Part shown: positions 1-64,000 of the stretch, in pieces
Layout: every line of letters begins with the position of its first letter
Position numbering within the stretch: the first letter of the stretch is position 1
Assembly: GCA_963576565.1 (NCBI GenBank)
Contig: OY755046.1
Coordinates: 71,789,719 to 71,853,718 of the forward strand
Origin: Aspidapion aeneum
Taxonomy: Eukaryota > Arthropoda > Insecta > Coleoptera > Brentidae
Length of the DNA: 64,000 bases
Direction of reading: 5' to 3'
The notes under the pieces: generated by a model
The model's database searches: none
What the model was told of the DNA's origin: nothing
The model's input: the letters and a program-made list of their open reading frames with translations, nothing else
Program-made: the position numbers and the translations under genes

Positions 1-60
1 CACGACGCATCAGTCATTTAACCTGATAAAGACACATTGATACTCTCTGAAAGTGTTTAC

Positions 61-752
61 TGTTAACAAGACGCTAGCGCTACCAAGTCCACTTTCAATC
101 CCTGGCTTCGCAAGCGCAGATCTACCAATATTATTTACCTCATGTCTTAGAATAGATGCATACAGGGTGATTTTCACTTGAATGATTCTAACCACATGAA
201 AATAGAAAGTTTCAAAAACCTAACCTAACAAAACCTAATCAAATCTAACCGAACCGAAGGAAACTGAACCAATAATTTTTTTCAAAAAAAAGACTCTTGA
301 CTTCCTGCCCGGGATCCTAGAGGATGTGAATCCGAACCAAACCAAACCGAACCTAACTAAACTGAACCAAACCTAACCTAACCAAACTAAACTACAACAC
401 GTACTGCTAATTAGGTTTAGTTGGGTAGGGTTAGGTTTGGACAGGTTCGGTTCGGTACGGTCCGGTTCCGATTCACATCCTCTAGCATCCCAGGTAGGAA
501 GTCAGGAAAGTTTTTTTTTTGAAAAAAAATATTGGTTTAGTTTGCTTTGGTTCGGTTCGGTTAGATCTGATTAGGTTTCGTTAGGTTAGGTTTTTGAAAC
601 TTTCTATTTTCATGTGGTTAGAATCATTCAAGTGAAAATCACCCTGTACATCGATTCTAATACATGAGGTAAATAATATTGGTAGATCTACGCATGCGAA
701 GTCACGGATTGGAAGTGGACTTGGTAGCGCTAGCGTCTTGTTTTACTGTTAA
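61..752. repeat. Long inverted repeat with TTAGG-like arms
   Basis: The left arm (about 61-400) and right arm (about 420-752) are near-perfect reverse complements, closing with TTGGTAGCGCTAGCGTCTTG. The inner arm ends are runs of AACCTAACC/GGTTCGG variants. It has foldback-element architecture, and its stems would let it form a very long hairpin. Confidence 0.85.
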
Positions 753-1259
753 AAAATCTTGTTTGGCTTTTACTTTTCCAGACGTACATAATGTATATAG
801 ATAGATATATAGATATTTTCTCTTGCCTTGAGCGCCATCTTTTAAACTGTCTTGAAGTGTTGTAGTCTTAAACTAGTGAACTTTTATAGCTTCATTTCGC
901 GTCTCTTTTAAGTTAAAAAAATGTTATTAAAAAAGACGCAGAAAGTTAGTAGGTTTTAGAAGTCTTAATCTAGTTTTAGAACATGTTGTGGAGGACTTTT
1001 CAAGTGTGAATTTGGTACATGAAAATAACGAGGGTAAAAAACACGTTATATACACAGCACCAGAAACTTCAGCAAAAAGTGGATTTTTATAGCTTGATTT
1101 CTCCTTGTTTTTAAGTTATCTTTAAGCATGTAGATTTAACAAAATAAATATTCCATGGTATGAGGTTGTTTTCAAGTAAAAAAAACTTTGTTAATTTGTT
1201 CACGTTAATTTAATGTTGATGTGATTTTTGTGCTATGTGGGTGATGATTAATATTTTTT
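753..1259. other. AT-rich intron sequence, nothing recognised
   Basis: BLMH intron sequence. I see a short TATAGATAGATATATAGATAT microsatellite-like run near 797-815 and no gene or element. Confidence 0.5.
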
Positions 1260-1979
1260 CTATAAGCGTGCAGAAAAGTCCACTTTTCCGCACGCATTTT
1301 AGTGTGGAAAGTGCCACTTTTTCGCACTAGTGCGGAAAAGTAAATTTGTTACGATTTTGAGGTGTTCTATAACATTTAGACCGTTCAAAATACATTTGTA
1401 TCTTTCCTAGCACACGAAATATCCTAAAAATATTCAAATTGACTAAAATTCTGCTATATTTTCAATATTTTCGATAAAATAAAGTTTTCAGTAAAATAGG
1501 TTCAAATTATAAGTTTTAAACCTCCCCGGTATAAATATCGTCATTGTCAATGTCAAACAACAATGAACACTAGTGGTTTTAGATTTGGCATCTTAAATCA
1601 CCATAGCAACAAAGTACAAACAAACTGTCAAAACAAAGCCAATTTTGCAGATACAAGCGTCTTTTGAATTTTTCAAACAAAAAAATCAGATTTTCAATGG
1701 ATTCTTCGGACGAAGATCTACCCCAGTCAGTTCTAGAAGCCGCTAGAATGTGAATAATAATAATTGATTTGATTAAAACGTTTTGAATATAAATAATTTT
1801 CTAATTAATTTTTAGTTTTTTCCTCACGCTTATAGAAAAATTAGTGTACCTAACTCGTGCGTAAAGTGTCTTTTCCGCACTTGATTGCTGGCCAAACTCC
1901 GCTATCGCGTCGTTTGGCCATCTGCAATCGCGTGCGGAAAAGAGGCACTTTCCGCACTAGTTAGGTAAACTACTATTTT
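1260..1979. mobile_element. Hairpin-ended nonautonomous element, tandem copy 1
   Basis: Starts with a hairpin (GCGTGCGGAAAAG / CTTTTCCGCACGC) and ends with a larger nested palindrome at about 1864-1948: outer stem TTTTCCGCAC, inner stem GATTGC-GGCCAAAC, mirrored on the other side. Between them lies a promoter-like stretch and an 18-codon frame (1697-1753, MDSSDEDLPQSVLEAARM), with a possible splice donor at its end. Unclassified. The peptide faintly recalls the N-termini of Crypton tyrosine-recombinase proteins; this is memory only. Confidence 0.6.
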
Positions 1980-2727
1980 CTATAAGCGTGCGGAAAAGTC
2001 CACTTTTCCGCACGCATTTTAGTGTGGAAAGTGCCACTTTTCCGCACTAGTGCGGAAAAATATTTTTTCCGCACTAGTGCGGAAAATTAAATATGTTACG
2101 ATTTTGAGGTGTTCTATAACATTTAGACCGTTCAAAATACATTTGTATCTTTCCTAGCACACGAAATATCCTAAAAATATTCAAATTGACTAAAATTCTG
2201 CTATATTTTCAATATTTTCGATAAAATAAAGTTTTCAGTAAAATAGGTTCAAATTATAAGTTTTAAACCTCCCCGGTATAAATATCGTCATTGTCAATGT
2301 CAAACAACAATGAACACTAGTGGTTTTAGATTTGGCATCTTAAATCACCATAACAACAAAGTACAAACAAACTGTCAAAACAAAGCCAATTTTGCAGATA
2401 CAAGCGTCTTTTGAATTTTTCAAACAAAAAAATCAGATTTTCAATGGATTCTTCGGACGAAGATCTACCCCAGTCAGTTCTAGAAGCCGCTAGAATGTGA
2501 ATAATAATAATTGATTTGATTAAAACGTTTTGAATATAAATAATTTTCTGATTAATTTTTAGTTTTTTCCTCACGCTTATAGAAAAAATAGTGTACCTAA
2601 CTCGTGCGTAAAGTGTCTTTTCCGCACTTGATTGCTGGCCAAACTCCGCTATCGCGTCGTTTGGCCATCTGCAATCGCGTGCGGAAAAGAGGCACTTTCC
2701 GCACTAGTTAGGTAAACTACTATTTTT
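1980..2727. mobile_element. Hairpin-ended nonautonomous element, tandem copy 2
   Basis: Near-identical to 1260-1979, starting exactly 720 bp later, with one extra 27-bp TTTTTTCCGCACTAGTGCGG duplication near 2058-2085. The same 18-codon frame is intact at 2444-2500. Its end is about 9 bp before the BLMH splice acceptor. Confidence 0.65.
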
Positions 2728-2736
2728 AAATTGCAG

Positions 2737-2857
2737 CTTAGAGAATACACCAAAGATATTCGTGACCTTGTTCAAAAAGGGGCCAGTGATGCCGACATTC
2801 AAAGTCTTATCCAGGATCAAATGGAGACAGTCTACAGAGTTGTTGCAATATGTTTAG
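2737..2857 (+). CDS. BLMH: BLMH exon (first in window), phase-1 end
   Basis: It encodes 40 residues from LREYTKDIRDLVQ to VYRVVAICL plus one base of a Gly codon. The acceptor is ttgcag at 2731-2736 and the donor is gtacat. A hairpin-ended mobile element stops about 9 bp before the acceptor. Confidence 0.93.
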
Positions 2858-5800
2858 GTACATAAGATTAGAGTCCCTTTATGTGACAGATATTAGCAGA
2901 ATAACAATATCTGTCACATACAGGCACTCTAAGTAAGATCACTGAATCAATAAGTCCGTTCTCCTACAAGCGTGCGGAAAAGTAAGTTTTCCGCACGATT
3001 TTTCGTTTGGAAAGATGTACTTTCCGTACGATTTTTTTTCGAACGTCCAAAATGCCAGAATCCTCCTGTTCACAATCGTGTCCAAATGAAAACCTGTCCT
3101 CCTACACACAAGTTTAATTTTCAAGAAGTGCTGCTGTACTGATGCTACCAGAAGCACCGAAGGAAGAATCCTGTAATGTGTTACAGTCTGTACAGGGAGT
3201 CCCAAATTGGGCACTTTTAGGGGGTTTAAGGTACTTCTAGGGGAGACAGAGAAAAACTGACCACGTATTGCGAGGCTCAAATTTCAAGGGAAAACTTATA
3301 GTGAAAACCGCATTTTGAAATATCGTCTCGTCTTTGAGCTACGGGGGCTTTTTGAAAAGTCTGCATTTTTGAAGGGGGTCTATAACTTCGTTATTAGTGG
3401 AAATTTTGATTTAGAGTAAATTGCAGTTTCATAGACTTTGTCACGAGGAATTCATCCGCTAAATTATATTTTAACTGTCACTTTTAGTTTTTGAGATATG
3501 ACATAAAGTTGCATTTTTTTTTTATGGAATGGCCTATATTTTAATTAATTTTCGAATTCGTCATTGAATTCTTTTCAAAATGATGTATCATATGTCATAG
3601 TTTGATTGAGCGGTTTAGCTCTATATGTAATATGCAACAAACACAAAGTGCACTTTCAATTTCAATATTTACCATCGTTAACTTTTTCGTTATTGTGAAT
3701 TAAATGTTCTTTACATAAAGTTTCTTATTATTATATCATGATAAAAAATCCTGTTTCATTATTTTTTCGTGCATAAAAAAATCGTCTGGAAAAGTAAAAA
3801 AATCGTGCGGAAACATAACTTTGACACACTAGTGCTGAAAAGTTACTTTCCCGCACGATTTTTGTTTTGTTAAAAATGATATTTAGGACTAATTAAATGA
3901 TTTATGTAACTATTCTATCTTATGTATCATTTTCTAGCATTATTATAAAGTACCACTTTCCGCACTTGTTAGGTAAATAACTATTACACACTGGACGTAG
4001 GGGTAACGCCTGTTTTGAGTGGAGTTTGGGCATCAATGAAGTAGGCAAAGTTGATGATCAATACAAGGCCGCGGTTCGGAAGTCACGTTAAGTGGATGGT
4101 CCCGTGTTAAGAGCGTAGATGACGCTAGCAAGATAAAGAGTCTCAGGCAAAATTAAATCGTTCTTGAAAAAAGAAAATTGCCTACCTTTAAGATTTTTTT
4201 AATTGGTGTTTTTTTTTAAATAAATAGGTATTCCAAATGATACCTTCACATGGACTTACTATGACAAAAACAAGGCCTTCCACAGCCTTGGCCCCTTGAC
4301 ACCCAAGGAATTCTATGATACACATATTAAACCTCTGTACAATTTAGATGATAAGGTAAGTGCCTCTCTGCCGTGTTCTGGGTATAAAAAATAAAAAATA
4401 TTTTCTACGAGTGAGCGGAACGTGTCGATTTTCCGCACGTATTTCAGTTTTAAAAGTGATACTTTATTTTATTCAGTATTCCAACAACACAATTGATTTT
4501 TACAAGCTTTTATTTAACTTCAGATGTTCTGTCTAACTATCTAACTGTCAAATCTTGTGAAGCGTTTTTGACACACTTCCCATTATCCGATTTGGATGAA
4601 ATTTGGTACATACATAGTGGTCCCATGACAATACAATATTAAGAAAAAAATATCCTCCCACCCCTACCCCCACCCCTTCTATAGAAAAATGTGTTTTTGA
4701 CACACTTTCCGTTATCCGATTTGGATAAAATTTGGTATACAGATAGTGGTCCGATGATAATACAACAATAAGAAAAAATATCCTCCCACCCCTACCCCCA
4801 CCCCCTTCCATAGAAAAATTTGTTTTTGACACATCCCATTATCCGATTTGGATGAAATTTGGTATACATATAGTGATCCGATGACAATACAATATTAAGA
4901 AATAAATATCCTCCCACCCCTACCCCCACCCCCTTTCATAGAAAAATGAGTTTTTGACACACTTCCCATTATCCGATTTGGATAAAATTTGGTATTCACA
5001 TAGTGGTCCGATGACAATACAACAATAATGAAAAAATATCCCCCGACCCATACCCCCACCCCCTTCCATAGAAAATGCATTTTTGACACCCTTCCCATTA
5101 TCCGATTTGGATGAAATTTGGTATACATATAGTGGTCCGATGACAATACAACATTGAAAAAAAAATCCTACCACTCCTACCCCCACCCCCATCTATAGAA
5201 AAATGCGTTTTTGACACACTTCCCATTATCCGATTTGGATGAAATTTGGTATACATATAGTGGTCTGATGATAATACAACAATAAGAAAAAAATATCCTC
5301 CCACCCCTACCCCCACCCCCTTCCATAGAAAAATTTATTTTTGACACACTTCCCGTTATCCGATTTGGATGAAATTTGGTATACATATAGTGATCCGATG
5401 ACAATACAATATTAAGAAATAAATATCCTCCCACCCCTACCCCCACCCCCTTTCATAGAAAAATGAGTTTTTGACACACTTCCCATTATCCGATTTGGAT
5501 AAAATTTGGTATTCACATAGTGGTCCGATGACAATACAACAATAATGAAAAAATATCCCCCCGACCCATACCCCCACCCCCTTCCATAGAAAATGCATTT
5601 TTGACACCCTTCCCATTATCCGATTTGGATGAAATTTGGTATACATATAGTGGTCCGATGACAATACAACATTGAAAAAAAAAAATCCTACCCCCACCCC
5701 CATCTATAGAAAAATGCGTTTTTGACACACTTCCCATTATCCGATTTGGATGAAATTTGGTATACATATAGTGGTCCGATGACAATACAACAATTATGAA

Positions 5801-8800
5801 AAAATGTCCTCTCACCCCTACCCTTCACCCCCTTCCATAAAAAATGCGTTTTTGACACACTTCACTTCAAATGACTTTTATAAAATTTGGTATATGCATA
5901 AAGGTCCGATGGCAATACAGCCCAAACAAAAAATATATTTCTACCTCTACCCCCACCCTCTCCTTCCCCCAATAGAAAAATGAGTTTCCAAACAACTCAC
6001 GATCAGCGATTTCATTATAATCTAGAATAAACTCTTCTGTCCTGTTATTGAACAAATATTTTCATTTAATAGAGTAGATAGCTGAGACTAAAAAGTAGAA
6101 AATAAATTGGTAAAAAAAATTTTTTAAGTCACAAGCTTTTATAAAATGCACTAAAAATTAAAAAATAATTTTCTAACATTCTAATATTATCATAATAATA
6201 AAAGCGATGGCCGCAAATCAAAGCATAAGTTAATCTAAAGTTGTGATCTAAACACTTAAAGAATATTCAACATAGCAGGTCATCAAAGATATGTTTGATG
6301 TGCCGCAATGTTATGCCATTGCCATACCTATGTCAGAGAAATGCTGGGGTATCTTGGGTCGGGTTGGGTGGGTTTGGTACCTCTGCATTTTTCTGCTAGA
6401 TTGATTCTTGCAAATAGTGATATTTAATTGATACGGATATCTTATCGTGCTAACATCGTAAAAATTTCCATCAGTCGGCCATCGCTTTTATTACTATGAT
6501 AATATTAGAATGTTAGAAAATTATTTTTTAATTTTTAGTGCATTTTATAAAAGCTTGTGACTTAAAAATTTTTTTTACCAATTTATTGTTCTTATACATA
6601 TCTACAATGTACATATTTATTTTACCGAATAAAAGTCGTTACTTATCGAAGTTGGCGCCACATAAAATGTTCGAGTTATCAAGATATTCGACTAATCGAA
6701 GTTTGAGTTATCAAGACCAAATTACATATGAGGAGCAGATTTTCTATATGCATTTTGTCCATTTTTTTCACATTTTTAACCAAAGATGCCATCGCAAACT
6801 ACATACATAAAGTCCATACCATTATTTTTGGGATAACTTTTGACGATTTTTTTTCGCTGGTCTATGTTATTTGTTATGGTAACAGCTGACTACTATCAAA
6901 AAGTTATACCAAAAATTATGGAATGAACTATAGAGCAACAATATTATGCCACAGAAGACGTATATAGGTATAATTCTTGAATGATTTTTTTATACGACTG
7001 TCCAGGGCTATCAAAATGGACGGGCCACGATCCTCCACTTTGTTGACGTCACATTTGGGGCTGATTTTTTTTTGATGGTCACGTTACGACACAGCTGATT
7101 GTCTTTAAAATATTGAAGTTGGAATGACGGTTCATGGATATTTGATTTTTTAAAAAAATAAAGCCCTTTTTGAGATTGTTTTTACTTTATTCTGGCAGAA
7201 CAATTTTTTTTAAATGTATAGTAAGCCCTAATTTTTCATAGCCGCTTCATTAGCTCACACAAAAATTAAGTTTAAAGCAGAAGCGAATCTGACAATTACA
7301 TATGACAAAGTCAAATACATGTCAAATATAACAGTTGGCATGTAGTACATGGCGGGTAATTTGAATTCAAAATAAGGAATGCTAAATCTTGAAGATTTTA
7401 ACCTTTTAATCATGTTACTTCCTTACAAACCTTTGGTGGAATATCGGGATGGTGTCTGAGAATATTTCACTGAAATTTTGCGGAAATCTGTAGTGCCATT
7501 TTGAAAATATCATAAAAAAACGTCTGACCTCCCATAAGACCCAATGTAAAATTCAGCCCCGGGAGAACAGCTGATTTTTTCAGGGTCGTGGCCTCTATTT
7601 TTGTGTTGGCCTTGGACTGTCTTGTAAAAGGGGGTTTTGCGCACGGAGAACACGATCTGAAAATGGCATTTTGCGCACGCTGTGTGCAAAACGTTTTGCA
7701 CACGCTTATGTCATTTTTGCACACGCCTATGTCATTTCTGCATACGGGTCTCCCGTCATTGTGATTTTTGTTGTTGTCACCCATCAATATAAGTTGGCTT
7801 AGTTCCGTAGCAACCGTCACTGCTCGTATGTTTTGTTGATTAGATACGTCAAAAAACTTTTGAATTTTTAAAGTTTTGTTGTAAAAATGTCGGAAATAAA
7901 AACAAGTTAAATTAAAATTTGATTTTTCTTTCTTTATTAGCAGTCGTATAAAAAATATTGTAAAAAACTCGTTTGAAAACCTCTTTGCACACTCCCTCGA
8001 CTTGTAGACCTCGCCTTCGGCTCGGTCTACCAAACTGTCTCGATCGTGTGCAAAGAGTCGTTTTCAAACCTTGTTGTTTAAATAACTATTTATCCATATT
8101 TTAGGTATATTATGAACTTTTCGGTTAATTTCTTGTCAAACCAAAATTACAAAAATGGACAAAATGCATATAGAAAGTCTGCTCCTCATATATTTCTTAC
8201 CCTTAACGCCATTGCCAACAGTTTGGTTTGACTTATCAAAGATTTTGACGTATTTATTTTTTTGAAGTATGTGTTTGTTTTTAGGTGTGTCTGGTAACTG
8301 ATCCAAGGCCTACTAATGCGTACGGTAAAGCTTACACCGTCGATTGTTTGGGAAATATGGCTGGAGGACGAAGGTAAGCTATTTTCTCGTCAAAGACCCT
8401 TCTTTCTTACTGGCTCTGATGATTCAGCCCACTTTACAATCATTGATCTTCTTATTACATCCATTTCGACACTGTCCATTTTTGTTATGTATTTTTCTGT
8501 TACGAAAGTCTATTTCATACAACAGCGTGCTTTTCACCAATGTTTCATATATGTTAAATTTTACATTCTTTTTCATCTCTGTCCATAAAATACTCTTAAG
8601 ACATCCAATAACCTTTTTTGCTTTTACTATTCTTTTTTCCAGTTCTTTACAGTCGGTTCCTGTCTTATCAAATGTGACACCCAAGTATACATACTCATTG
8701 CATGGAGATATTGTTTATCCATTGTCTAGTTCTACCTTACTTGATTCGTTTCCAATACATAAGTGCTGTGTCTTGTCCACGTCCACTGTTAACGTCCACT

Positions 8801-11800
8801 TTTGGTATTCTTTCGCCAACTTTCTGATCATTATACTCCATGTCTTCTTTATCATTAGCCACAATTACTTGGTCGTCAGCAAACTGTACAGCGTGTCCCA
8901 TTTTCGATGGGATTAAATGGGAAACTCAGTTATTATTAAAGATATCGATTTTCTGATTGCACCTTACCGTGCTCTTTTTTGGAGCCCTTAAAAATGGCGT
9001 AATCAGATTTTTGCTATACCCCGTAGTTTCGCTAATACAGGGAGTTTTTGAAAAAATTGTATTTTTAATAATCCCTTGTATCTCGCTTATTTTGCGAGAT
9101 ATTTTTATTCTGTAAAAACCTTTTCATGGCAACTTTTTTAGAAGAAAATAATAACGTTGTCAATTTTTAAAATATTGTTTAGTTTTTGATATATGGTATT
9201 TATCATAAAAAAGTTAAATACGGACCTGGATTTTTTTTATTACTATTTTGATTGGTTTCATGCTATTATTACCTTAAAATGATAAAACTTTAAAATTTTT
9301 TTGATTTAAGGTTAAAAAAGCTATTTAATATTTGAAAAAAAATTATAGTCCGAACCTGGAAATTTCCAACGTAATTATAAATTAAAAATTGCAAGACACA
9401 CTACTTGAACGATTTTTAGTTTATCTGTTTTAAAATGATAATTAAAAGATTTATAAATAAAGTAAAAACCTTAAAAAGTTACAAAAATAATATCCTACTA
9501 ATTATTTGATGGTAGGCCAGCAGGTCGTGAAATTTACAAAACAAAAGCGTGGAATTGACATTGTCATTTTACTTGTCATTTTTGTGAATGGCTTACAATT
9601 ATTTTAAACTGGCTATAAATCGACCATATCCAGATTTTGAAAAATGTGATATGTTTGACTGCTTCATTCAAGCAACAAAATCCCAATATTTAAATGGCAG
9701 AAATATTTTTATGCAAAATGCGTTAAGAAAAATTACTCAAAAATGCCAACAATGTCTTACACATAATGGTAATCAGAAAAATTAGTTATTTTTTATAATT
9801 TGTTTTTTTTTGTATTTTTCGTAGACTTTGTTTCAAATAAATCTGTAAATTAACGTAAAATCATTTTAATATGCTAAGTATCAAAACAGTTAAACTAAAA
9901 ATTGTTTTACTAGCAATTTTTAATTTATATTTATGTTGGAAATATCCAGGTTCGGATTAATTTTTTTTTTAATATTAAATATTTTTTTTTACCTTAAAAC
10001 AAAAATTTTTTAAATTTTTTTATTTTATGATAATACTAGCATGAAACCAATCAAAATAGTAATAAAAAAAATCCAGGTCCGTATTTAATTTTTTTATGAT
10101 AAATACCATATCTCAAAAACTAAACAATATTTTAAAAAATTGACAACGTTATTATTTTCTTCTAAAAAAGTTGCCATGAAAAGGTTTTTACAGAATAAAA
10201 ATATCTCTCAAAATAAGCGAGATACACAAGGGATTATTAAAAATACAATTTTTTCAAAAACTCCCTGTATTAGCGAAACTACGGGGTATAGCAAAAATCT
10301 GATTACGCCATTTTTAAGGGCTCAAAAAAAGAGCACGGTAAGGTGCCATCAGAAAATCAATATCTTTAATAATAACCGAGTTTCCCATTTAATCCCATCG
10401 AAAATGGGACACGCTGTACTGTTTATATGGTAAATCGGTCGTTAAGTTGTATTTCCATGCGGTGTACTTTACGTTTCCAGTGTTTTAGAGCTACTACGAT
10501 ATATATTTTAAAAAGAGTTGGATAGATACAACATCCCTGTCTTAAGCCTTCCGTTACCAGGAATTTTTTTGAAAGTCGATTTCCAATTTTAATTTTAGAT
10601 TTTGACCCTTTGTGTAGTTCTTGTATCGCTTTTATGTGTGTATGATTGTTATTATTGTCATAAATAGTTTGCTTGGAACGGTATCATATGCTTTTTGTAG
10701 GTCCACAAAGGTAACATGAGTCTCTATATTTCTGCCACTCCTTTTCTCAATTACTGGTTTAAGACAAAAAACATTATCACTACAAGGTCTACCTGCACAA
10801 AACCCATTTTGCTCCTTTTCTTCTTGTCCAAAAAAAACCATTTTTTTTTCATTATAACTTTTGAACTGTACCATCAATTTTAATGGGACAATTAATCAGA
10901 GTTTTGACCAAATATATTTTTTTTGTCCGCCATCTAAAAATTCAAGATGGCGGACGAAATTAAATTGTACTCTTCAAAGATGTTCGTTTATTCTTGTGTT
11001 GCGAAAATTATTTTTTTAAATCGGTAAAAAAGCTGCAGTCTTGCCCGCACAAAATATTTAAAACAAAAGAATAAACGAGCATCTTTAACGAGTCGTTAAA
11101 TACCGAGATGAATTCCATCAAAGGAGCATGCGCCAAAATTAACGTCAAAATGTCTAATTTAAATTATTGGCGCGAATACCGGGATTGGCGCGAGATCGAA
11201 GAGCTTAACGTATAATAAAAAATTCAAGGTATAAAATAATGGTCAATTCTAATTTTTAAGTATAATTTTATGTAGGTACCGGGTGGTTTTTTATAACCGG
11301 AGCACTCAGCCACTTTATCGTTAAATATAAAGGGCTATAATAAATTGTAGATTTTTTTGGTTAATTATGACAACTTTAAAAGCCAACATAATTTTTTTCT
11401 ATCAGTCACCATGTACAGGGTGTCCCAAATTGGATGTTTTTGGGGGGTTTCGGGTATTTCTAGAGGGGCTAAGAAAAACCTGATCCCCCTTCGACACTCA
11501 AATTTCAAAAGAAGCTTAAAGGGGAAAATCGCATTTTGATATAGCAAGCCGTTTTTAAACTACGGGGTGTTTTTAAAAAGTCTGCATTTTGGGAAGGGGT
11601 CTATAACTTGTTTATTTATTCATATTTTTTATTTCTGTGAAAACATTCTTAAGACACTTTTTTAAGAGGAATTCAACTAATAAATTAAATCATTTGTCAC
11701 GTTTAGTTTTTGAGATATCACATAAAATTAATTTTTCTTTATGGGAGGATCTCTTTATTTCTTTATATTTTTGTATTTTTTTTATTTTTACCACATATTT

Positions 11801-14800
11801 TAGTTTGCCTAATGGGTTTAAAATATTTTAATATTATAAAATTATAAAAACAAAAAAATAATAAAGAGGTGATTAAAAAATAAAAATAAAGAAAACAATA
11901 AAAAAAAATTAAAAATTAAAATATTGAGTGTGATACATCATTTTAAAGGAAATTTTAAGCTGATTTTAAAAATCGAATAAAAAGAGTTATTCTGCAAGAA
12001 AAATAGCAACTTTATGCAATATCTTAAAATCAAAAGAGATAAATAAAAACCGTTTACATCTGTCAATTCTTCAAGAAAAGATTTATAAGAAAGCTATTTA
12101 CACAAAAACAAAATGCAGACAAAAACACTCCGTAGCTTAAAAACGGCTTGCTATATCTAAATGTGGTTTTTACCTTTAGGCTTCTCTTAAAATTTGAGCG
12201 TCGCAAAGGGGGCTCAGTTTTTTTCTATCTCCCCAAGAAATACCCGACACCATAAAAAAACAACGAATTTGGGACACCCTGTACAGGGTGTGCCAATGAA
12301 ATCGATTTTTTGAGAATGAACACCCTGTATATTTTTGCATTTTAAAATTCGTCTTTTCTTTTTGATTTCAAAAATATACAATATCTATGTGCTGCGATTA
12401 ATATTTTTTGAGGTATATGCAGTATTTCTTCTTTATTTATTTATTTCACGTTTATTTTGTTTTGCCATCTTAAAAAATGTTTATCGTAGCATAGACATAC
12501 AGTAGAACCCCGATGACAGTGTTTATTCAAATTAAATTGGTCACTAAATAATTTGTCACACAACTTGCACGTCACCGACATTTTCACAGCAAAAAAACGA
12601 CGAATTTTCATCAAACAGAACTGGGAATTATTAAAGTTTTGCTGTATAAAACCATACAGAAATATCTCTCAGTTGATTGGTTGACAGAAGTGACAGATCA
12701 ACGCTTGCGCACGTCTTGGAATTCATCTCGGTATTTAACGACTCGTCATCTTTAAAGGAATCATTTTAATGTCGTCCGCCATCTTGGATTTTGAGATGGC
12801 GGACAAAAACATATATTTAGACAAAACTCTGATCAATTCTCTGCCAAGTGCAGTTTGTCCCAATAAAATCGATTGAACAGTTCAAAAGTTATAACGAAAA
12901 AAAAATTGTCTGTTTTTTTTTGTCCACCCGGTAGATGTCTAACAATCCTACTACTGGTCACTACTTAAGGTTAAACTTAACTAAACACTTAAACATAAAC
13001 AGCAGTATTTACTAAGGCGTAAGTTTTAGTCTAGGTTTTGGTTTAAGTTTAGGGTTTAGGTTTAAAATTTAAATGTGCATTGGTTTGGAAAAATGGATTT
13101 TTTGCCGAAACAGGCCGCAATTGATTTGGTATTTTTACCTGTATGGACGATAAAATGTCCTAAAAATTGAAATTTAAGACGATTTGTTCTTGAAATGGAC
13201 CATATAGACTGGAAAAAAGAAGAAAACATGGAAAACTGATTTTTCTACAACTGTCTAATTTAGGCTACTACGTCACTTTAAACCCCTAGGTCATGGGATT
13301 CCGACTAAAAATCGTCCTAAATTTTAAACTACCTCCGGGGGGGTGGTTTATCTCATTGTAACTTGAAAACAATCACGTTTTTGTTAATTTATTTGTTAAA
13401 AATGTAAAATTTGATCATATTTAGGAACGATATGACAAAATTTTATACGATTTTTAGCTTCACTTAACTATTAGAGCGAGTTTTTTAGGGCAATGTACAC
13501 AAGGCTGGATAAGCCGTTTAGTACTAAATTCTCATATCTCTTTTATATTTTAGCATGTAGCTTTTAAACGATATTTGCCTTGACGAGGAAAGTTAAAAAA
13601 AAACGATTTTCAGATTAAAATCCAAATAAACTCACACGCGATTTGTTTATTTGCAAATAATCTTTAAATTAATATAATAAAAAATGTTTTTATTTATTTA
13701 TTTATTGTAGCAGTCATTTTCCATTAATGGTTTTAATACGCTCTAGCCATACAGATATATTTAAGATGTACGTGCACCGAGATGACAGCAGATGACAATC
13801 CTAGTACTTAGTCCAGCAAGTGTCAGTCAAGTCACTTTTACGTCATTTTAATAAATTTAAAAATTTATTTTTTAATTTCGCTTTGTTTGTGCAAGTTATA
13901 TAATAAAAATTACAAAATTAGAACACATTTTCCAACAATGTCAAGTTTGGAAAGTAAGTGTAAATTGAAAAATGTAAGTAATTCACTTAAATATCGCTGC
14001 ATTTTCATTTAAACCTCGTTCCTTACAAACTTAAACTTATAGTTTAAACCATTTCTTTTCCGTTTTTTCCATTTTTTTTACGAAATCCTTGCAGATTCTT
14101 ATTTAAACCGGTTTTTTTTCCATTGCGATATAACCTATGTAGTTATAATTCGTCCAAAAATCCATTAACTTTTATTAAGTTTCAAAGAAATTCAGTTAAA
14201 ACGTTTCACAAAAGATAAACTAAAAGTTAAACCTAAACCTAAACTTTAAACCTAAACCCTAAACCATCTTAGTAAATACTGGTGAAACTGTTTGTTTTCA
14301 GGTGCATTTACAACAACCAGCCAGTAGAACTCCTGTTAGAATTGACCAAAAAAAGTCTCGAGGCAGGCGAGGCCATTTGGTTTGGATGTGAAGTTAGCAA
14401 ACGGTTTGCTGGCAAAATAGGCATTCAAGATCTGAAAATCCACGATTTCAATCTGATGTTCGGAACCGACATTCAAGTCACTATGAGTAAAGCTGACAGG
14501 TTGCTCTACGGTGACAGCGCTATGTCACATGCCATGGTTATTACTGCTGTCAACACTGATGTAAGTATCTATTCTGCCCTCGGCCAATTGGCTACTATAT
14601 TGTCGGGTAGGATTTTATTTTAAATCGAACCCTTAAACGAGGGTACCGTAGTAGATCTCTTATGTGAATAAAATAAATATGAAACAGTTTTAAAAACGTT
14701 ACAAACTTTAATGAATACAAAATAAAACTCTGTTGCAATTTGCAAATTGTTACAAGACTTTTCTTATGACCTATAAAACAAACAAGACCCGAAATATTAA

Positions 14801-17800
14801 AATAAAACTTTAACTTACCAACAAATTTCAAAATATTCTTTAAATATAAAAATCTTATGTTTCTTTACTGACAATTAATTTTGGAGGTTTTAGTTAAATT
14901 CAACAAAACTTAGAATGTAACTACCGACTTGTCTTCTCAAAGTTTGGGTTTTTATAAAGGGTTGGTTGGACCTAAATAATCCATTATCCCCTCTTTGAAG
15001 AGCTTGGAGGAACCAAGTCAGTGGCGTTGCTGATAATCCTAAAATTTACTTTACATTCTAGCTAATGAGCTAAACAAGATAAGCTAAACAAAAACAGAGA
15101 TAAAATACATTTTATAGACAACATTTTCTTATCTCACAGTTTTTCCATGTCCAATCACTTTAAAGGGAAAACCCTCTCGCTACTTGCTGTATCCCCACGC
15201 TCAACCATTACGACTCCCACTCTAGACTTTTCAATAGTTTTTCTCGCCATAACCATCTGCTGTGTGGTAGGCGGCAACCAAATGTTTTCTATTTTGGAGG
15301 GAGGTGGAACCACTTTCTCATCTTATCCCCTCTTTGAAGAGCTTGGAGGAACCAAGTCAGTGGCGTTGCTGATAATCCTAAAATTTACTTTACATTCTAG
15401 CTAATGAGCTAAACAAGATAAGCTAAACAAAAACAGAGATAAAATACATTTTATAGACAACATTTTCTTATCTCACAGTTTTTCCATGTCCAATCACTTT
15501 AAAGGGAAAACCCTCTCGCTACTTGCTGTATCCCCACGCTCAACCATTACGACTCCCACTCTAGACTTTTCAATAGTTTTTCTCGCCATAACCATCTGCT
15601 GTGTGGTAGGCGGCAACCAAATGTTTTCTATTTTGGAGGGAGGCGGAACCACTTTCTTATCTTAACAGAACCATAATTGTGTTTGTTGCTTTTCCAAGAT
15701 GGTTTCGTACAGTGGCACAGTCAGGGGTTATTTGCATTCCTGACAATATTTCAGGCCGAACTCGTAGCCATTGAACTGTGTGCTCGGTGGATTACTGACC
15801 ACGAATGGACCAACAGGACAATAAAAATCTTCTCCGACGGTCAAGCAGCCTTAAGAGCGCTTGATTCCTATATGGTCTCATCGAGAACCGTGAGGAGCTG
15901 TAAAGATTCACTGAATGCGCTTGGTAGCGCTAACAATGTGTCATTAGTATGGATATACCAGGGCATTTTGGACATGAGGGAAATGAGGCCGCAGACCTAG
16001 CAGCGAGGAAGCGACATCTGCCGAATTTTTCGGTCCTCAACCAGCCCTGGGGATATCATACAATGCTGCTAAATCAACCATATTAAAATGGAAGGAGAAT
16101 AGCTTCCAACAATACTGGATAAATATACCAGAACTGGCTCACTCTAAAGAGTTCATTGTAGAAACAGAGCCAGGAACATTATTGGACTTACCAGACAGGA
16201 GATACGTATAGTAACTGGTCTTTTTACAGTCCACTGTCGACTGAGAGTACCCTGCACAGAATGGGACTAACAGAAGAGACCGAATGTAGACTCTGTATGG
16301 AGGATGACGAAACAGTTAGACATGTACTGTGCGAATGTCCGGCTATTGCACGTTTACGTCAAAACACTTTCGGTAAACCTCAGATTGACTCAGAAGATCT
16401 GAACAGTGTCTCACTCAAACTGATAGCCGGCCTTTTTGGAGGATTAGGCATACAGTGGTGAGACACCACTCAAAAGTATGCCACAATAGACCCATTGGTG
16501 GTCGCAGTGGAAGGGCTGCAAGGCCCACTCACATATAAATCATCAATCATTAAAAAATCTATTCTGCCCACGGATTATCTGGGGGCACGGCAGTGTCCCG
16601 CCAAGTTCGCGCATACTACTGGACCACCTTTTCTTGAAACATTTCAACCGATATTTGACCTGAAACTTTGCGCAGTTGTAGACTTTCATAGTGTTAATAA
16701 CCCCGCCAAGTTTCATGGATAGAGCAGTAAAGTAGTTACGAAATTTTATAAATCTTCGTCTTTGTCACTCACTGTCTCACTTACACATGCTACGAAGCTG
16801 AAATTTGATAGACTGATAAAAATTTATGACCAAACCCTTGTCACAAATTAAAAACCCCCTAAATTTTGATTTACTTTCCCCCCTATACATGTAAAGTTAT
16901 GTAAAAGTAACATTTTCTACTTCCAGAAACGCTAAAGAACTGAGCTTTGGTGGACTGATAGGAACTATGATAAAAATATAGTAAAAAAAACAGAAAAACC
17001 CCAAATTAGCTCACACATATACTATACTATAGTAGTGTGAGCTATGGTGATCCTAATTTTTTCGAGAAAAAAAAAGTTGCTCCGATTTCAAAATTTTTTA
17101 TATATCTTTGCGTTTCAGATGATTTTGAAACTTTTTTGTTGCGCCGTCTGTCTGTCTGTATGTCTGTCTGTAACGACCAACGCGCATAACTCAAAAACCG
17201 CTTGGCCGATTTTAATGAAATTGAATGAACAAAATCCACCGAACACAAACCCAATAAAAGGGTGGGGGTAGATTTCAAAAATTAGAGTTTATGTGAAAAA
17301 ATGGCGTGTGTGATATCAAACGAAAGGTAATTGAGTCTGCAGTTAAACAAAATACATTTTAATTTATTTAAAAAAAAGGGTGGGGGTATATTTTAAAAAT
17401 TAGAGTTTAAGTGAAAATATGGCGTGTGTGATATCAAACGAAAGGTAATCGAGTCCGGAGTTTAACAAAATACATTTTAATGTTTGTTTTTTAAGGGTGG
17501 GGGTCGATTTAAAAAAAATTGAGTTTAAGTCAAAACATGGCTTGTGTGGTATCAAACAAAAGGTAATTTAGTCTGGAGTTGAATAAAATATATTTCAGTT
17601 TTTAGTTATATTAACTCACACGTAGGTACACTATAACTATAGTACCTAGTGTGAGCTTAGGGGCCCATATATTGGCAGAGTATTTATTTACTTCTCTCCC
17701 CTATACATGTAAAGTTATGTTTTTCTAAAATTAATGTAATAATTGAATAAAATTGCCAAATTAGACATTAATAAGTGCTTTTTGTTGACAGGAAAATGGT

Positions 17801-20800
17801 GAGGTAACCAAACTTCGAGTGGAGAACTCGTGGGGTGAAGATCGTGGGGATAAGGGTTATTTGCTTATGACTGCTGAGTGGTTCAAGGAATTTACATTTG
17901 AGGTGAGTTTTTTTTTAATTTTCAATGTTTTACTCAAAACCGTAAACAACAATTTCAAGCCATTGGTGTACAAAACCAGAGGTTCCGAGTTCGAATCCTG
18001 ACCATAGCACAAGAAAATTTTTTTAAAGATTTTTTTTTATTAACTCAAAGTATCGGCAAAAAGTAGAACAACTTCCTAAAATTATAAATAAATCCGATCA
18101 TGTACAACATTTAAAAACTTTAAGCCTTTTCTCAATTTACGTATTTCGGCAACTATCCTTACAAAATCATACCTCGGGAACAAGTTCACTTTTAGGGGGC
18201 TAAATTTCCATAAGAGGATAAAAAAGAGATAGAGTATAGCATTTATTAAAAAGAGACGCACGAGTCCCGCAGAAAGCTTTGCAGCGTTGTCAAAGGTAAC
18301 CTTGATAAATTACTACAGGCGCACGCGGTCGCACTCGTCAAAGGGCGGACAATCTGAAAATTTTTTTTAGGGCGAGAATTATTACTTGACTTGTCACTAT
18401 ACAAGAAGTGGACTATAAAAACGTGAACATTTTATTTTTTAAATTTATTATACAGTACCGGCCAAAAGTAAAGAAACCACCTAATATTTTATATAAATCT
18501 GATCCTATACCAACTATAAAAGAACAAGTGATAGATTTGAAAACTTGAATCCAGTTCTCAGTTCACGTGTTTCGGCGATTTTCGATACAAAATCATTTCA
18601 TGTCTTTTTGTCACGTTTAAAAAAAAGCTTAAAATAAAACTTTTTTCTGTGTAATTTTACGCAATAATGGCAAGTACCATTCGAAAAAGATGTAAAAGTT
18701 TTATATGTCCTGAAAATTTTATAACAATTGCAAATACTCTGCCAATATATGGGCCCCTAAGCTCACACTAGGTACTATAGTTATAGTGTACGTGTGAGCT
18801 AATATAACTAAAAACTAAAATATATTTTATTCAACTCCAGACTAAATTACCTTTTGTTTGATACCACACAAGCCATGTTTTGACTTAAACTCAAATTTTT
18901 GAAATCTACCCCCACCCTTAAAAAAACAAAAACTAAAATGTATTTTGTTAAACTCCGGACTCAATTACCTTTCGTTTGATATCACACACGCCATATTTTC
19001 ACTTAAACTTTAATTTTTGAAATATACCCCCACCCTTTTTTTTAAATAAATTAAAATGTATTTTGTTTAACTCCAGACTCAATTACCTTTCGTTTGATAT
19101 CACACACGCCATATTTCCCCATAAACTCTAATTTTTGAAATCTACCCCCACCCTTTTATTTGGTTTGTGTTCGGTGGATTTTGTTCATTTTTAAATGGGA
19201 CCATCTCGACCCAAGACCCAGCCTAGGTACCAAATTTCATTAAAATCGGCCAAGCGGTTTTTGAGTTATGCGCGTTGGTCGTTACAGACATACAGACAGA
19301 CAGACAGACAGACAGACAGACGGCGCAACAAAAAAGTTTCTAAATCATCTGAAACGCAAAGATATATAAAAATTTTTGAAATCGGAGCAACTTTTTTTTG
19401 CTCGAAAAAATTAGGATCACCATAGCTCACACTACTATAGTATATAGTATATGTGTGAGCTAAAAAAATCGTCTACATATAAATTTTTAACCTCAAACGA
19501 TTTTATTCCAATATGATATAAAAGTATTATTTAACCAATTTTACCTTAAAACTATCAACTTTTCTTGTTGTATCGATTTTTGTTTAAAAATGTTCCTTTT
19601 GTATTTAAAAATTTTTGCCTGTGGTACATGTCCCCTGCGAGCATTTAAAGTAACCTTATCAATATGTTCTGAAAATTTTCGTTTTTGGTTTAAAAGGCAT
19701 TACTACTCATAACTATGATATTTGTCTCGAAAAAGGACTAAATGAACCCCGCAGAACTACTTTTGAGGCTCAATACAACCTCTGCCGCCCCCCTAAGGTC
19801 TCGACCACCCTCCCGCGTCCTATAACCACGCTGCGTTCACTGTGGTCTACCATTACCTTTGTTATGGTTGGACAAACAATAGCTGGACATACACGCAGAG
19901 GTTGATCCGCCGGTTTGGAACGGCGCGGTTTAAACTGGCGGATTTATCTTTCAATTAGTGGACATTCCACGCGCCAGTTATAGCCGGTACAGATTTATCT
20001 GTGAGTTCAGACAGGCGGGTTCCGCGCTCACAGATATTTTAACCGGCGCAGACTTGTCTGTCGGTTTACACTGTGCCAGGGATAATAGACCGTTTTCCTC
20101 CAAAGTTTTAACTGCGATAAGGTGGTCAACATGTCTTGTGAAAGTGTTGTTTTGTCAAGGGATTTTAGAAATTTACAAAGCACATCCGAGTTTATAGAAG
20201 ATTAAAAGCAAGGATTATAGTAACAAAAATTTAAAGCACAAAGGTTATGATGAACTTGTCAAATATTGTAAAACATATTATTATAAGTGCCTGTGCAGAA
20301 ATTCCCACTGAAAATTTCAGATCTTCATATGATCATCCCGTGGCAAGGAAACGAAGGGCAGCATTTAATCGCTGTTCTGGTCCAATAGCTTCTCTCATTT
20401 CGGTATCTTGTTTCGTAAGATCCTCTCTCACCAAATTTAATATAAGGTTAAATAATTTTTAAAATCGTCTGGATCATTTTCTCTTAACTCTTTTAATAGA
20501 AGTTCATGGCTAAATAGTTTACTCCTAAGCCAATAACTTTTAACCCACTTGGAACGTCTCTTTTTTACACCACTATGCATTATTTCCATATTAATAATCA
20601 TTCCCATACACAGAGCCTGCTTCTTTTTAGCACGAAACATTTTACATACACTATGCTTAAAATACCGTGCCACATAAAACTTTCGACTTGACGAAATTCC
20701 ACAAAACTGTGGAATTTCGTCAAGTCGAAAGTTTTATGCGGCACGGTATTTTAAGCTAGCGTATGTAAATTGTTTAGTGCTAAATATAAGCAGGCTCTGT

Positions 20801-22452
20801 GTATGGGAATGATTATTAATATGAAAATAATGGATAGTGGTGTAAAAGAGAGACGTTCCAAGTGGGTTAAAACTTATTTGCTTAATAGGAAACTATTTAG
20901 CCATGACCTTCTATTAAAAGAGTTACGAGAAAATGACCCAGACGATTTTAAAAATTATTTAAGAATGGATATCAGATAATTATTGAAATACAGCCAGGCT
21001 ATAATTGTGCCAGGCACTATTTTGACACATTCACATTAAAAACTGACAGTTGATCCTTCAAAATTGACATATCAAAGTCAAATTTAAAACTTTCGTCGTT
21101 TATTTTCAATTAATAAAAGAAGGTACTATTTATTCCGGTTCATATAGTAAACAAAGGCCGTGTGTTAAAAGATCACAGCTGATATTACAATGTAAAGGTG
21201 TCAAAATTGTACCTGGCACCATTATAGCCTGGCTTTATTTCAATAATTCTCTATTAACACGTATGATTTTTTATTAAATTTGGTAAGAGAGGATCTTACG
21301 AAACAAGATATCCAAATGAGAGAAGCCGTTGGCCTGAACAGCGATTAAACCGACAGAGAAGTCTGCGCCGGTTAAAATATCTGTAAGCGCTGAACCCACA
21401 AGTTTCGCCCGCCGGTCTGAACTCACAGATAAATCTGTGCCGGCTATAACTGGCGCGTGGAATGTCCACTAATTGAAAGACAAATCCACCAGTTTAAACC
21501 GCGCCGTTCCAAACCGGCGGATCAACCTCTCTGTGTATGGCCAGCTAATAGATTGGTAAACTGTGGTGTAAAAAGCTGTAATGAATGTGAAACAAAAATC
21601 AATAACAAGGATAACACTTTAAAACTCTGTTTGTAAAAGTAAGTGAATTATTTACATTTAGGAACATGCGCCACAAGCAAAAATATTTTACATACAAAAG
21701 GAACATTTTTAAACAAGAAAAGTTGATAGTAAAGTTGATTGTTTTAAGGTAAAATTGGTTAAATAATACTTTTAACCAAAACACTTTTTTTAACCAAAAT
21801 CTAATGCCGATATAAAACTTGTGTATCATATTGGGTTAAAATCGTTTGAGGCGTTCTTGAGTTATCGTGTATTGAGACAGACAATTTATTTTATTATCCG
21901 ATCTAGGTGTTTTAGGAACTAAATAACTCACATTTAATAAATTTTTTAAAATAAAATGTTCATCTTTTTAATAGTACACTTCTTGTATGGTGACAAGTCA
22001 AGTAGTAATTCTCGCCCTAAAAAAATGTTTCAGATTGTCCGGCCCTTGACGAGTGCGACGACGTGCGCCTGTAGCAATTTATCAAGGTTACCTTTGACAA
22101 CGCTGCAAAGCTTTCTGCGGGACTGGGGCGTATCGCGGTCTCTTTTTAATAAATGCTATACTCTATCTGTTTTTTATCCTCTCATGGAAATTTATACCCC
22201 TAGATGTGAACTTGTTCCCACGGTATAATGAGCGTGTTAGGGTTTTGAAATAACTTTTATAGGAAAAGTATTGTATTAATATATACTATAATGTATAATT
22301 TTTTATAAAACTTTTGTCAAATATTAAAGAAAATAATTCCTTGTTTTTAGGTCGTTGTGGACAAACGCTTCGTCTCTCAAGAAGTTTTGGACGTTTTCAA
22401 GCAAGAACCAATCGTGTTACCAGCTTGGGACCCAATGGGTACCTTAGCTTAG
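2737..22452 (+). CDS. BLMH: Bleomycin hydrolase (peptidase family C1B), C-terminal 269 residues, six exons
   Basis: Exons are 2737-2857, 4228-4355, 8285-8373, 14302-14560, 17792-17902 and 22351-22452. All have AG/GT borders and their phases join without a break. The spliced product reads as the C-terminal part of bleomycin hydrolase, a cytosolic papain-like aminopeptidase that forms a hexameric barrel. Visible family landmarks are TFTWTYYDKNK, CLVTDPRP, GEAIWFGCEV, the catalytic-His segment SHAMVITAV, the catalytic-Asn segment RVENSWGED and the C-terminus PAWDPMGTLA. The exon with the catalytic Cys lies left of the window, so the gene is incomplete here. The introns (up to about 6 kb) are full of transposons. 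The family assignment is known biology recognised from sequence; the exon borders are my own reading. Very sure of identity. Confidence 0.96.
2963..3984. mobile_element. Divergent third copy of the hairpin-ended element, interrupted
   Basis: The 5' hairpin (GCGTGCGGAAAAGTAAG-TTTTCCGCACG) is at 2966-3000 and the 3' end (CCACTTTCCGCACTTGTTAGG) near 3951-3973. An unrelated repeat starting TACAGGGAGTCCCAAATTGG (from about 3189) is inserted. A further 5' fragment lies at about 4406-4470. Confidence 0.5.
4228..4355 (+). CDS. BLMH: BLMH exon, TFTWTYYDKNK segment
   Basis: Two bases complete the Gly codon, then 42 residues run from IPNDTFTW to PLYNLDDK and end in phase 0. The donor is gtaagt. The segment aligns with the FTWEYYDKDK region of vertebrate bleomycin hydrolase. 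Confidence 0.95.
4540..5990. repeat. 129-bp minisatellite, about 10.5 copies
   Basis: The phrase TATCCGATTTGG recurs at 4584, 4713, 4840, 4970, 5099, 5227, 5357, 5487, 5617 and 5738. Each unit has a pyrimidine block (CCTACCCCCACCCCC). Units 4891-5090 and 5413-5608 match best, showing a four-unit (about 518 bp) higher-order period. Short frames in it on the minus strand are repeat by-products. Confidence 0.9.
6096..6590. mobile_element. Foldback/MITE with about 110-bp terminal inverted repeats
   Basis: 6096-6211 is the reverse complement of about 6478-6588 (TTTTATAAAAGCTTGTGAC and CCATCGCTTTTATTA blocks). The spacer has no coding sequence. Confidence 0.75.
6729..8188. repeat. Inverted-repeat-bounded segment in BLMH intron
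   Basis: AGGAGCAGATTTTCTATATG... (6729-6765) is mirrored by ...CATATAGAAAGTCTGCTCCT (8153-8188). The segment contains the GTGTGCAAA hairpin element below and other unclassified sequence. Confidence 0.5.
7672..8066. mobile_element. Second family of hairpin-ended element (GTGTGCAAA type)
   Basis: The 5' part has a perfect 22-bp palindrome, GTGTGCAAAACGTTTTGCACAC, at 7682-7703. The 3' part is a nested hairpin at about 7971-8066: outer stem GTTTGAAAAC..CTCTTTGCACAC, inner stem GTAGACC/GGTCTAC. A short ATG frame (MSEIKTS) on the plus strand at about 7888 ends quickly. Same layout as the GTGCGGAAAAG family at 1260-2727 but different sequence. Confidence 0.5.
8285..8373 (+). CDS. BLMH: BLMH exon, CLVTDPRP segment
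   Basis: It encodes VCLVTDPRP to LGNMAGGR plus two bases of the next codon. The acceptor is tttttag and the donor is gtaagc. It matches the CLVNDPRP ... NMVGGR stretch conserved in the family. Confidence 0.95.
8889..10416. mobile_element. TA-flanked element with about 500-bp inverted repeats, copy 1
   Basis: Ends CAGCGTGTCCCATTTT ... AAAATGGGACACGCTG, flanked by TA on both sides (8887-8888, 10417-10418). Long arms (about 8889-9400 and 9905-10416) surround a short unique core with a 65-codon frame. CAG ends and TA duplication fit the Tc1/mariner superfamily, but no transposase is present, so this copy is nonautonomous. Confidence 0.8.
9588..9785 (+). CDS. Small conserved frame inside the TA-flanked element, 65 aa
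   Basis: Starts MAYNYFKLAINRPYPDFEK and contains MFDCFIQATKSQYLNGRN and CQQCLTHNGNQK. The same sequence lies in the copy at 53296-54787, where one change turns the Glu codon after PDF into TAA. It could be a captured host exon (a splice-like GT follows TCAGAAAAATTAG poorly) or a relic. Function unknown. Confidence 0.35.
   Translation: MAYNYFKLAINRPYPDFEKCDMFDCFIQATKSQYLNGRNIFMQNALRKITQKCQQCLTHNGNQKN
10823..12947. mobile_element. Inverted-repeat element of the ACCGGGTGG family
   Basis: The left arm (CAAAAAAAACC...TTATAACTTTTGAACTGTACC, then AAGATGGCGGACGAAATTAAATTG) is mirrored at about 12760-12947, ending TTTTTGTCCACCCGGTA. The left terminus has lost TACCGGGT. Related ends occur at 44886, 50667 and 55590. 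No coding sequence. Confidence 0.7.
11412..12290. mobile_element. Nested inverted-repeat element (ACAGGGTGTCCCAAATTGG ends)
   Basis: GTACAGGGTGTCCCAAATTG at 11412 is mirrored by CGAATTTGGGACACCCTGTAC ending near 12287. The arms extend about 250 bp. A relative lies at 3189. It sits inside the ACCGGGTGG element. Confidence 0.65.
13003..14281. mobile_element. TIR element with TTTAGGG-like terminal repeats
   Basis: Ends CAGTATTTACTAAGG / CTTAGTAAATACTG with arms built from TTTAGGGTTTAGGTTT-type strings (13030-13075 and 14215-14270). The core has no gene. The right end is 20 bp before the BLMH exon acceptor at 14301. Confidence 0.7.
14302..14560 (+). CDS. BLMH: BLMH exon carrying the catalytic His
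   Basis: 86 residues start at CIYNNQPVELL. The exon includes GEAIWFGCEV and SHAMVITAV, whose His is the active-site His of the C1B papain-like fold. The donor is gtaagt. A terminal-inverted-repeat element ends only 20 bp before the acceptor. Confidence 0.96.
14561..14985. other. AT-rich intron sequence, nothing recognised
   Basis: BLMH intron directly after the catalytic-His exon. I see no element or gene in it. Confidence 0.5.
14986..15663. repeat. Tandem duplication, two copies of about 339 bp
   Basis: 14986-15324 and 15325-15663 are nearly identical, both starting CCCCTCTTTGAAGAGCTTGG and ending at a purine-rich GGAGGGAGG-GGAACCAC block. The duplication is recent, judging by identity. 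Confidence 0.9.
15677..16461 (+). pseudogene. Non-LTR retrotransposon RNase H domain and C-terminus, frameshifted
   Basis: Plus strand shows the RNase H motifs FQAELVAIELCARW (Glu), KIFSDGQAALRAL (Asp) and VSLVWI, then after a frameshift near 15955 GHFGHEGNEAADLAA. A second frame gives HRMGLTEETECRLC and RHVLCECP, the C-x2-C...H-x4-C tail typical of Jockey/I-type elements. Degraded. Confidence 0.85.
16570..17005. repeat. Dispersed repeat with GGGGGCACGGCAGTG terminus
   Basis: The terminus at 16580-16615 and the inner text CCAGAAACGCTAAAG...GATAGGAACTATGATAAAA recur inverted at 29570-30225, 52880-53295 plus 54788-55055, and in part at 42060-42230. The first copy is interrupted by a TAATAACCCCG-like stretch. 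No coding sequence. Confidence 0.65.
17007..17685. mobile_element. Dispersed element with TAGCTCACAC end and (CTGT)n block, copy 1
   Basis: Starts TAGCTCACACATATACTATAC, contains a CTGTCTGTCTGT run, then ACGACCAACGCGCATAACTC and three loose 120-bp repeats (GGGTGGGGGTAGATTTCAAA). It ends CCTAGTGTGAGCTTAGGGGCC...GGCAGAGTATTT. Other copies are 18732-19462 (inverted) and 32277-32989. Confidence 0.75.
17792..17902 (+). CDS. BLMH: BLMH exon carrying the catalytic Asn
   Basis: 37 residues from ENGEVTKLR to EFTFE, phase 0 on both sides. RVENSWGED holds the active-site Asn. The exon sits between two inverted copies of one dispersed element (17007-17685 and 18732-19462). Confidence 0.95.
17981..18002 (+). 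other. tRNA B-box-like segment
   Basis: GGTTCCGAGTTCGAATCCTGACC contains GTTCGAATCC, an excellent polymerase III B box. I cannot find an A box or a cloverleaf upstream, so this is at best a truncated tRNA-derived SINE. Confidence 0.3.
18732..19462. mobile_element. Dispersed TAGCTCACAC/(CTGT)n element, copy 2, inverted
   Basis: Reverse complement of 17007-17685, including a (ACAG)n run near 19287-19320. The short frames in it are by-products. Confidence 0.75.
20250..20673 (-). pseudogene. PIF/Harbinger (HARBI1-like) transposase N-terminal fragment
   Basis: Reads SKWVKSYWLRSKLFSHELLL and KELRENDPDDFKNYL, then in another frame LTKQDTEMREAIGPEQRL and ALRFLATG followed by a stop. These are the N-terminal motifs of Harbinger nucleases; the catalytic DDE part is missing. 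Confidence 0.8.
20770..20979 (+). pseudogene. Inverted second copy of the Harbinger transposase N-terminus
   Basis: Reads SKWVKTYLLNRKLFSHDLLL, then KELRENDPDDFKNYLRMD. The continuation (LVREDLTKQDIQMREAVG) is found after a MITE insertion, at about 21267-21330. Confidence 0.8.
20978..21253. mobile_element. MITE of about 275 bp inserted in the Harbinger remnant
   Basis: Terminal repeats of about 50 bp: AATTATTGAAATACAGCCAGG ... CCTGGCTTTATTTCAATAATT, with GTGCCAGGCAC and GTGTCAAAATTG inside. No coding sequence. Confidence 0.7.
22351..22452 (+). CDS. BLMH: BLMH last exon and stop codon
   Basis: 33 residues from VVVDKRFVSQEV to PAWDPMGTLA, then TAG. The C-terminal tail of this family folds into the active-site cleft and makes the enzyme an exopeptidase. 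Confidence 0.95.
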   Translation, partial: VVVDKRFVSQEVLDVFKQEPIVLPAWDPMGTLA

Positions 22453-22620
22453 CTCTAGGGGTTCTTTTAAGAACTTATTTTAAAACCGTCGAGATTTTAT
22501 TCAATTTCTTTTTATAATTTAAATATAAAGCGAGTTTTTATTTTATTAATCTTATATTTAGTATGTAGAGTAAATATATTTTTCGATTTTGAAGTTTTTT
22601 CGGTTAAAACAGTTACCATT

Positions 22621-22626
22621 AATAAA
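22621..22626 (+). terminator. Candidate polyadenylation signal AATAAA of BLMH
   Basis: First clear AATAAA after the BLMH stop codon, 169 bp downstream, in AT-rich sequence. Its position is plausible, but no transcript end can be seen from sequence. Confidence 0.5.
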
Positions 22627-22841
22627 GAAGTATTTTTGAGTATACTTGCCTACCAGTGAGAATAAAAAAAAATATGCAAAAAAATTAAAAAGTAAAAAAA
22701 ATGAGTGACTTTTTTAGACTGAATCCCATAACGGCCATGTAACACACAAATTTTTAAAAATGACAATTTTTTTTTATTTTGATGTTTTCAGAAATATGTG
22801 TGTAAAATTATAAAAAACGAATAAATTTTAGGGTAGACTTG

Positions 22842-24076
22842 TAGAGGTGTTGATTTTCGTTACTTTTGAATACTCGTTACTAATCGTTACACGACTACTA
22901 AGTAAGCATTTTATATATTTGTTACTATCGTTACTTTGATTACTGTAACTGTATTCAATTCAATCATGCAATTAGTGCAAAATTCGCGGACGTCGTTAAA
23001 AATTGAAAAACAAACGTGGAAGTGGACAAAAATGGCGTTGTCGTAAATTTAATAAAAGTATTTGTGAAAAAATAATGTTTATTTTTGTAACTTTTTTGTA
23101 AATACCTATACCTAAAGACTCCCCATGGATATGGCAAACTAAGGGTAAGTTAAGTTATTATTTAAATTAATTCAGCAGAATTTTTGATAAAGTAGGTCTT
23201 AATCATTTTATTTTCGGCACACTCCCCATTTGTTATTTATGCCGATAATGAATGAATAATTACAATCGCCATTTGTTGTTCATGCCGATAATGAGTGGGT
23301 AACCTGTATTCAATTCAATCATGCAATTAGTGCAAAATTCGCGGACTGTCGTTAAAAATTGAAAAACAAACGTGGAAGTGGACAAAAATGGCGTCGTAAA
23401 TTTAATAAAAGTATTTGTGAAAAAATAATGTTTATTTTTGTAACTTTTTTGTAAATACCTATACCTAAAGACTCCCCATGGATATGGCAAACTAAGGGTA
23501 ACTTAAGTTATTATTTAAATTAATTCAGCAGAATTTTTGATAAAGTAGGTCTTAATCATTTTATTTTCGGCACACTCCCCATTTGTTATTTATGCCGATA
23601 ATGAATGAATAATTACAATCCCCATTTGTTGTTCATGCCGATAATGAGTGGGTAACCTGTATTCAATTCAATCATGCAATTAGTGCAAAATTCGCGGACT
23701 GTCGTTAATACATGTAGGTATATTTTTGTTGTTGATATTATGGAAATATTCAATTTAAATTTTCAAAATGCGGGCTAAAATTTAAAAAATAAAGGTAGGA
23801 ATTACATAGGAACAGTTCTGTGTAAAACTTTGTTTTAAAAATCTAATGCCTTACATACAAAGAAATACATACTTAAAATCTAAAAGTAAATAAGAAAAGA
23901 GACAAAAACAATCACAAAAAAATATACAAAAAGTTTGGATTACTGAAGACTAAAATAATCGAAGGAATCAAAGTAACGAAAGTAATAATTTAATTTTCGG
24001 ATCGGTATTCGTTACTCCGTTATTTGTCGAGTAACGAGTACTAGAGTAACGAATAGTTACTTTTTCAACACCTCTA
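22842..24076. mobile_element. hAT-like nonautonomous element
   Basis: Ends TAGAGGTGTTGA / TCAACACCTCTA. Flanking 8-bp target duplication is TAGACTTG / TAGACTTT (22834-22841, 24077-24084; one mismatch). The length of the duplication and the end sequence fit hAT elements. The inside holds a tandem duplication of about 353 bp (22955-23310 and 23305-23700) and no transposase. The same internal sequence occurs outside the element at 27265-27600. Confidence 0.75.
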
Positions 24077-24464
24077 TAGACTTTTATTATTACCCCGAAA
24101 GGAAATTTTAAAAAATTTCCGTGATTATTACAAAATAATATGCATAAAATAACCTAATATTATGATTATATGGTGTGTATAAAAAAACGTTGAAAATACA
24201 TTTTTACCTGATTAATGTATTAATATTTATTTTTTTAAATTAATTACCCAACTGCAGCACGGCGAAAGGATGGGTAATTATTTCTGCACAGGTTTTAAGA
24301 CTTTTTTCCAACACCATTTTACTAGTTCCCTCTTCCCTCTCCTTCCCCACCTTCAGAAAATCTACATGTACTTTTTGGGTAACGCTAAATAAATGGCAAA
24401 TGCATAGTGTTTTTTATAAGGCTGAATAAGAATTAAACCTAAAAGTTGGAAAAAAAAAAAAAAC

Positions 24465-26127
24465 ACTCAACTGCTAAATCTACTTGTAACTACTAGTCGC
24501 AGTGGGGAACAAAATTACCCATTAACATATTAACCGGAGGAGACTAGGAAATAAACAAAAAAATCGGCCGTCTAGATAAACAATTTGTTTTAAAAAACGT
24601 ACTTCTGCAGAAAAGAACTCATCGACTATTTTTGTTTGGTCCATAGAAAACTCTATTTTCTTTCTCTTTAAGAATCACCAAAATTATCCGATCTTTCCTT
24701 TACTTTTATTTCTTTTTTAAACCAATGCACCGGAAAAAGACGAAACTTCTTCTTACAAACCCTTACCAGATTAATTATACACGACCAAATATGGATATAT
24801 AACAAGCGGTGATAACTTTAACTTGTGCTTCCAGCATTTATTTTGCTACTCCTTCGTTTTCCTTTATTAAACCAGTGCGAGAGAAAAAAACAAAACTATT
24901 CTCGATTACAGTCCCTCACTAAAACAAAGGAATTAGACAGATGCCGCAATCGTCTAGGCCCGCGTAAAGTATATTATTTTGTTCCTCTTTTGTTAAACTG
25001 ATGCGAGAAAAAGAGACAAAACTATTCTTGATTAGAAGGTAGTCCCTTTGGACCCATTAGTATTTTGTAAAGGGTCAATGCGGCGTTTTTGACCTGTCTC
25101 TTTACGGTTCGAAATTGTTTTCGTGTTTTTTCTTAAAATATATTTTCGATCTGGACTCAAATTTAATCTTAAAAGACTTTAAAATGGTGTGGGAGTGTAT
25201 TTTGTGCTAAAATCTCGACTATTTTAATCCAGAAGTTTCGTTTTACAAGTAAGTTAAATAACTTGTTTGACCTTCAAAACAAAACAAAGACCAGTGCCGT
25301 AGAAATCAATATAAAATCAGAAAAAATTTTTTTGGGTATTATATAAATAATTATTTATTTGTTAAAACTGTTTAAACATAAGTTTAGTTAAAAATGTACA
25401 GGGTGTCCCAAGTTTTGGTGTTTTGATACTTTTAACTGAACTACGAGTCTTGATTTTCAACAGATAAGGTAAAAAAGGTATCTTATTAATATGGAAAGTA
25501 ATTTTTTTATGTATACCTTTTTTATTTAACCGTTTTTTTTTGTGTAAACAGTTTTTTTAGATTTGGATTGAGGCAATTTTTTAGGTTGGGTTAGTCCTTT
25601 TTACCTACTCTGAATTTTTAACGTTGTCTAACCTAAAATAAAATACACTAAGCTAAAAGCATCCTAATCAAACATCTAATTGTCAATGGGTATCTATTCA
25701 GCTGTAAACTAAATTAAATTGCTTGTTTTAATAAGTTAGGTATTTACTTTTAATAAATAAATATTTTGCCGCCGTCACTGGTAAATTGATCGACCATAAA
25801 GAATAAACATACGTCTGCTGTGTGTCGCACAGCGTTGCCATAGTCTTTCCAAAAAATATTTCTATTCTTTTCCAACTTATTGAAGCACCTAGGGGTCAAA
25901 TCGAATTGTTTTGATGAATGAATTTTTGCCGCGGTTCCTGGTCTCCTCCGGTTAATACGTTAATGAAATTACCCAATAACCTGATTCATGAAAATACAAA
26001 ACTGTATACTTTCGTAAGTGCGTTTTGGGCATCAAAACTAAAAGTTGAAGCATGTCGTACATTATAGGTATACCTATCAATTTTGTACTCAACTGCGACT
26101 AGTACTTACAAGTAAATTTAGCAGTTG
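24465..26127. mobile_element. Inverted-repeat element between BLMH and HAT1
   Basis: ACTGCTAAATCTACTTGTAAC...TAGTCGCAGT (24468-24510) and ATTAACCGGAGGAGAC (24530-24550) are mirrored at 26091-26127 and 25932-25985. The inside is AT-rich; no transposase recognised. Confidence 0.6.
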
Positions 26128-26312
26128 GATGATTTTTTAATTAATTTTTTTTTATTACATGAAATGTTTTTGTTATGATTTAATTTTAAATAGTGCCTTT
26201 AAGAAAAAGGAGTCCATCAGCAAAAAAGTAAATATTATGTCAAGAACTGATAAAAAGTTTTTGTTTTCGTTGCGATGGTAAAAGATTGGATATGTTGGCA
26301 GTGAATTAAAAA

Positions 26313-26318
26313 TTTATT
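26313..26318 (-). terminator. Candidate polyadenylation signal of HAT1
   Basis: AATAAA on the minus strand (TTTATT here), about 180 bp past the HAT1 stop. The surrounding sequence is AT-rich, so a chance match is possible. Confidence 0.35.
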
Positions 26319-26495
26319 TTAAAAATTAAATAAAAAAATCAATAAAAAACACAAACATTGACAAGAAATCAAATTATCAACTATAACATAATATACGCAT
26401 GACAAATAGACAGAGTACAGATAATTCGGCAGAAAAAAAAAGCGAAGGCTTCCTAAAACATTTCTTAAAATTAAGTTTTTGGAAAAAGTACTATT

Positions 26496-26801
26496 TTAGA
26501 TTTCATCATACTCCCGTTTTTTGGAGCTGTGGTTGCAAAAATACTGAATAGAAGGTTGCAACTCATCTAGGCGTTTTTTGTACAGTGCCTCGATGTGTCC
26601 CTCTTGGTCTAAAGCTGCTGGCGGGGCTGACCCGTCCAAAGATCGAAATCTCTTGCCCGGATTTTGATTCCTCTAAAAGATTTAAAAAAACACTTTTTGC
26701 CACATTTTCATTATGTTCGGTAATGTTTTGCATGTAGGCACTATTCAATTGGCACCTAATATAAATCTTGCTTTGAGCTTCGCTAAATATACTACCCCAT
26801 C
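26496..26801 (-). CDS. HAT1: HAT1 C-terminal exons 6 and 7, frame step between them
   Basis: From the acceptor tatttag before 26801, one frame reads GWGSIFSEAQSKIYIRC and on to TEHNEN, similar in spacing to the SDAEQYRSYRLDIKRRL stretch of human HAT1. From 26672 a second frame reads RNQNPGKRFRSLDG to KKREYDEI and a stop at 26498-26496. The two frames are joined either by a very short intron (26703-26673, 31 bp, weak donor) or by a one-base error or mutation in an AAAA run near 26663. The first frame alone ends at a TGA near 26563 with an unconvincing tail. Confidence 0.62.
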
Positions 26802-29800
26802 CTAAATATTAGTATTTTGCAATTTTCTCGAAAAATAACTTTTTATAAAAAGTGAATAATGCGCGACGCCTGGCTGGCCCGCTGCCTGCCGTTGAAACGC
26901 AGAGTAAGTGGGGGGGGGTGGAATATGTGCCGCTTGTCTGCTGGCGCCGTCGAATAGAGAAAGATTTTAACTAGTGGCCTATATGAGCGACAGAGTTGGA
27001 TAATTTTTACATTGTTTAATGAAAAAAATCAACTTAAATTTGTGCCAGGCACGCCAGCCAGTTAGACGTCTTGTTGTTGTGCGTGGAGCACGTATGCTTT
27101 AATTTACGCCCTCAAAATTACTCAATAAAAAAGATAGATATATACTCTGCATATTGTTCGATTTTTTTAAGTGGAAATTAATAAAATTAGCATCCTAAAA
27201 AGCTATTTAGTGGTTTTTCGCTAGAGGAAAAATTAAAGAATTAAGCCGGTCGCTACCTGATTTAAAAATTGAAAAACAAACGTGGAAGTGGACAAAAATG
27301 GCGTTGTCGTAAATTTAATAAAAGTATTTGTGAAAAAATAATGTTTATTTTTGTAACTTTTTTGTAAATACCTATACCTAAAGACTCCCCATGGATATGG
27401 CAAACTAAGGGTAAGTTAAGTTATTATTTATATTAATTCAGCAGAATTTTTGATAAATTTTGAGTCATTTTATGATGTAATTTGGGTAGGTCTTAATAAT
27501 TTTATTTTCGGCACACTCCCCATTTGTTATTCATGCCGATAATGAATGAATAATTACAATCCCCAGTTGTTGTTCATGCCGATAATGAGTGGGTAACCTT
27601 TGTCTTTTATAATAGCGCACCGGCGGTAGGTGCGTTCGATAGGGGACCTAAATCCAAGTATTTTTTGTCCTATTCATTTTCCCCAAATACCTGCACCGTT
27701 CCGAGTTATGAGCTCTGAAAGTTACTAGACCGCACTTGGAATGCCACTGTATTCAGGATCCAAAATAAAGAAAAAGTTAAACTACTTTTTACTCTTACTG
27801 AAAATACCCATATGTCTGTTTTGAAGTTCATTAATTGTTCAGTTTAACTGAATCATCATAAACTGCGAATGTGCGTTGAATGGGCACGACAGTTAACTGT
27901 CAACACTTATTAGGTGTCCATTAGATCTTGGACCCCCGTGAGAATAAGCATTCGAGCAACCCACAGAAAAATATGAGAGAAACAAAAACTTTTTTACCCG
28001 ATTATCTACGAAAACTTGTTTAATTTTGTTAAATGTTATTGTATCAATCCTTACCTTACTCTCAGCGTCGATTCTTCTTCTTATGCTTCGTATAAACTTG
28101 AGGTAAGCTACTTCACTTTTCCGCTTAGAGTAAACGCAGCCTAAAAAAATTCCAATTATAAATAAATGACGGCCTAGCCCAGTATCACACAGCGATTTAA
28201 TAAATGTGCAAAAAAAATATCAAAAACAGTTTTTTTGCTGAAGAGCCCAAACAGCTCATTTGCGGACAGATGTTTACTGGACAAAAAATGTTTGTTTTGA
28301 TGGCCCCTTACATTGTCGGTATATTTTTGGGACACTCTGTATTCGCCTTATAGAAGATACATACCCAATATATCATAAACCCTCAAAGCCTGAAGTTTGC
28401 TAATTTTTTTCTTTTCTGCTACTTTAAAAACTTGCGACAGTGACAATTTTTCAACATCGACTTCACTTTGGACTAGAAGACAGTCGTCCAGATCTCTGAT
28501 TTTTCGAAATTGAGTTGTTGGCTCCTCCACTAAAATAAATAAAGGTCTAGAATCTTGAAAATTTTCATATTTAACTGAAGAATACTGCAGACGACGGACG
28601 ATGCACAATCAAAGAATGATAAAAGTTAAAAAAGTTCTTTTTCTGGACTTATTTGAATGGTGCTGCAATTTTCAGTTTGCTTATAGCGAGGATTATAGTC
28701 CCCAGTACACCGATCTATTTTTTACAAATACCAAAACTTCAAAAAAATACAAAATTATCAAAAAAATACCAAAACTTCAAACAAATACAAACAATACAAA
28801 AATTATCAAAAACTATAAAAATGTACTTAATACCAAAACTTCAAAAAAAAAATACAATAATTACCAAAACTTAAAAAATTATCAAAAAATACAAAAACTT
28901 CAAAAATTTACCAAAACTTCAAAAAAGTACAAAAATTATCAAAACTTCAAAAATACCACAATTTATAAAACTTCCTCCAAAAATTTACCAAAAAATAGTC
29001 ATTTGCAGCCATAATAGTGTTACGGGTTCTCCACAACAATTAAAAACTCGCAATTGTTGAAAACGATACGTCAATTTATTTTCACCAATTATGTACAAAA
29101 ACACGCACTTAAACTTGCTAATAATTCACCACTATAATCGGTCTATTAACTTCGTGTTAATATCTCACGACCACCTCAGCATGTTATCTGTGACTGACTG
29201 ACTGACTGGTGCACGACCCCGGCCCTATATATAGGATCGTCCATCTCTCTCGAACTTTCCGGCAGCCTTCGACGTCCGGAAAGTTCTCGTATTATTTGGA
29301 CCGCAAGTCACAGATAACGCAACTAAAACCTAGACTAAGAATACAACCTTAAGATAAATCAACCTAATACTACACTAAACCTAAATAAATTCCAATTATA
29401 AAATTTAAATAACTTAAATTTGTAACAATAGTATTTCTAAACTAGTAAGAACCTTTCATTTTGAAATTTGTATTCGAGAACTAGGCTTTACTTTTATCTC
29501 AATTCTTGTTAGGGAATACCACTTTCGCGTACTTGGCTTCTTTTTATGTGAAATGGTTTTGTTATGATTTCAGTCCTTTTTTAAAGGATCTGGATAATAT
29601 TTAAGTTTTAAAGTAGTAAAATATGTGGAATATTGTTCAAAACTTTTGCAATGTCTTATAAAAAATTTTGAGGTTTTTTTTTCCTGTGGTTTTATGATAG
29701 TTCCTATCAGTCTTCTAAAGCTCAGCTCTCTAGTGTTCCTGGAAGTAGGCAATGTTAATTTTCCATAATTTTACATTTATAGGGGAGGAAAGTAAATTAA

Positions 29801-32414
29801 AATTTTGGTGTTTTTAAATTTTTTTCTATAGTTTTATCATAGTTGCTTTCAGTCTGCCAAAGCTCAGCTCCCTATTTAGAATGTTGGGGTTTTTTAATTT
29901 TTTCCAGGGGTTTAGTCATAATTTTTTATCAGTCTCAGTCAGTGTCTGGAAGTACAGTAGAATTTTGATGATCTATACATGAATGAGTGAGTCAGTGGCA
30001 ATTTCGATATTTTTTTGAAATTTCGTAAGTACTTTACTACTTTAGGGAAGTCCATGAAACTTGGAGGGGTTGTTAATTCTATGAAGATCTACGATTGTGC
30101 AAAGTTTGAGATTCGTAGTTCATTCCGAAGTAGAGTTTTAGATAGGTCAAATATGGGCTGAAATGTTTCAAGAAAAGATGGTACGGCAGCGCGAACTTGG
30201 CGAGGCACTGCCGTGCCCTCAGATAATTACCAAAAACTTCAAAAAAATACAAAATTTTACCAAAAATTCAAAAAAATACAAAATTACAAAAAAATCACAA
30301 GACTTCAAAAATCACGGATGAGATGCGTTTAGATGGATGAGAAGAGCGGTTAAACGGATAAGACACGCGATTAGACGGATTAGAGGCCCGGTTAGATGGA
30401 TGAGATGCGCGGTTAGACAAAAATTACGATTTACATCTGACTGACTAAATCAAGCATGCTTTTTTGATGTTACCATTACCTTTCAAACACATTTTTTAAC
30501 CAACAGCACAAAAAATTTAGTTGGTTACTTTTTTTATCTCGTAATTTTGACATGTTTGGGGTGGGGGAAACGGCCTTCAAAACATTTAATTTGTAGAATA
30601 AACATTTTTTCCTGTTTGATACCATAAAATCGTTATATTTAGATTAACAACATGATTTTTACAACTGCACACTCAGTTAGGAATCACTTTCAAGAATTTT
30701 CGTAGTGGAAAACGTTGGAAATCTCCGCAAAATGTATTGTGGACTACTAAATTTCCGTGGGAACGCTACTAAGAGATGCAAAGAAGAAAGATGGAATACC
30801 ACATTAATGGACGAAACTTGTCATAGATGGCGCTTCGGCGTCTCAGACAAGACGATGCCAGTGTGCTTAAACTTTCGAGTGCTCGAGCCAGTCTGCTAGA
30901 TGGCGCTACACCTTGGAGTTTACTCGCATTGCACCGCCGCGAGTATTTCATATGTAGGAGTTGGTTTTGGTTAAAATTGGCTTACCTGGGTTTGCTGTTC
31001 TCTACTGATGACGTGAAACACACAGAAACGTATGTCTAGAGATGCAACCTTGTGTAAGTAGGAAAACAACCAAAATCAACTCTTCCCTCTCCTTCTGACA
31101 CTCGCAAGTTAGGCACACATACCTTTGTGTAAAGTATAAAATTCGTTTTGATTGCTACTAAGAGAGATTACTGACCTGTGATGTCCTTACTCTGCTCCAT
31201 GGCTCTTAAGTCCTTAACAACACTCTTATATAACTTGGTACCAATTCCCCTAGATTGGTGAGTGGGCAAAATGAACACCTGACTGATTCTTGGTCTTATC
31301 AAGTCTGGATAAGCATAGAACTTGTAGACTGAACAAAATCCAATGGGACTGCAGTAAGTCTGCTTGGTTACTGGGTGCTGGAATTCTTCGAAGATGTAGT
31401 AAATCATCCATTTTTCGTCGTCCAAGTCAATGAAGTTAGCTTCGTTTATGAACCAGATTATGAAGGTTTCGAAACGTTCGTGAAATGCTCGAAAATCTTT
31501 GTTTAAGTAGACTTCGTCTATTTTTGTGATGTATAGTGTTGGGAATATTTGTTTATCAGCAAATCTCTCCACTAAAAAAAATTAATGGATCCATGACGGT
31601 TGTTCCTAGCTAGCCTAAAGTGAAGTCATGTTTCAGTAAATATCTCAGAAACCAAAGCTCCTACGAAGTTTTTGGTTATAACACAAATTATTCAGCAAAA
31701 TGTAATCTACTATATTCCGGAAACCGCATATTGCTGCGATGCTCCATTAGAAAGTTATCATTTTTAAAAAATTTTAATTGTAAAAAAACTGACATTAGCA
31801 TTCATGGATTTTGGCCAAAATCAGCTTGTTAGAGTGTCGAACACTATTTTACCTAAAAATTTTAAGAAAATCAGTTTAGCAATTTAAGAGCTATCACGTT
31901 ACAGACAGACACACACCCACAGACAGATGATATTGCTAAGACAGGTAACGAAAGGTAACTGAATCTGGAGTTGAATAAAATATATTTCAGTTTTTAGCAA
32001 AAACATTCAACTTGAATTTTTTTGGTTTTTAGTTATATTGGCTCACACATATACTATAACTATAGTATAGTTTTTGCAAAGTCACCTGAAATGCTTCAAA
32101 TACGGGGTTGTATCAATTTCATGAAATGTTGCTTCAATCTGCCCTTCAAAAGTTATCCAAATTCATATAAAATCTTCCTGGTATAATTTCAACCCTACCG
32201 ACAGAGAAAAGGCGCGGCTCTTTGTTTTCTGACCGACCCAACACAGGTGGATAGACGGCACCTGATTCGCAGATTTTAGCTCACACATATACTATACTAT
32301 AGTAGTGTGAGCTATAGTGATCCTAATTTTTTCGAGAAAAAAAAAGTTGCTCCGATTTCAAAAAATTTTATATATCTTTGCGTTTCAGATGATTTTGAAA
32401 CTTTTTTGTTGCGC

Positions 32415-32445
<31 letters not shown>

Positions 32446-35400
32446 AACGACCAACGCGCATAACTCAAGAACCGCTGGCCCGATTTTAATGAAATTTGGC
32501 ACCTAGGCTAAGTCTTGGGTCGAGATGGTCCCATTTAAAAATGAACAAAATCCACCAAGCACAAGCCAAATAAAAGGGTGGGGGTAGATTTCAAAAATTA
32601 GAGTTTATGTTAAAATATGGCGTGTGTGATATCAAACGAAAGGTAATTCAGTCTGGAGTTATAAAAAATAAACTTTAGTTAAAAAAAAGGGTGGGGGTAA
32701 ATTTGAAAAATTAGATTTTAAGTTAAAATATGGCGTGTGTGTTATGAAACGAAAGGTAATTGAGTCTGGAGTTAAACAAAATACATTTTAGTTTTTTTTT
32801 AAAGGGTGGGGGTAGATTTCAAAAATTAGAGTTTAAGTCAAAACATGGCTTGTGTGGTATCAAACGAAAGGTAATTGAGTCTGGAGTTCAATAAAATATA
32901 TTTAAGTTTTTAGTTATATTAGCTCACGCGTACACTATAACTATAGTACCTAGTGTGAGCTTAGGTGCCCATAGATTGGCAGAGTATTTTCTATGTGATT
33001 TATTACTGACTTACCTGGTTTTTCACTTGGAAATTTGCAAATAACTTCTCCCCACATCTGATCATGTACTTCTTCATCAAACTCCTTGGCAAATTCATCT
33101 GGGTCGAGGGTGTAATGTCCCGGCAACCATTCATTTAATTTCTCCATAATGTCATCTGGTTCAACATTTTGGTTTTTGATTACACCCTTGGTTTTCACAT
33201 CGACATAACATTTACACGAATTGTGCAAGTAGTTTAGAGTTATCGAAGGATTTAGGTAGCCAAAAATTGATTCACTATAAATAACAAGTTTATGGAGTTT
33301 TAAAATTTTATTCAAAACACTATATACACTATAATGTTCTGTCATTATAGAGTATTAGCACAAAGTAATACATAGTAGCGATTTTGACATATTTGTTCAC
33401 ATTGGAGTCCTAAAGAAAGTTTTCAACCTTGGGGGAGGGGGCGGCTTCCCCGTCATCTCTACTCAATGCTTTTGTGCATAATATATATAGTTTCTAAAAT
33501 ATGAATTTTTACTGTATGGAGATAAAAAACTGTAAATGACGTCTGCAGGACTAAGGTCCAATAAAGTAAACTAAGGCTTGGTTTACCTCGCAACATAATG
33601 CACAATGGACAAGCTTGATGCTAAATTTTGGTCTCTCTGTCATTTTCACTCCTGCTTAGTTTGGTAAAAGCAAAATTTAAAATTTGGCATCAAATTTGTC
33701 TATTTTTCAATTCAATTTCAATTTTTTTTTTTTCAATTCAAAATATACTTTATTGTCTGAAAAAATAACAATTTTTCATTGACAAAGCATTTAGTTCTTA
33801 AATCAAGCCACCCTGAAGGCGCTAAACGCACCCAAGATTGCTGACGGCTTGGTGGAAGAATGCGCAGAGGCGCTGGAGACCCTAAGCGATGGCAAACGGG
33901 TGACGCTGGTTTGGGTTCCGGGACATACGGGGGTACCAGGCAACGAGAAGGCGGACGAACTCGCACGACTCGGGGCAGGAACCGCCTATGTAGGACCGGA
34001 GCCACTTTTGGGCGTGACAAAAAGACAAGTGCAAAGCGGACTCAACAAATGGGCCCAGGACGCGCTATTAAACTCCTGGGAAACAGGAACGGGTTGCAGA
34101 CAAACCAGAGAATTCGTAGACCGTCCAAAAGCGACCAGAATTAGATGGATGCTGGGACGGACACGAAAAAACCTCGGACTGCTGATAGGTACTCTAACCG
34201 GACATAACCGGTTGAGGAAGCACATGACACGTATAGGAGTCGAGAATGACCCTACCTGCCCAGCCTGTGGACAGGAAGAAGAGACATCAAGACACCTTGT
34301 GGCAGAATGTGAGGCCTACGCAAGGATGAGACAACAGGCACTCGGAGCGCCAACTCTGAGCGAGGAAGAACTGCACATGCTCAAATGGGCAGACTTACTG
34401 GACTTTGTAAAGAGAACAGGAAGGCCCAATGAGTTACCCGACCATCAAAGGGAAGTGCAGAGATTGGGTTAAGGGACAGACTTGGGGCATGGCAAAAAGG
34501 GCCTACTCTGGCCTACTTGTCAGACCTGCGGGTCAATCCCCCCCCCACTACTACTACTACTAGTTCTTAAATCTAGTTTAAAATTAAAATATATAAAAAA
34601 AACATTAATTAGACCAGTCCTCAAAACACAAAACTTTGGGTATAGTTCAAATAAACACTAACAAGTAGGTACTCAGTGTTGCTACATACAAAAAAAAAGT
34701 GTCTAAAAGTTTATTAAAAATCAACTAAATTTTATAGTCAAAAAATTCCTGCAAACTATAATATGCTTTTTTACAGAGAAAACACCTTACAGCTGCCTTG
34801 AACTTTTTATTGTCTTTTATTTCTCTTAGGTGGTAAATGGTTAAATATTTTCTTACTTCTGTAAATTACTGAGTTTTGTGTTAAAGTGGATTATAAAGAA
34901 ATTTCTTACCTTTCTCCAAAAATTTGATAAGCCATTTGAGGTTTAAAAATTTGTGATGGATTGCACCACTTCAGGTCTTCTTTCTCATAAACTGCAATAG
35001 TTAAAAGAAACAAATTAGGTTAGGTTCACACATTATTAGTAATGTGTGAAAGTTTTTATAAATGTTATGGGGTTAATCGCAATTAACATCACATGGATGA
35101 TTCTACCAAAAGTGGGCTCTATATGGATATCATTTTTGGTCATTGCCTTTAAATAACAGTACAGCACAGTAAATCATTTTGTTTTTTTAAATTTATGTAA
35201 CTAATTAGGTGTAAGCTAAGAAACATTTATTTTCCCAAATTTTAGAAATTATTGCATAAAAATTCCAGAGGGATGAGTACCAGAGGAATGAGTTTTTTAA
35301 TGGTTTTCCAATTTAAATCAAAATCTATTTAGACTACTTAACTTAAGTTTTATATAAACAAAGTTCCTATACTTATAATTTTAAAACAATCAACAAAAAA

Positions 35401-37062
35401 ATTTTACTATTGATATCAGTCAAATATTTACTTACCAGAGGGATGATAATTGAAGTGTTCCTTTTAATCATCTCTGAAAAAAACTAATTTTCTGCCAAAA
35501 ATAAAAAGATCTATAACTTAAACCAAACTAAAGTTGACATTATCTGTCACAACTCGTCACCCTCACAAGTAAATTAGATATCCTGGGCCGTCTCTTTTTG
35601 TAGAAATTAACAGGTGGTATTCACAAATATTGTGTTATTAAAAATGGAGCACATTTAAAATTGTAAAATTTTCTGGAGAAAATGTAAATTCGGATTTTTA
35701 AAAAATATGACTGCAAACTTCAGTTTTATCAATTTTTTGATAAATAGTTAAGACTTGGTTAAATATTATTTATTAGGATATTTTTTTCAATTTGAGTTTT
35801 TAATATTTGGTTTGGGTCTACACCAGAGGAATGAGGTATTTGCTTTGTAATAAAAAAAATTATAAACTTGCAATTTTATTTATACATTAAACTCAAATGC
35901 TCCATAAAGAAAACATTTCGTTTTAAATCTTATTACTAAAACTATGCTTTATTTGCAGTCTGTGTTTGAAAAATATGCATTCCCACTCCACAGCACCATT
36001 TTTGTAGAATCATCCAAATACAAAACAACAAAGATGGAGAATGGATTCACTCAGCCTTGTTACAGTGCATCTGAGGATAACAGACAAATGGAACCACAAG
36101 TAGATCTATTAGGGCTCACTTTACTTACTTATTTGAATTTCTAAAACACTTTTCATGTACTGGTGTGCAAGTCGTTTTAAATTTTCAAAATTCAAACACA
36201 CAGACAAATGGAACTTGTTGTAAAGCAATCCACTACAACAACAACAACAACCAGATCTATATACCCTTAATTTAATTTATTAGAACCCAAAAAGACAAAC
36301 AAATCTACATAGGTTTACTTAATGGATTGTTCATACTCGTCTTTTGTCTAGTCTTTTGTCTTGGTTTAGTCATATGTCTTGTCATAAGAAAGTTAAAACC
36401 ACTGTTTCTTATGGGAGTGTTCAGACAATGCTTTTGCTTTTGTTTTTGATTAGTCTTTGTCTTAAGAGTTGCCAACTTTCAATCCTTAGGACAACGACTA
36501 AGACAAGTGACAGACATCAGCTGATATTTGTTGTTTTTTTTACAGGGCGTCCGAAGAGCGGAAGCGCGCGGCCGAAATTTGGAATTTACCGCCATTAATC
36601 ATGTTTTTAACAGAAAATCTCAACATAACCTCAAAATTTGTTTTTTTTTTCTTTTTCGCTTTTGTTCTTTCGTGTTTGTGTTTCGTGCACAGATTGGGTT
36701 CAATAAGATTGTTTTGTGTAGAAAATGACTTTTGAAGAGGGCCTTTTTATTGAAATTGAATTTTTTTTCAGTGGGTTATGACTAAGACTAATCAAAAACA
36801 AAAGACGAGTATGAACAGCCGATTTTGTTTAAGACAGCTAAGACTAATCAAAGGACAAAGACTAATCAAAAACAAAAGACTAAGACGAGTATGAACAATA
36901 CTTTAACTTACTGATTTGGAACTTAATAGCCTCTAGGGCACTTTTCTTGTACTGTGCCATTTCACAGTCACCACCGGCACTGCCTTTGTTCTCTGAGGAA
37001 GAACTCCTGATGATTCCCGCACTCTCAGCACTGCTACCACTGCTGGAACCAGCTGTTGCCAT
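26496..37062 (-). CDS. HAT1: Histone acetyltransferase type B catalytic subunit, seven exons
   Basis: Minus-strand exons are 37062-36912, 34991-34910, 33274-33015, 31571-31176, 28529-28365, about 26801-26704 and 26672-26496. The first five junctions are phase-perfect. The product matches HAT1, which acetylates newly made histone H4 with a WD-repeat partner. Residues 1-50 are Ser/Gly-rich. A HAT1 N-terminal domain follows, including EAIKFQI, YQIFGESESIFGY and the acidic EPDDIMEKL. The GNAT core contains HERFETFIIWFINEA, RPRISQVFIL (from about residue 257) and the acetyl-CoA motif QSRGIG (about 270-275). ITVEEP holds the likely catalytic Glu (about 298), then LRVYDIL. The C-terminal two exons are less conserved. 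With a 31-bp last intron the frame closes at 442 residues; the human protein has 419. HAT1 identity is sure, but the last junction is not. Confidence 0.93.
27265..27600. repeat. Dispersed copy of the hAT-internal repeat
   Basis: GAAAAACAAACGTGGAAGTGG through GTGGGTAACCT matches the two tandem units at 22990-23310 and 23350-23660, but lacks the hAT ends here. It lies in HAT1 intron 5. Confidence 0.8.
27840..28080. repeat. Dispersed repeat shared with 52530-52690 (inverted)
   Basis: GACAGTTAACTGTCAACAC, then TTAGGTGTCCATTAGATCTTGGACCCCCGTGAG, recurs inverted at 52600-52660. Unclassified. Confidence 0.55.
28365..28529 (-). CDS. HAT1: HAT1 exon 5, catalytic Glu segment
   Basis: 165 bases encoding VEEPTTQFRKIRDL to LRVYDIL. 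I end the exon at donor gtatgt (28364-28359). Reading straight on would give a stop five codons later, but the family continues past this point and downstream exons fit in phase. Confidence 0.88.
28730..28995. repeat. AT-rich low-complexity tract (CCAAAACTTCAAAAAAATA)n
   Basis: Irregular tandem repeats of about 20-30 bp in HAT1 intron 4, with a smaller relative at 30225-30310. The long open frames across it are composition artefacts. Confidence 0.75.
29018..29427 (+). mobile_element. Solo LTR, 410 bp
   Basis: Begins TGTTACGGGTTCTCC, ends TTTGTAACA (TG...CA ends), and is flanked by a 4-bp duplication ATAG (29014-29017, 29428-29431). It contains a TATATATA-type promoter near 29225 and AATAAAT near 29380, giving plus orientation. 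No internal retroelement sequence remains; a Gypsy-type LTR is likely from the 4-bp duplication. Confidence 0.8.
29440..30225. repeat. Dispersed repeat copy (GGCACTGCCGTGCCC terminus)
   Basis: Inverted relative of 16570-17005. It carries the GAGCTCAGCTCCCTA / TTTTTCTATAGTTTTATCAT units and ends CGAGGCACTGCCGTGCCCTC. Lies in HAT1 intron 4. Confidence 0.65.
30310..31150. other. HAT1 intron 4, unclassified
   Basis: Short GATGAGATGCGC-GGTTAGACGGAT repeats at 30310-30420. The rest, including TAGATGGCGCTTCGG / TAGATGGCGCTACA near 30826 and 30898, has no recognised gene. Confidence 0.4.
31176..31571 (-). CDS. HAT1: HAT1 exon 4, acetyl-CoA binding core
   Basis: 396 bases encoding VERFADKQIF to EQSKDIT. 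They include FIIWFINEANFIDLDDEKW, RPRISQVFIL and QSRGIGTKLY, the GNAT motif A region. The donor is gtcagt. Confidence 0.95.
32277..32989. mobile_element. Dispersed TAGCTCACAC/(CTGT)n element, copy 3
   Basis: Same end-to-end layout as 17007-17685. A fragment of the same family lies at about 31950-32075. The right end is about 20 bp from the HAT1 exon 3 donor. Confidence 0.75.
33015..33274 (-). CDS. HAT1: HAT1 exon 3
   Basis: 260 bases encoding SESIFGYLNPSITL to FPSEKP. They correspond to the central part of the HAT1 N-terminal domain. The donor gtaagt lies about 20 bp from the end of a dispersed element at 32277-32989. Confidence 0.9.
33805..34472 (+). CDS. Retrotransposon ORF2 C-terminus: RNase H end and zinc-knuckle tail, 5'-truncated
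   Basis: Open from the truncation point (ATLKALNAPKIADGL) to TAA. It shows VTLVWVPGHTGVPGNEKADE, the last RNase H motif with its His and Asp, then CPACGQEEETSRHLVAEC, the C-x2-C...H-x4-C tail of Jockey/I/R1-group LINEs. No start codon of its own; not a functional gene. Confidence 0.88.
33805..34560 (+). mobile_element. 5'-truncated LINE insertion with 13-bp target duplication
   Basis: Flanked by TAGTTCTTAAATC at 33792-33804 and 34561-34573. The 3' end is a (CTA)n tail. The element is GC-richer than its surroundings and sits in HAT1 intron 2, opposite to HAT1. Full duplication and an intact frame point to a young insertion. Confidence 0.9.
34910..34991 (-). CDS. HAT1: HAT1 exon 2
   Basis: 82 bases in phase with exons 1 and 3. 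They encode YEKEDLKWCNPSQIFKPQMA and then YQIFGE. The acceptor is ttgcag and the donor is gtaag. Confidence 0.88.
35000..36320. other. HAT1 intron 1, nothing recognised
   Basis: AT-rich intron sequence with a short (CAA)n run near 36233-36250. No supported gene or element seen. Confidence 0.45.
36325..36899. mobile_element. TIR element beside HAT1 exon 1
   Basis: Ends ATTGTTCATACTCGTC / GACGAGTATGAACAAT with sub-terminal CTTTTGTCTTAGTC-type repeats in both arms. An extra internal terminus lies at 36808-36820. The inside is not coding. Its right end is about 12 bp from the exon 1 donor. Confidence 0.7.
36912..37062 (-). CDS. HAT1: HAT1 exon 1 with start codon
   Basis: ATG at 37062-37060; 50 codons plus one base. 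A low-complexity Ser/Gly/Glu leader ends in KKSALEAIKFQI. The donor GTAAGT reads on the minus strand at 36911-36906. A TIR element ends about 12 bp from this donor. Confidence 0.88.
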
Positions 37063-37569
37063 TTAATTGCTCAAAGTCAACTTTTATAAATAGCGCACTT
37101 TTTTCAGTAATCACTCATTTAAACACTACAAGAAAAAGGTAAACAAAAAAGCAGCAGATTTTTTTTGAGCGGGAAACTAACCTCAAAAAAGCTAAAACAG
37201 CTGATGAACAGACAGTGAAAAAAAAACAAAACAAATGATTGGCCAACAAGAAAAATAGCCTGAGTCTGTATTACACTTCCTCGTAAAATTGATTAGAAGC
37301 CTCATAATATTATTAGTTTTGTTCACATTTTAAAAAAATTATTTGTGGTGTTTAAATAATTAGGTTTACAAAACAAACAAATATTTTTGGTAAAAATCTT
37401 AATATTATAAAACAGAGATAAAAGTATTAAATTAAAATCGTGCTAGACATCATTGCCTAGATAAAACCCAATTTTTTAAGTATAAAAACAATTTCATTTA
37501 ATAGAAAAATAAATAAATAAATATACATTTGCCTATTTTACAACTTATTTCTATTACCAATTTTTAACC
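37063..37569. promoter_or_regulatory. Spacer between HAT1 start and the stop of the upstream secreted-protein gene
   Basis: This 507-bp spacer must hold the HAT1 promoter and the 3' end of the tandem upstream gene. An ATTAAA-type signal on the minus strand (37502-37497) could end the upstream transcript. I see no TATA box for HAT1, as expected for a housekeeping gene. Confidence 0.4.
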
Positions 37570-40500
37570 TTAACTACTTTTCTTAAACTTTTTGATCCAT
37601 TCTTCTTGTTTTCGTTTTATATCAGCCAAAATTTCTTTCAGATCTTTCTTATGGGGCTTATCACCTTTCTTTATCACCTCATTGTCCAACTTGCCCACTT
37701 TAACTCCATCAAGGCTTTCTTGCAGTTCCAAATTTGCTTCGTCAAATCTGCTTTGAAGATCGAAAAGTATTTTTAATTCTTTTTTGACGTTTTGATTGCG
37801 AGAAAGTTTTTTGTTCATTTCTTTGACCGTGTCCTTTTGTAACTTACAAGCATTCATCATTTCCCAAATTATTTTCGCGACTTCTTCAAGTTTTTCTTCA
37901 TCTTCTTCAGTGTTCAAAAACTTTTTTAGTTTATTTAACAGTTCAATATCTTTTTGTACTTCTTCGTCTCTGATTTTACCGATGTTCTTAACCAAATCGT
38001 TTCGAGTTTTTTGTGTGATAAACTTGAGATCACTCAAATAGTCAACAAACTTAATTTCTTTTTTAGTATTAAAGGGAGTTTTCATTTCGAATCTTGTCTC
38101 AAAATCTTCAACAACACTTGTGATCAAACTTTGTAACCTTTGTAACTTGGCTAAAATCGAAATCAACATTTTTCTCACAAATTCATTGTTATTTTTTTGT
38201 AAAGTTTCGCCTATATGTTTAACAGCTAAGTTTTTAACATTTTGCAAATCTTTAAGTTTTTCTAGTGTCTCAATTTTTCCCTCAATGTCATCAATCTTAT
38301 TATCTATGAGTAGCCTTTTCCAGTCTTCTTCAATAGATATTTTTATTTGGTGGACTTTAATCAAATCTTCACAAACTACATCATACATTTCCAAATTTGA
38401 ATTTACCAAACTGTCTATTTCGTTTAGAAGATGTGTAATGCGTTCTTTAATAACTTTTTGAGGTACAATAGCATTTTGAGTGCTTCCTACTAAGTCTGTG
38501 TGTTCTTTAGCTCTTTGAATGAGCATATCAATTTTACCTTCTTTTTCTTCCGAAGATTTGTCGTTTTTAGGAAGTATTGCTTTTTTCTTACTGCCAAAAA
38601 GCAAAGGTCGCTTAATACCATTGTACTCCATAAAAGCTAAACCCTTGTTGTCAATAATGACTCTAGGTTTTACTTTTTTAATTTGAATCTTCTTTTTAGT
38701 GGGCCTTTCTTCAGAAGATTCCAAAAAATAATCGTAATCATCTACGCTTTCTTGTTTAGGTTGTACGATGGGCTTATGCCTATTCTCGAAAATTGGTCTA
38801 AAATTAAGTTCTCGCTTCAGGTACTCCTCGACTTGACTTTGCACTTCATCCGAATCTACTACTTTAATTACGTAACGTTTTTTTCTTACGTTTGAAGAGG
38901 CCTGTTTGAGAACATTTTGAGACTTTTTGGGCTCAAAACTCACCAAGTCCTTTGAAGTTGAATCTGTAGCAATATCTTTTGAAATTTTGTTTAAAGGGCC
39001 TTTAATTTCTTGAGAACTTTCAAAAACTATTGAATATTCCGGCTGTAGATTACGGTTTTTAACTTTAATATTAGCATCAGTCATTTTTTCTTTCAAACTC
39101 TTATCAGTATAATCTTCCTTAGAGGATTTAAAAATTAAAGTATATTGTGGCTCAAAAGTCAACTGACTACGAGTTTTTATTATTTCTTTATTTACTTTGT
39201 TAGCTACTTTTTGTTTTTTAAAATCTTCCAGTTTTTCATCATCAGAATTCTTCAGTTTCAAATTCTTATCATCATGATCTTTCTCTTCTTTCGACGATTT
39301 GAAAACCAAAGTATATTGTGGCCCTATGCTCAATGGACTACTCTTTTTTGATATTTCTTTATTTTTAACACCCGCATATTTTTCATTTGGTTTAATTTGT
39401 TCTGCTTTATCTTTTATTTCTCTTTTATGTCTGCGTTGAAATCCAGGTTGAACAATTGACTCAATTACATTTGGATTAACATTATCGAAGTCTCCTATAA
39501 TATTACTAGCAAGATCCATACAGTTATTTTTGAAGTCTTTTCCAAAGTTTCTAAAGTATTTCTTTGCAGTGTAAACTAAATTCGGAAGTGTGGTCATCAT
39601 AGGGTTGATGCTCTTTTTGTTAATTGTGTGAAATTGTTTTAAAAAATCAATTGGAGCATTGAATAACATCATCATTGGGTTGTGTGAAGCCCCACTTTTG
39701 TTTTTAATTCCAAATGGATTTTTTCTTTTTTCTTTTATTTCTTTTAATTTATGTTCTCTTTCCTGTTTCTTCTGAAAATTATTTAGCTCTTCTTGTACTG
39801 CTTTCTTAATTACATTTTTACCAATAATAACATCTGGTTTTGCTAGCGCAGCAAAGGCTGGTTTCTTATTGAACAGAGAAGGATATTTTTGATGTAGTAA
39901 AGATGGTGGATGCAGTGGATAGCTTTGTTGAACTGTTGGTTCTTCAGAATAATCTGTATATCCTTCTAACTGCTCAAAACTTTGAGGTTCTTCATCAGAA
40001 CAAGCTTCGTCTTCAGTTTCTTCTTCATAATCTTCATCTGGTTGATTTTTATAACGATTGTTGTTTCTGTTTCCTACAATGTGTTTTTTAGACTCGTCTT
40101 CCTCACTAACAACCTCAATCTCATAGTGAGTAGGTAAGTCTAGTTCGTCACTACCCAAAATAATTGTTCTTTTTGGTCTTGTATCTGGATTATACATTGC
40201 ATTTCTCGAATGAATTTTAACTTTGTGTTGATGGACTTTTGAAGGGACCATACATTTTTTCATAAAGTCTGTTGCCTGTGATTCTAGTTTTGGATCTAGG
40301 TAATTGTTATTTAATCTTTTAAGTTTTTTTAGAAGCAACTTTTGATTAACCTCATTTTTAGGTTTGGTCCTAGGAACGAATCTTGATTTTTTTAATGCAG
40401 CACCTAACGTAGGATCAAGTTCTTTTTTAATTTTTTTGTATTGCATTTCTAAAATTGGATTTACAGATGTTCCCGATTTTCTTGGAACTTGACCATATTT

Positions 40501-41978
40501 GTTTCTATAAGTTTTTAATGGATTTTTAATAAGGATATTTTTATTTGGATCAAAGTAATTTGGTTTTTGTGCAATTTTACTTACCATAGAGTATTTTTGA
40601 TTTAGGTTTGGACTATTATAATACTGTGGGTTATTTTTCTTGTGAATATCATTTAATTGTTCTAATAAGCTAGCTTTTTGAGGTCTAGTGGTACTTGAGC
40701 CATGCACGTGCTTAACAGCACTATGTAGATCTTTAAATTGTTGCGGAAACAGGCTTGTGAAAAATTTACTCACTGAATTTCCAAAGTCTTCTACATGTCT
40801 TTTGTTTCTGCAATCTCTCTGGTCTTTTTTTTGACAATGGCATTCTTGACATTTATTAGAACATTTTTGACAAGGGTTTGATAAATCTCGTTTGTTTCTT
40901 GAGGTGTCAGAACATTTACAATTTTGGCATGTACATTTCGAGTTTTTCGTCCGTGTTGGTTCTCTTTTATGTCTTGACACAGCGGAGCATTCACACTTGA
41001 TACATTTACAGTTCTGACATTTACAGTTTGGGTTTTCACATGTTGTTGACGTTGTTTCGACTGAGCTAGTGTCTTTTGTGTGTGAAGAGTTTGACAGATC
41101 TCGTTTATTTCTTGAAATGTCAGAACATTTGCAATTTTGGCATTTACATTTGGAGTCTTTCGTATGTGTCGGTTCTCTTTTATGTCTTGACATATCAGAG
41201 CATTGACATTTGATACATTTACAGTTTTGACATTTACAGTTTGGGTTTCCACATGTTTTTGACGTTGTTTCGACTGAGCTAGTGTCTCTTGTGTGTGACA
41301 AATCTCGTTTATTTCTTGAAATGTCAGAACATTTGCAATTTTGGCATTTACATTTGGAGTCTTTCGTTCGTGTCGGTTCTCTTTTATGTCTTGACATATC
41401 AGAGCATTGACACTTGATGTATTTACAGTTTTGACACTTACAGTTTGGGTTTTCACATGTTTTTGACGTTGTTTCGACTGAGCTAGTGTCTTTTGTGTGT
41501 GAAGAGTTTGACAAATCTCGTTTATTTCTGGAAATGTCTGAACATTTACAATTTTGGCATTTACATTTGGAGTCTTTCGTTCGTGTCGGTTCTCTTTTAT
41601 GTCTTGACATGTCAGAGCATTGACACTTGATACATTTACAATTTTGACATTTACAGTTAGGGTTTTGACATGTTTTTGACGTTGTTTCGACTGAGCTAGT
41701 GTCTTTGGTGTGTGATGACTCTGTTTCGACTATATAAGGTTGATTTTGGTAATTTTCAACAGTTAAAATACCTTGGTGATACCCGTAAGGGATTCTTTGA
41801 TAAACTCTGGGGTAAACTGGCTGATATTGAAGTGCGTTTGCTAAATTTGGAGGCCATGTTTGTATTTCTTTGAGTTGATTGACATAGATGGGCTTGATAT
41901 ATTGTAGCTGATTGTGATAGGAATGATAAGGACATTCGCCAGGATGGGCAGAATGATAAATCTGGTATTGATCAGTAT
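37570..41978 (-). CDS. Exon 3 of the Cys-rich secreted protein, 4.4 kb
   Basis: Begins two bases before ACT at 41976 (TDQYQIYHSAHPGECP...) and stays open for 1468 codons to TAA at 37572-37570. An ATG at 41610 lies inside the repeats; the true reading frame extends 368 bases further upstream to a good acceptor (ttttttttag). Confidence 0.9.
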
Positions 41979-43972
41979 CTAAAAAAAAATAATGGCTTTA
42001 AAACAAAATACACGGTGGCTGGCAATTTTTTTTTTGATCTGTTTAAGTTTTTAAATTTTAAAACACCAAAATTTTAATTTACTGCCCTCCCCTATAAATG
42101 TAAAGTTATGTAAAAGCAACATTGTCCACTTCCAGAAACGCTAGAGGGATGAGCTTCGAAAGGCTGAAGGAACTATGATAAAACCATAGAAAAAGAAAAA
42201 AATAAAAAGCCTCAAAATTTTTAATAAAGTACTGCAAAAGTTTTGAACAATATTCCGCATATTTTACTACTTTAAAACTTAAATATTATCCAAATATTTT
42301 AAAAAAGAAGTGAAATCATAACAACAACATTTCATATAAAAAAAGCCAAGTATGCAAAATTGATATTCCGTAAAAAGAATGTAGATAAAAGTGAAGCCAA
42401 GTTCTTTAATACAAATTTCAAAATGAAAGGTTCTTACTAGTTTGTAAATCTTAGGCACAGTGCTATATTGAACATAAAGAAGTTTGGCTGTAATAGCACA
42501 AAAAATACAGCCTTACCTTGTGGTAATAGCAAAGTAAAAAAAAACATTTCCAAACTAGTAAGAACCTTTTATTTTGAAATTTGTATTAAAGAACTTTGCT
42601 TTACTTTTATCTCAATTCTTTTTACGGAATACCATTTTCGCTTACTTGGCTTTTTTTACATGAATTGTTTTTGTTATGATATACAATTCTGATTTATTAA
42701 GTCCATGTTAAATGAGAATTTAATAAATTTAATTATGTAAAGGCAAATATACTAAAAATTATCGATACATTTTTAAAATTTTTACAGAGTTGTACATACA
42801 TTCACCAGTCCTTCAAAACAAGGTGTAAAGTTTACCCCTCGAAGGGGATGCGTTCTACAAAAATTTCAAGATAGTCAAAAACTGTCCCCTTCATAAACGA
42901 AATTGTGGGTTTTTCCACATTCCATAAAAAAATACCCGAAAATACCTTTGTTAAGTTTTCGTTGAAACATACTGTACCTGTAGGTTTTGCATATGACTAT
43001 TCATTACTTAATTTACTGAGCCGATTTTAATGCAGTTTTTTTATTATTAAAAAATTACCTATATTTAAAAATTAAAATACTTACAAGAATCTTTCTTTTT
43101 AATATTGTTAAGACTTGGTATCTTGTTAACGTCAATTAGTGGTGGATCCTTTGGTTTTTGTATTAAAGCTTTAATTTCTGCCAAATCCTAAAAAAAAACA
43201 AATAAAGGCTTAACTTAATCTAAATCCCAAAAATATTTCCCCTTTTTTATTTTTATACCCAATAATTGGTTATAGAGGTATTTTTATTATGATAATTTTT
43301 CGATTTAAAAAAAAAATATTTTTTAAAATTAATTTTTTAAAAAGCAACTTTTTTCAAAAACATTTTTTTGAACAGAAATGTTTTTAAAAATATTTTTTCT
43401 AAAACTATTTTTTTCACTTTTTTCAAAACTTTTTTGAAATAATTTTTTTTTGACATTTTTGTCAAAAAAAATATTTCTTTAAACTAACTATTCTGTCCTC
43501 CTTTTGAGAGTTCGAAATAAACTGGAACAGTACCTATGGACGTCATTGTGTTAAAAAACAAAATTTTCAATTACTTTTTTTTTAAGAAAAACAATTTTTT
43601 CAAAAAACATTTTTTTTTAAACAAAGTTTTTGAAAACTGTTTAGAAAATATTTCGGAAAGAAGCGCTTTTCAAAAAAATATATTTTAAAAGTAAAGTTTT
43701 GAAAAAATGAGTTTGTTGTTTTTGAAAAAAAAAGTTCTCGAAAAGTTTGTTTTGAAAAAAATGTCGTTCCAAAAAATGTAATTAAAGAAAAAATTTTTTT
43801 AAAACGATTTTTTAAAAAAAAATTATTTTTGAAAAAACTTCCCCAACCCTTAGCCCCAAGATATAAAAAAAACTGTCACCTATATCACTCTTACCTTAAT
43901 TTTGCAATTATTTTCTTCACATTTCACACAAACGACAAAAAAAATCGTCACCAGTACTTCAATCTTTTCCAT
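37570..43972 (-). CDS. Unrecognised secreted protein with furin-bounded Cys-rich repeats, about 1529 aa, three exons
   Basis: Exons 43972-43895, 43187-43085 and 41978-37570 join in phase. Exon 1 encodes MEKIEVLVTIFFVVCVKC, a clear signal peptide. About residues 149-430 hold four tandem repeats (68-71 aa) rich in C-x-C and C-x-x-C (core CKCQNCKC). Each carries two R-x-K-R sites, SRHKR|E and SRNKR|D. Further such sites are CRNKR|H, RPKR|T, RRHKR|E and RKKR|Y. The middle part is basic, with an acidic Asp/Glu patch (EDYEEETEDEACSDEE) and three copies of a PQYTLVFKSSKE-like motif. The last 350 residues are Lys/Glu/Leu-rich and look like coiled coil. I recognise no named family. The signal peptide and dibasic sites imply a secreted, processed precursor; its function is unknown. 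The cysteine pattern resembles metallothioneins, but that is only a composition likeness. Confidence 0.88.
40880..41720 (-). repeat. Four tandem coding repeats of about 207-213 bp
   Basis: Within exon 3 the same block recurs four times: SSHTKDTSSVETTS, then a seven-Cys block, SRHKR, EPTRTKDSK, a four-Cys block and SRNKR. One copy lacks three residues (NSS). Length differences keep the frame, so selection has kept the array coding. Confidence 0.9.
42050..42700. repeat. Dispersed repeat copies in intron 2 of the Cys-rich gene
   Basis: Contains CCAGAAACGCTAGAGGGATG and TACTGCAAAAGTTTTGAACAA blocks, reverse-complementary to 29440-29670 and related to 52320-52460. The sequence AAAGGTTCTTACTAGTTTG is mirrored at 42550-42580, forming an internal inverted repeat of about 200 bp. 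Confidence 0.6.
43085..43187 (-). CDS. Exon 2 of the Cys-rich secreted protein
   Basis: 103 bases encoding DLAEIKALIQKPKDPPLIDV to KKKDS. Acceptor ttttttag, donor gtaagt. The opening DLAEI...KPKD resembles DLAKV...TPKD at the same place in the divergent plus-strand gene. Confidence 0.85.
43195..43860. repeat. Low-complexity A/T tract in intron 1 of the Cys-rich gene
   Basis: Runs of TTTTTCAAAAAC and AAAAAATTTTTT with no coding potential. Confidence 0.6.
43895..43972 (-). CDS. Exon 1 (signal peptide) of the Cys-rich secreted protein
   Basis: 26 codons from ATG at 43972. The hydrophobic core VLVTIFFVVCV is followed by KCEENNC. Ends in phase 0 at donor gtaaga. Confidence 0.88.
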
Positions 43973-44322
43973 AATATTTTTTTTTTACTTTTTCCAAAAT
44001 GGGTGTATCTTTTGCTCTAAAAAACTAAAAACTAAAAAAAAATATACATGTTGGGTTTTTCAGTTTCTTGACCCCCCTATTTATACCCTCGGTTGTTTTT
44101 ATTATTTTTTTATAAACTTTTACATGTATTTCCGAGATGGGACAACGTTGTTTTAACATGTTTTGTTTAATATTTTTTTATAGCACTCATTTAATTTGTT
44201 ATAACAAAAATATTTGGGCAAATGAACTCCAAATGAAAGTTTATAATAAATGTTTAGTGTGTTTTTAAGGTTGTCAAAGATTAAATCAAGAAATTAAAAT
44301 TAGGTTTTAGAAAAAAATTATA
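43973..44322. promoter_or_regulatory. Shared divergent promoter region of the two secreted-protein genes
   Basis: The 350 bp between the two start codons serve a minus-strand and a plus-strand gene. A strong TATA box, TATAAATAG, lies on the minus strand at 44085-44077, about 105 bp from the minus start codon. A weaker TATAATAAA at 44242-44250 lies 81 bp before the plus start codon. Shared control is inferred. Confidence 0.6.
44077..44085 (-). promoter_or_regulatory. TATA box for the Cys-rich secreted-protein gene
   Basis: TATAAATAG followed by a GGGGGG run on the minus strand. Spacing to the ATG allows a leader of about 75-80 bases. Confidence 0.6.
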
Positions 44323-44379
44323 ATGAAAAATTTGGAATGTGAATTAGTATGTTTTTTGGTGTTTTTAAGCTTTTTTAAG
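44323..44379 (+). CDS. Exon 1 (signal peptide) of the acidic-repeat secreted protein
   Basis: 19 codons, ATG at 44323. Hydrophobic core LVCFLVFLSFF. Ends in phase 0 at donor gtaagt, the same design as exon 1 of the divergent neighbour. Confidence 0.8.
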
Positions 44380-47300
44380 GTAAGTTATTTTTTTATTCTA
44401 TTACTTTTACCTATTTACCAAAGCAGGTCCTAGAATGGCACCAATAGGGCGCAGAAAAAGAGGGCGCCCTAAACTATAATAACAACAAAGATCAATGAGT
44501 CAAAAAAACCTGAGATGATTGTCAGGATCGAAGGAGTTGAAGAATATGCGTCTGATGTCTGTTCGTGTGTTGGTCTGTCTTTTCTGTATTTTGTAACTTA
44601 AGAACTAGGGAACCAATTTTAATGCTGATTTTTTTATTAAAAACGTATCTTTCAGTTTTTGTGGGTGGTCTATGATTCTTAGAGAAATATTATTTGGAAT
44701 ATCCAAAAATTTGCATTCGTCTAGCTTATAAAATGTACAGGATGTTTGTTTTCCAAGGGAACAGGGGCTTTTTTGGGTATATTGCGTACGTTTTTAGAAA
44801 AATTCTTTTGGCTTGTTAGGGGGACTTTTGGGCTATCCTAATATTTCTCTAGCACTCATCCCCTTTTAGGGGTAAAAGTTACAGCTACCGGGTGGGCCAA
44901 AAAAAACCGGACAATTTTTTTTCATTATAACTTTTAAACTGTACCATCGATTTTAATGGGACAAACTGCACTTGGCAGAGAATTAATCAGGGATTTGACT
45001 AAATATATTTTCTTGTCCGCTGTCTCAAAATCCAAGATGGCGGACGAAATTAAATTGTACCCTTCAAAGATTCTCGTTTTTTCTTGTGTTGCAAACATAT
45101 TTTAATCATTTTTTTAACTCAGTAAAAAACTGCATGCTTGCCACGAACAACAAGGTATGAATCATCAAAATCAATTCGGTGGTTCTAAAAAAAAATATGT
45201 TTTTTTAAATATTATACGATTGCCTTGCCAATCGTGTCTGCATTTATTTCCTTATGAATTCATTAATACTAAACCAATTTTGTTGAAGTAAAAAGCACCC
45301 TGGTGAGAATTGATTGATTTTCAAATATCATGATCAAAATTTATCGCTATCTTAAAATTTAAGATGGCGCACAGAATCATACTTGATTCTTCAATATGGC
45401 GCGTTTATTCTTATTTTCTAAAAATGTTTTAGTTTTTTTTTTAATTTATAGAAAAGTACCCGAACAACGCGGTATAAATTAATTTAATCGGTGTCGTGGT
45501 TCTCAAAAAAACTATTTTTGTTTCAGCCATTACCATTCAAGTTTGCAATAATTTACTAGGAAGGTAGTACTTTTACCTATTTTAAAAAAATTAAAATAAA
45601 CTAGTTGGCGAAGTAGGTACTTGTCTGTTCGTGTGTTAGTCTGTCTTTTCTGTATTTTGTAACTTAAGAACTAGGGAACCAATTTTAATGCTGATTTTTT
45701 TATTAAAAACGTATCTTTCAGTTTTAGTGGGTGGTCTATGATTCTTAGAGAAATATTATTTGGAATACCCAAAAATTTGCATTCGTCTAGCTTATAAAAT
45801 GTACAGGATGTTTGTTTTTCAAGGGAACAGGGGCTTTTTTGGGTATATTGCGTACGTTTTTAGAAAAATTATTTTGGCTTGTTAGGGGGACTTTTGGGCT
45901 ATCCTAATATTTCTCTAGCACTCATCCCCTTTTAGGGGTAAAAGTTACAGCTACCGGGTGCGCCAAAAAAAAACCGGTCAAATTTTTTTCATTATAACTT
46001 TTAAACTGTACCATCGATTTTAATGGGACAAACTGCACTTGGCAGAGAATTAATCAGGGATTTGACTAAATATATTTTTTTGGCCGCTGTCTAAAAATCC
46101 AAGATGGCGGACGAAATTAAATTGTACCCTTCAAAGATTCTCGTTTTTTCTTGTGTTGCAAACATATTTTAATCATTTTTTTAACTCAGTAAAAAACTGC
46201 ATGCTTGCCACGAACAACAAGGTATGAATCATCAAAATCAATTCGGTGGTTCTAAAAAAAAATATGTTTTTTTAAATATTATACGATTGCCTTGCCAATC
46301 GTGTCTGCATTTATTTCCTTATGAATTCATTAATACTAAACCAATTTTGTTGAAGTAAAAAGCACCCTGGTGAGAATTGATTGATTTTCAAATATCATGA
46401 TCAAAATTTATCGCTATCTTAAAATTTAAGATGGCGCACAGAATCATACTTGATTCTTCAATATGGCGCGTTTATTCTTATTTTCTAAAAATGTTTTAGT
46501 TTTTTTTTTAATTTATAGAAAAGTACCCGAACAACGCGGTATAAATTAATTTAATCGGTGTCGTGGTTCTCAAAAAAACTATTTTTGTTTCAGCCATTAC
46601 CATTCAAGTTTGCAATAATTTACTAGGAAGGTAGTACTTTTACCTATTTTAAAAAAATTAAAATAAACTAGTTGGCGAAGTAGGTACTTGTCTGTTCGTG
46701 TGTTAGTCTGTCTTTTCTGTATTTTGTAACTTAAGAACTAGGGAACCAATTTTAATGCTGATTTTTTTATTAAAAACGTATCTTTCAGTTTTAGTGGGTG
46801 GTCTATGATTCTTAGAGAAATATTATTTGGAATACCCAAAAATTTGCATTCGTCTAGCTTATAAAATGTACAGGATGTTTGTTTTTCAAGGGAACAGGGG
46901 CTTTTTTGGGTATATTGCGTACGTTTTTAGAAAAATTATTTTGGCTTGTTAGGGGGACTTTTGGGCTATCCTAATATTTCTCTAGCACTCATCCCCTTTT
47001 AGGGGTAAAAGTTACAGCTACCGGGTGCGCCAAAAAAAAACCGGTCAAATTTTTTTCATTATAACTTTTAAACTGTACCATCGATTTTAATGGGACAAAC
47101 TGCACTTGGCAGAGAATTAATCAGGGATTTGACTAAATATATTTTTTTGGCCGCTGTCTAAAAATCCAAGATGGCGGACGAAATTAAATTGTACCCTTCA
47201 AAGATTATCGTTTTTTCTTGTGTTGCAAACATATTTTAATCATTTTTTTAACTCAGTAAAAAACTGCATTCTTGCCACGAACAACAAGGTATGAATCATC

Positions 47301-50300
47301 AAAATCAATTCGGTGGTTCTAAAAAAAAATATGTTTTTTAAATATTATACGATTGCCTTGCCAATCGTGTCTGCATTTATTTCCTTATAAATTCATTAAT
47401 ACTAAACCAATTTTGTTGAAGTAAAAAGCACCCTGGTGAGAATTGATTGATTTTCAAATATCATGATCAAAATTTATCGCTATCTTAAAATTTAAGATGG
47501 CGCACAGAATCATACTTGATTCTTCAATATGGCGCGTTTATGCTTATTTTCTAAAAATGTTTTAGTTTTTTTTTAATTTATAGAAAAGTACCCGAACAAC
47601 GCGGTATAAATTAATTTAATCGGTGTCGTGGTTCTCAAAAAAACTATTTTTGTTTCAGCCATTACCATTCAAGTTTGCAATAATTTACTAGGAAGGTAGT
47701 ACTTTTACCTATTTTAAAAAAATTTAAAAAAACTAGTTGGCGAAGTAGGTACTTGTCTGTTCGTGTGTTAGTCTGTCTTTTCTGTATTTTGTAACTTAAG
47801 AACTAGGGAACCAATTTTAATGCTGATTTTTTTATTAAAAACGTATCTTTCAGTTTTAGTGGGTGGTCTATGATTCTTAGAGAAATATTATTTGGAATAC
47901 CCAAAAATTTGCATTCGTCGAGCTTATAAAATGTACAAGATGTTTGTTTTCCAGGGGAACAGGGGCTTTTTTGGGTATATTGCGTACGTTTTTAGAAAAA
48001 TTATTTTGGCTTGTTAGGGGGACTTTTGGGCTATCCTAATATTTCTCTAGCACTCATCCCCTTTTAGGGGTAAAAGTTACAGCTACCGGGTGCGCCAAAA
48101 AAAACCGGTCAAATTTTTTTCATTATAACTTTTAAACTGTACCATCGATTTTAATGGGACAAACTGCACTTGGCAGAGAATTAATCAGGGATTTGACTAA
48201 ATATATTTTTTTGGCCGCTGTCTAAAAATCCAAGATGGCGGACGAAATTAAATTGTACCCTTCAAAGATTATCGTTTTTTCTTGTGTTGCAAACATATTT
48301 TAATCATTTTTTTAACTCAGTAAAAAACTGCATTCTTGCCACGAACAACAAGGTATGAATCATCAAAATCAATTCGGTGGTTCTAAAAAAAAATATGTTT
48401 TTTTCAACCGTTTTTTTGAATATTATACGATTGCCTTGCCAATCATGTCTGCATTTATTTTCTTATGAATTCATTAATACTAAACCGATTTTGTTGAAAT
48501 AAAAAGCATCCTGGTGAGAATTGATTGATTTTCAAATATCATGATCAACATTTATCGCTATCTTAAAATTTAATATGGCACACAGAATCATACTTGATTC
48601 TTCAAAATGGCGCGTTTATTCTTATTTTCTGAAAATGTTTTAGTTTTTTTTTTAATTTTTAGAAAAGTACCCGAACAACGCGGTATAAATTAGTTTAATC
48701 GGTGTCGTGGTTCTCAAAAAAACTATTTTTGTTTCAGCCATTACCATTCAAGTTTGCAATAATTTACTAGGAAGGTAGTACTTTTACCTATTTTAAAAAA
48801 ATTTAAAAAAACTAGTTGGCGAAGTAGGTACTTGTCTGTTCGTGTGTTAGTCTGTCTTTTCTGTATTTTGTAACTTAAGAACTAGGGAACCAATTTTAAT
48901 GCTGATTTTTTTATTAAAAACGTATCTTTCAGTTTTAGTGGGTGGTCTATGATTCTTAGAGAAATATTATTTGGAATATCAGGTCCTAGAATGGCACCAA
49001 TAGGGCGCAGAAAAAGAGGGCGCCCTAAACTATAATAACAACAAAGATCAATGAGTCAAAAAAACCTGAGATGATTGTCAGGATCGAAGGAGTTGAAGAA
49101 TATGCGTCTGATGTCTGTTCGTGTGTTGGTCTGTCTTTTCTGTATTTTGTAACTTAAGAACTAGGGAACCAATTTTAATGCTGATTTTTTTATTAAAAAC
49201 GTATCTTTCAGTTTTTGTGGGTGGTCTATGATTCTTAGAGAAATATTATTTGGAATACCCAAAAATTTGCATTCGTCGAGCTTATAAAATGTACAAGATG
49301 TTTGTTTTCCAGGGGAACAGGGGCTTTTTTGGGTATATTGCGTACGTTTTTAGAAAAATTATTTTGGCTTGTTAGGGGGACTTTTGGGCTATCCTAATAT
49401 TTCTCTAGCACTCATCCCCTTTTAGGGGTAAAAGTTACAGCTACCGGGTGCGCCAAAAAAAACCGGTCAAATTTTTTTCATTATAACTTTTAAACTGTAC
49501 CATCGATTTTAATGGGACAAACTGCACTTGGCAGAGAATTAATCAGGGATTTGACTAAATATATTTTTTTGGCCGCTGTCTAAAAATCCAAGATGGCGGA
49601 CGAAATTAAATTGTACCCTTCAAAGATTCTCGTTTTTTCTTGTGTTGCAAACATATTTTAATCATTTTTTTAACTCAGTAAAAAACTGCATTCTTGCCAC
49701 GAACAACAAGGTATGAATCATCAAAATCAATTCGGTGGTTCTAAAAAAAAATATGTTTTTTTCAACCGTTTTTTTGAATATTATACGATTGCCTTGCCAA
49801 TCATGTCTGCATTTATTTTCTTATGAATTCATTAATACTAAACCAATTTTGTTGAAATAAAAAGCACCCTGGTGAGAATTGATTGATTTTCAAATATCAT
49901 GATCAAAATTTATCGCTATCTTAAAATTTAAGATGGCGGACAGAATCATACTTGCTTGATTCTTCAAAATGGCGCGTTTATTCTTATTTTCTGAAAATGT
50001 TTTAGTTTTTTTTTTAATTTTTAAAAAAGTACCCGAACAACGCGGTATAAATTAGTTTAATCGGTGTCGTGGTTCTCAAAAAAACTATTTTTGTTTCAGC
50101 CATTACCATTCAAGTCTGCAATAATTTCCTTATAAACTGTTTATTACTAAACAGATCTTAGTGAAATAAAAAAAATCATTAAATTTTAAGATGGTGATAA
50201 AATTTGATCATAATCTCTAAAAATCAATCAATTCTCATCATGAATTTTTTTATTTTATTAAAATCGGTTCAGTAGTAATGAATTTATAAGGGAACAAATG

Positions 50301-53300
50301 CAGACATGATTGGCAAGGCAATCCAATAATATGCAAAACCATTGGTGGAAACAAAAATATTTTTTTTAGAACCACCAAACCGATTTTACTGATTTATGCC
50401 TTTTTATGCGTGGCAAGAAAGCAGCTTTTTCGCCAATTCAAAAAATAATTAAAACATGTTTGCAACACAAGAAAACCCGAGCATCTTTGAAGGGCACATT
50501 TTAACTTCGTTCGACATCTTGGATTTTGAGATAACGGACAAAAAATATATTTAGTACAAACTCTGATTAATTATCTGCCAAATGCAGTTTGTCCCATTAA
50601 AATCAATGGTATAGTTTAAAAGTTATAAGGAAAAAAAATTGGCCGGTTTTTTTTGGACCACCCGGTATATAAGTGGGTCAAGTCATTTTGTATAGATGTA
50701 CTTTATTTTTTTAGCAAACTTGTTGCACAACCTGTGAAGAAGATTTAGCCAAAGTTTTTCGTACCCCAAAAGACTTTACCAAAGTAAATTTCGACCATTT
50801 TGAATTGCTTGAAAGAAACAATTTTGAAGTCGAACCAACTACAACCCCCTCCAGTTTAACAACTTCAAAACCGAAACATGAAGTCGACAACAAGCCAGTG
50901 TTTGCCAATGCACAAATTATGTTGAGGTTTGGTGGGGACGACATTCATGGTAAGTACCCCAACTAACATTTATAGTAGCGGCTACATGTTCTAAAGGCTT
51001 TGCTACTTTCTTATAGTAGAAATGTGGTGATCCCAACCAAAATTTGTTACTTTTTAGTTCTAACTACTATTTAGTATCAGGAAATAGTAGATGTTTCGTA
51101 AAAACGACCCTCTAAACTACTTCATAGGATTGTTTCCTGATAGTTGATTCTGATAGTCTTCTCTACCACAATAGGACGTTGCTAAAGTTTTACTTTCTTT
51201 TTAGTCGTTATTTCGTAGTCGCCCTGACTTTTATATCCTACTTAATTACCACTAGAAAGTTAAGCTTCATTGGAGTCCCAAACAAGTGTATCCGACAACT
51301 ACATTATAACTTTAATTTTTACCACAAAAGTTTGTGTCATCATAGTAACATCTGATGTAACAATGTAGACAAAATAACTTTTTGGATCAACTTTAAAGCC
51401 GCAACTACTTTCAAGTAACCTTTTCGACTATCAGGGAATATAGTTTGGGACGCCATGTTTTTATGTAAGAAAGAAAATTTAATATTTTTGTTGTCGTTTT
51501 ATGAGCTCATATTAAAGAGCCATACTATTTTATAAACAAATTAGTTGAAGCTTACCAAAAATGCTCTTCTTAAGCACCATTTGTTGGAGTTAACTGTCGA
51601 TTATGAAAACATAACCTCCAAAATCACAACACAAAAATTCCATCAGCTACCAGAAAACGGCTCAATTTTACGGGTGCACCGGTTTTTTGCAATATATATA
51701 ATGCATGTTATACAAAAAACTTTGCGTCGCACTCGAATTTTGATCCCCTGCTCGTAAATTCTCACACTTTTGGATAACATAGTTCATATTATAACCATAA
51801 CCAAACAAAAAAACTAAGCGAGTCTGTTTACTGTTGTGTCCACCATATTGTGTAACAATTCTACCAAAAAGAAACGATTATATTATTTGCAACTACATCG
51901 CAACTTTTATGCCATTACGGAAAAAAAACAGCCTCTACGACGTAGTAGATACCTGGCTACGACGTAGTAGTGTAGTTGTTACTACAGTGACTTTAAACAC
52001 TTGGCCAAGTAGTTATAACCAGAAATTGGTTCCCCACTTAGGGAATTATAACGTCGCTGTATGGTATACTGAGACGTAGCGGGAGTACGTTGCGGTTACT
52101 TTTAAGAAATTCTTTCTAGTTGAGGTTTCGTCGTTACAACTTTAATTGTTTGTTGGGACCTACCTATTTATTCAATGTTTTTGGGGGCTGGGACTAGGGT
52201 CACTGCATCCTGAGAGCCTAGCGTCTTCTGCCAGGCTTCCAGGATGCAGTGACCCTAGTTGGGACACCCTACAGGTGCCAGCTAGCGTCATTTTTTAAAA
52301 ACTATTTCTACATTTTTTTAATTATTTTTTCTACAAATTATATTATAACAAAAACATTTCATGTAAATAAAAGCCAAGTACGCGAAAAGGGTAATCCGTA
52401 AAAAGAACTGAGATAAAAGTAAAGCCAAGTTCTCCATTACAGATTTATACTACTACATTTACTACATTTTCACGTACCTACTTGACTTTTTTTAACATAA
52501 TGTTCAAAACTATTAAACAAGTTTCATGGCTAATCGGGCAAAAAGGAGTTTTTTGTTTCCCTTATATTTTTCCGTGGGTAGCTTGAAAGCTTAACCTCAC
52601 GGGGGTCCAAGATCCAATGGACACCCAACAAGTGTTGACAGTCAACCGTTCCGTCCCCATGGGACTCCTCAGAACACTGCTGGTCAAGTGACAAATCTTG
52701 CGAAGTTAATCAGACGGTTTTGTCTCTAATTAAATGTAATTAGTGAGCGAACTATAGCAAGAGGCGCCATCCACCGAGATACGAGAGAAACAAAAAACCA
52801 AAAGCAGGGAAAAACACTGCTATACAATATCGATCAATGAAAACATCGAATGCAAACAAAAGAAAACAACTATAGTCCGTGACCTACGAAACTATTGCGA
52901 GTAAAATTTTGAGGTTGTTTAATAATTTCCTATGGTTTTGCAATAGTTCCTATCAGCCTTCCAAAGCTGATCTCTCTAGCGTTTCTGGAAGTGTAAATTA
53001 TAAGTTTGGGGTTTTTTAATTTTTTTCTATAGTTTTATTATAGTTCCTTTCGGCCTTCAAAAGCTCAGCTCTCTTGCGTTTCTGGAAATGGGCAATGTTA
53101 CTTTTACATAACTTTACATTTATAGGGGAGGGAAGTAAATTAAAATTTTAGGGCTTTTAAATTTTTGCCATAGTTTTGTCATAGTTTCTTCCATCTGCTA
53201 AATCTCAGCTCTCTAGCGTTTCTGGAAGTGGACAATGTTACTTTTACATAACTTTACATTTATAGGGGAGGGGAGTAAATTAGAATTTCGGGGTACAGCG

Positions 53301-56300
53301 TGTCCCATTTTCGATGGGATTAAATGGGAAACTCGGTTATTATTAAAGATATCGATTTTCTGATTACACCTTACCGTGCTCTTTTTTGGAGCCCTTAAAA
53401 ATGGTGTAATCAGATTTTTGCTATACCCCGTGGTTTCGCTAATACAGGGAGTTTTTGAAAAAATTGCATTTAAATTAATTCCTTGTATCTCGCTTATTTT
53501 GCAAGATATTTTTATTCTATAAAAACCTTTCTATGGCAACTTTTTTAGAGCAAAATAATGGCGTTGTCAATTTTTAAAAATATTGTTTAGTTTTTGAGAT
53601 ATGGTATTTATCATAAAAAAATTAAATACGGACCTGGATTTTTTTTATTACTACTTTGATTAGTTCCATGCTATTATTACCTTAAAATGATAAAACTTTA
53701 ATATTTTTTTGATTTAAGGAAAAAAAAACTATTTAATATGTGAAAAAAAAATATAGTCCGAACCTGGAAATTTCCAACATAATTATACTTTAAAAATTGC
53801 AAGACACACTAGTTGAACGATTTTTAGTTTATCTGTTTTGAAAAGATTTATAAATAAAGTAAAAAACGTTAAAAAGTTACAAAAATAATATCATACTAAT
53901 TATTTGATTACCGAACAGCAGGTCGTGAAATTTACAAAACAAAAGCGTGGAATTGACATGGTCAGTAAAATGTCATTTTTGTGAATGGCTTACAATTATT
54001 TTAAACTGGCTAGAAATCGACCATATCCAGATTTTTAAAAATGTGATATGTTTGACTGCTTCATTCAAGCAACAAAATCCCAATATTTAAATGGCAGAAA
54101 TATTTTTATGCAAAATGCGTTAAGGAAAATTACTCAAAAATGCCAACAATGTCTTACACATAATGGTAATCAGAAAAATTAGTTATTTTTTGTATTTTTC
54201 AAAGTTTCAAATAAATCTGTAAATTAACGTAAAAGAATTTTAATATGCTAAGTATCAAAACAGTTAAACTAAAAATTGTTTAACTAGCAATTTTTAGTTT
54301 ATATTTATGTTGGAAATATCCAGGTTCGGACTATTTTTTTTTAAATATTAAATATTTTTTTCTACCTCAAAACAAAAATTTTTTAAATTTTTATTATTTT
54401 ATGATAATACTAGCATGAAACCAATCAAAATAGTAATAAAAAAAATCCAGGTCCGTATTTATTTTTTTATGATAAATACCATATCTCAAAAACTAAACAA
54501 TATTTTAAAAAATTGACAACGTCATTATTTTCTTCTAAAAAAGTTGCCATAAAAATGTTTTTACAGAATAAAAGTATCTCGCAAAATAAGCGAGATACAA
54601 GGGATTATTAAAAATACAATTTTTTCAAAAACTCCCTGTATTAGCGAAACTACGGGGTATAGCAAAAATCTGATTACGCCATTTTTAAGGGCTCAAAAAT
54701 AGAGCACGGTAAGGTGCAATCAGAAAATCAATATCTTTAATAATAACCGAGTTTCCCATTTAATCCCAACGAAAATGGGACACGCTGTACAGTAGAATTT
54801 TGATAATCTGAGCATGAGTGAGTGGCAAGTTCGACTTTTATAAAAATTTCGTAACTGCTTTACTACTTTATGGAAATCTATGAAACTTGTAGGACTTGTC
54901 AATTCTATCAATATCTACGACTGGGCAAAGTTTAAGTTTCATAAATCATTCCGAAGTAGAGATTTAGATAGGTCAAATATTGGCTGAAATGTTTCAAGAA
55001 AAGGTGGTACAGTAGTTTGCGCGAACTTGGATGGGCACTGCCGTGCCCCAGATTAAACGAAAGCGTTTTAGTTGGAAAGTTATCACATTCACAACCCTGT
55101 AGTATTCGTTTATTTATTTTCAGGTGAAAATCATGTTATGAAAGTGCCAAATCCCTCAAAATCCAGTAATTTACACAATAGAAACGGTTTTTGCGAACCA
55201 CCCGACCCATACGCAAATCACTACTATTCATTATCAGAAGGCAAATATCTCCCAATTCACCCAAGTGAGCAATACCATGGCCCATCTCACAGTATGGCAC
55301 CATATTGCCCAGTGGCCCCACATAACCCACAGGCCCCACATAACCCACTGGCCCCATATAACTCACTGGCTGCTATTCACCCACAGGCCCCATATACCCC
55401 ACTGGCCCCTTATAATCCAGTGACCCCATATGACCCAGTGGGTTCATATAATCCGCTGGTACCCAGTGCGTACTACCCACCGCCGTTTTATCATGATTTG
55501 CAGCCAGCTTTGGTGCCAAAACGACATGAATGCCAAAGGTAAGATATAAAAAAGGTCTCAACGAAAATTTGACAGCCCTACTTTTTAATATACCGGGTGG
55601 GCCAAAAAAAACCGGACAATTTTTATTTCATTATAACTTTGGAAATATACCATCGATTTTAATGGAACAAACTGCACTTGGCAGAGGAAGAATCAGAGGT
55701 TTGACTAAACATATTTTTTTGTCCGCCATTTCAAAATCCCAGATGAAGCACGAAATAAAATTATGCCCTTCAAAGATGCTTGTTTATTATTGTGTTGCGA
55801 AAATATTTTAGTTATTTTTTTAATAAGTAAAAAGCGGCATTCTTACCACACACAACAAGGTACGAATTAGCAAAATCGGTTTAGTGGTTCTAAAAAAAAA
55901 TATTTTTGTTTCAACCATTGTTTTGAATATTATACGATTGCCTTACCAGCCACGTCTGGAATTATTTCCTTATAAATTCATTACTACTATACCGATTTTA
56001 ATGAAATAAAAAACATCCTGAATCATACTTGATTCTTCAAAATGACGTGCTCTACTTTTTCCCCAAACAACGAGGTAGAAACTAGTAAAATCAGTATGGC
56101 GGTTCTTAAAAAATCTATTTTTGTTTCAAGCATTATTCTACAGATTATACGATTGCTTTGCCAATCCTGCCTGTATTAATTTCCTTATAAATTCGTTATT
56201 ACTGAACCAATTTTAGTGAAATAAAAAATATATAAGAATAAACCCGCCATTTTAATGAATTAAGTATTATTCTGTCCCCATCTTAAATCTTAAGATATCG

Positions 56301-59300
56301 ATAAACTTATGAGCATGAAGTTAGCGAAGCACCCATCGCAGATCGAATCGTGACTAGGTGGATAATTTGCCGTTAATTAGTCGTGAATTAGTTGTGGAAA
56401 AATTAATTTTGTCGCTCTTATTTTTGACCGTTTTTGATGGTGCTTCGCTAACTTCATATGAAGTTAGCGAAGCACCCTCGTAAAAATGGCTTTTATCAAA
56501 ATCGAATATGGTGGATAATTTGCCGCTAATTAGTCGTGAATTAGTTGTGGAAAAATTAATTTTGTCGCTTTTATTTTTTACCCTTTTTTTGGATGCTTCG
56601 TTAACTTTATATGAAGTTAGCGAAGCACCCTCGTAAAAATGGCTTTTATTAAAATCGAATATGGTGGATAATTTGCCGTTAATTAGTCGTGAAATAGTTG
56701 TGGAAAAATTAATTTTGTCGCTCTTATTTTTGACCGTTTTTGAGGGTGCTTCGCTAACTTCATATATGATGTTAGCGAAGCACCCTCGTAAAAATTGATT
56801 TTATCAAAATCGAATATGGTGGATAATTTGCCGATAATTATTCGTGAATTAATTGTGGAAAAATTAATTTTGTCGCTCTTATTTTTGACCGTTTTTGAGG
56901 GTGCTTCGCTAACTTCATATGAAGTTAGCGAAGCACCTTCGTAAAAATGGCTTTAGATATGACGTATCGAAATCGAATATGGTGGATAATTTGCCGCTAA
57001 TTAGTCGTTAATTAGTTGTGGAAAAATTAATTTTGTCGCGTTTAGTTTTGAGTGTTTTTTGGGTGCCTCTCTAACTTTATATGAATTAACCGAAGCACTC
57101 AAAAAACGGTCAAAAATAAGAGCGACAAAATTAATTTTTCCACAACTAATTCACGACTAATTAGCGGCAAATTATCCACCATATTCGATTTTCATAAAAG
57201 CCATTTTTACGAGGGTGCTTCGCTAACTTCATATGAAGTTAGCGAAGCTCCCTCAAAAACGGTCAAAAATAAGAGCGACAAAATTAATTTTTCCATAACT
57301 AATTAACGGCAAATTATCCACCTAGTCACGATTCGATCTGCGATGGGTGCTTCGCTAACTTCATGCTCATGATAAACTTTGATCATGATCTTTAAAAAGC
57401 AATCAATTCTTACCAGGATGTTTTTTATTTCATTATAATTGGTTCAGTAGTAATAAATTTATAAGGAAATTAATGTAGACATGATTGGCAAAGCAATCGT
57501 ATAATATGAAAAACAATGGTTGAAACAAAAATATTTTTTTTAGAACTACTGAACCGATTTTGCTGATTCGTACCTTGTTGTGCGTGGCAAGAATGCAGCT
57601 TTTTCACCAATTCAAAAAAATAATTAAAACATTTTTGCAACACAAGAATAAACGAGCATCTTTGAAGGGTACATTTTGTTATCGGCCGCCATCTTGAATT
57701 TTTAGATGGACAAAAAGATATATTTAATCAAAACTCTGACTAATTCTCCGCCAAGTGCAAGTTTGTCCCATTAAAATCGATGATAAAAAGCTTACGAGGG
57801 TTTAAAGGTGGGATTTTGGATAATTGGAGAAAATTTTTTTTTTAAATTTATATCTCTTTAGCCGTGACTCTTAGGACCCAAGTTCCAAGGTTGAAAAGGT
57901 AGCAAATGACCCCAACAATATCCCAAAAAATTTTGACGATTCATGTGCAGAACACCCTGTATAGGTATAAGTAATTTTTTTAGGTATTATCACCCTTATC
58001 CGCCTCCTCCACCCTTTGTGTTTCCAAATTACTATTACCTAATACAAAATGGCGTCTATGGAGGAGTACCGCCTCATTTACCTAAAGAGCTGCAAGACAT
58101 TGTTGAAAAGTACTACCAAGATAAAGGCAAACAAAGAACAAATCCGCAAGGGTGTGGCATTATCAAAGGTAACTCACATTAGATAATCACAGTGTGCCTG
58201 ATTGAAGTATAGGTTACATAAAAATGGTTCCTAAAACTGAAAAATGGCAAAAAATTCATAAAATTTCGAGAAGAGGATCAGCTAGGATTTATATAAATAT
58301 CGCTCTGAAGTCAAGAAAGAGTCCATATTCAAAATGTGCAATTAGTTTTTGGAGCCATTTTTATGTAACGTATACTTCGTTCAGGGACACTGTGTAATAC
58401 CTTTATTGAAGAAAAATACAAAAAAACGCATTTAACTCTGTATTTTATTTTTTTAGAAATCGAAGAAAACAAAGAAAGTCAAGAAAAGAAAGTTTCTAAA
58501 CCCAAAGAATTACAACAATCATCTGTAGTAAAAGATTTGACACAGACTTCAGTTTTAGATAAAGTTGTACAGCAGCTTAAAAAATTATATAATGAAAATT
58601 TAACAAATGGTGAAGGTGATTCAAAGATTACAAAGAGCGTAGACTGTGAAAAAGCCATAAAGCAGTCGGAAAGTCAGTTATTTTCTGGCAATAATCCATT
58701 TACAACTGAGGAAATTTCAAAAATTAGGCAAGACGAAATATTTAAACAAGTACTTAATATGCTTAAAAATACAAAAAATGTTCAAAACAATTTTGATGAT
58801 TTCAATTTTGAAAACCAGCTCGAGAGAAATAAAGTAAAAGTAACACCTTCTACTTTTCAGAATTCTGGTATCAGAGTAAATGAGGGTGAGGATGATCAAG
58901 CAGGTCAAAAAATAAGTAATGTTAAAGATACTATTAATAACGCCGATATTAAATTGGCTGGTTCAACCAATCAAGAAGAATTAAATGAATATATTAAAAA
59001 AGTTGGAAAAAATTTAAATATTGATGATACAAATGAATCAGTAGGTGTTGCTGATACCCCTACAAATTTTGACAGCTCTAGTCTTAAGGATACCGCAGAT
59101 AAAAACTATGAAAATGTCAACACAAAAGAAATCAATATTGCTGACACAAGTGAAATAGAAGCTATTGCTGATATTCCTATACATTTTGACATTTCCAGTT
59201 TAGAGGATACCACAAATAAAAATGATAAAGACGCCATAATTGGACAAACTAATATTGCTGACCCAACTGAAATAGAAGCTTCTCCTGATATCCCTGCAAA

Positions 59301-62300
59301 TTTAGATAGCCCTTGTTTTGAGGATAAAAAAGTTAAAAATAATAAAAAGTTTATTTCAGCAGAAACCAATATTGATGATTCAACTGAAACAGAAGCTATA
59401 GCTGACATTCCTGCAAAATTCGACAGTTCTAGTTTAGAAGATATCAAAAATAAAAATGATGAAGAGGTAATAATTGGAAAAACTAATATTGATGAAGCAA
59501 CTGAAATGGAGGCCATCGCTGATAGTCCAGCGAATTTCGACAGCTTTTATTTAGATGACAATACAAATAAAAAGATTAAAGAAACTATCACGGGAGAAAT
59601 AAATACTGATGACACAAATGAAATGGAAGCTATTGCTGAAAGTCCTGAAGATTTAGAAAGCTTTAATTTAGATGACAATATAAATAAAAATAATAAAGGT
59701 GCTATAACGGGAGAAATTAATATTGAGGACTCAACTGAAAACGAAGCTATTGCTGATATTCCTGCAAATTCAGATAGCTCTAGTTTTGAGGATAAAAAAG
59801 TTAAAAATAATAAAAAGTATATTTCAGCAGAAATCAATATTGATGATTCAACCGAAACAGAAGCTGTAGCTGACATTCCTGAAAATTTTGACAGTTCTAG
59901 TTTAGAAGATATCAAAAATAAAAATGATAAAGAGGTAATAATTGGAAAAACTAATATTGATGAAGCAACTGAAATGGAGGCCATTGCTGATACTCCTGCA
60001 AATTTCGACAGCTTGAATTTAGATGACGAAACAAATAAAAATAATAAAGAAACTATCACGGGAGAAATAAATACTGATGAAACAAATGAAATGGAAGCTG
60101 TTGCTGATATTCCTGCAAATTTAGATAGCTCCTGTTTGGAGCACACAGATAAAAATAATAAAAAGTATATTTCAGCAGAAATCAATATTGATAATTCAAC
60201 TGAAGAAGAAGCTATAGCTGACATTCCTGCAAAATTTGACAGTTCCAGTTTAGAAGATATCAAAAATAAAAATGATAAAGAGGCTATAATTGGAAAAACT
60301 AATATTGATGAAGTAACTGAAGTAGAGGCCATTGCTGATACTCCTGCAAATTTCGACAGCTTTTATTTAGATGACAATACAAATAAAAATATTAAAGAAA
60401 CTATCACAGGAGAAATAAATACTGATGACACAAATGAAATGGAAGCTGTTGCTGATAGTCCTGAAGATTTAGACAGCTCTAATTTAGATAACAATATAAA
60501 TAAAAATATTAAAGATGCTATAACGGGAGAAACTAATAATAAGGACTCAACTGAAAACGAAGCTATTGCTGATATTCCTGCAAATTTAGATAGCTCTAGT
60601 TTTGAGCACACAGATAAAAATAATCAAAAGTATATTTCAGCAGCAATCAATACTGACGATTTAACTGAAACAGAAGCTATAGCTGACATTCCTGCAAAAT
60701 TCTGCAGTTCTAGCTTAGAAGATATCAAAATTAAAAATGATAAAGAGGTAATAATTGGAAAAACTAATATTGATGAAGGAACTGAAATGGAGGCCATTGC
60801 TGATAGTCCTGCAAATTTCGACAGCTTGAATTTAGATGACGATACAAATAAAAATATTAAAGAAACTATCACGGGAGAAATAAATACTGATGACACAAAT
60901 GAAATGGAAGCTATTGCTGATATTCCTGCAAATTTAGATAGCTCCTGTTTTGAGCACACAGATAAAAATAGTAAAAAGTATATTTCAGCAGAAATCAATA
61001 TTGATGATTCAACTGAAACAGAAGCTATAGCTGACATTCCTGCAAAATTTGACAGTTCTAGTTTAGAAAATATCAAAAATAAAAATGATAAAGAGGCTAT
61101 AAATGAAAAAACTAATATTGTTGAAGCAACTGAAATAGAGGCCATTGCTGATACTCCTTCAAATTTCGACAGCTTTAATTTAGATGACAATATAAATAAA
61201 AATATTAAAGAAACTATTACGGGAGAAATAAATACTGATGACATAAATGAAATGGAAGCTATTGCTGATAGTCCTGAAGATTTGGACAGCTCTAATTTAG
61301 ATGACAATATAAATAAAAATATTAAAGATGCTATAACGGGAGAAATTAATATTGAGGACTCAACTGAAAACGAAGCTATTCCTGATATTCCTGCAAATGT
61401 AGATAGCTCTAGTTTTGAGCACACAGATAAAAATAATAAAAAGTATATTTCAGCAGAAATCAATACTGATGATTTAACTGAAACAGAAGCTATAGCTGAC
61501 ATTCCTGCAAAATTCTGCAGTTCTAGTTTAGAAGATATCAAAAATAAAAATGATAAAGAGGTAATAGTTGGAAAAACTAATATTGATGAAGCAACTGAAA
61601 TGGAGGCCATTGCTGATAGTCCTGTAAATTTCGATAGCTTTAATTTAGATGACAATACAAATAAAAATAATAAAGAAACTATTACGGGAGAAATAAATAC
61701 TGATGACATAAATGAAATGGAAGCTATTGCTGATAGTCCTGAAGATTTAGATAGCTCTAGTTTTGAGCACGCAGATAAAAATAATAAAAATTATATTTCA
61801 GGAGAAATCAATATTGATGATTCAACTGAAACAGAAGCTATAGCTGACATTCCTGCAAAATTTGACAGTTCTAGTTTAGAAGATATCAAAAATAAAAATG
61901 ATAAAGAGGCTATAATTGGAAAAACTAATATTGATGAAGCAACTGAAATGGAGGCCATTGCTGATAGTCCTGTAAATTTCGATAGCTTTAATTTAGATGA
62001 CGATACAAATAAAAATAATAAAGAAAGTATCACGGGAGAAATAAATACTGATGACACAAATGAAATGGAAGCCATTGCTGATACTCCTTCAAATTTCGAC
62101 AGCTTTAATTTAGATGACAAGACAAATAAAAATATTAAAGAAACTATTACGGGAGAAATAAATACTGATGACATAAATGAAATGGAAGCTATTGCTGATA
62201 GTCCTGAAGATTTGGACAGCTCTAATTTAGATGACAATATAAATAAAAATATTAAAGATGCTATAACGGGAATAATTAATATTGAGGACTCAACTGAAAA

Positions 62301-64000
62301 CGAAGCTATTGCTGATATTCCTGCAAATTTAGATAGCTCTAGTTTTGAGCACGCAGATAAAAATAATAAAAATTATATTTCAGGAGAAATCAATATTGAT
62401 GATTCAACTGAAACAGAAGCTATAGCTGACATTCCTGCAAAATTTGACAGTTCTAGTTTAGAAGATATCAAAAATAAAAATGATAAAGAGGCTATAATTG
62501 GAAAAACTAATATTGATGAAGCAACTGAAATGGAGGCCATTGCTGATAGTCCTGTAAATTTCGATAGCTTTAATTTAGATGACGATACAAATAAAAATAA
62601 TAAAGAAAGTATCACGGGAGAAATAAATACTGATGACACAAATGAAATGGAAGCTATTGCTGATATTCCTGAAGATTTAGACAGCTTTAATTTAGATGAC
62701 AATATAAATAAAAATAATAAAGATGCTATAACGGGAGAAATTAATATTGAGGACTCAACTGAAAACGAAGCTATTGCTGATATTCCTGCAAATTTAGATA
62801 GCTCTAGTTTTGAGCACGCAGATAAAAATAATAAAAATTATATTTCAGCAGAAATCAATATTGATGATTCAACTGAAACAGAAGCTATAGCTGACGTTCC
62901 TGCAAAATTTGACAGTTCTAGTTTAGAAGATATCAAAAATAAAAATGATAAAGAGGCTATAATTGGAAAAACTAATATTGATGAAGCAACTGAAATGGAG
63001 GCCATTGCTGATAGTCCTGTAAATTTCGATAGCTTTAATTTAAATGACGATAAAAATACAAATAATAAAGAAAGTATCACGGGAGAAATAAATACTGATG
63101 ACACAAATGAAATGGAAGCTATTGCTGATTGTCCTGAAGACTTAGAGAGCTTTAATTTAGATGAAAATATAAATAAAAATAATAAAGATGCTATAACGGG
63201 AGAAATTAATATTGAGGACTCATCTGAAAACGAAGCTATTGCTGATATTCCTGCAAATTTAGATAGCTCTAGTTTTGAGCACCCAGATAAAAATAATAAA
63301 AAGTATATTTCAGCAGAAATTAATATTGATGATTCAACTGAAACAGAAGCTATAGCTGACATTCCTGCAAAATTTTACAGTTCTAGTTTAGAAGATATCA
63401 AAAATAAAAAAAATGATAAAGAGGCTATAATTGGAAAAACTAATATTGATGAAGCAACTGAAATGGAGGCCATTGCTGATAGTCCGGCAAATTTCGATAG
63501 CTTTAATTTAGATGACAATACAAATAAAAATATTAAAGAAACTATCACGGGAGAAATAAATACTGATGACACAAATGAAATGGAAGCTATTGCTGATAGT
63601 CCTGAAGATTTAGACAGCTTTAATTTAGATGACAATATAAATAAAAATAATCAAGGTGCTATAACGGGAGAAATTAATATTGAGGACTCAACTGAAAACG
63701 AAGCTATTGCTGATATTCCTGCAAATTCAGATAGCTCTAGTTTTGAGGATAAAAAAGTTAAAAATAATAAAAAGTATATTTCAGCAGAAATCAATATTGA
63801 TGATTCAACTGAAACAGAAGCTATAGCTGACATTCCTGCAAAGTTTGACAGTTCTAGTTTAGAGGATATCACAAATAAAAATAATAAAGAGGTTATAAAT
63901 GGAAAAACTAATATTGATGAAGCAACTGAAATGGAGGCCATTGCTGATAGTCCTGCAAATTTCGACTGCTTTAATTTAGATGACGATACAAATAATAATA
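44323..64000 (+). CDS. Unrecognised secreted protein with Pro-rich and long acidic repeat regions, five exons seen, incomplete at window end
   Basis: Exons are 44323-44379, 50715-50949, 55124-55538, 57984-58168 and 58457 to beyond 64000; every junction is in phase. Exon 1 encodes MKNLECELVCFLVFLSFFK, a signal peptide. Exon 2 starts QTCCTTCEEDLAKVF and has a Thr/Ser/Pro stretch. Exon 3 has Pro/Tyr/His-rich six-residue repeats (APHNPL, APYNPV). Exon 4 continues with YYHPYPPPPPF. Exon 5 is a helical stretch followed from about 59020 by about 40 units of 39 residues, rich in Asp, Glu, Asn and Ser. About 2145 codons are visible with no stop. I recognise no named family. It may be an extracellular structural, adhesive or glandular protein; this is inference from composition, signal peptide and repeats. 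Confidence 0.87.
44425..50125. repeat. Tandem array of about 1,066-bp units
   Basis: CCGGGTG recurs at 44888, 45954, 47021, 48086 and 49444 (steps 1066, 1067, 1065 and 1358). Units hold TGTCTGTTCGTGTGTTAGTCTG, CCGGTCAAATTTTTTTCATTA and CAAGATGGCGGACG blocks. The segment beginning AGGTCCTAGAATGGCACC (44424) recurs at 48981. It fills intron 1 of the acidic-repeat gene and does not code. Confidence 0.92.
50126..50667. mobile_element. Right end of an ACCGGGTGG-family element
   Basis: Reverse complement of the left-end text found in each array unit (TTGTCCCATTAAAATC, AAAGTTATAAGG), ending GGACCACCCGGTA. With the left end at 44886 it brackets the whole array. Confidence 0.7.
50715..50949 (+). CDS. 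Exon 2 of the acidic-repeat secreted protein
   Basis: 235 bases from QTCCTTCEEDLAKV to GGDDIH plus one base. Acceptor ttttttag, donor gtaagt. Contains EPTTTPSSLTTSKP, a likely O-glycosylated linker type. A transposon terminus lies 47 bp upstream of the acceptor. Confidence 0.88.
50950..52190. other. Intron 2 of the acidic-repeat gene, unclassified
   Basis: Moderately AT-rich with repeated GTAGTAG/CTACTA words (for instance 51020-51130 and 51930-51990), but no clear terminal repeats or coding sequence. Confidence 0.4.
52193..52259. ncRNA. MicroRNA-like hairpin in intron 2
   Basis: ACTAGGGTCACTGCATCCTG (52193-52212) pairs perfectly with 52240-52259. After one mismatch, six more pairs follow (GAGCCT with AGGCTT, one of them G-U), then a mismatch and a G-C pair, leaving a 9-base loop. 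Total 67 nt. Shape and size fit a pre-miRNA, but a transposon palindrome would look the same. Confidence 0.35.
52320..53295. repeat. Dispersed repeats in intron 2 of the acidic-repeat gene
   Basis: Holds the GATAAAAGTAAAGCCAAGTTC block (see 42050-42700), the inverted relative of 27840-28080, and three loose 125-bp units around CTCTCTAGCGTTTCTGGAAG (52970, 53075, 53210). The family continues at 54790-55055 after the TA-flanked insertion. Confidence 0.65.
53296..54787. mobile_element. TA-flanked element with long inverted repeats, copy 2
   Basis: Same ends and arms as 8889-10416, flanked by TA (53294-53295, 54788-54789). The internal 65-codon frame is broken by a TAA near 54030. It is inserted in a dispersed-repeat copy whose two halves rejoin cleanly when it is removed. 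Confidence 0.85.
55124..55538 (+). CDS. Exon 3, Pro/Tyr/His-rich hexapeptide repeats
   Basis: 415 bases. After GFCEPPDPYANHYY the protein runs through about eight six-residue repeats of the form (A/T)P(Y/H)(N/T/D)P(L/Q/V), roughly 55296-55460, and ends VPKRHECQ. The underlying DNA is a GC-richer minisatellite of 18 bp. Confidence 0.9.
55590..57790. mobile_element. ACCGGGTGG-family element, right end truncated
   Basis: Starts TACCGGGTGGGCCAAAAAAA (55591). The mirrored right part (AGATGGACAAAAAGATATATTTAATC ... TCCCATTAAAATCGATG) stops before the terminal CCACCCGGTA. Lies in intron 3 of the acidic-repeat gene. Confidence 0.65.
56305..57375. repeat. Palindromic satellite of about 150-bp units inside an inverted repeat
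   Basis: GAAGTTAGCGAAGCACC begins units near 56317, 56459, 56611, 56768 and 56920, each closed by GGTGCTTCGCTAACTTC. After about 57070 the units run in reverse. The outermost text (ATGAGCATGAAG..CGATTCGATCTGCGATGG) is mirrored at both ends. Confidence 0.85.
57984..58168 (+). CDS. Exon 4 of the acidic-repeat secreted protein
   Basis: 185 bases encoding YYHPYPPPPPFVFPNYYY, then GVPPHLPKELQDIVEKYY and CGIIK. Acceptor ttttttag, donor gtaact. Confidence 0.88.
58457..64000 (+). CDS. Exon 5, acidic tandem-repeat exon, open to window end
   Basis: Starts at acceptor ttttttag. The first 190 or so residues are non-repetitive (EIEENKESQEKKVSKPKEL ...), with heptad-like stretches. From about 59020 the frame is a chain of units around EAIADIPAKFDSSSLED. 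I checked the frame line by line and found no stop through 63999. All repeat indels are multiples of three. Confidence 0.92.
59020..64000 (+). repeat. Acidic 39-residue repeats in a higher-order array
   Basis: Units of about 117 bp are grouped in three to five. The marker ISAE/ISGE (ATTTCAGC/GG) falls at 59353, 59821, 60169, 60634, 60982, 61447, 61795, 62377, 62842, 63307 and 63778. Steps are 468, 348, 465, 348, 465, 348, 582, 465, 465 and 471 bp, all divisible by three. By my count single units carry a net charge near -5 to -8. Confidence 0.92.

Follow-up and report, generated by a model that had tools for sequence, protein, structure and literature searches.

Two large genes, referred to here as gene A and gene B, lie head to head in the window, which is the whole stretch of 64,000 nucleotides that was analysed (Table 1). 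Gene A starts at an ATG at position 43972 on the minus strand, and gene B at an ATG at 44323 on the plus strand, leaving 350 bp between them. This spacing had been noted in a sequence-only reading of the same DNA, together with first exons that end in phase 0 and tandem repeats in both genes. All three features were recovered, the first exons ending at GTAAG donors and the repeats falling within long open frames. An in-frame stop codon was found upstream of both start codons. Gene A is made up of three exons and encodes a product of 1529 aa. Gene B has five exons, and its four in-window introns have GT/AG boundaries with consistent phases. It continues beyond the window to a stop codon in the adjoining genome stretch (65803–65805 on the window scale), giving a product of 2746 aa. 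As the first intron of gene B consists of 6.3 kb of repeats, exon 1 is the least certain part of this gene model.

Table 1. Positions of the features of gene A, gene B and the spacer between them, in window coordinates
Feature	Position	Strand	Remarks
Gene A exon 1	43895..43972	minus	Start codon, hydrophobic signal-type N-terminus, phase 0 end
Gene A exon 2 (DLAEIKALIQKPKD...)	43085..43187	minus	In-frame junction with exon 3 at Y61
Gene A exon 3, residues 61-1529 including stop	37570..41978	minus	Longest frame in 200 mononucleotide shuffles 160 codons
Gene A Cys-rich block, residues 150-454	40798..41712	minus	Four ~70-aa repeats and a shorter Cys-rich tail
Furin-type RPKR, residues 661-664 of gene A	40168..40179	minus	
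Furin-type RHKR, residues 910-913 of gene A	39421..39432	minus	
Furin-type RKKR, residues 1092-1095 of gene A	38875..38886	minus	
Gene A C-terminal region, residues 1200-1529	37573..38562	minus	Predicted helical, low confidence
Spacer between start codons	43973..44322	none	350 bp, AT-rich, GC 0.23
TATAAATAG box	44077..44085	minus	113 bp upstream of gene A ATG; shuffle mean 0.034
Gene B exon 1	44323..44379	plus	Start codon, hydrophobic N-terminus, phase 0 end
Gene B exon 2 (QTCCTTCEEDLAKVFRTPKD...)	50715..50949	plus	
Gene B exon 3	55124..55538	plus	Pro/Tyr/His-rich, repeats of an 18-bp unit
Gene B exon 4	57984..58168	plus	Pro/Tyr-rich
Gene B exon 5, in-window part	58457..64000	plus	Runs off the window
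Gene B acidic array	59127..64000, continuing past the window	plus	~39-aa units

Several other features were seen around the pair. Minus-strand exons of the histone acetyltransferase HAT1 adjoin gene A at window positions 31171–33354 (Hat1_N, E 8.5e-14; PDB HAT1, E 3e-24), and a further HAT1 exon, read by eye, seemingly lies near 28.3–28.6 kb. Between HAT1 and gene A there is a retrotransposon fragment on the plus strand (33795–34472), with a match to RNase H (E 1.4e-7) and a sub-cut-off match to zf-RVT. Intron 1 of gene B (44420–50000) holds several near-identical copies of a ~1.07-kb unit in which the same small frames recur, possibly a satellite or a nested mobile element, and the intron preceding exon 4 includes a tandem array of ~153-bp units (56357–57098). 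A minisatellite downstream of gene B (bases 4187–5474 of the adjoining stretch) is open in three frames with KNSKIQKF repeats, which is not evidence of a gene.

Both gene A and gene B are real coding genes. When the exons were shuffled 200 times at the mononucleotide level, open frames reached at most 160 codons for exon 3 of gene A and 108 codons for the in-window part of exon 5 of gene B, against observed frames of about 1469 and more than 1840 codons, respectively. The repeats also carry a record of selection. For the four repeats of gene A (six pairs) pS was 0.248 and pN 0.038, while for gene B, using the 30 units of exactly 39 residues among 40 listed spacings, pS was 0.313 and pN 0.171 (dN/dS 0.48). 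The repeats with Cys and furin-type sites in gene A are therefore tightly constrained, and the acidic repeats of gene B more loosely.

Exon 3 of gene A begins with a Pro/Tyr/His-rich segment, followed by the Cys repeats, a Lys-rich middle and a C-terminus that is predicted to be helical with low confidence; a single-sequence fold of the last 357 residues was helical but unreliable (mean pLDDT 45.0, pTM 0.27). The Cys-rich block contains 49 of the 58 Cys in gene A, a content of 16% (49/305), and only one aromatic residue in its 305 residues. It includes nine R-x-K-R sites and ten CxCxxCxC motifs, of which 5000 shuffled versions of the block had 0.18 on average and never more than 4. In gene A as a whole, R-x-[KR]-R sites were found 12 times, above chance expectation (mean 0.48 and maximum 5 in 2000 shuffles), with eight in the four repeats, one at the end of the Cys tail and three further on. 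RHKR/RNKR sequences are conserved, and all eight sites are kept across the four repeats; in one repeat a Cys is replaced by Tyr. The mature product has a pI of 9.27, a net charge of +80 and 14.8% Lys, in agreement with the original description of a basic, Lys/Cys-rich protein with R-x-K-R sites. If all 12 candidate sites were cut, 13 pieces would result, of which 12 carry a net positive charge and one a charge of -4. Eight of these are short, Cys-rich and net positive (25, 30, 43 or 46 residues with 4–7 Cys), and the four pieces of 25 residues have 4 Cys each and no aromatics. Separately, a short motif recurs at window positions 39000–40130 on the minus strand (HYEIEVVSEE, QYTLVFKSSKE, QYTLIFKSSKE and EYSIVFESSQE, at residues 678, 948, 1005 and 1041), and is possibly a strand-forming or phosphorylatable repeat.

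Gene B had been described as strongly acidic with Pro/Tyr/His-rich repeats. The acidity stands (pI 4.17 and net charge -354 for the full-length product), but the Pro/Tyr/His-rich repeats are separate from the acidic ones and lie in the upstream exons 3 and 4. The acidic array comprises more than 40 repeats of ~39 aa, rich in D, N, E and I, which are often grouped in fours (~155 aa). When ten successive groups were aligned, six had four units (155–157 residues), three had three and one had five. Two furin-type sites were found near the end of the full-length protein, at residues 2485 and 2575, each preceding one copy of a duplicated module with LNLPY...PCCNRFQFSEDFFPEQ. The module is ~60 residues long and has the pattern DLHM-[SR]-[LF]-G-[GS]-TYVNHQDDLLLNLPY...PCCNRFQFSEDFFPEQ (bases 1017–1802 of the adjoining stretch). 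The gene B array is probably a flexible, acidic, disordered chain. No stable structure was predicted for a repeat unit modelled together with 10 paralogous rows (mean pLDDT 47.3, pTM 0.09), which fits disorder but does not prove it, and every 150-residue window of in-window gene B from residue 301, the array included, fell on the disordered side of the charge-hydropathy index.

An EF-hand identity for the gene B repeats was considered, and the scores behind it were read as a probable effect of composition. The whole-protein scores of 29.2 bits (cut-off 25) and 26.6 bits (cut-off 25.4) against Pfam EF-hand models sum many weak pieces; no single stretch passes, the best covers 15 residues, and no EF-hand was found by Pfam in a single 155-residue unit. 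Weak calcium binding by the array would be compatible with these scores. The motif Ser-x-Glu, a phosphorylation motif of the Fam20C type, occurs 53 times in in-window gene B against 18.4 in shuffles and 19 times in gene A against 9.0, an excess that was not built on because the shuffles ignore the copying of motifs by repeats.

The sequence-only reading had assigned a signal peptide to both products, and hydropathy is consistent with this. The most hydrophobic 11-residue window of each whole protein is N-terminal (residues 6–16 in A and 8–18 in B). No internal membrane segment was detected by hydropathy at a threshold of 1.6 over 19 residues, the best window past residue 30 reaching 1.27 in A and 1.26 in B. 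Reading from the sequence, a plausible signal cleavage point follows VKC in gene A. The cleavage point of gene B is less clear, with no good small-residue site within exon 1. The products appear to be secreted precursors, for which the selection on the gene A repeats and the presence of furin-type sites in each protein are some further support. Those sites are candidates for furin processing of both products. Overall, the secretion, opposite charge and repeat architecture originally proposed for the pair are backed by features of the sequences.

A further claim, that the second exons of both genes share an opening of the form DLA(E/K)...PKD, did not hold. Exon 2 of gene B opens with QTCCTTCEE, so that nine residues precede DLAK, and when the two second exons were compared 394 of 2000 shuffles scored as well. 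The best of seven comparisons between A and B, using exons 1 and 2, was equalled by 103 of 2000 shuffles. In four comparisons between the C-terminus of gene B and further regions of the two proteins, the best result was equalled by 43 of 500 shuffles. Descent of A and B from one duplicated gene was rejected, as none of the seven comparisons was convincingly above shuffles. The likeness in plan, with a signal exon, a short exon, a Pro/Tyr/His-rich part, repeats and furin sites in both, is compositional.

Searches for relatives gave no credited match in Pfam (exon 3 of A, the spliced N-termini, the in-window exon frames of B and the C-terminus of B), in NCBIfam (exon 3 of A and the in-window exon frames of B) or among PDB sequences (exon 3 of A, one Cys repeat and the C-terminus of B). 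For the pieces searched in these three collections there was also no clear match to an intracellular family, the finding that the sequence-only reading had named as contrary to its proposal. Ten PDB matches to the gene A Cys repeat, all to zinc-finger proteins at E 0.045–8.4, were set aside as composition. In a large protein database, exon 3 of gene A gave 6596 candidates, and for residues 1–520 of gene B the 7987 candidates with the most shared words were scored, none at E<=1 in either case. When three pieces of HAT1 were run against the same database as a control, 3 of 69 candidates were found at E<=1e-10, two of them named snail proteins and one unnamed. As this control returned no insect match, the database seems to lack close relatives from insects, and absence from it says little about insects. 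No relative of exon 3 of A or exon 5 of B was found among viral contigs, and no paper describing either protein was found, judging by title and the start of the abstract.

The genome to which the window belongs (1.286 Gb, 149 contigs) was searched in six frames, and only the best candidates were followed up. Among these no paralogue of gene A was detected, exon 3, the Cys repeat and the N-terminal exons matching gene A only (one of 7, four of 5 and three of 8 candidates, respectively). The gene B repeat unit matched 18 places among the best 50 candidates, all of them in gene B itself, and the C-terminus of gene B found itself and, at E values of 0.79 and above, nine weak matches interrupted by stop codons, none a credible paralogue. 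Telomere arrays of (CCGAA)n were seen at the left ends of six of the 11 large contigs (C1, C2, C3, C5, C6 and C10). No such array was present at any of three right ends or in two small contigs that were also inspected. Telomeres of the TTCGG/CCGAA type were described in the earwig Labia minor as a novelty among insects, and arrays of this type were reported for three further earwig species (PMC11829193). The telomere arrays thus make an earwig a likely, though unproven, source of the genome.

We tentatively favour the reading, to which we give a little less than an even chance, that the pair encodes two secreted precursors that build one extracellular product, such as an eggshell, a glue or some other coat of glandular or epithelial origin. 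Both proteins would enter the secretory pathway via their N-terminal signal peptides. Furin-type convertases would then cleave the gene A product at as many as 12 sites into the eight short Cys-rich peptides and larger, mostly Lys-rich pieces, and would cut gene B twice near its end, giving a chain of ~2465 residues with a net charge of about -330 and the two C-terminal modules. The long acidic chain from B, if disordered as predicted, may attract the mostly basic pieces of A, after which the Cys runs together with Lys and Tyr could cross-link the mixture. The head-to-head placement may allow A and B to be switched on together. The charges of the predicted pieces, 12 of 13 net positive in A against -330 for the main piece of B, were counted in favour of this reading. 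Counted against it were the missing sequence kinship of A and B, the whole-protein charges of +80 and -354, which give no one-to-one balance, the poor cleavage site in exon 1 of gene B and the uncertainty of that exon, and the searches, in which no homologue of known function was found. Head-to-head gene starts are also frequent in animal genomes, so the arrangement alone says little.

The main alternative, which we consider unlikely, is that gene A is the precursor of small metallothionein-like peptides that furin releases and that bind Cu or Zn either extracellularly or while still in the secretory pathway, with gene B an unrelated or accessory neighbour. The ten CxCxxCxC motifs, the near absence of aromatics from the block, the aromatic-free 25-residue pieces with their 4 Cys and the purifying selection on repeats that carry both Cys and furin sites would all fit such peptides. 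However, the block, one repeat and one 25-residue peptide had no metallothionein match in Pfam at E values up to 10, in searches where the HMMER filters drop most weak matches, and in one repeat a Cys position is taken by Tyr. Typical metallothioneins also have a Cys content above the 16% of the block, and extracellular Cys usually oxidise to disulfides.

It is likewise improbable that A and B are two unrelated, fast-evolving genes, secreted or in part non-secreted, that lie head to head by chance and are separate in regulation and function. The spacer contains three matches to TATA[AT]A[AT], including TATAAATAG, a box with a mean of 0.034 in 5000 mononucleotide shuffles counted on both strands. 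All three face gene A and none within the 350 bp faces gene B, which was also weighed against the reading of one extracellular material, where joint regulation would be conjectural. Together with the lack of kinship and the weak cleavage site in the signal peptide of B, this favours chance neighbours. On the other hand, both products have signal-type N-termini, Pro/Tyr/His-rich segments, repeats and furin-type sites, and their net charges are opposite.

Less likely still is that gene A codes for several defence or signalling peptides in one multi-copy precursor, similar to insect antimicrobial precursors whose tandem units are cut at basic sites, and gene B a separate acidic secreted protein. 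The tandem units split by furin-type sites and the eight short, net-positive, Cys-rich pieces are as this would predict, but the Cys in gene A are too densely spaced for known defensin-type folds, and there is no Pfam match. In addition, 1075 of the 1529 residues lie beyond the Cys block with just three further sites, and a long tail with few cut sites is unusual among peptide precursors. That one or both genes are artefacts, i.e. decayed or non-coding repeat arrays, is very improbable, for although the introns of gene B hold tandem and transposon-like repeats and 6.3 kb separates its first two exons, the open frames far exceed those of shuffled sequence and synonymous changes per site exceed non-synonymous ones in both arrays.

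Returning to the reading of one extracellular material, a more specific form of it is that a single-copy pair, by conjecture restricted to earwigs, makes an insect coacervate cured by metal or by thiols. Cys peptides resembling those of metallothioneins, freed by furin and perhaps carrying metal, would cross-link a giant disordered polyanion in this material. This we regard as a long shot. The combination of conserved CxC repeats bounded by furin-type sites with a giant divergent polyanion is above routine, though surprise is limited as repeat-rich secreted proteins of no identified family are common in insects. If A and B are co-secreted, they would represent a simple insect system in which head-to-head genes encode an acidic scaffold and the basic precursor of the peptides that cross-link it, and would provide a molecular handle on earwig eggshell or gland material. 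No protein-level study of earwig eggshell or gland material was found, judging by title and the start of the abstract. The release of CxCxxCxC peptides from a repeat precursor by furin-type cutting is a directly testable claim.

Pfam includes chorion families and a Dec-1 family, and the pieces of A and B run against it matched neither; moth chorion proteins are also far shorter than A and B. Gene A resembles metallothioneins in its block of dense CxC and CxxC with almost no aromatics, but differs in its signal-type N-terminus, furin-type sites, lower Cys content and lack of a Pfam match. In the silkmoth, pairs of chorion genes are described as transcribed divergently from short bidirectional promoters, and the chorion of Hyalophora as hardened by disulfides (PMC13409908). 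The A/B pair is similar to the silkmoth chorion A/B genes described there in gene layout only, as a head-to-head secreted pair with a short spacer and one Cys-rich member (PMC13409908); unlike those pairs, A and B are not kin and have furin-type sites. Drosophila Dec-1, an eggshell protein distributed via multistep extracellular processing according to a reference cited in PMC3102670, offers a comparator for processing of the eggshell-precursor type. Brownie, a protein of the cockroach eggshell, is described as secreted, with a tandem repeat and no known relatives at the time (PMC2792769). A and B, predicted to be secreted, have tandem repeats and no relatives found, and are similar to it in these respects; Brownie has only 112 residues, and the text available to us from that source notes no Cys-rich or acidic array (PMC2792769).

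The closing comparison, with sandcastle worm cement, crosses to a different phylum, and the acidity of gene B comes from Asp and Glu, whereas that of the cement comes from phosphoserine. The cement contains oppositely charged proteins, and its acidic and basic components have been proposed to coacervate through their charges after secretion (PMC4275877). Like the proteins in that account, the predicted secreted products of gene A and gene B are basic in one case and highly acidic in the other, with charges of +80 and -354, and could associate by charge (PMC4275877).
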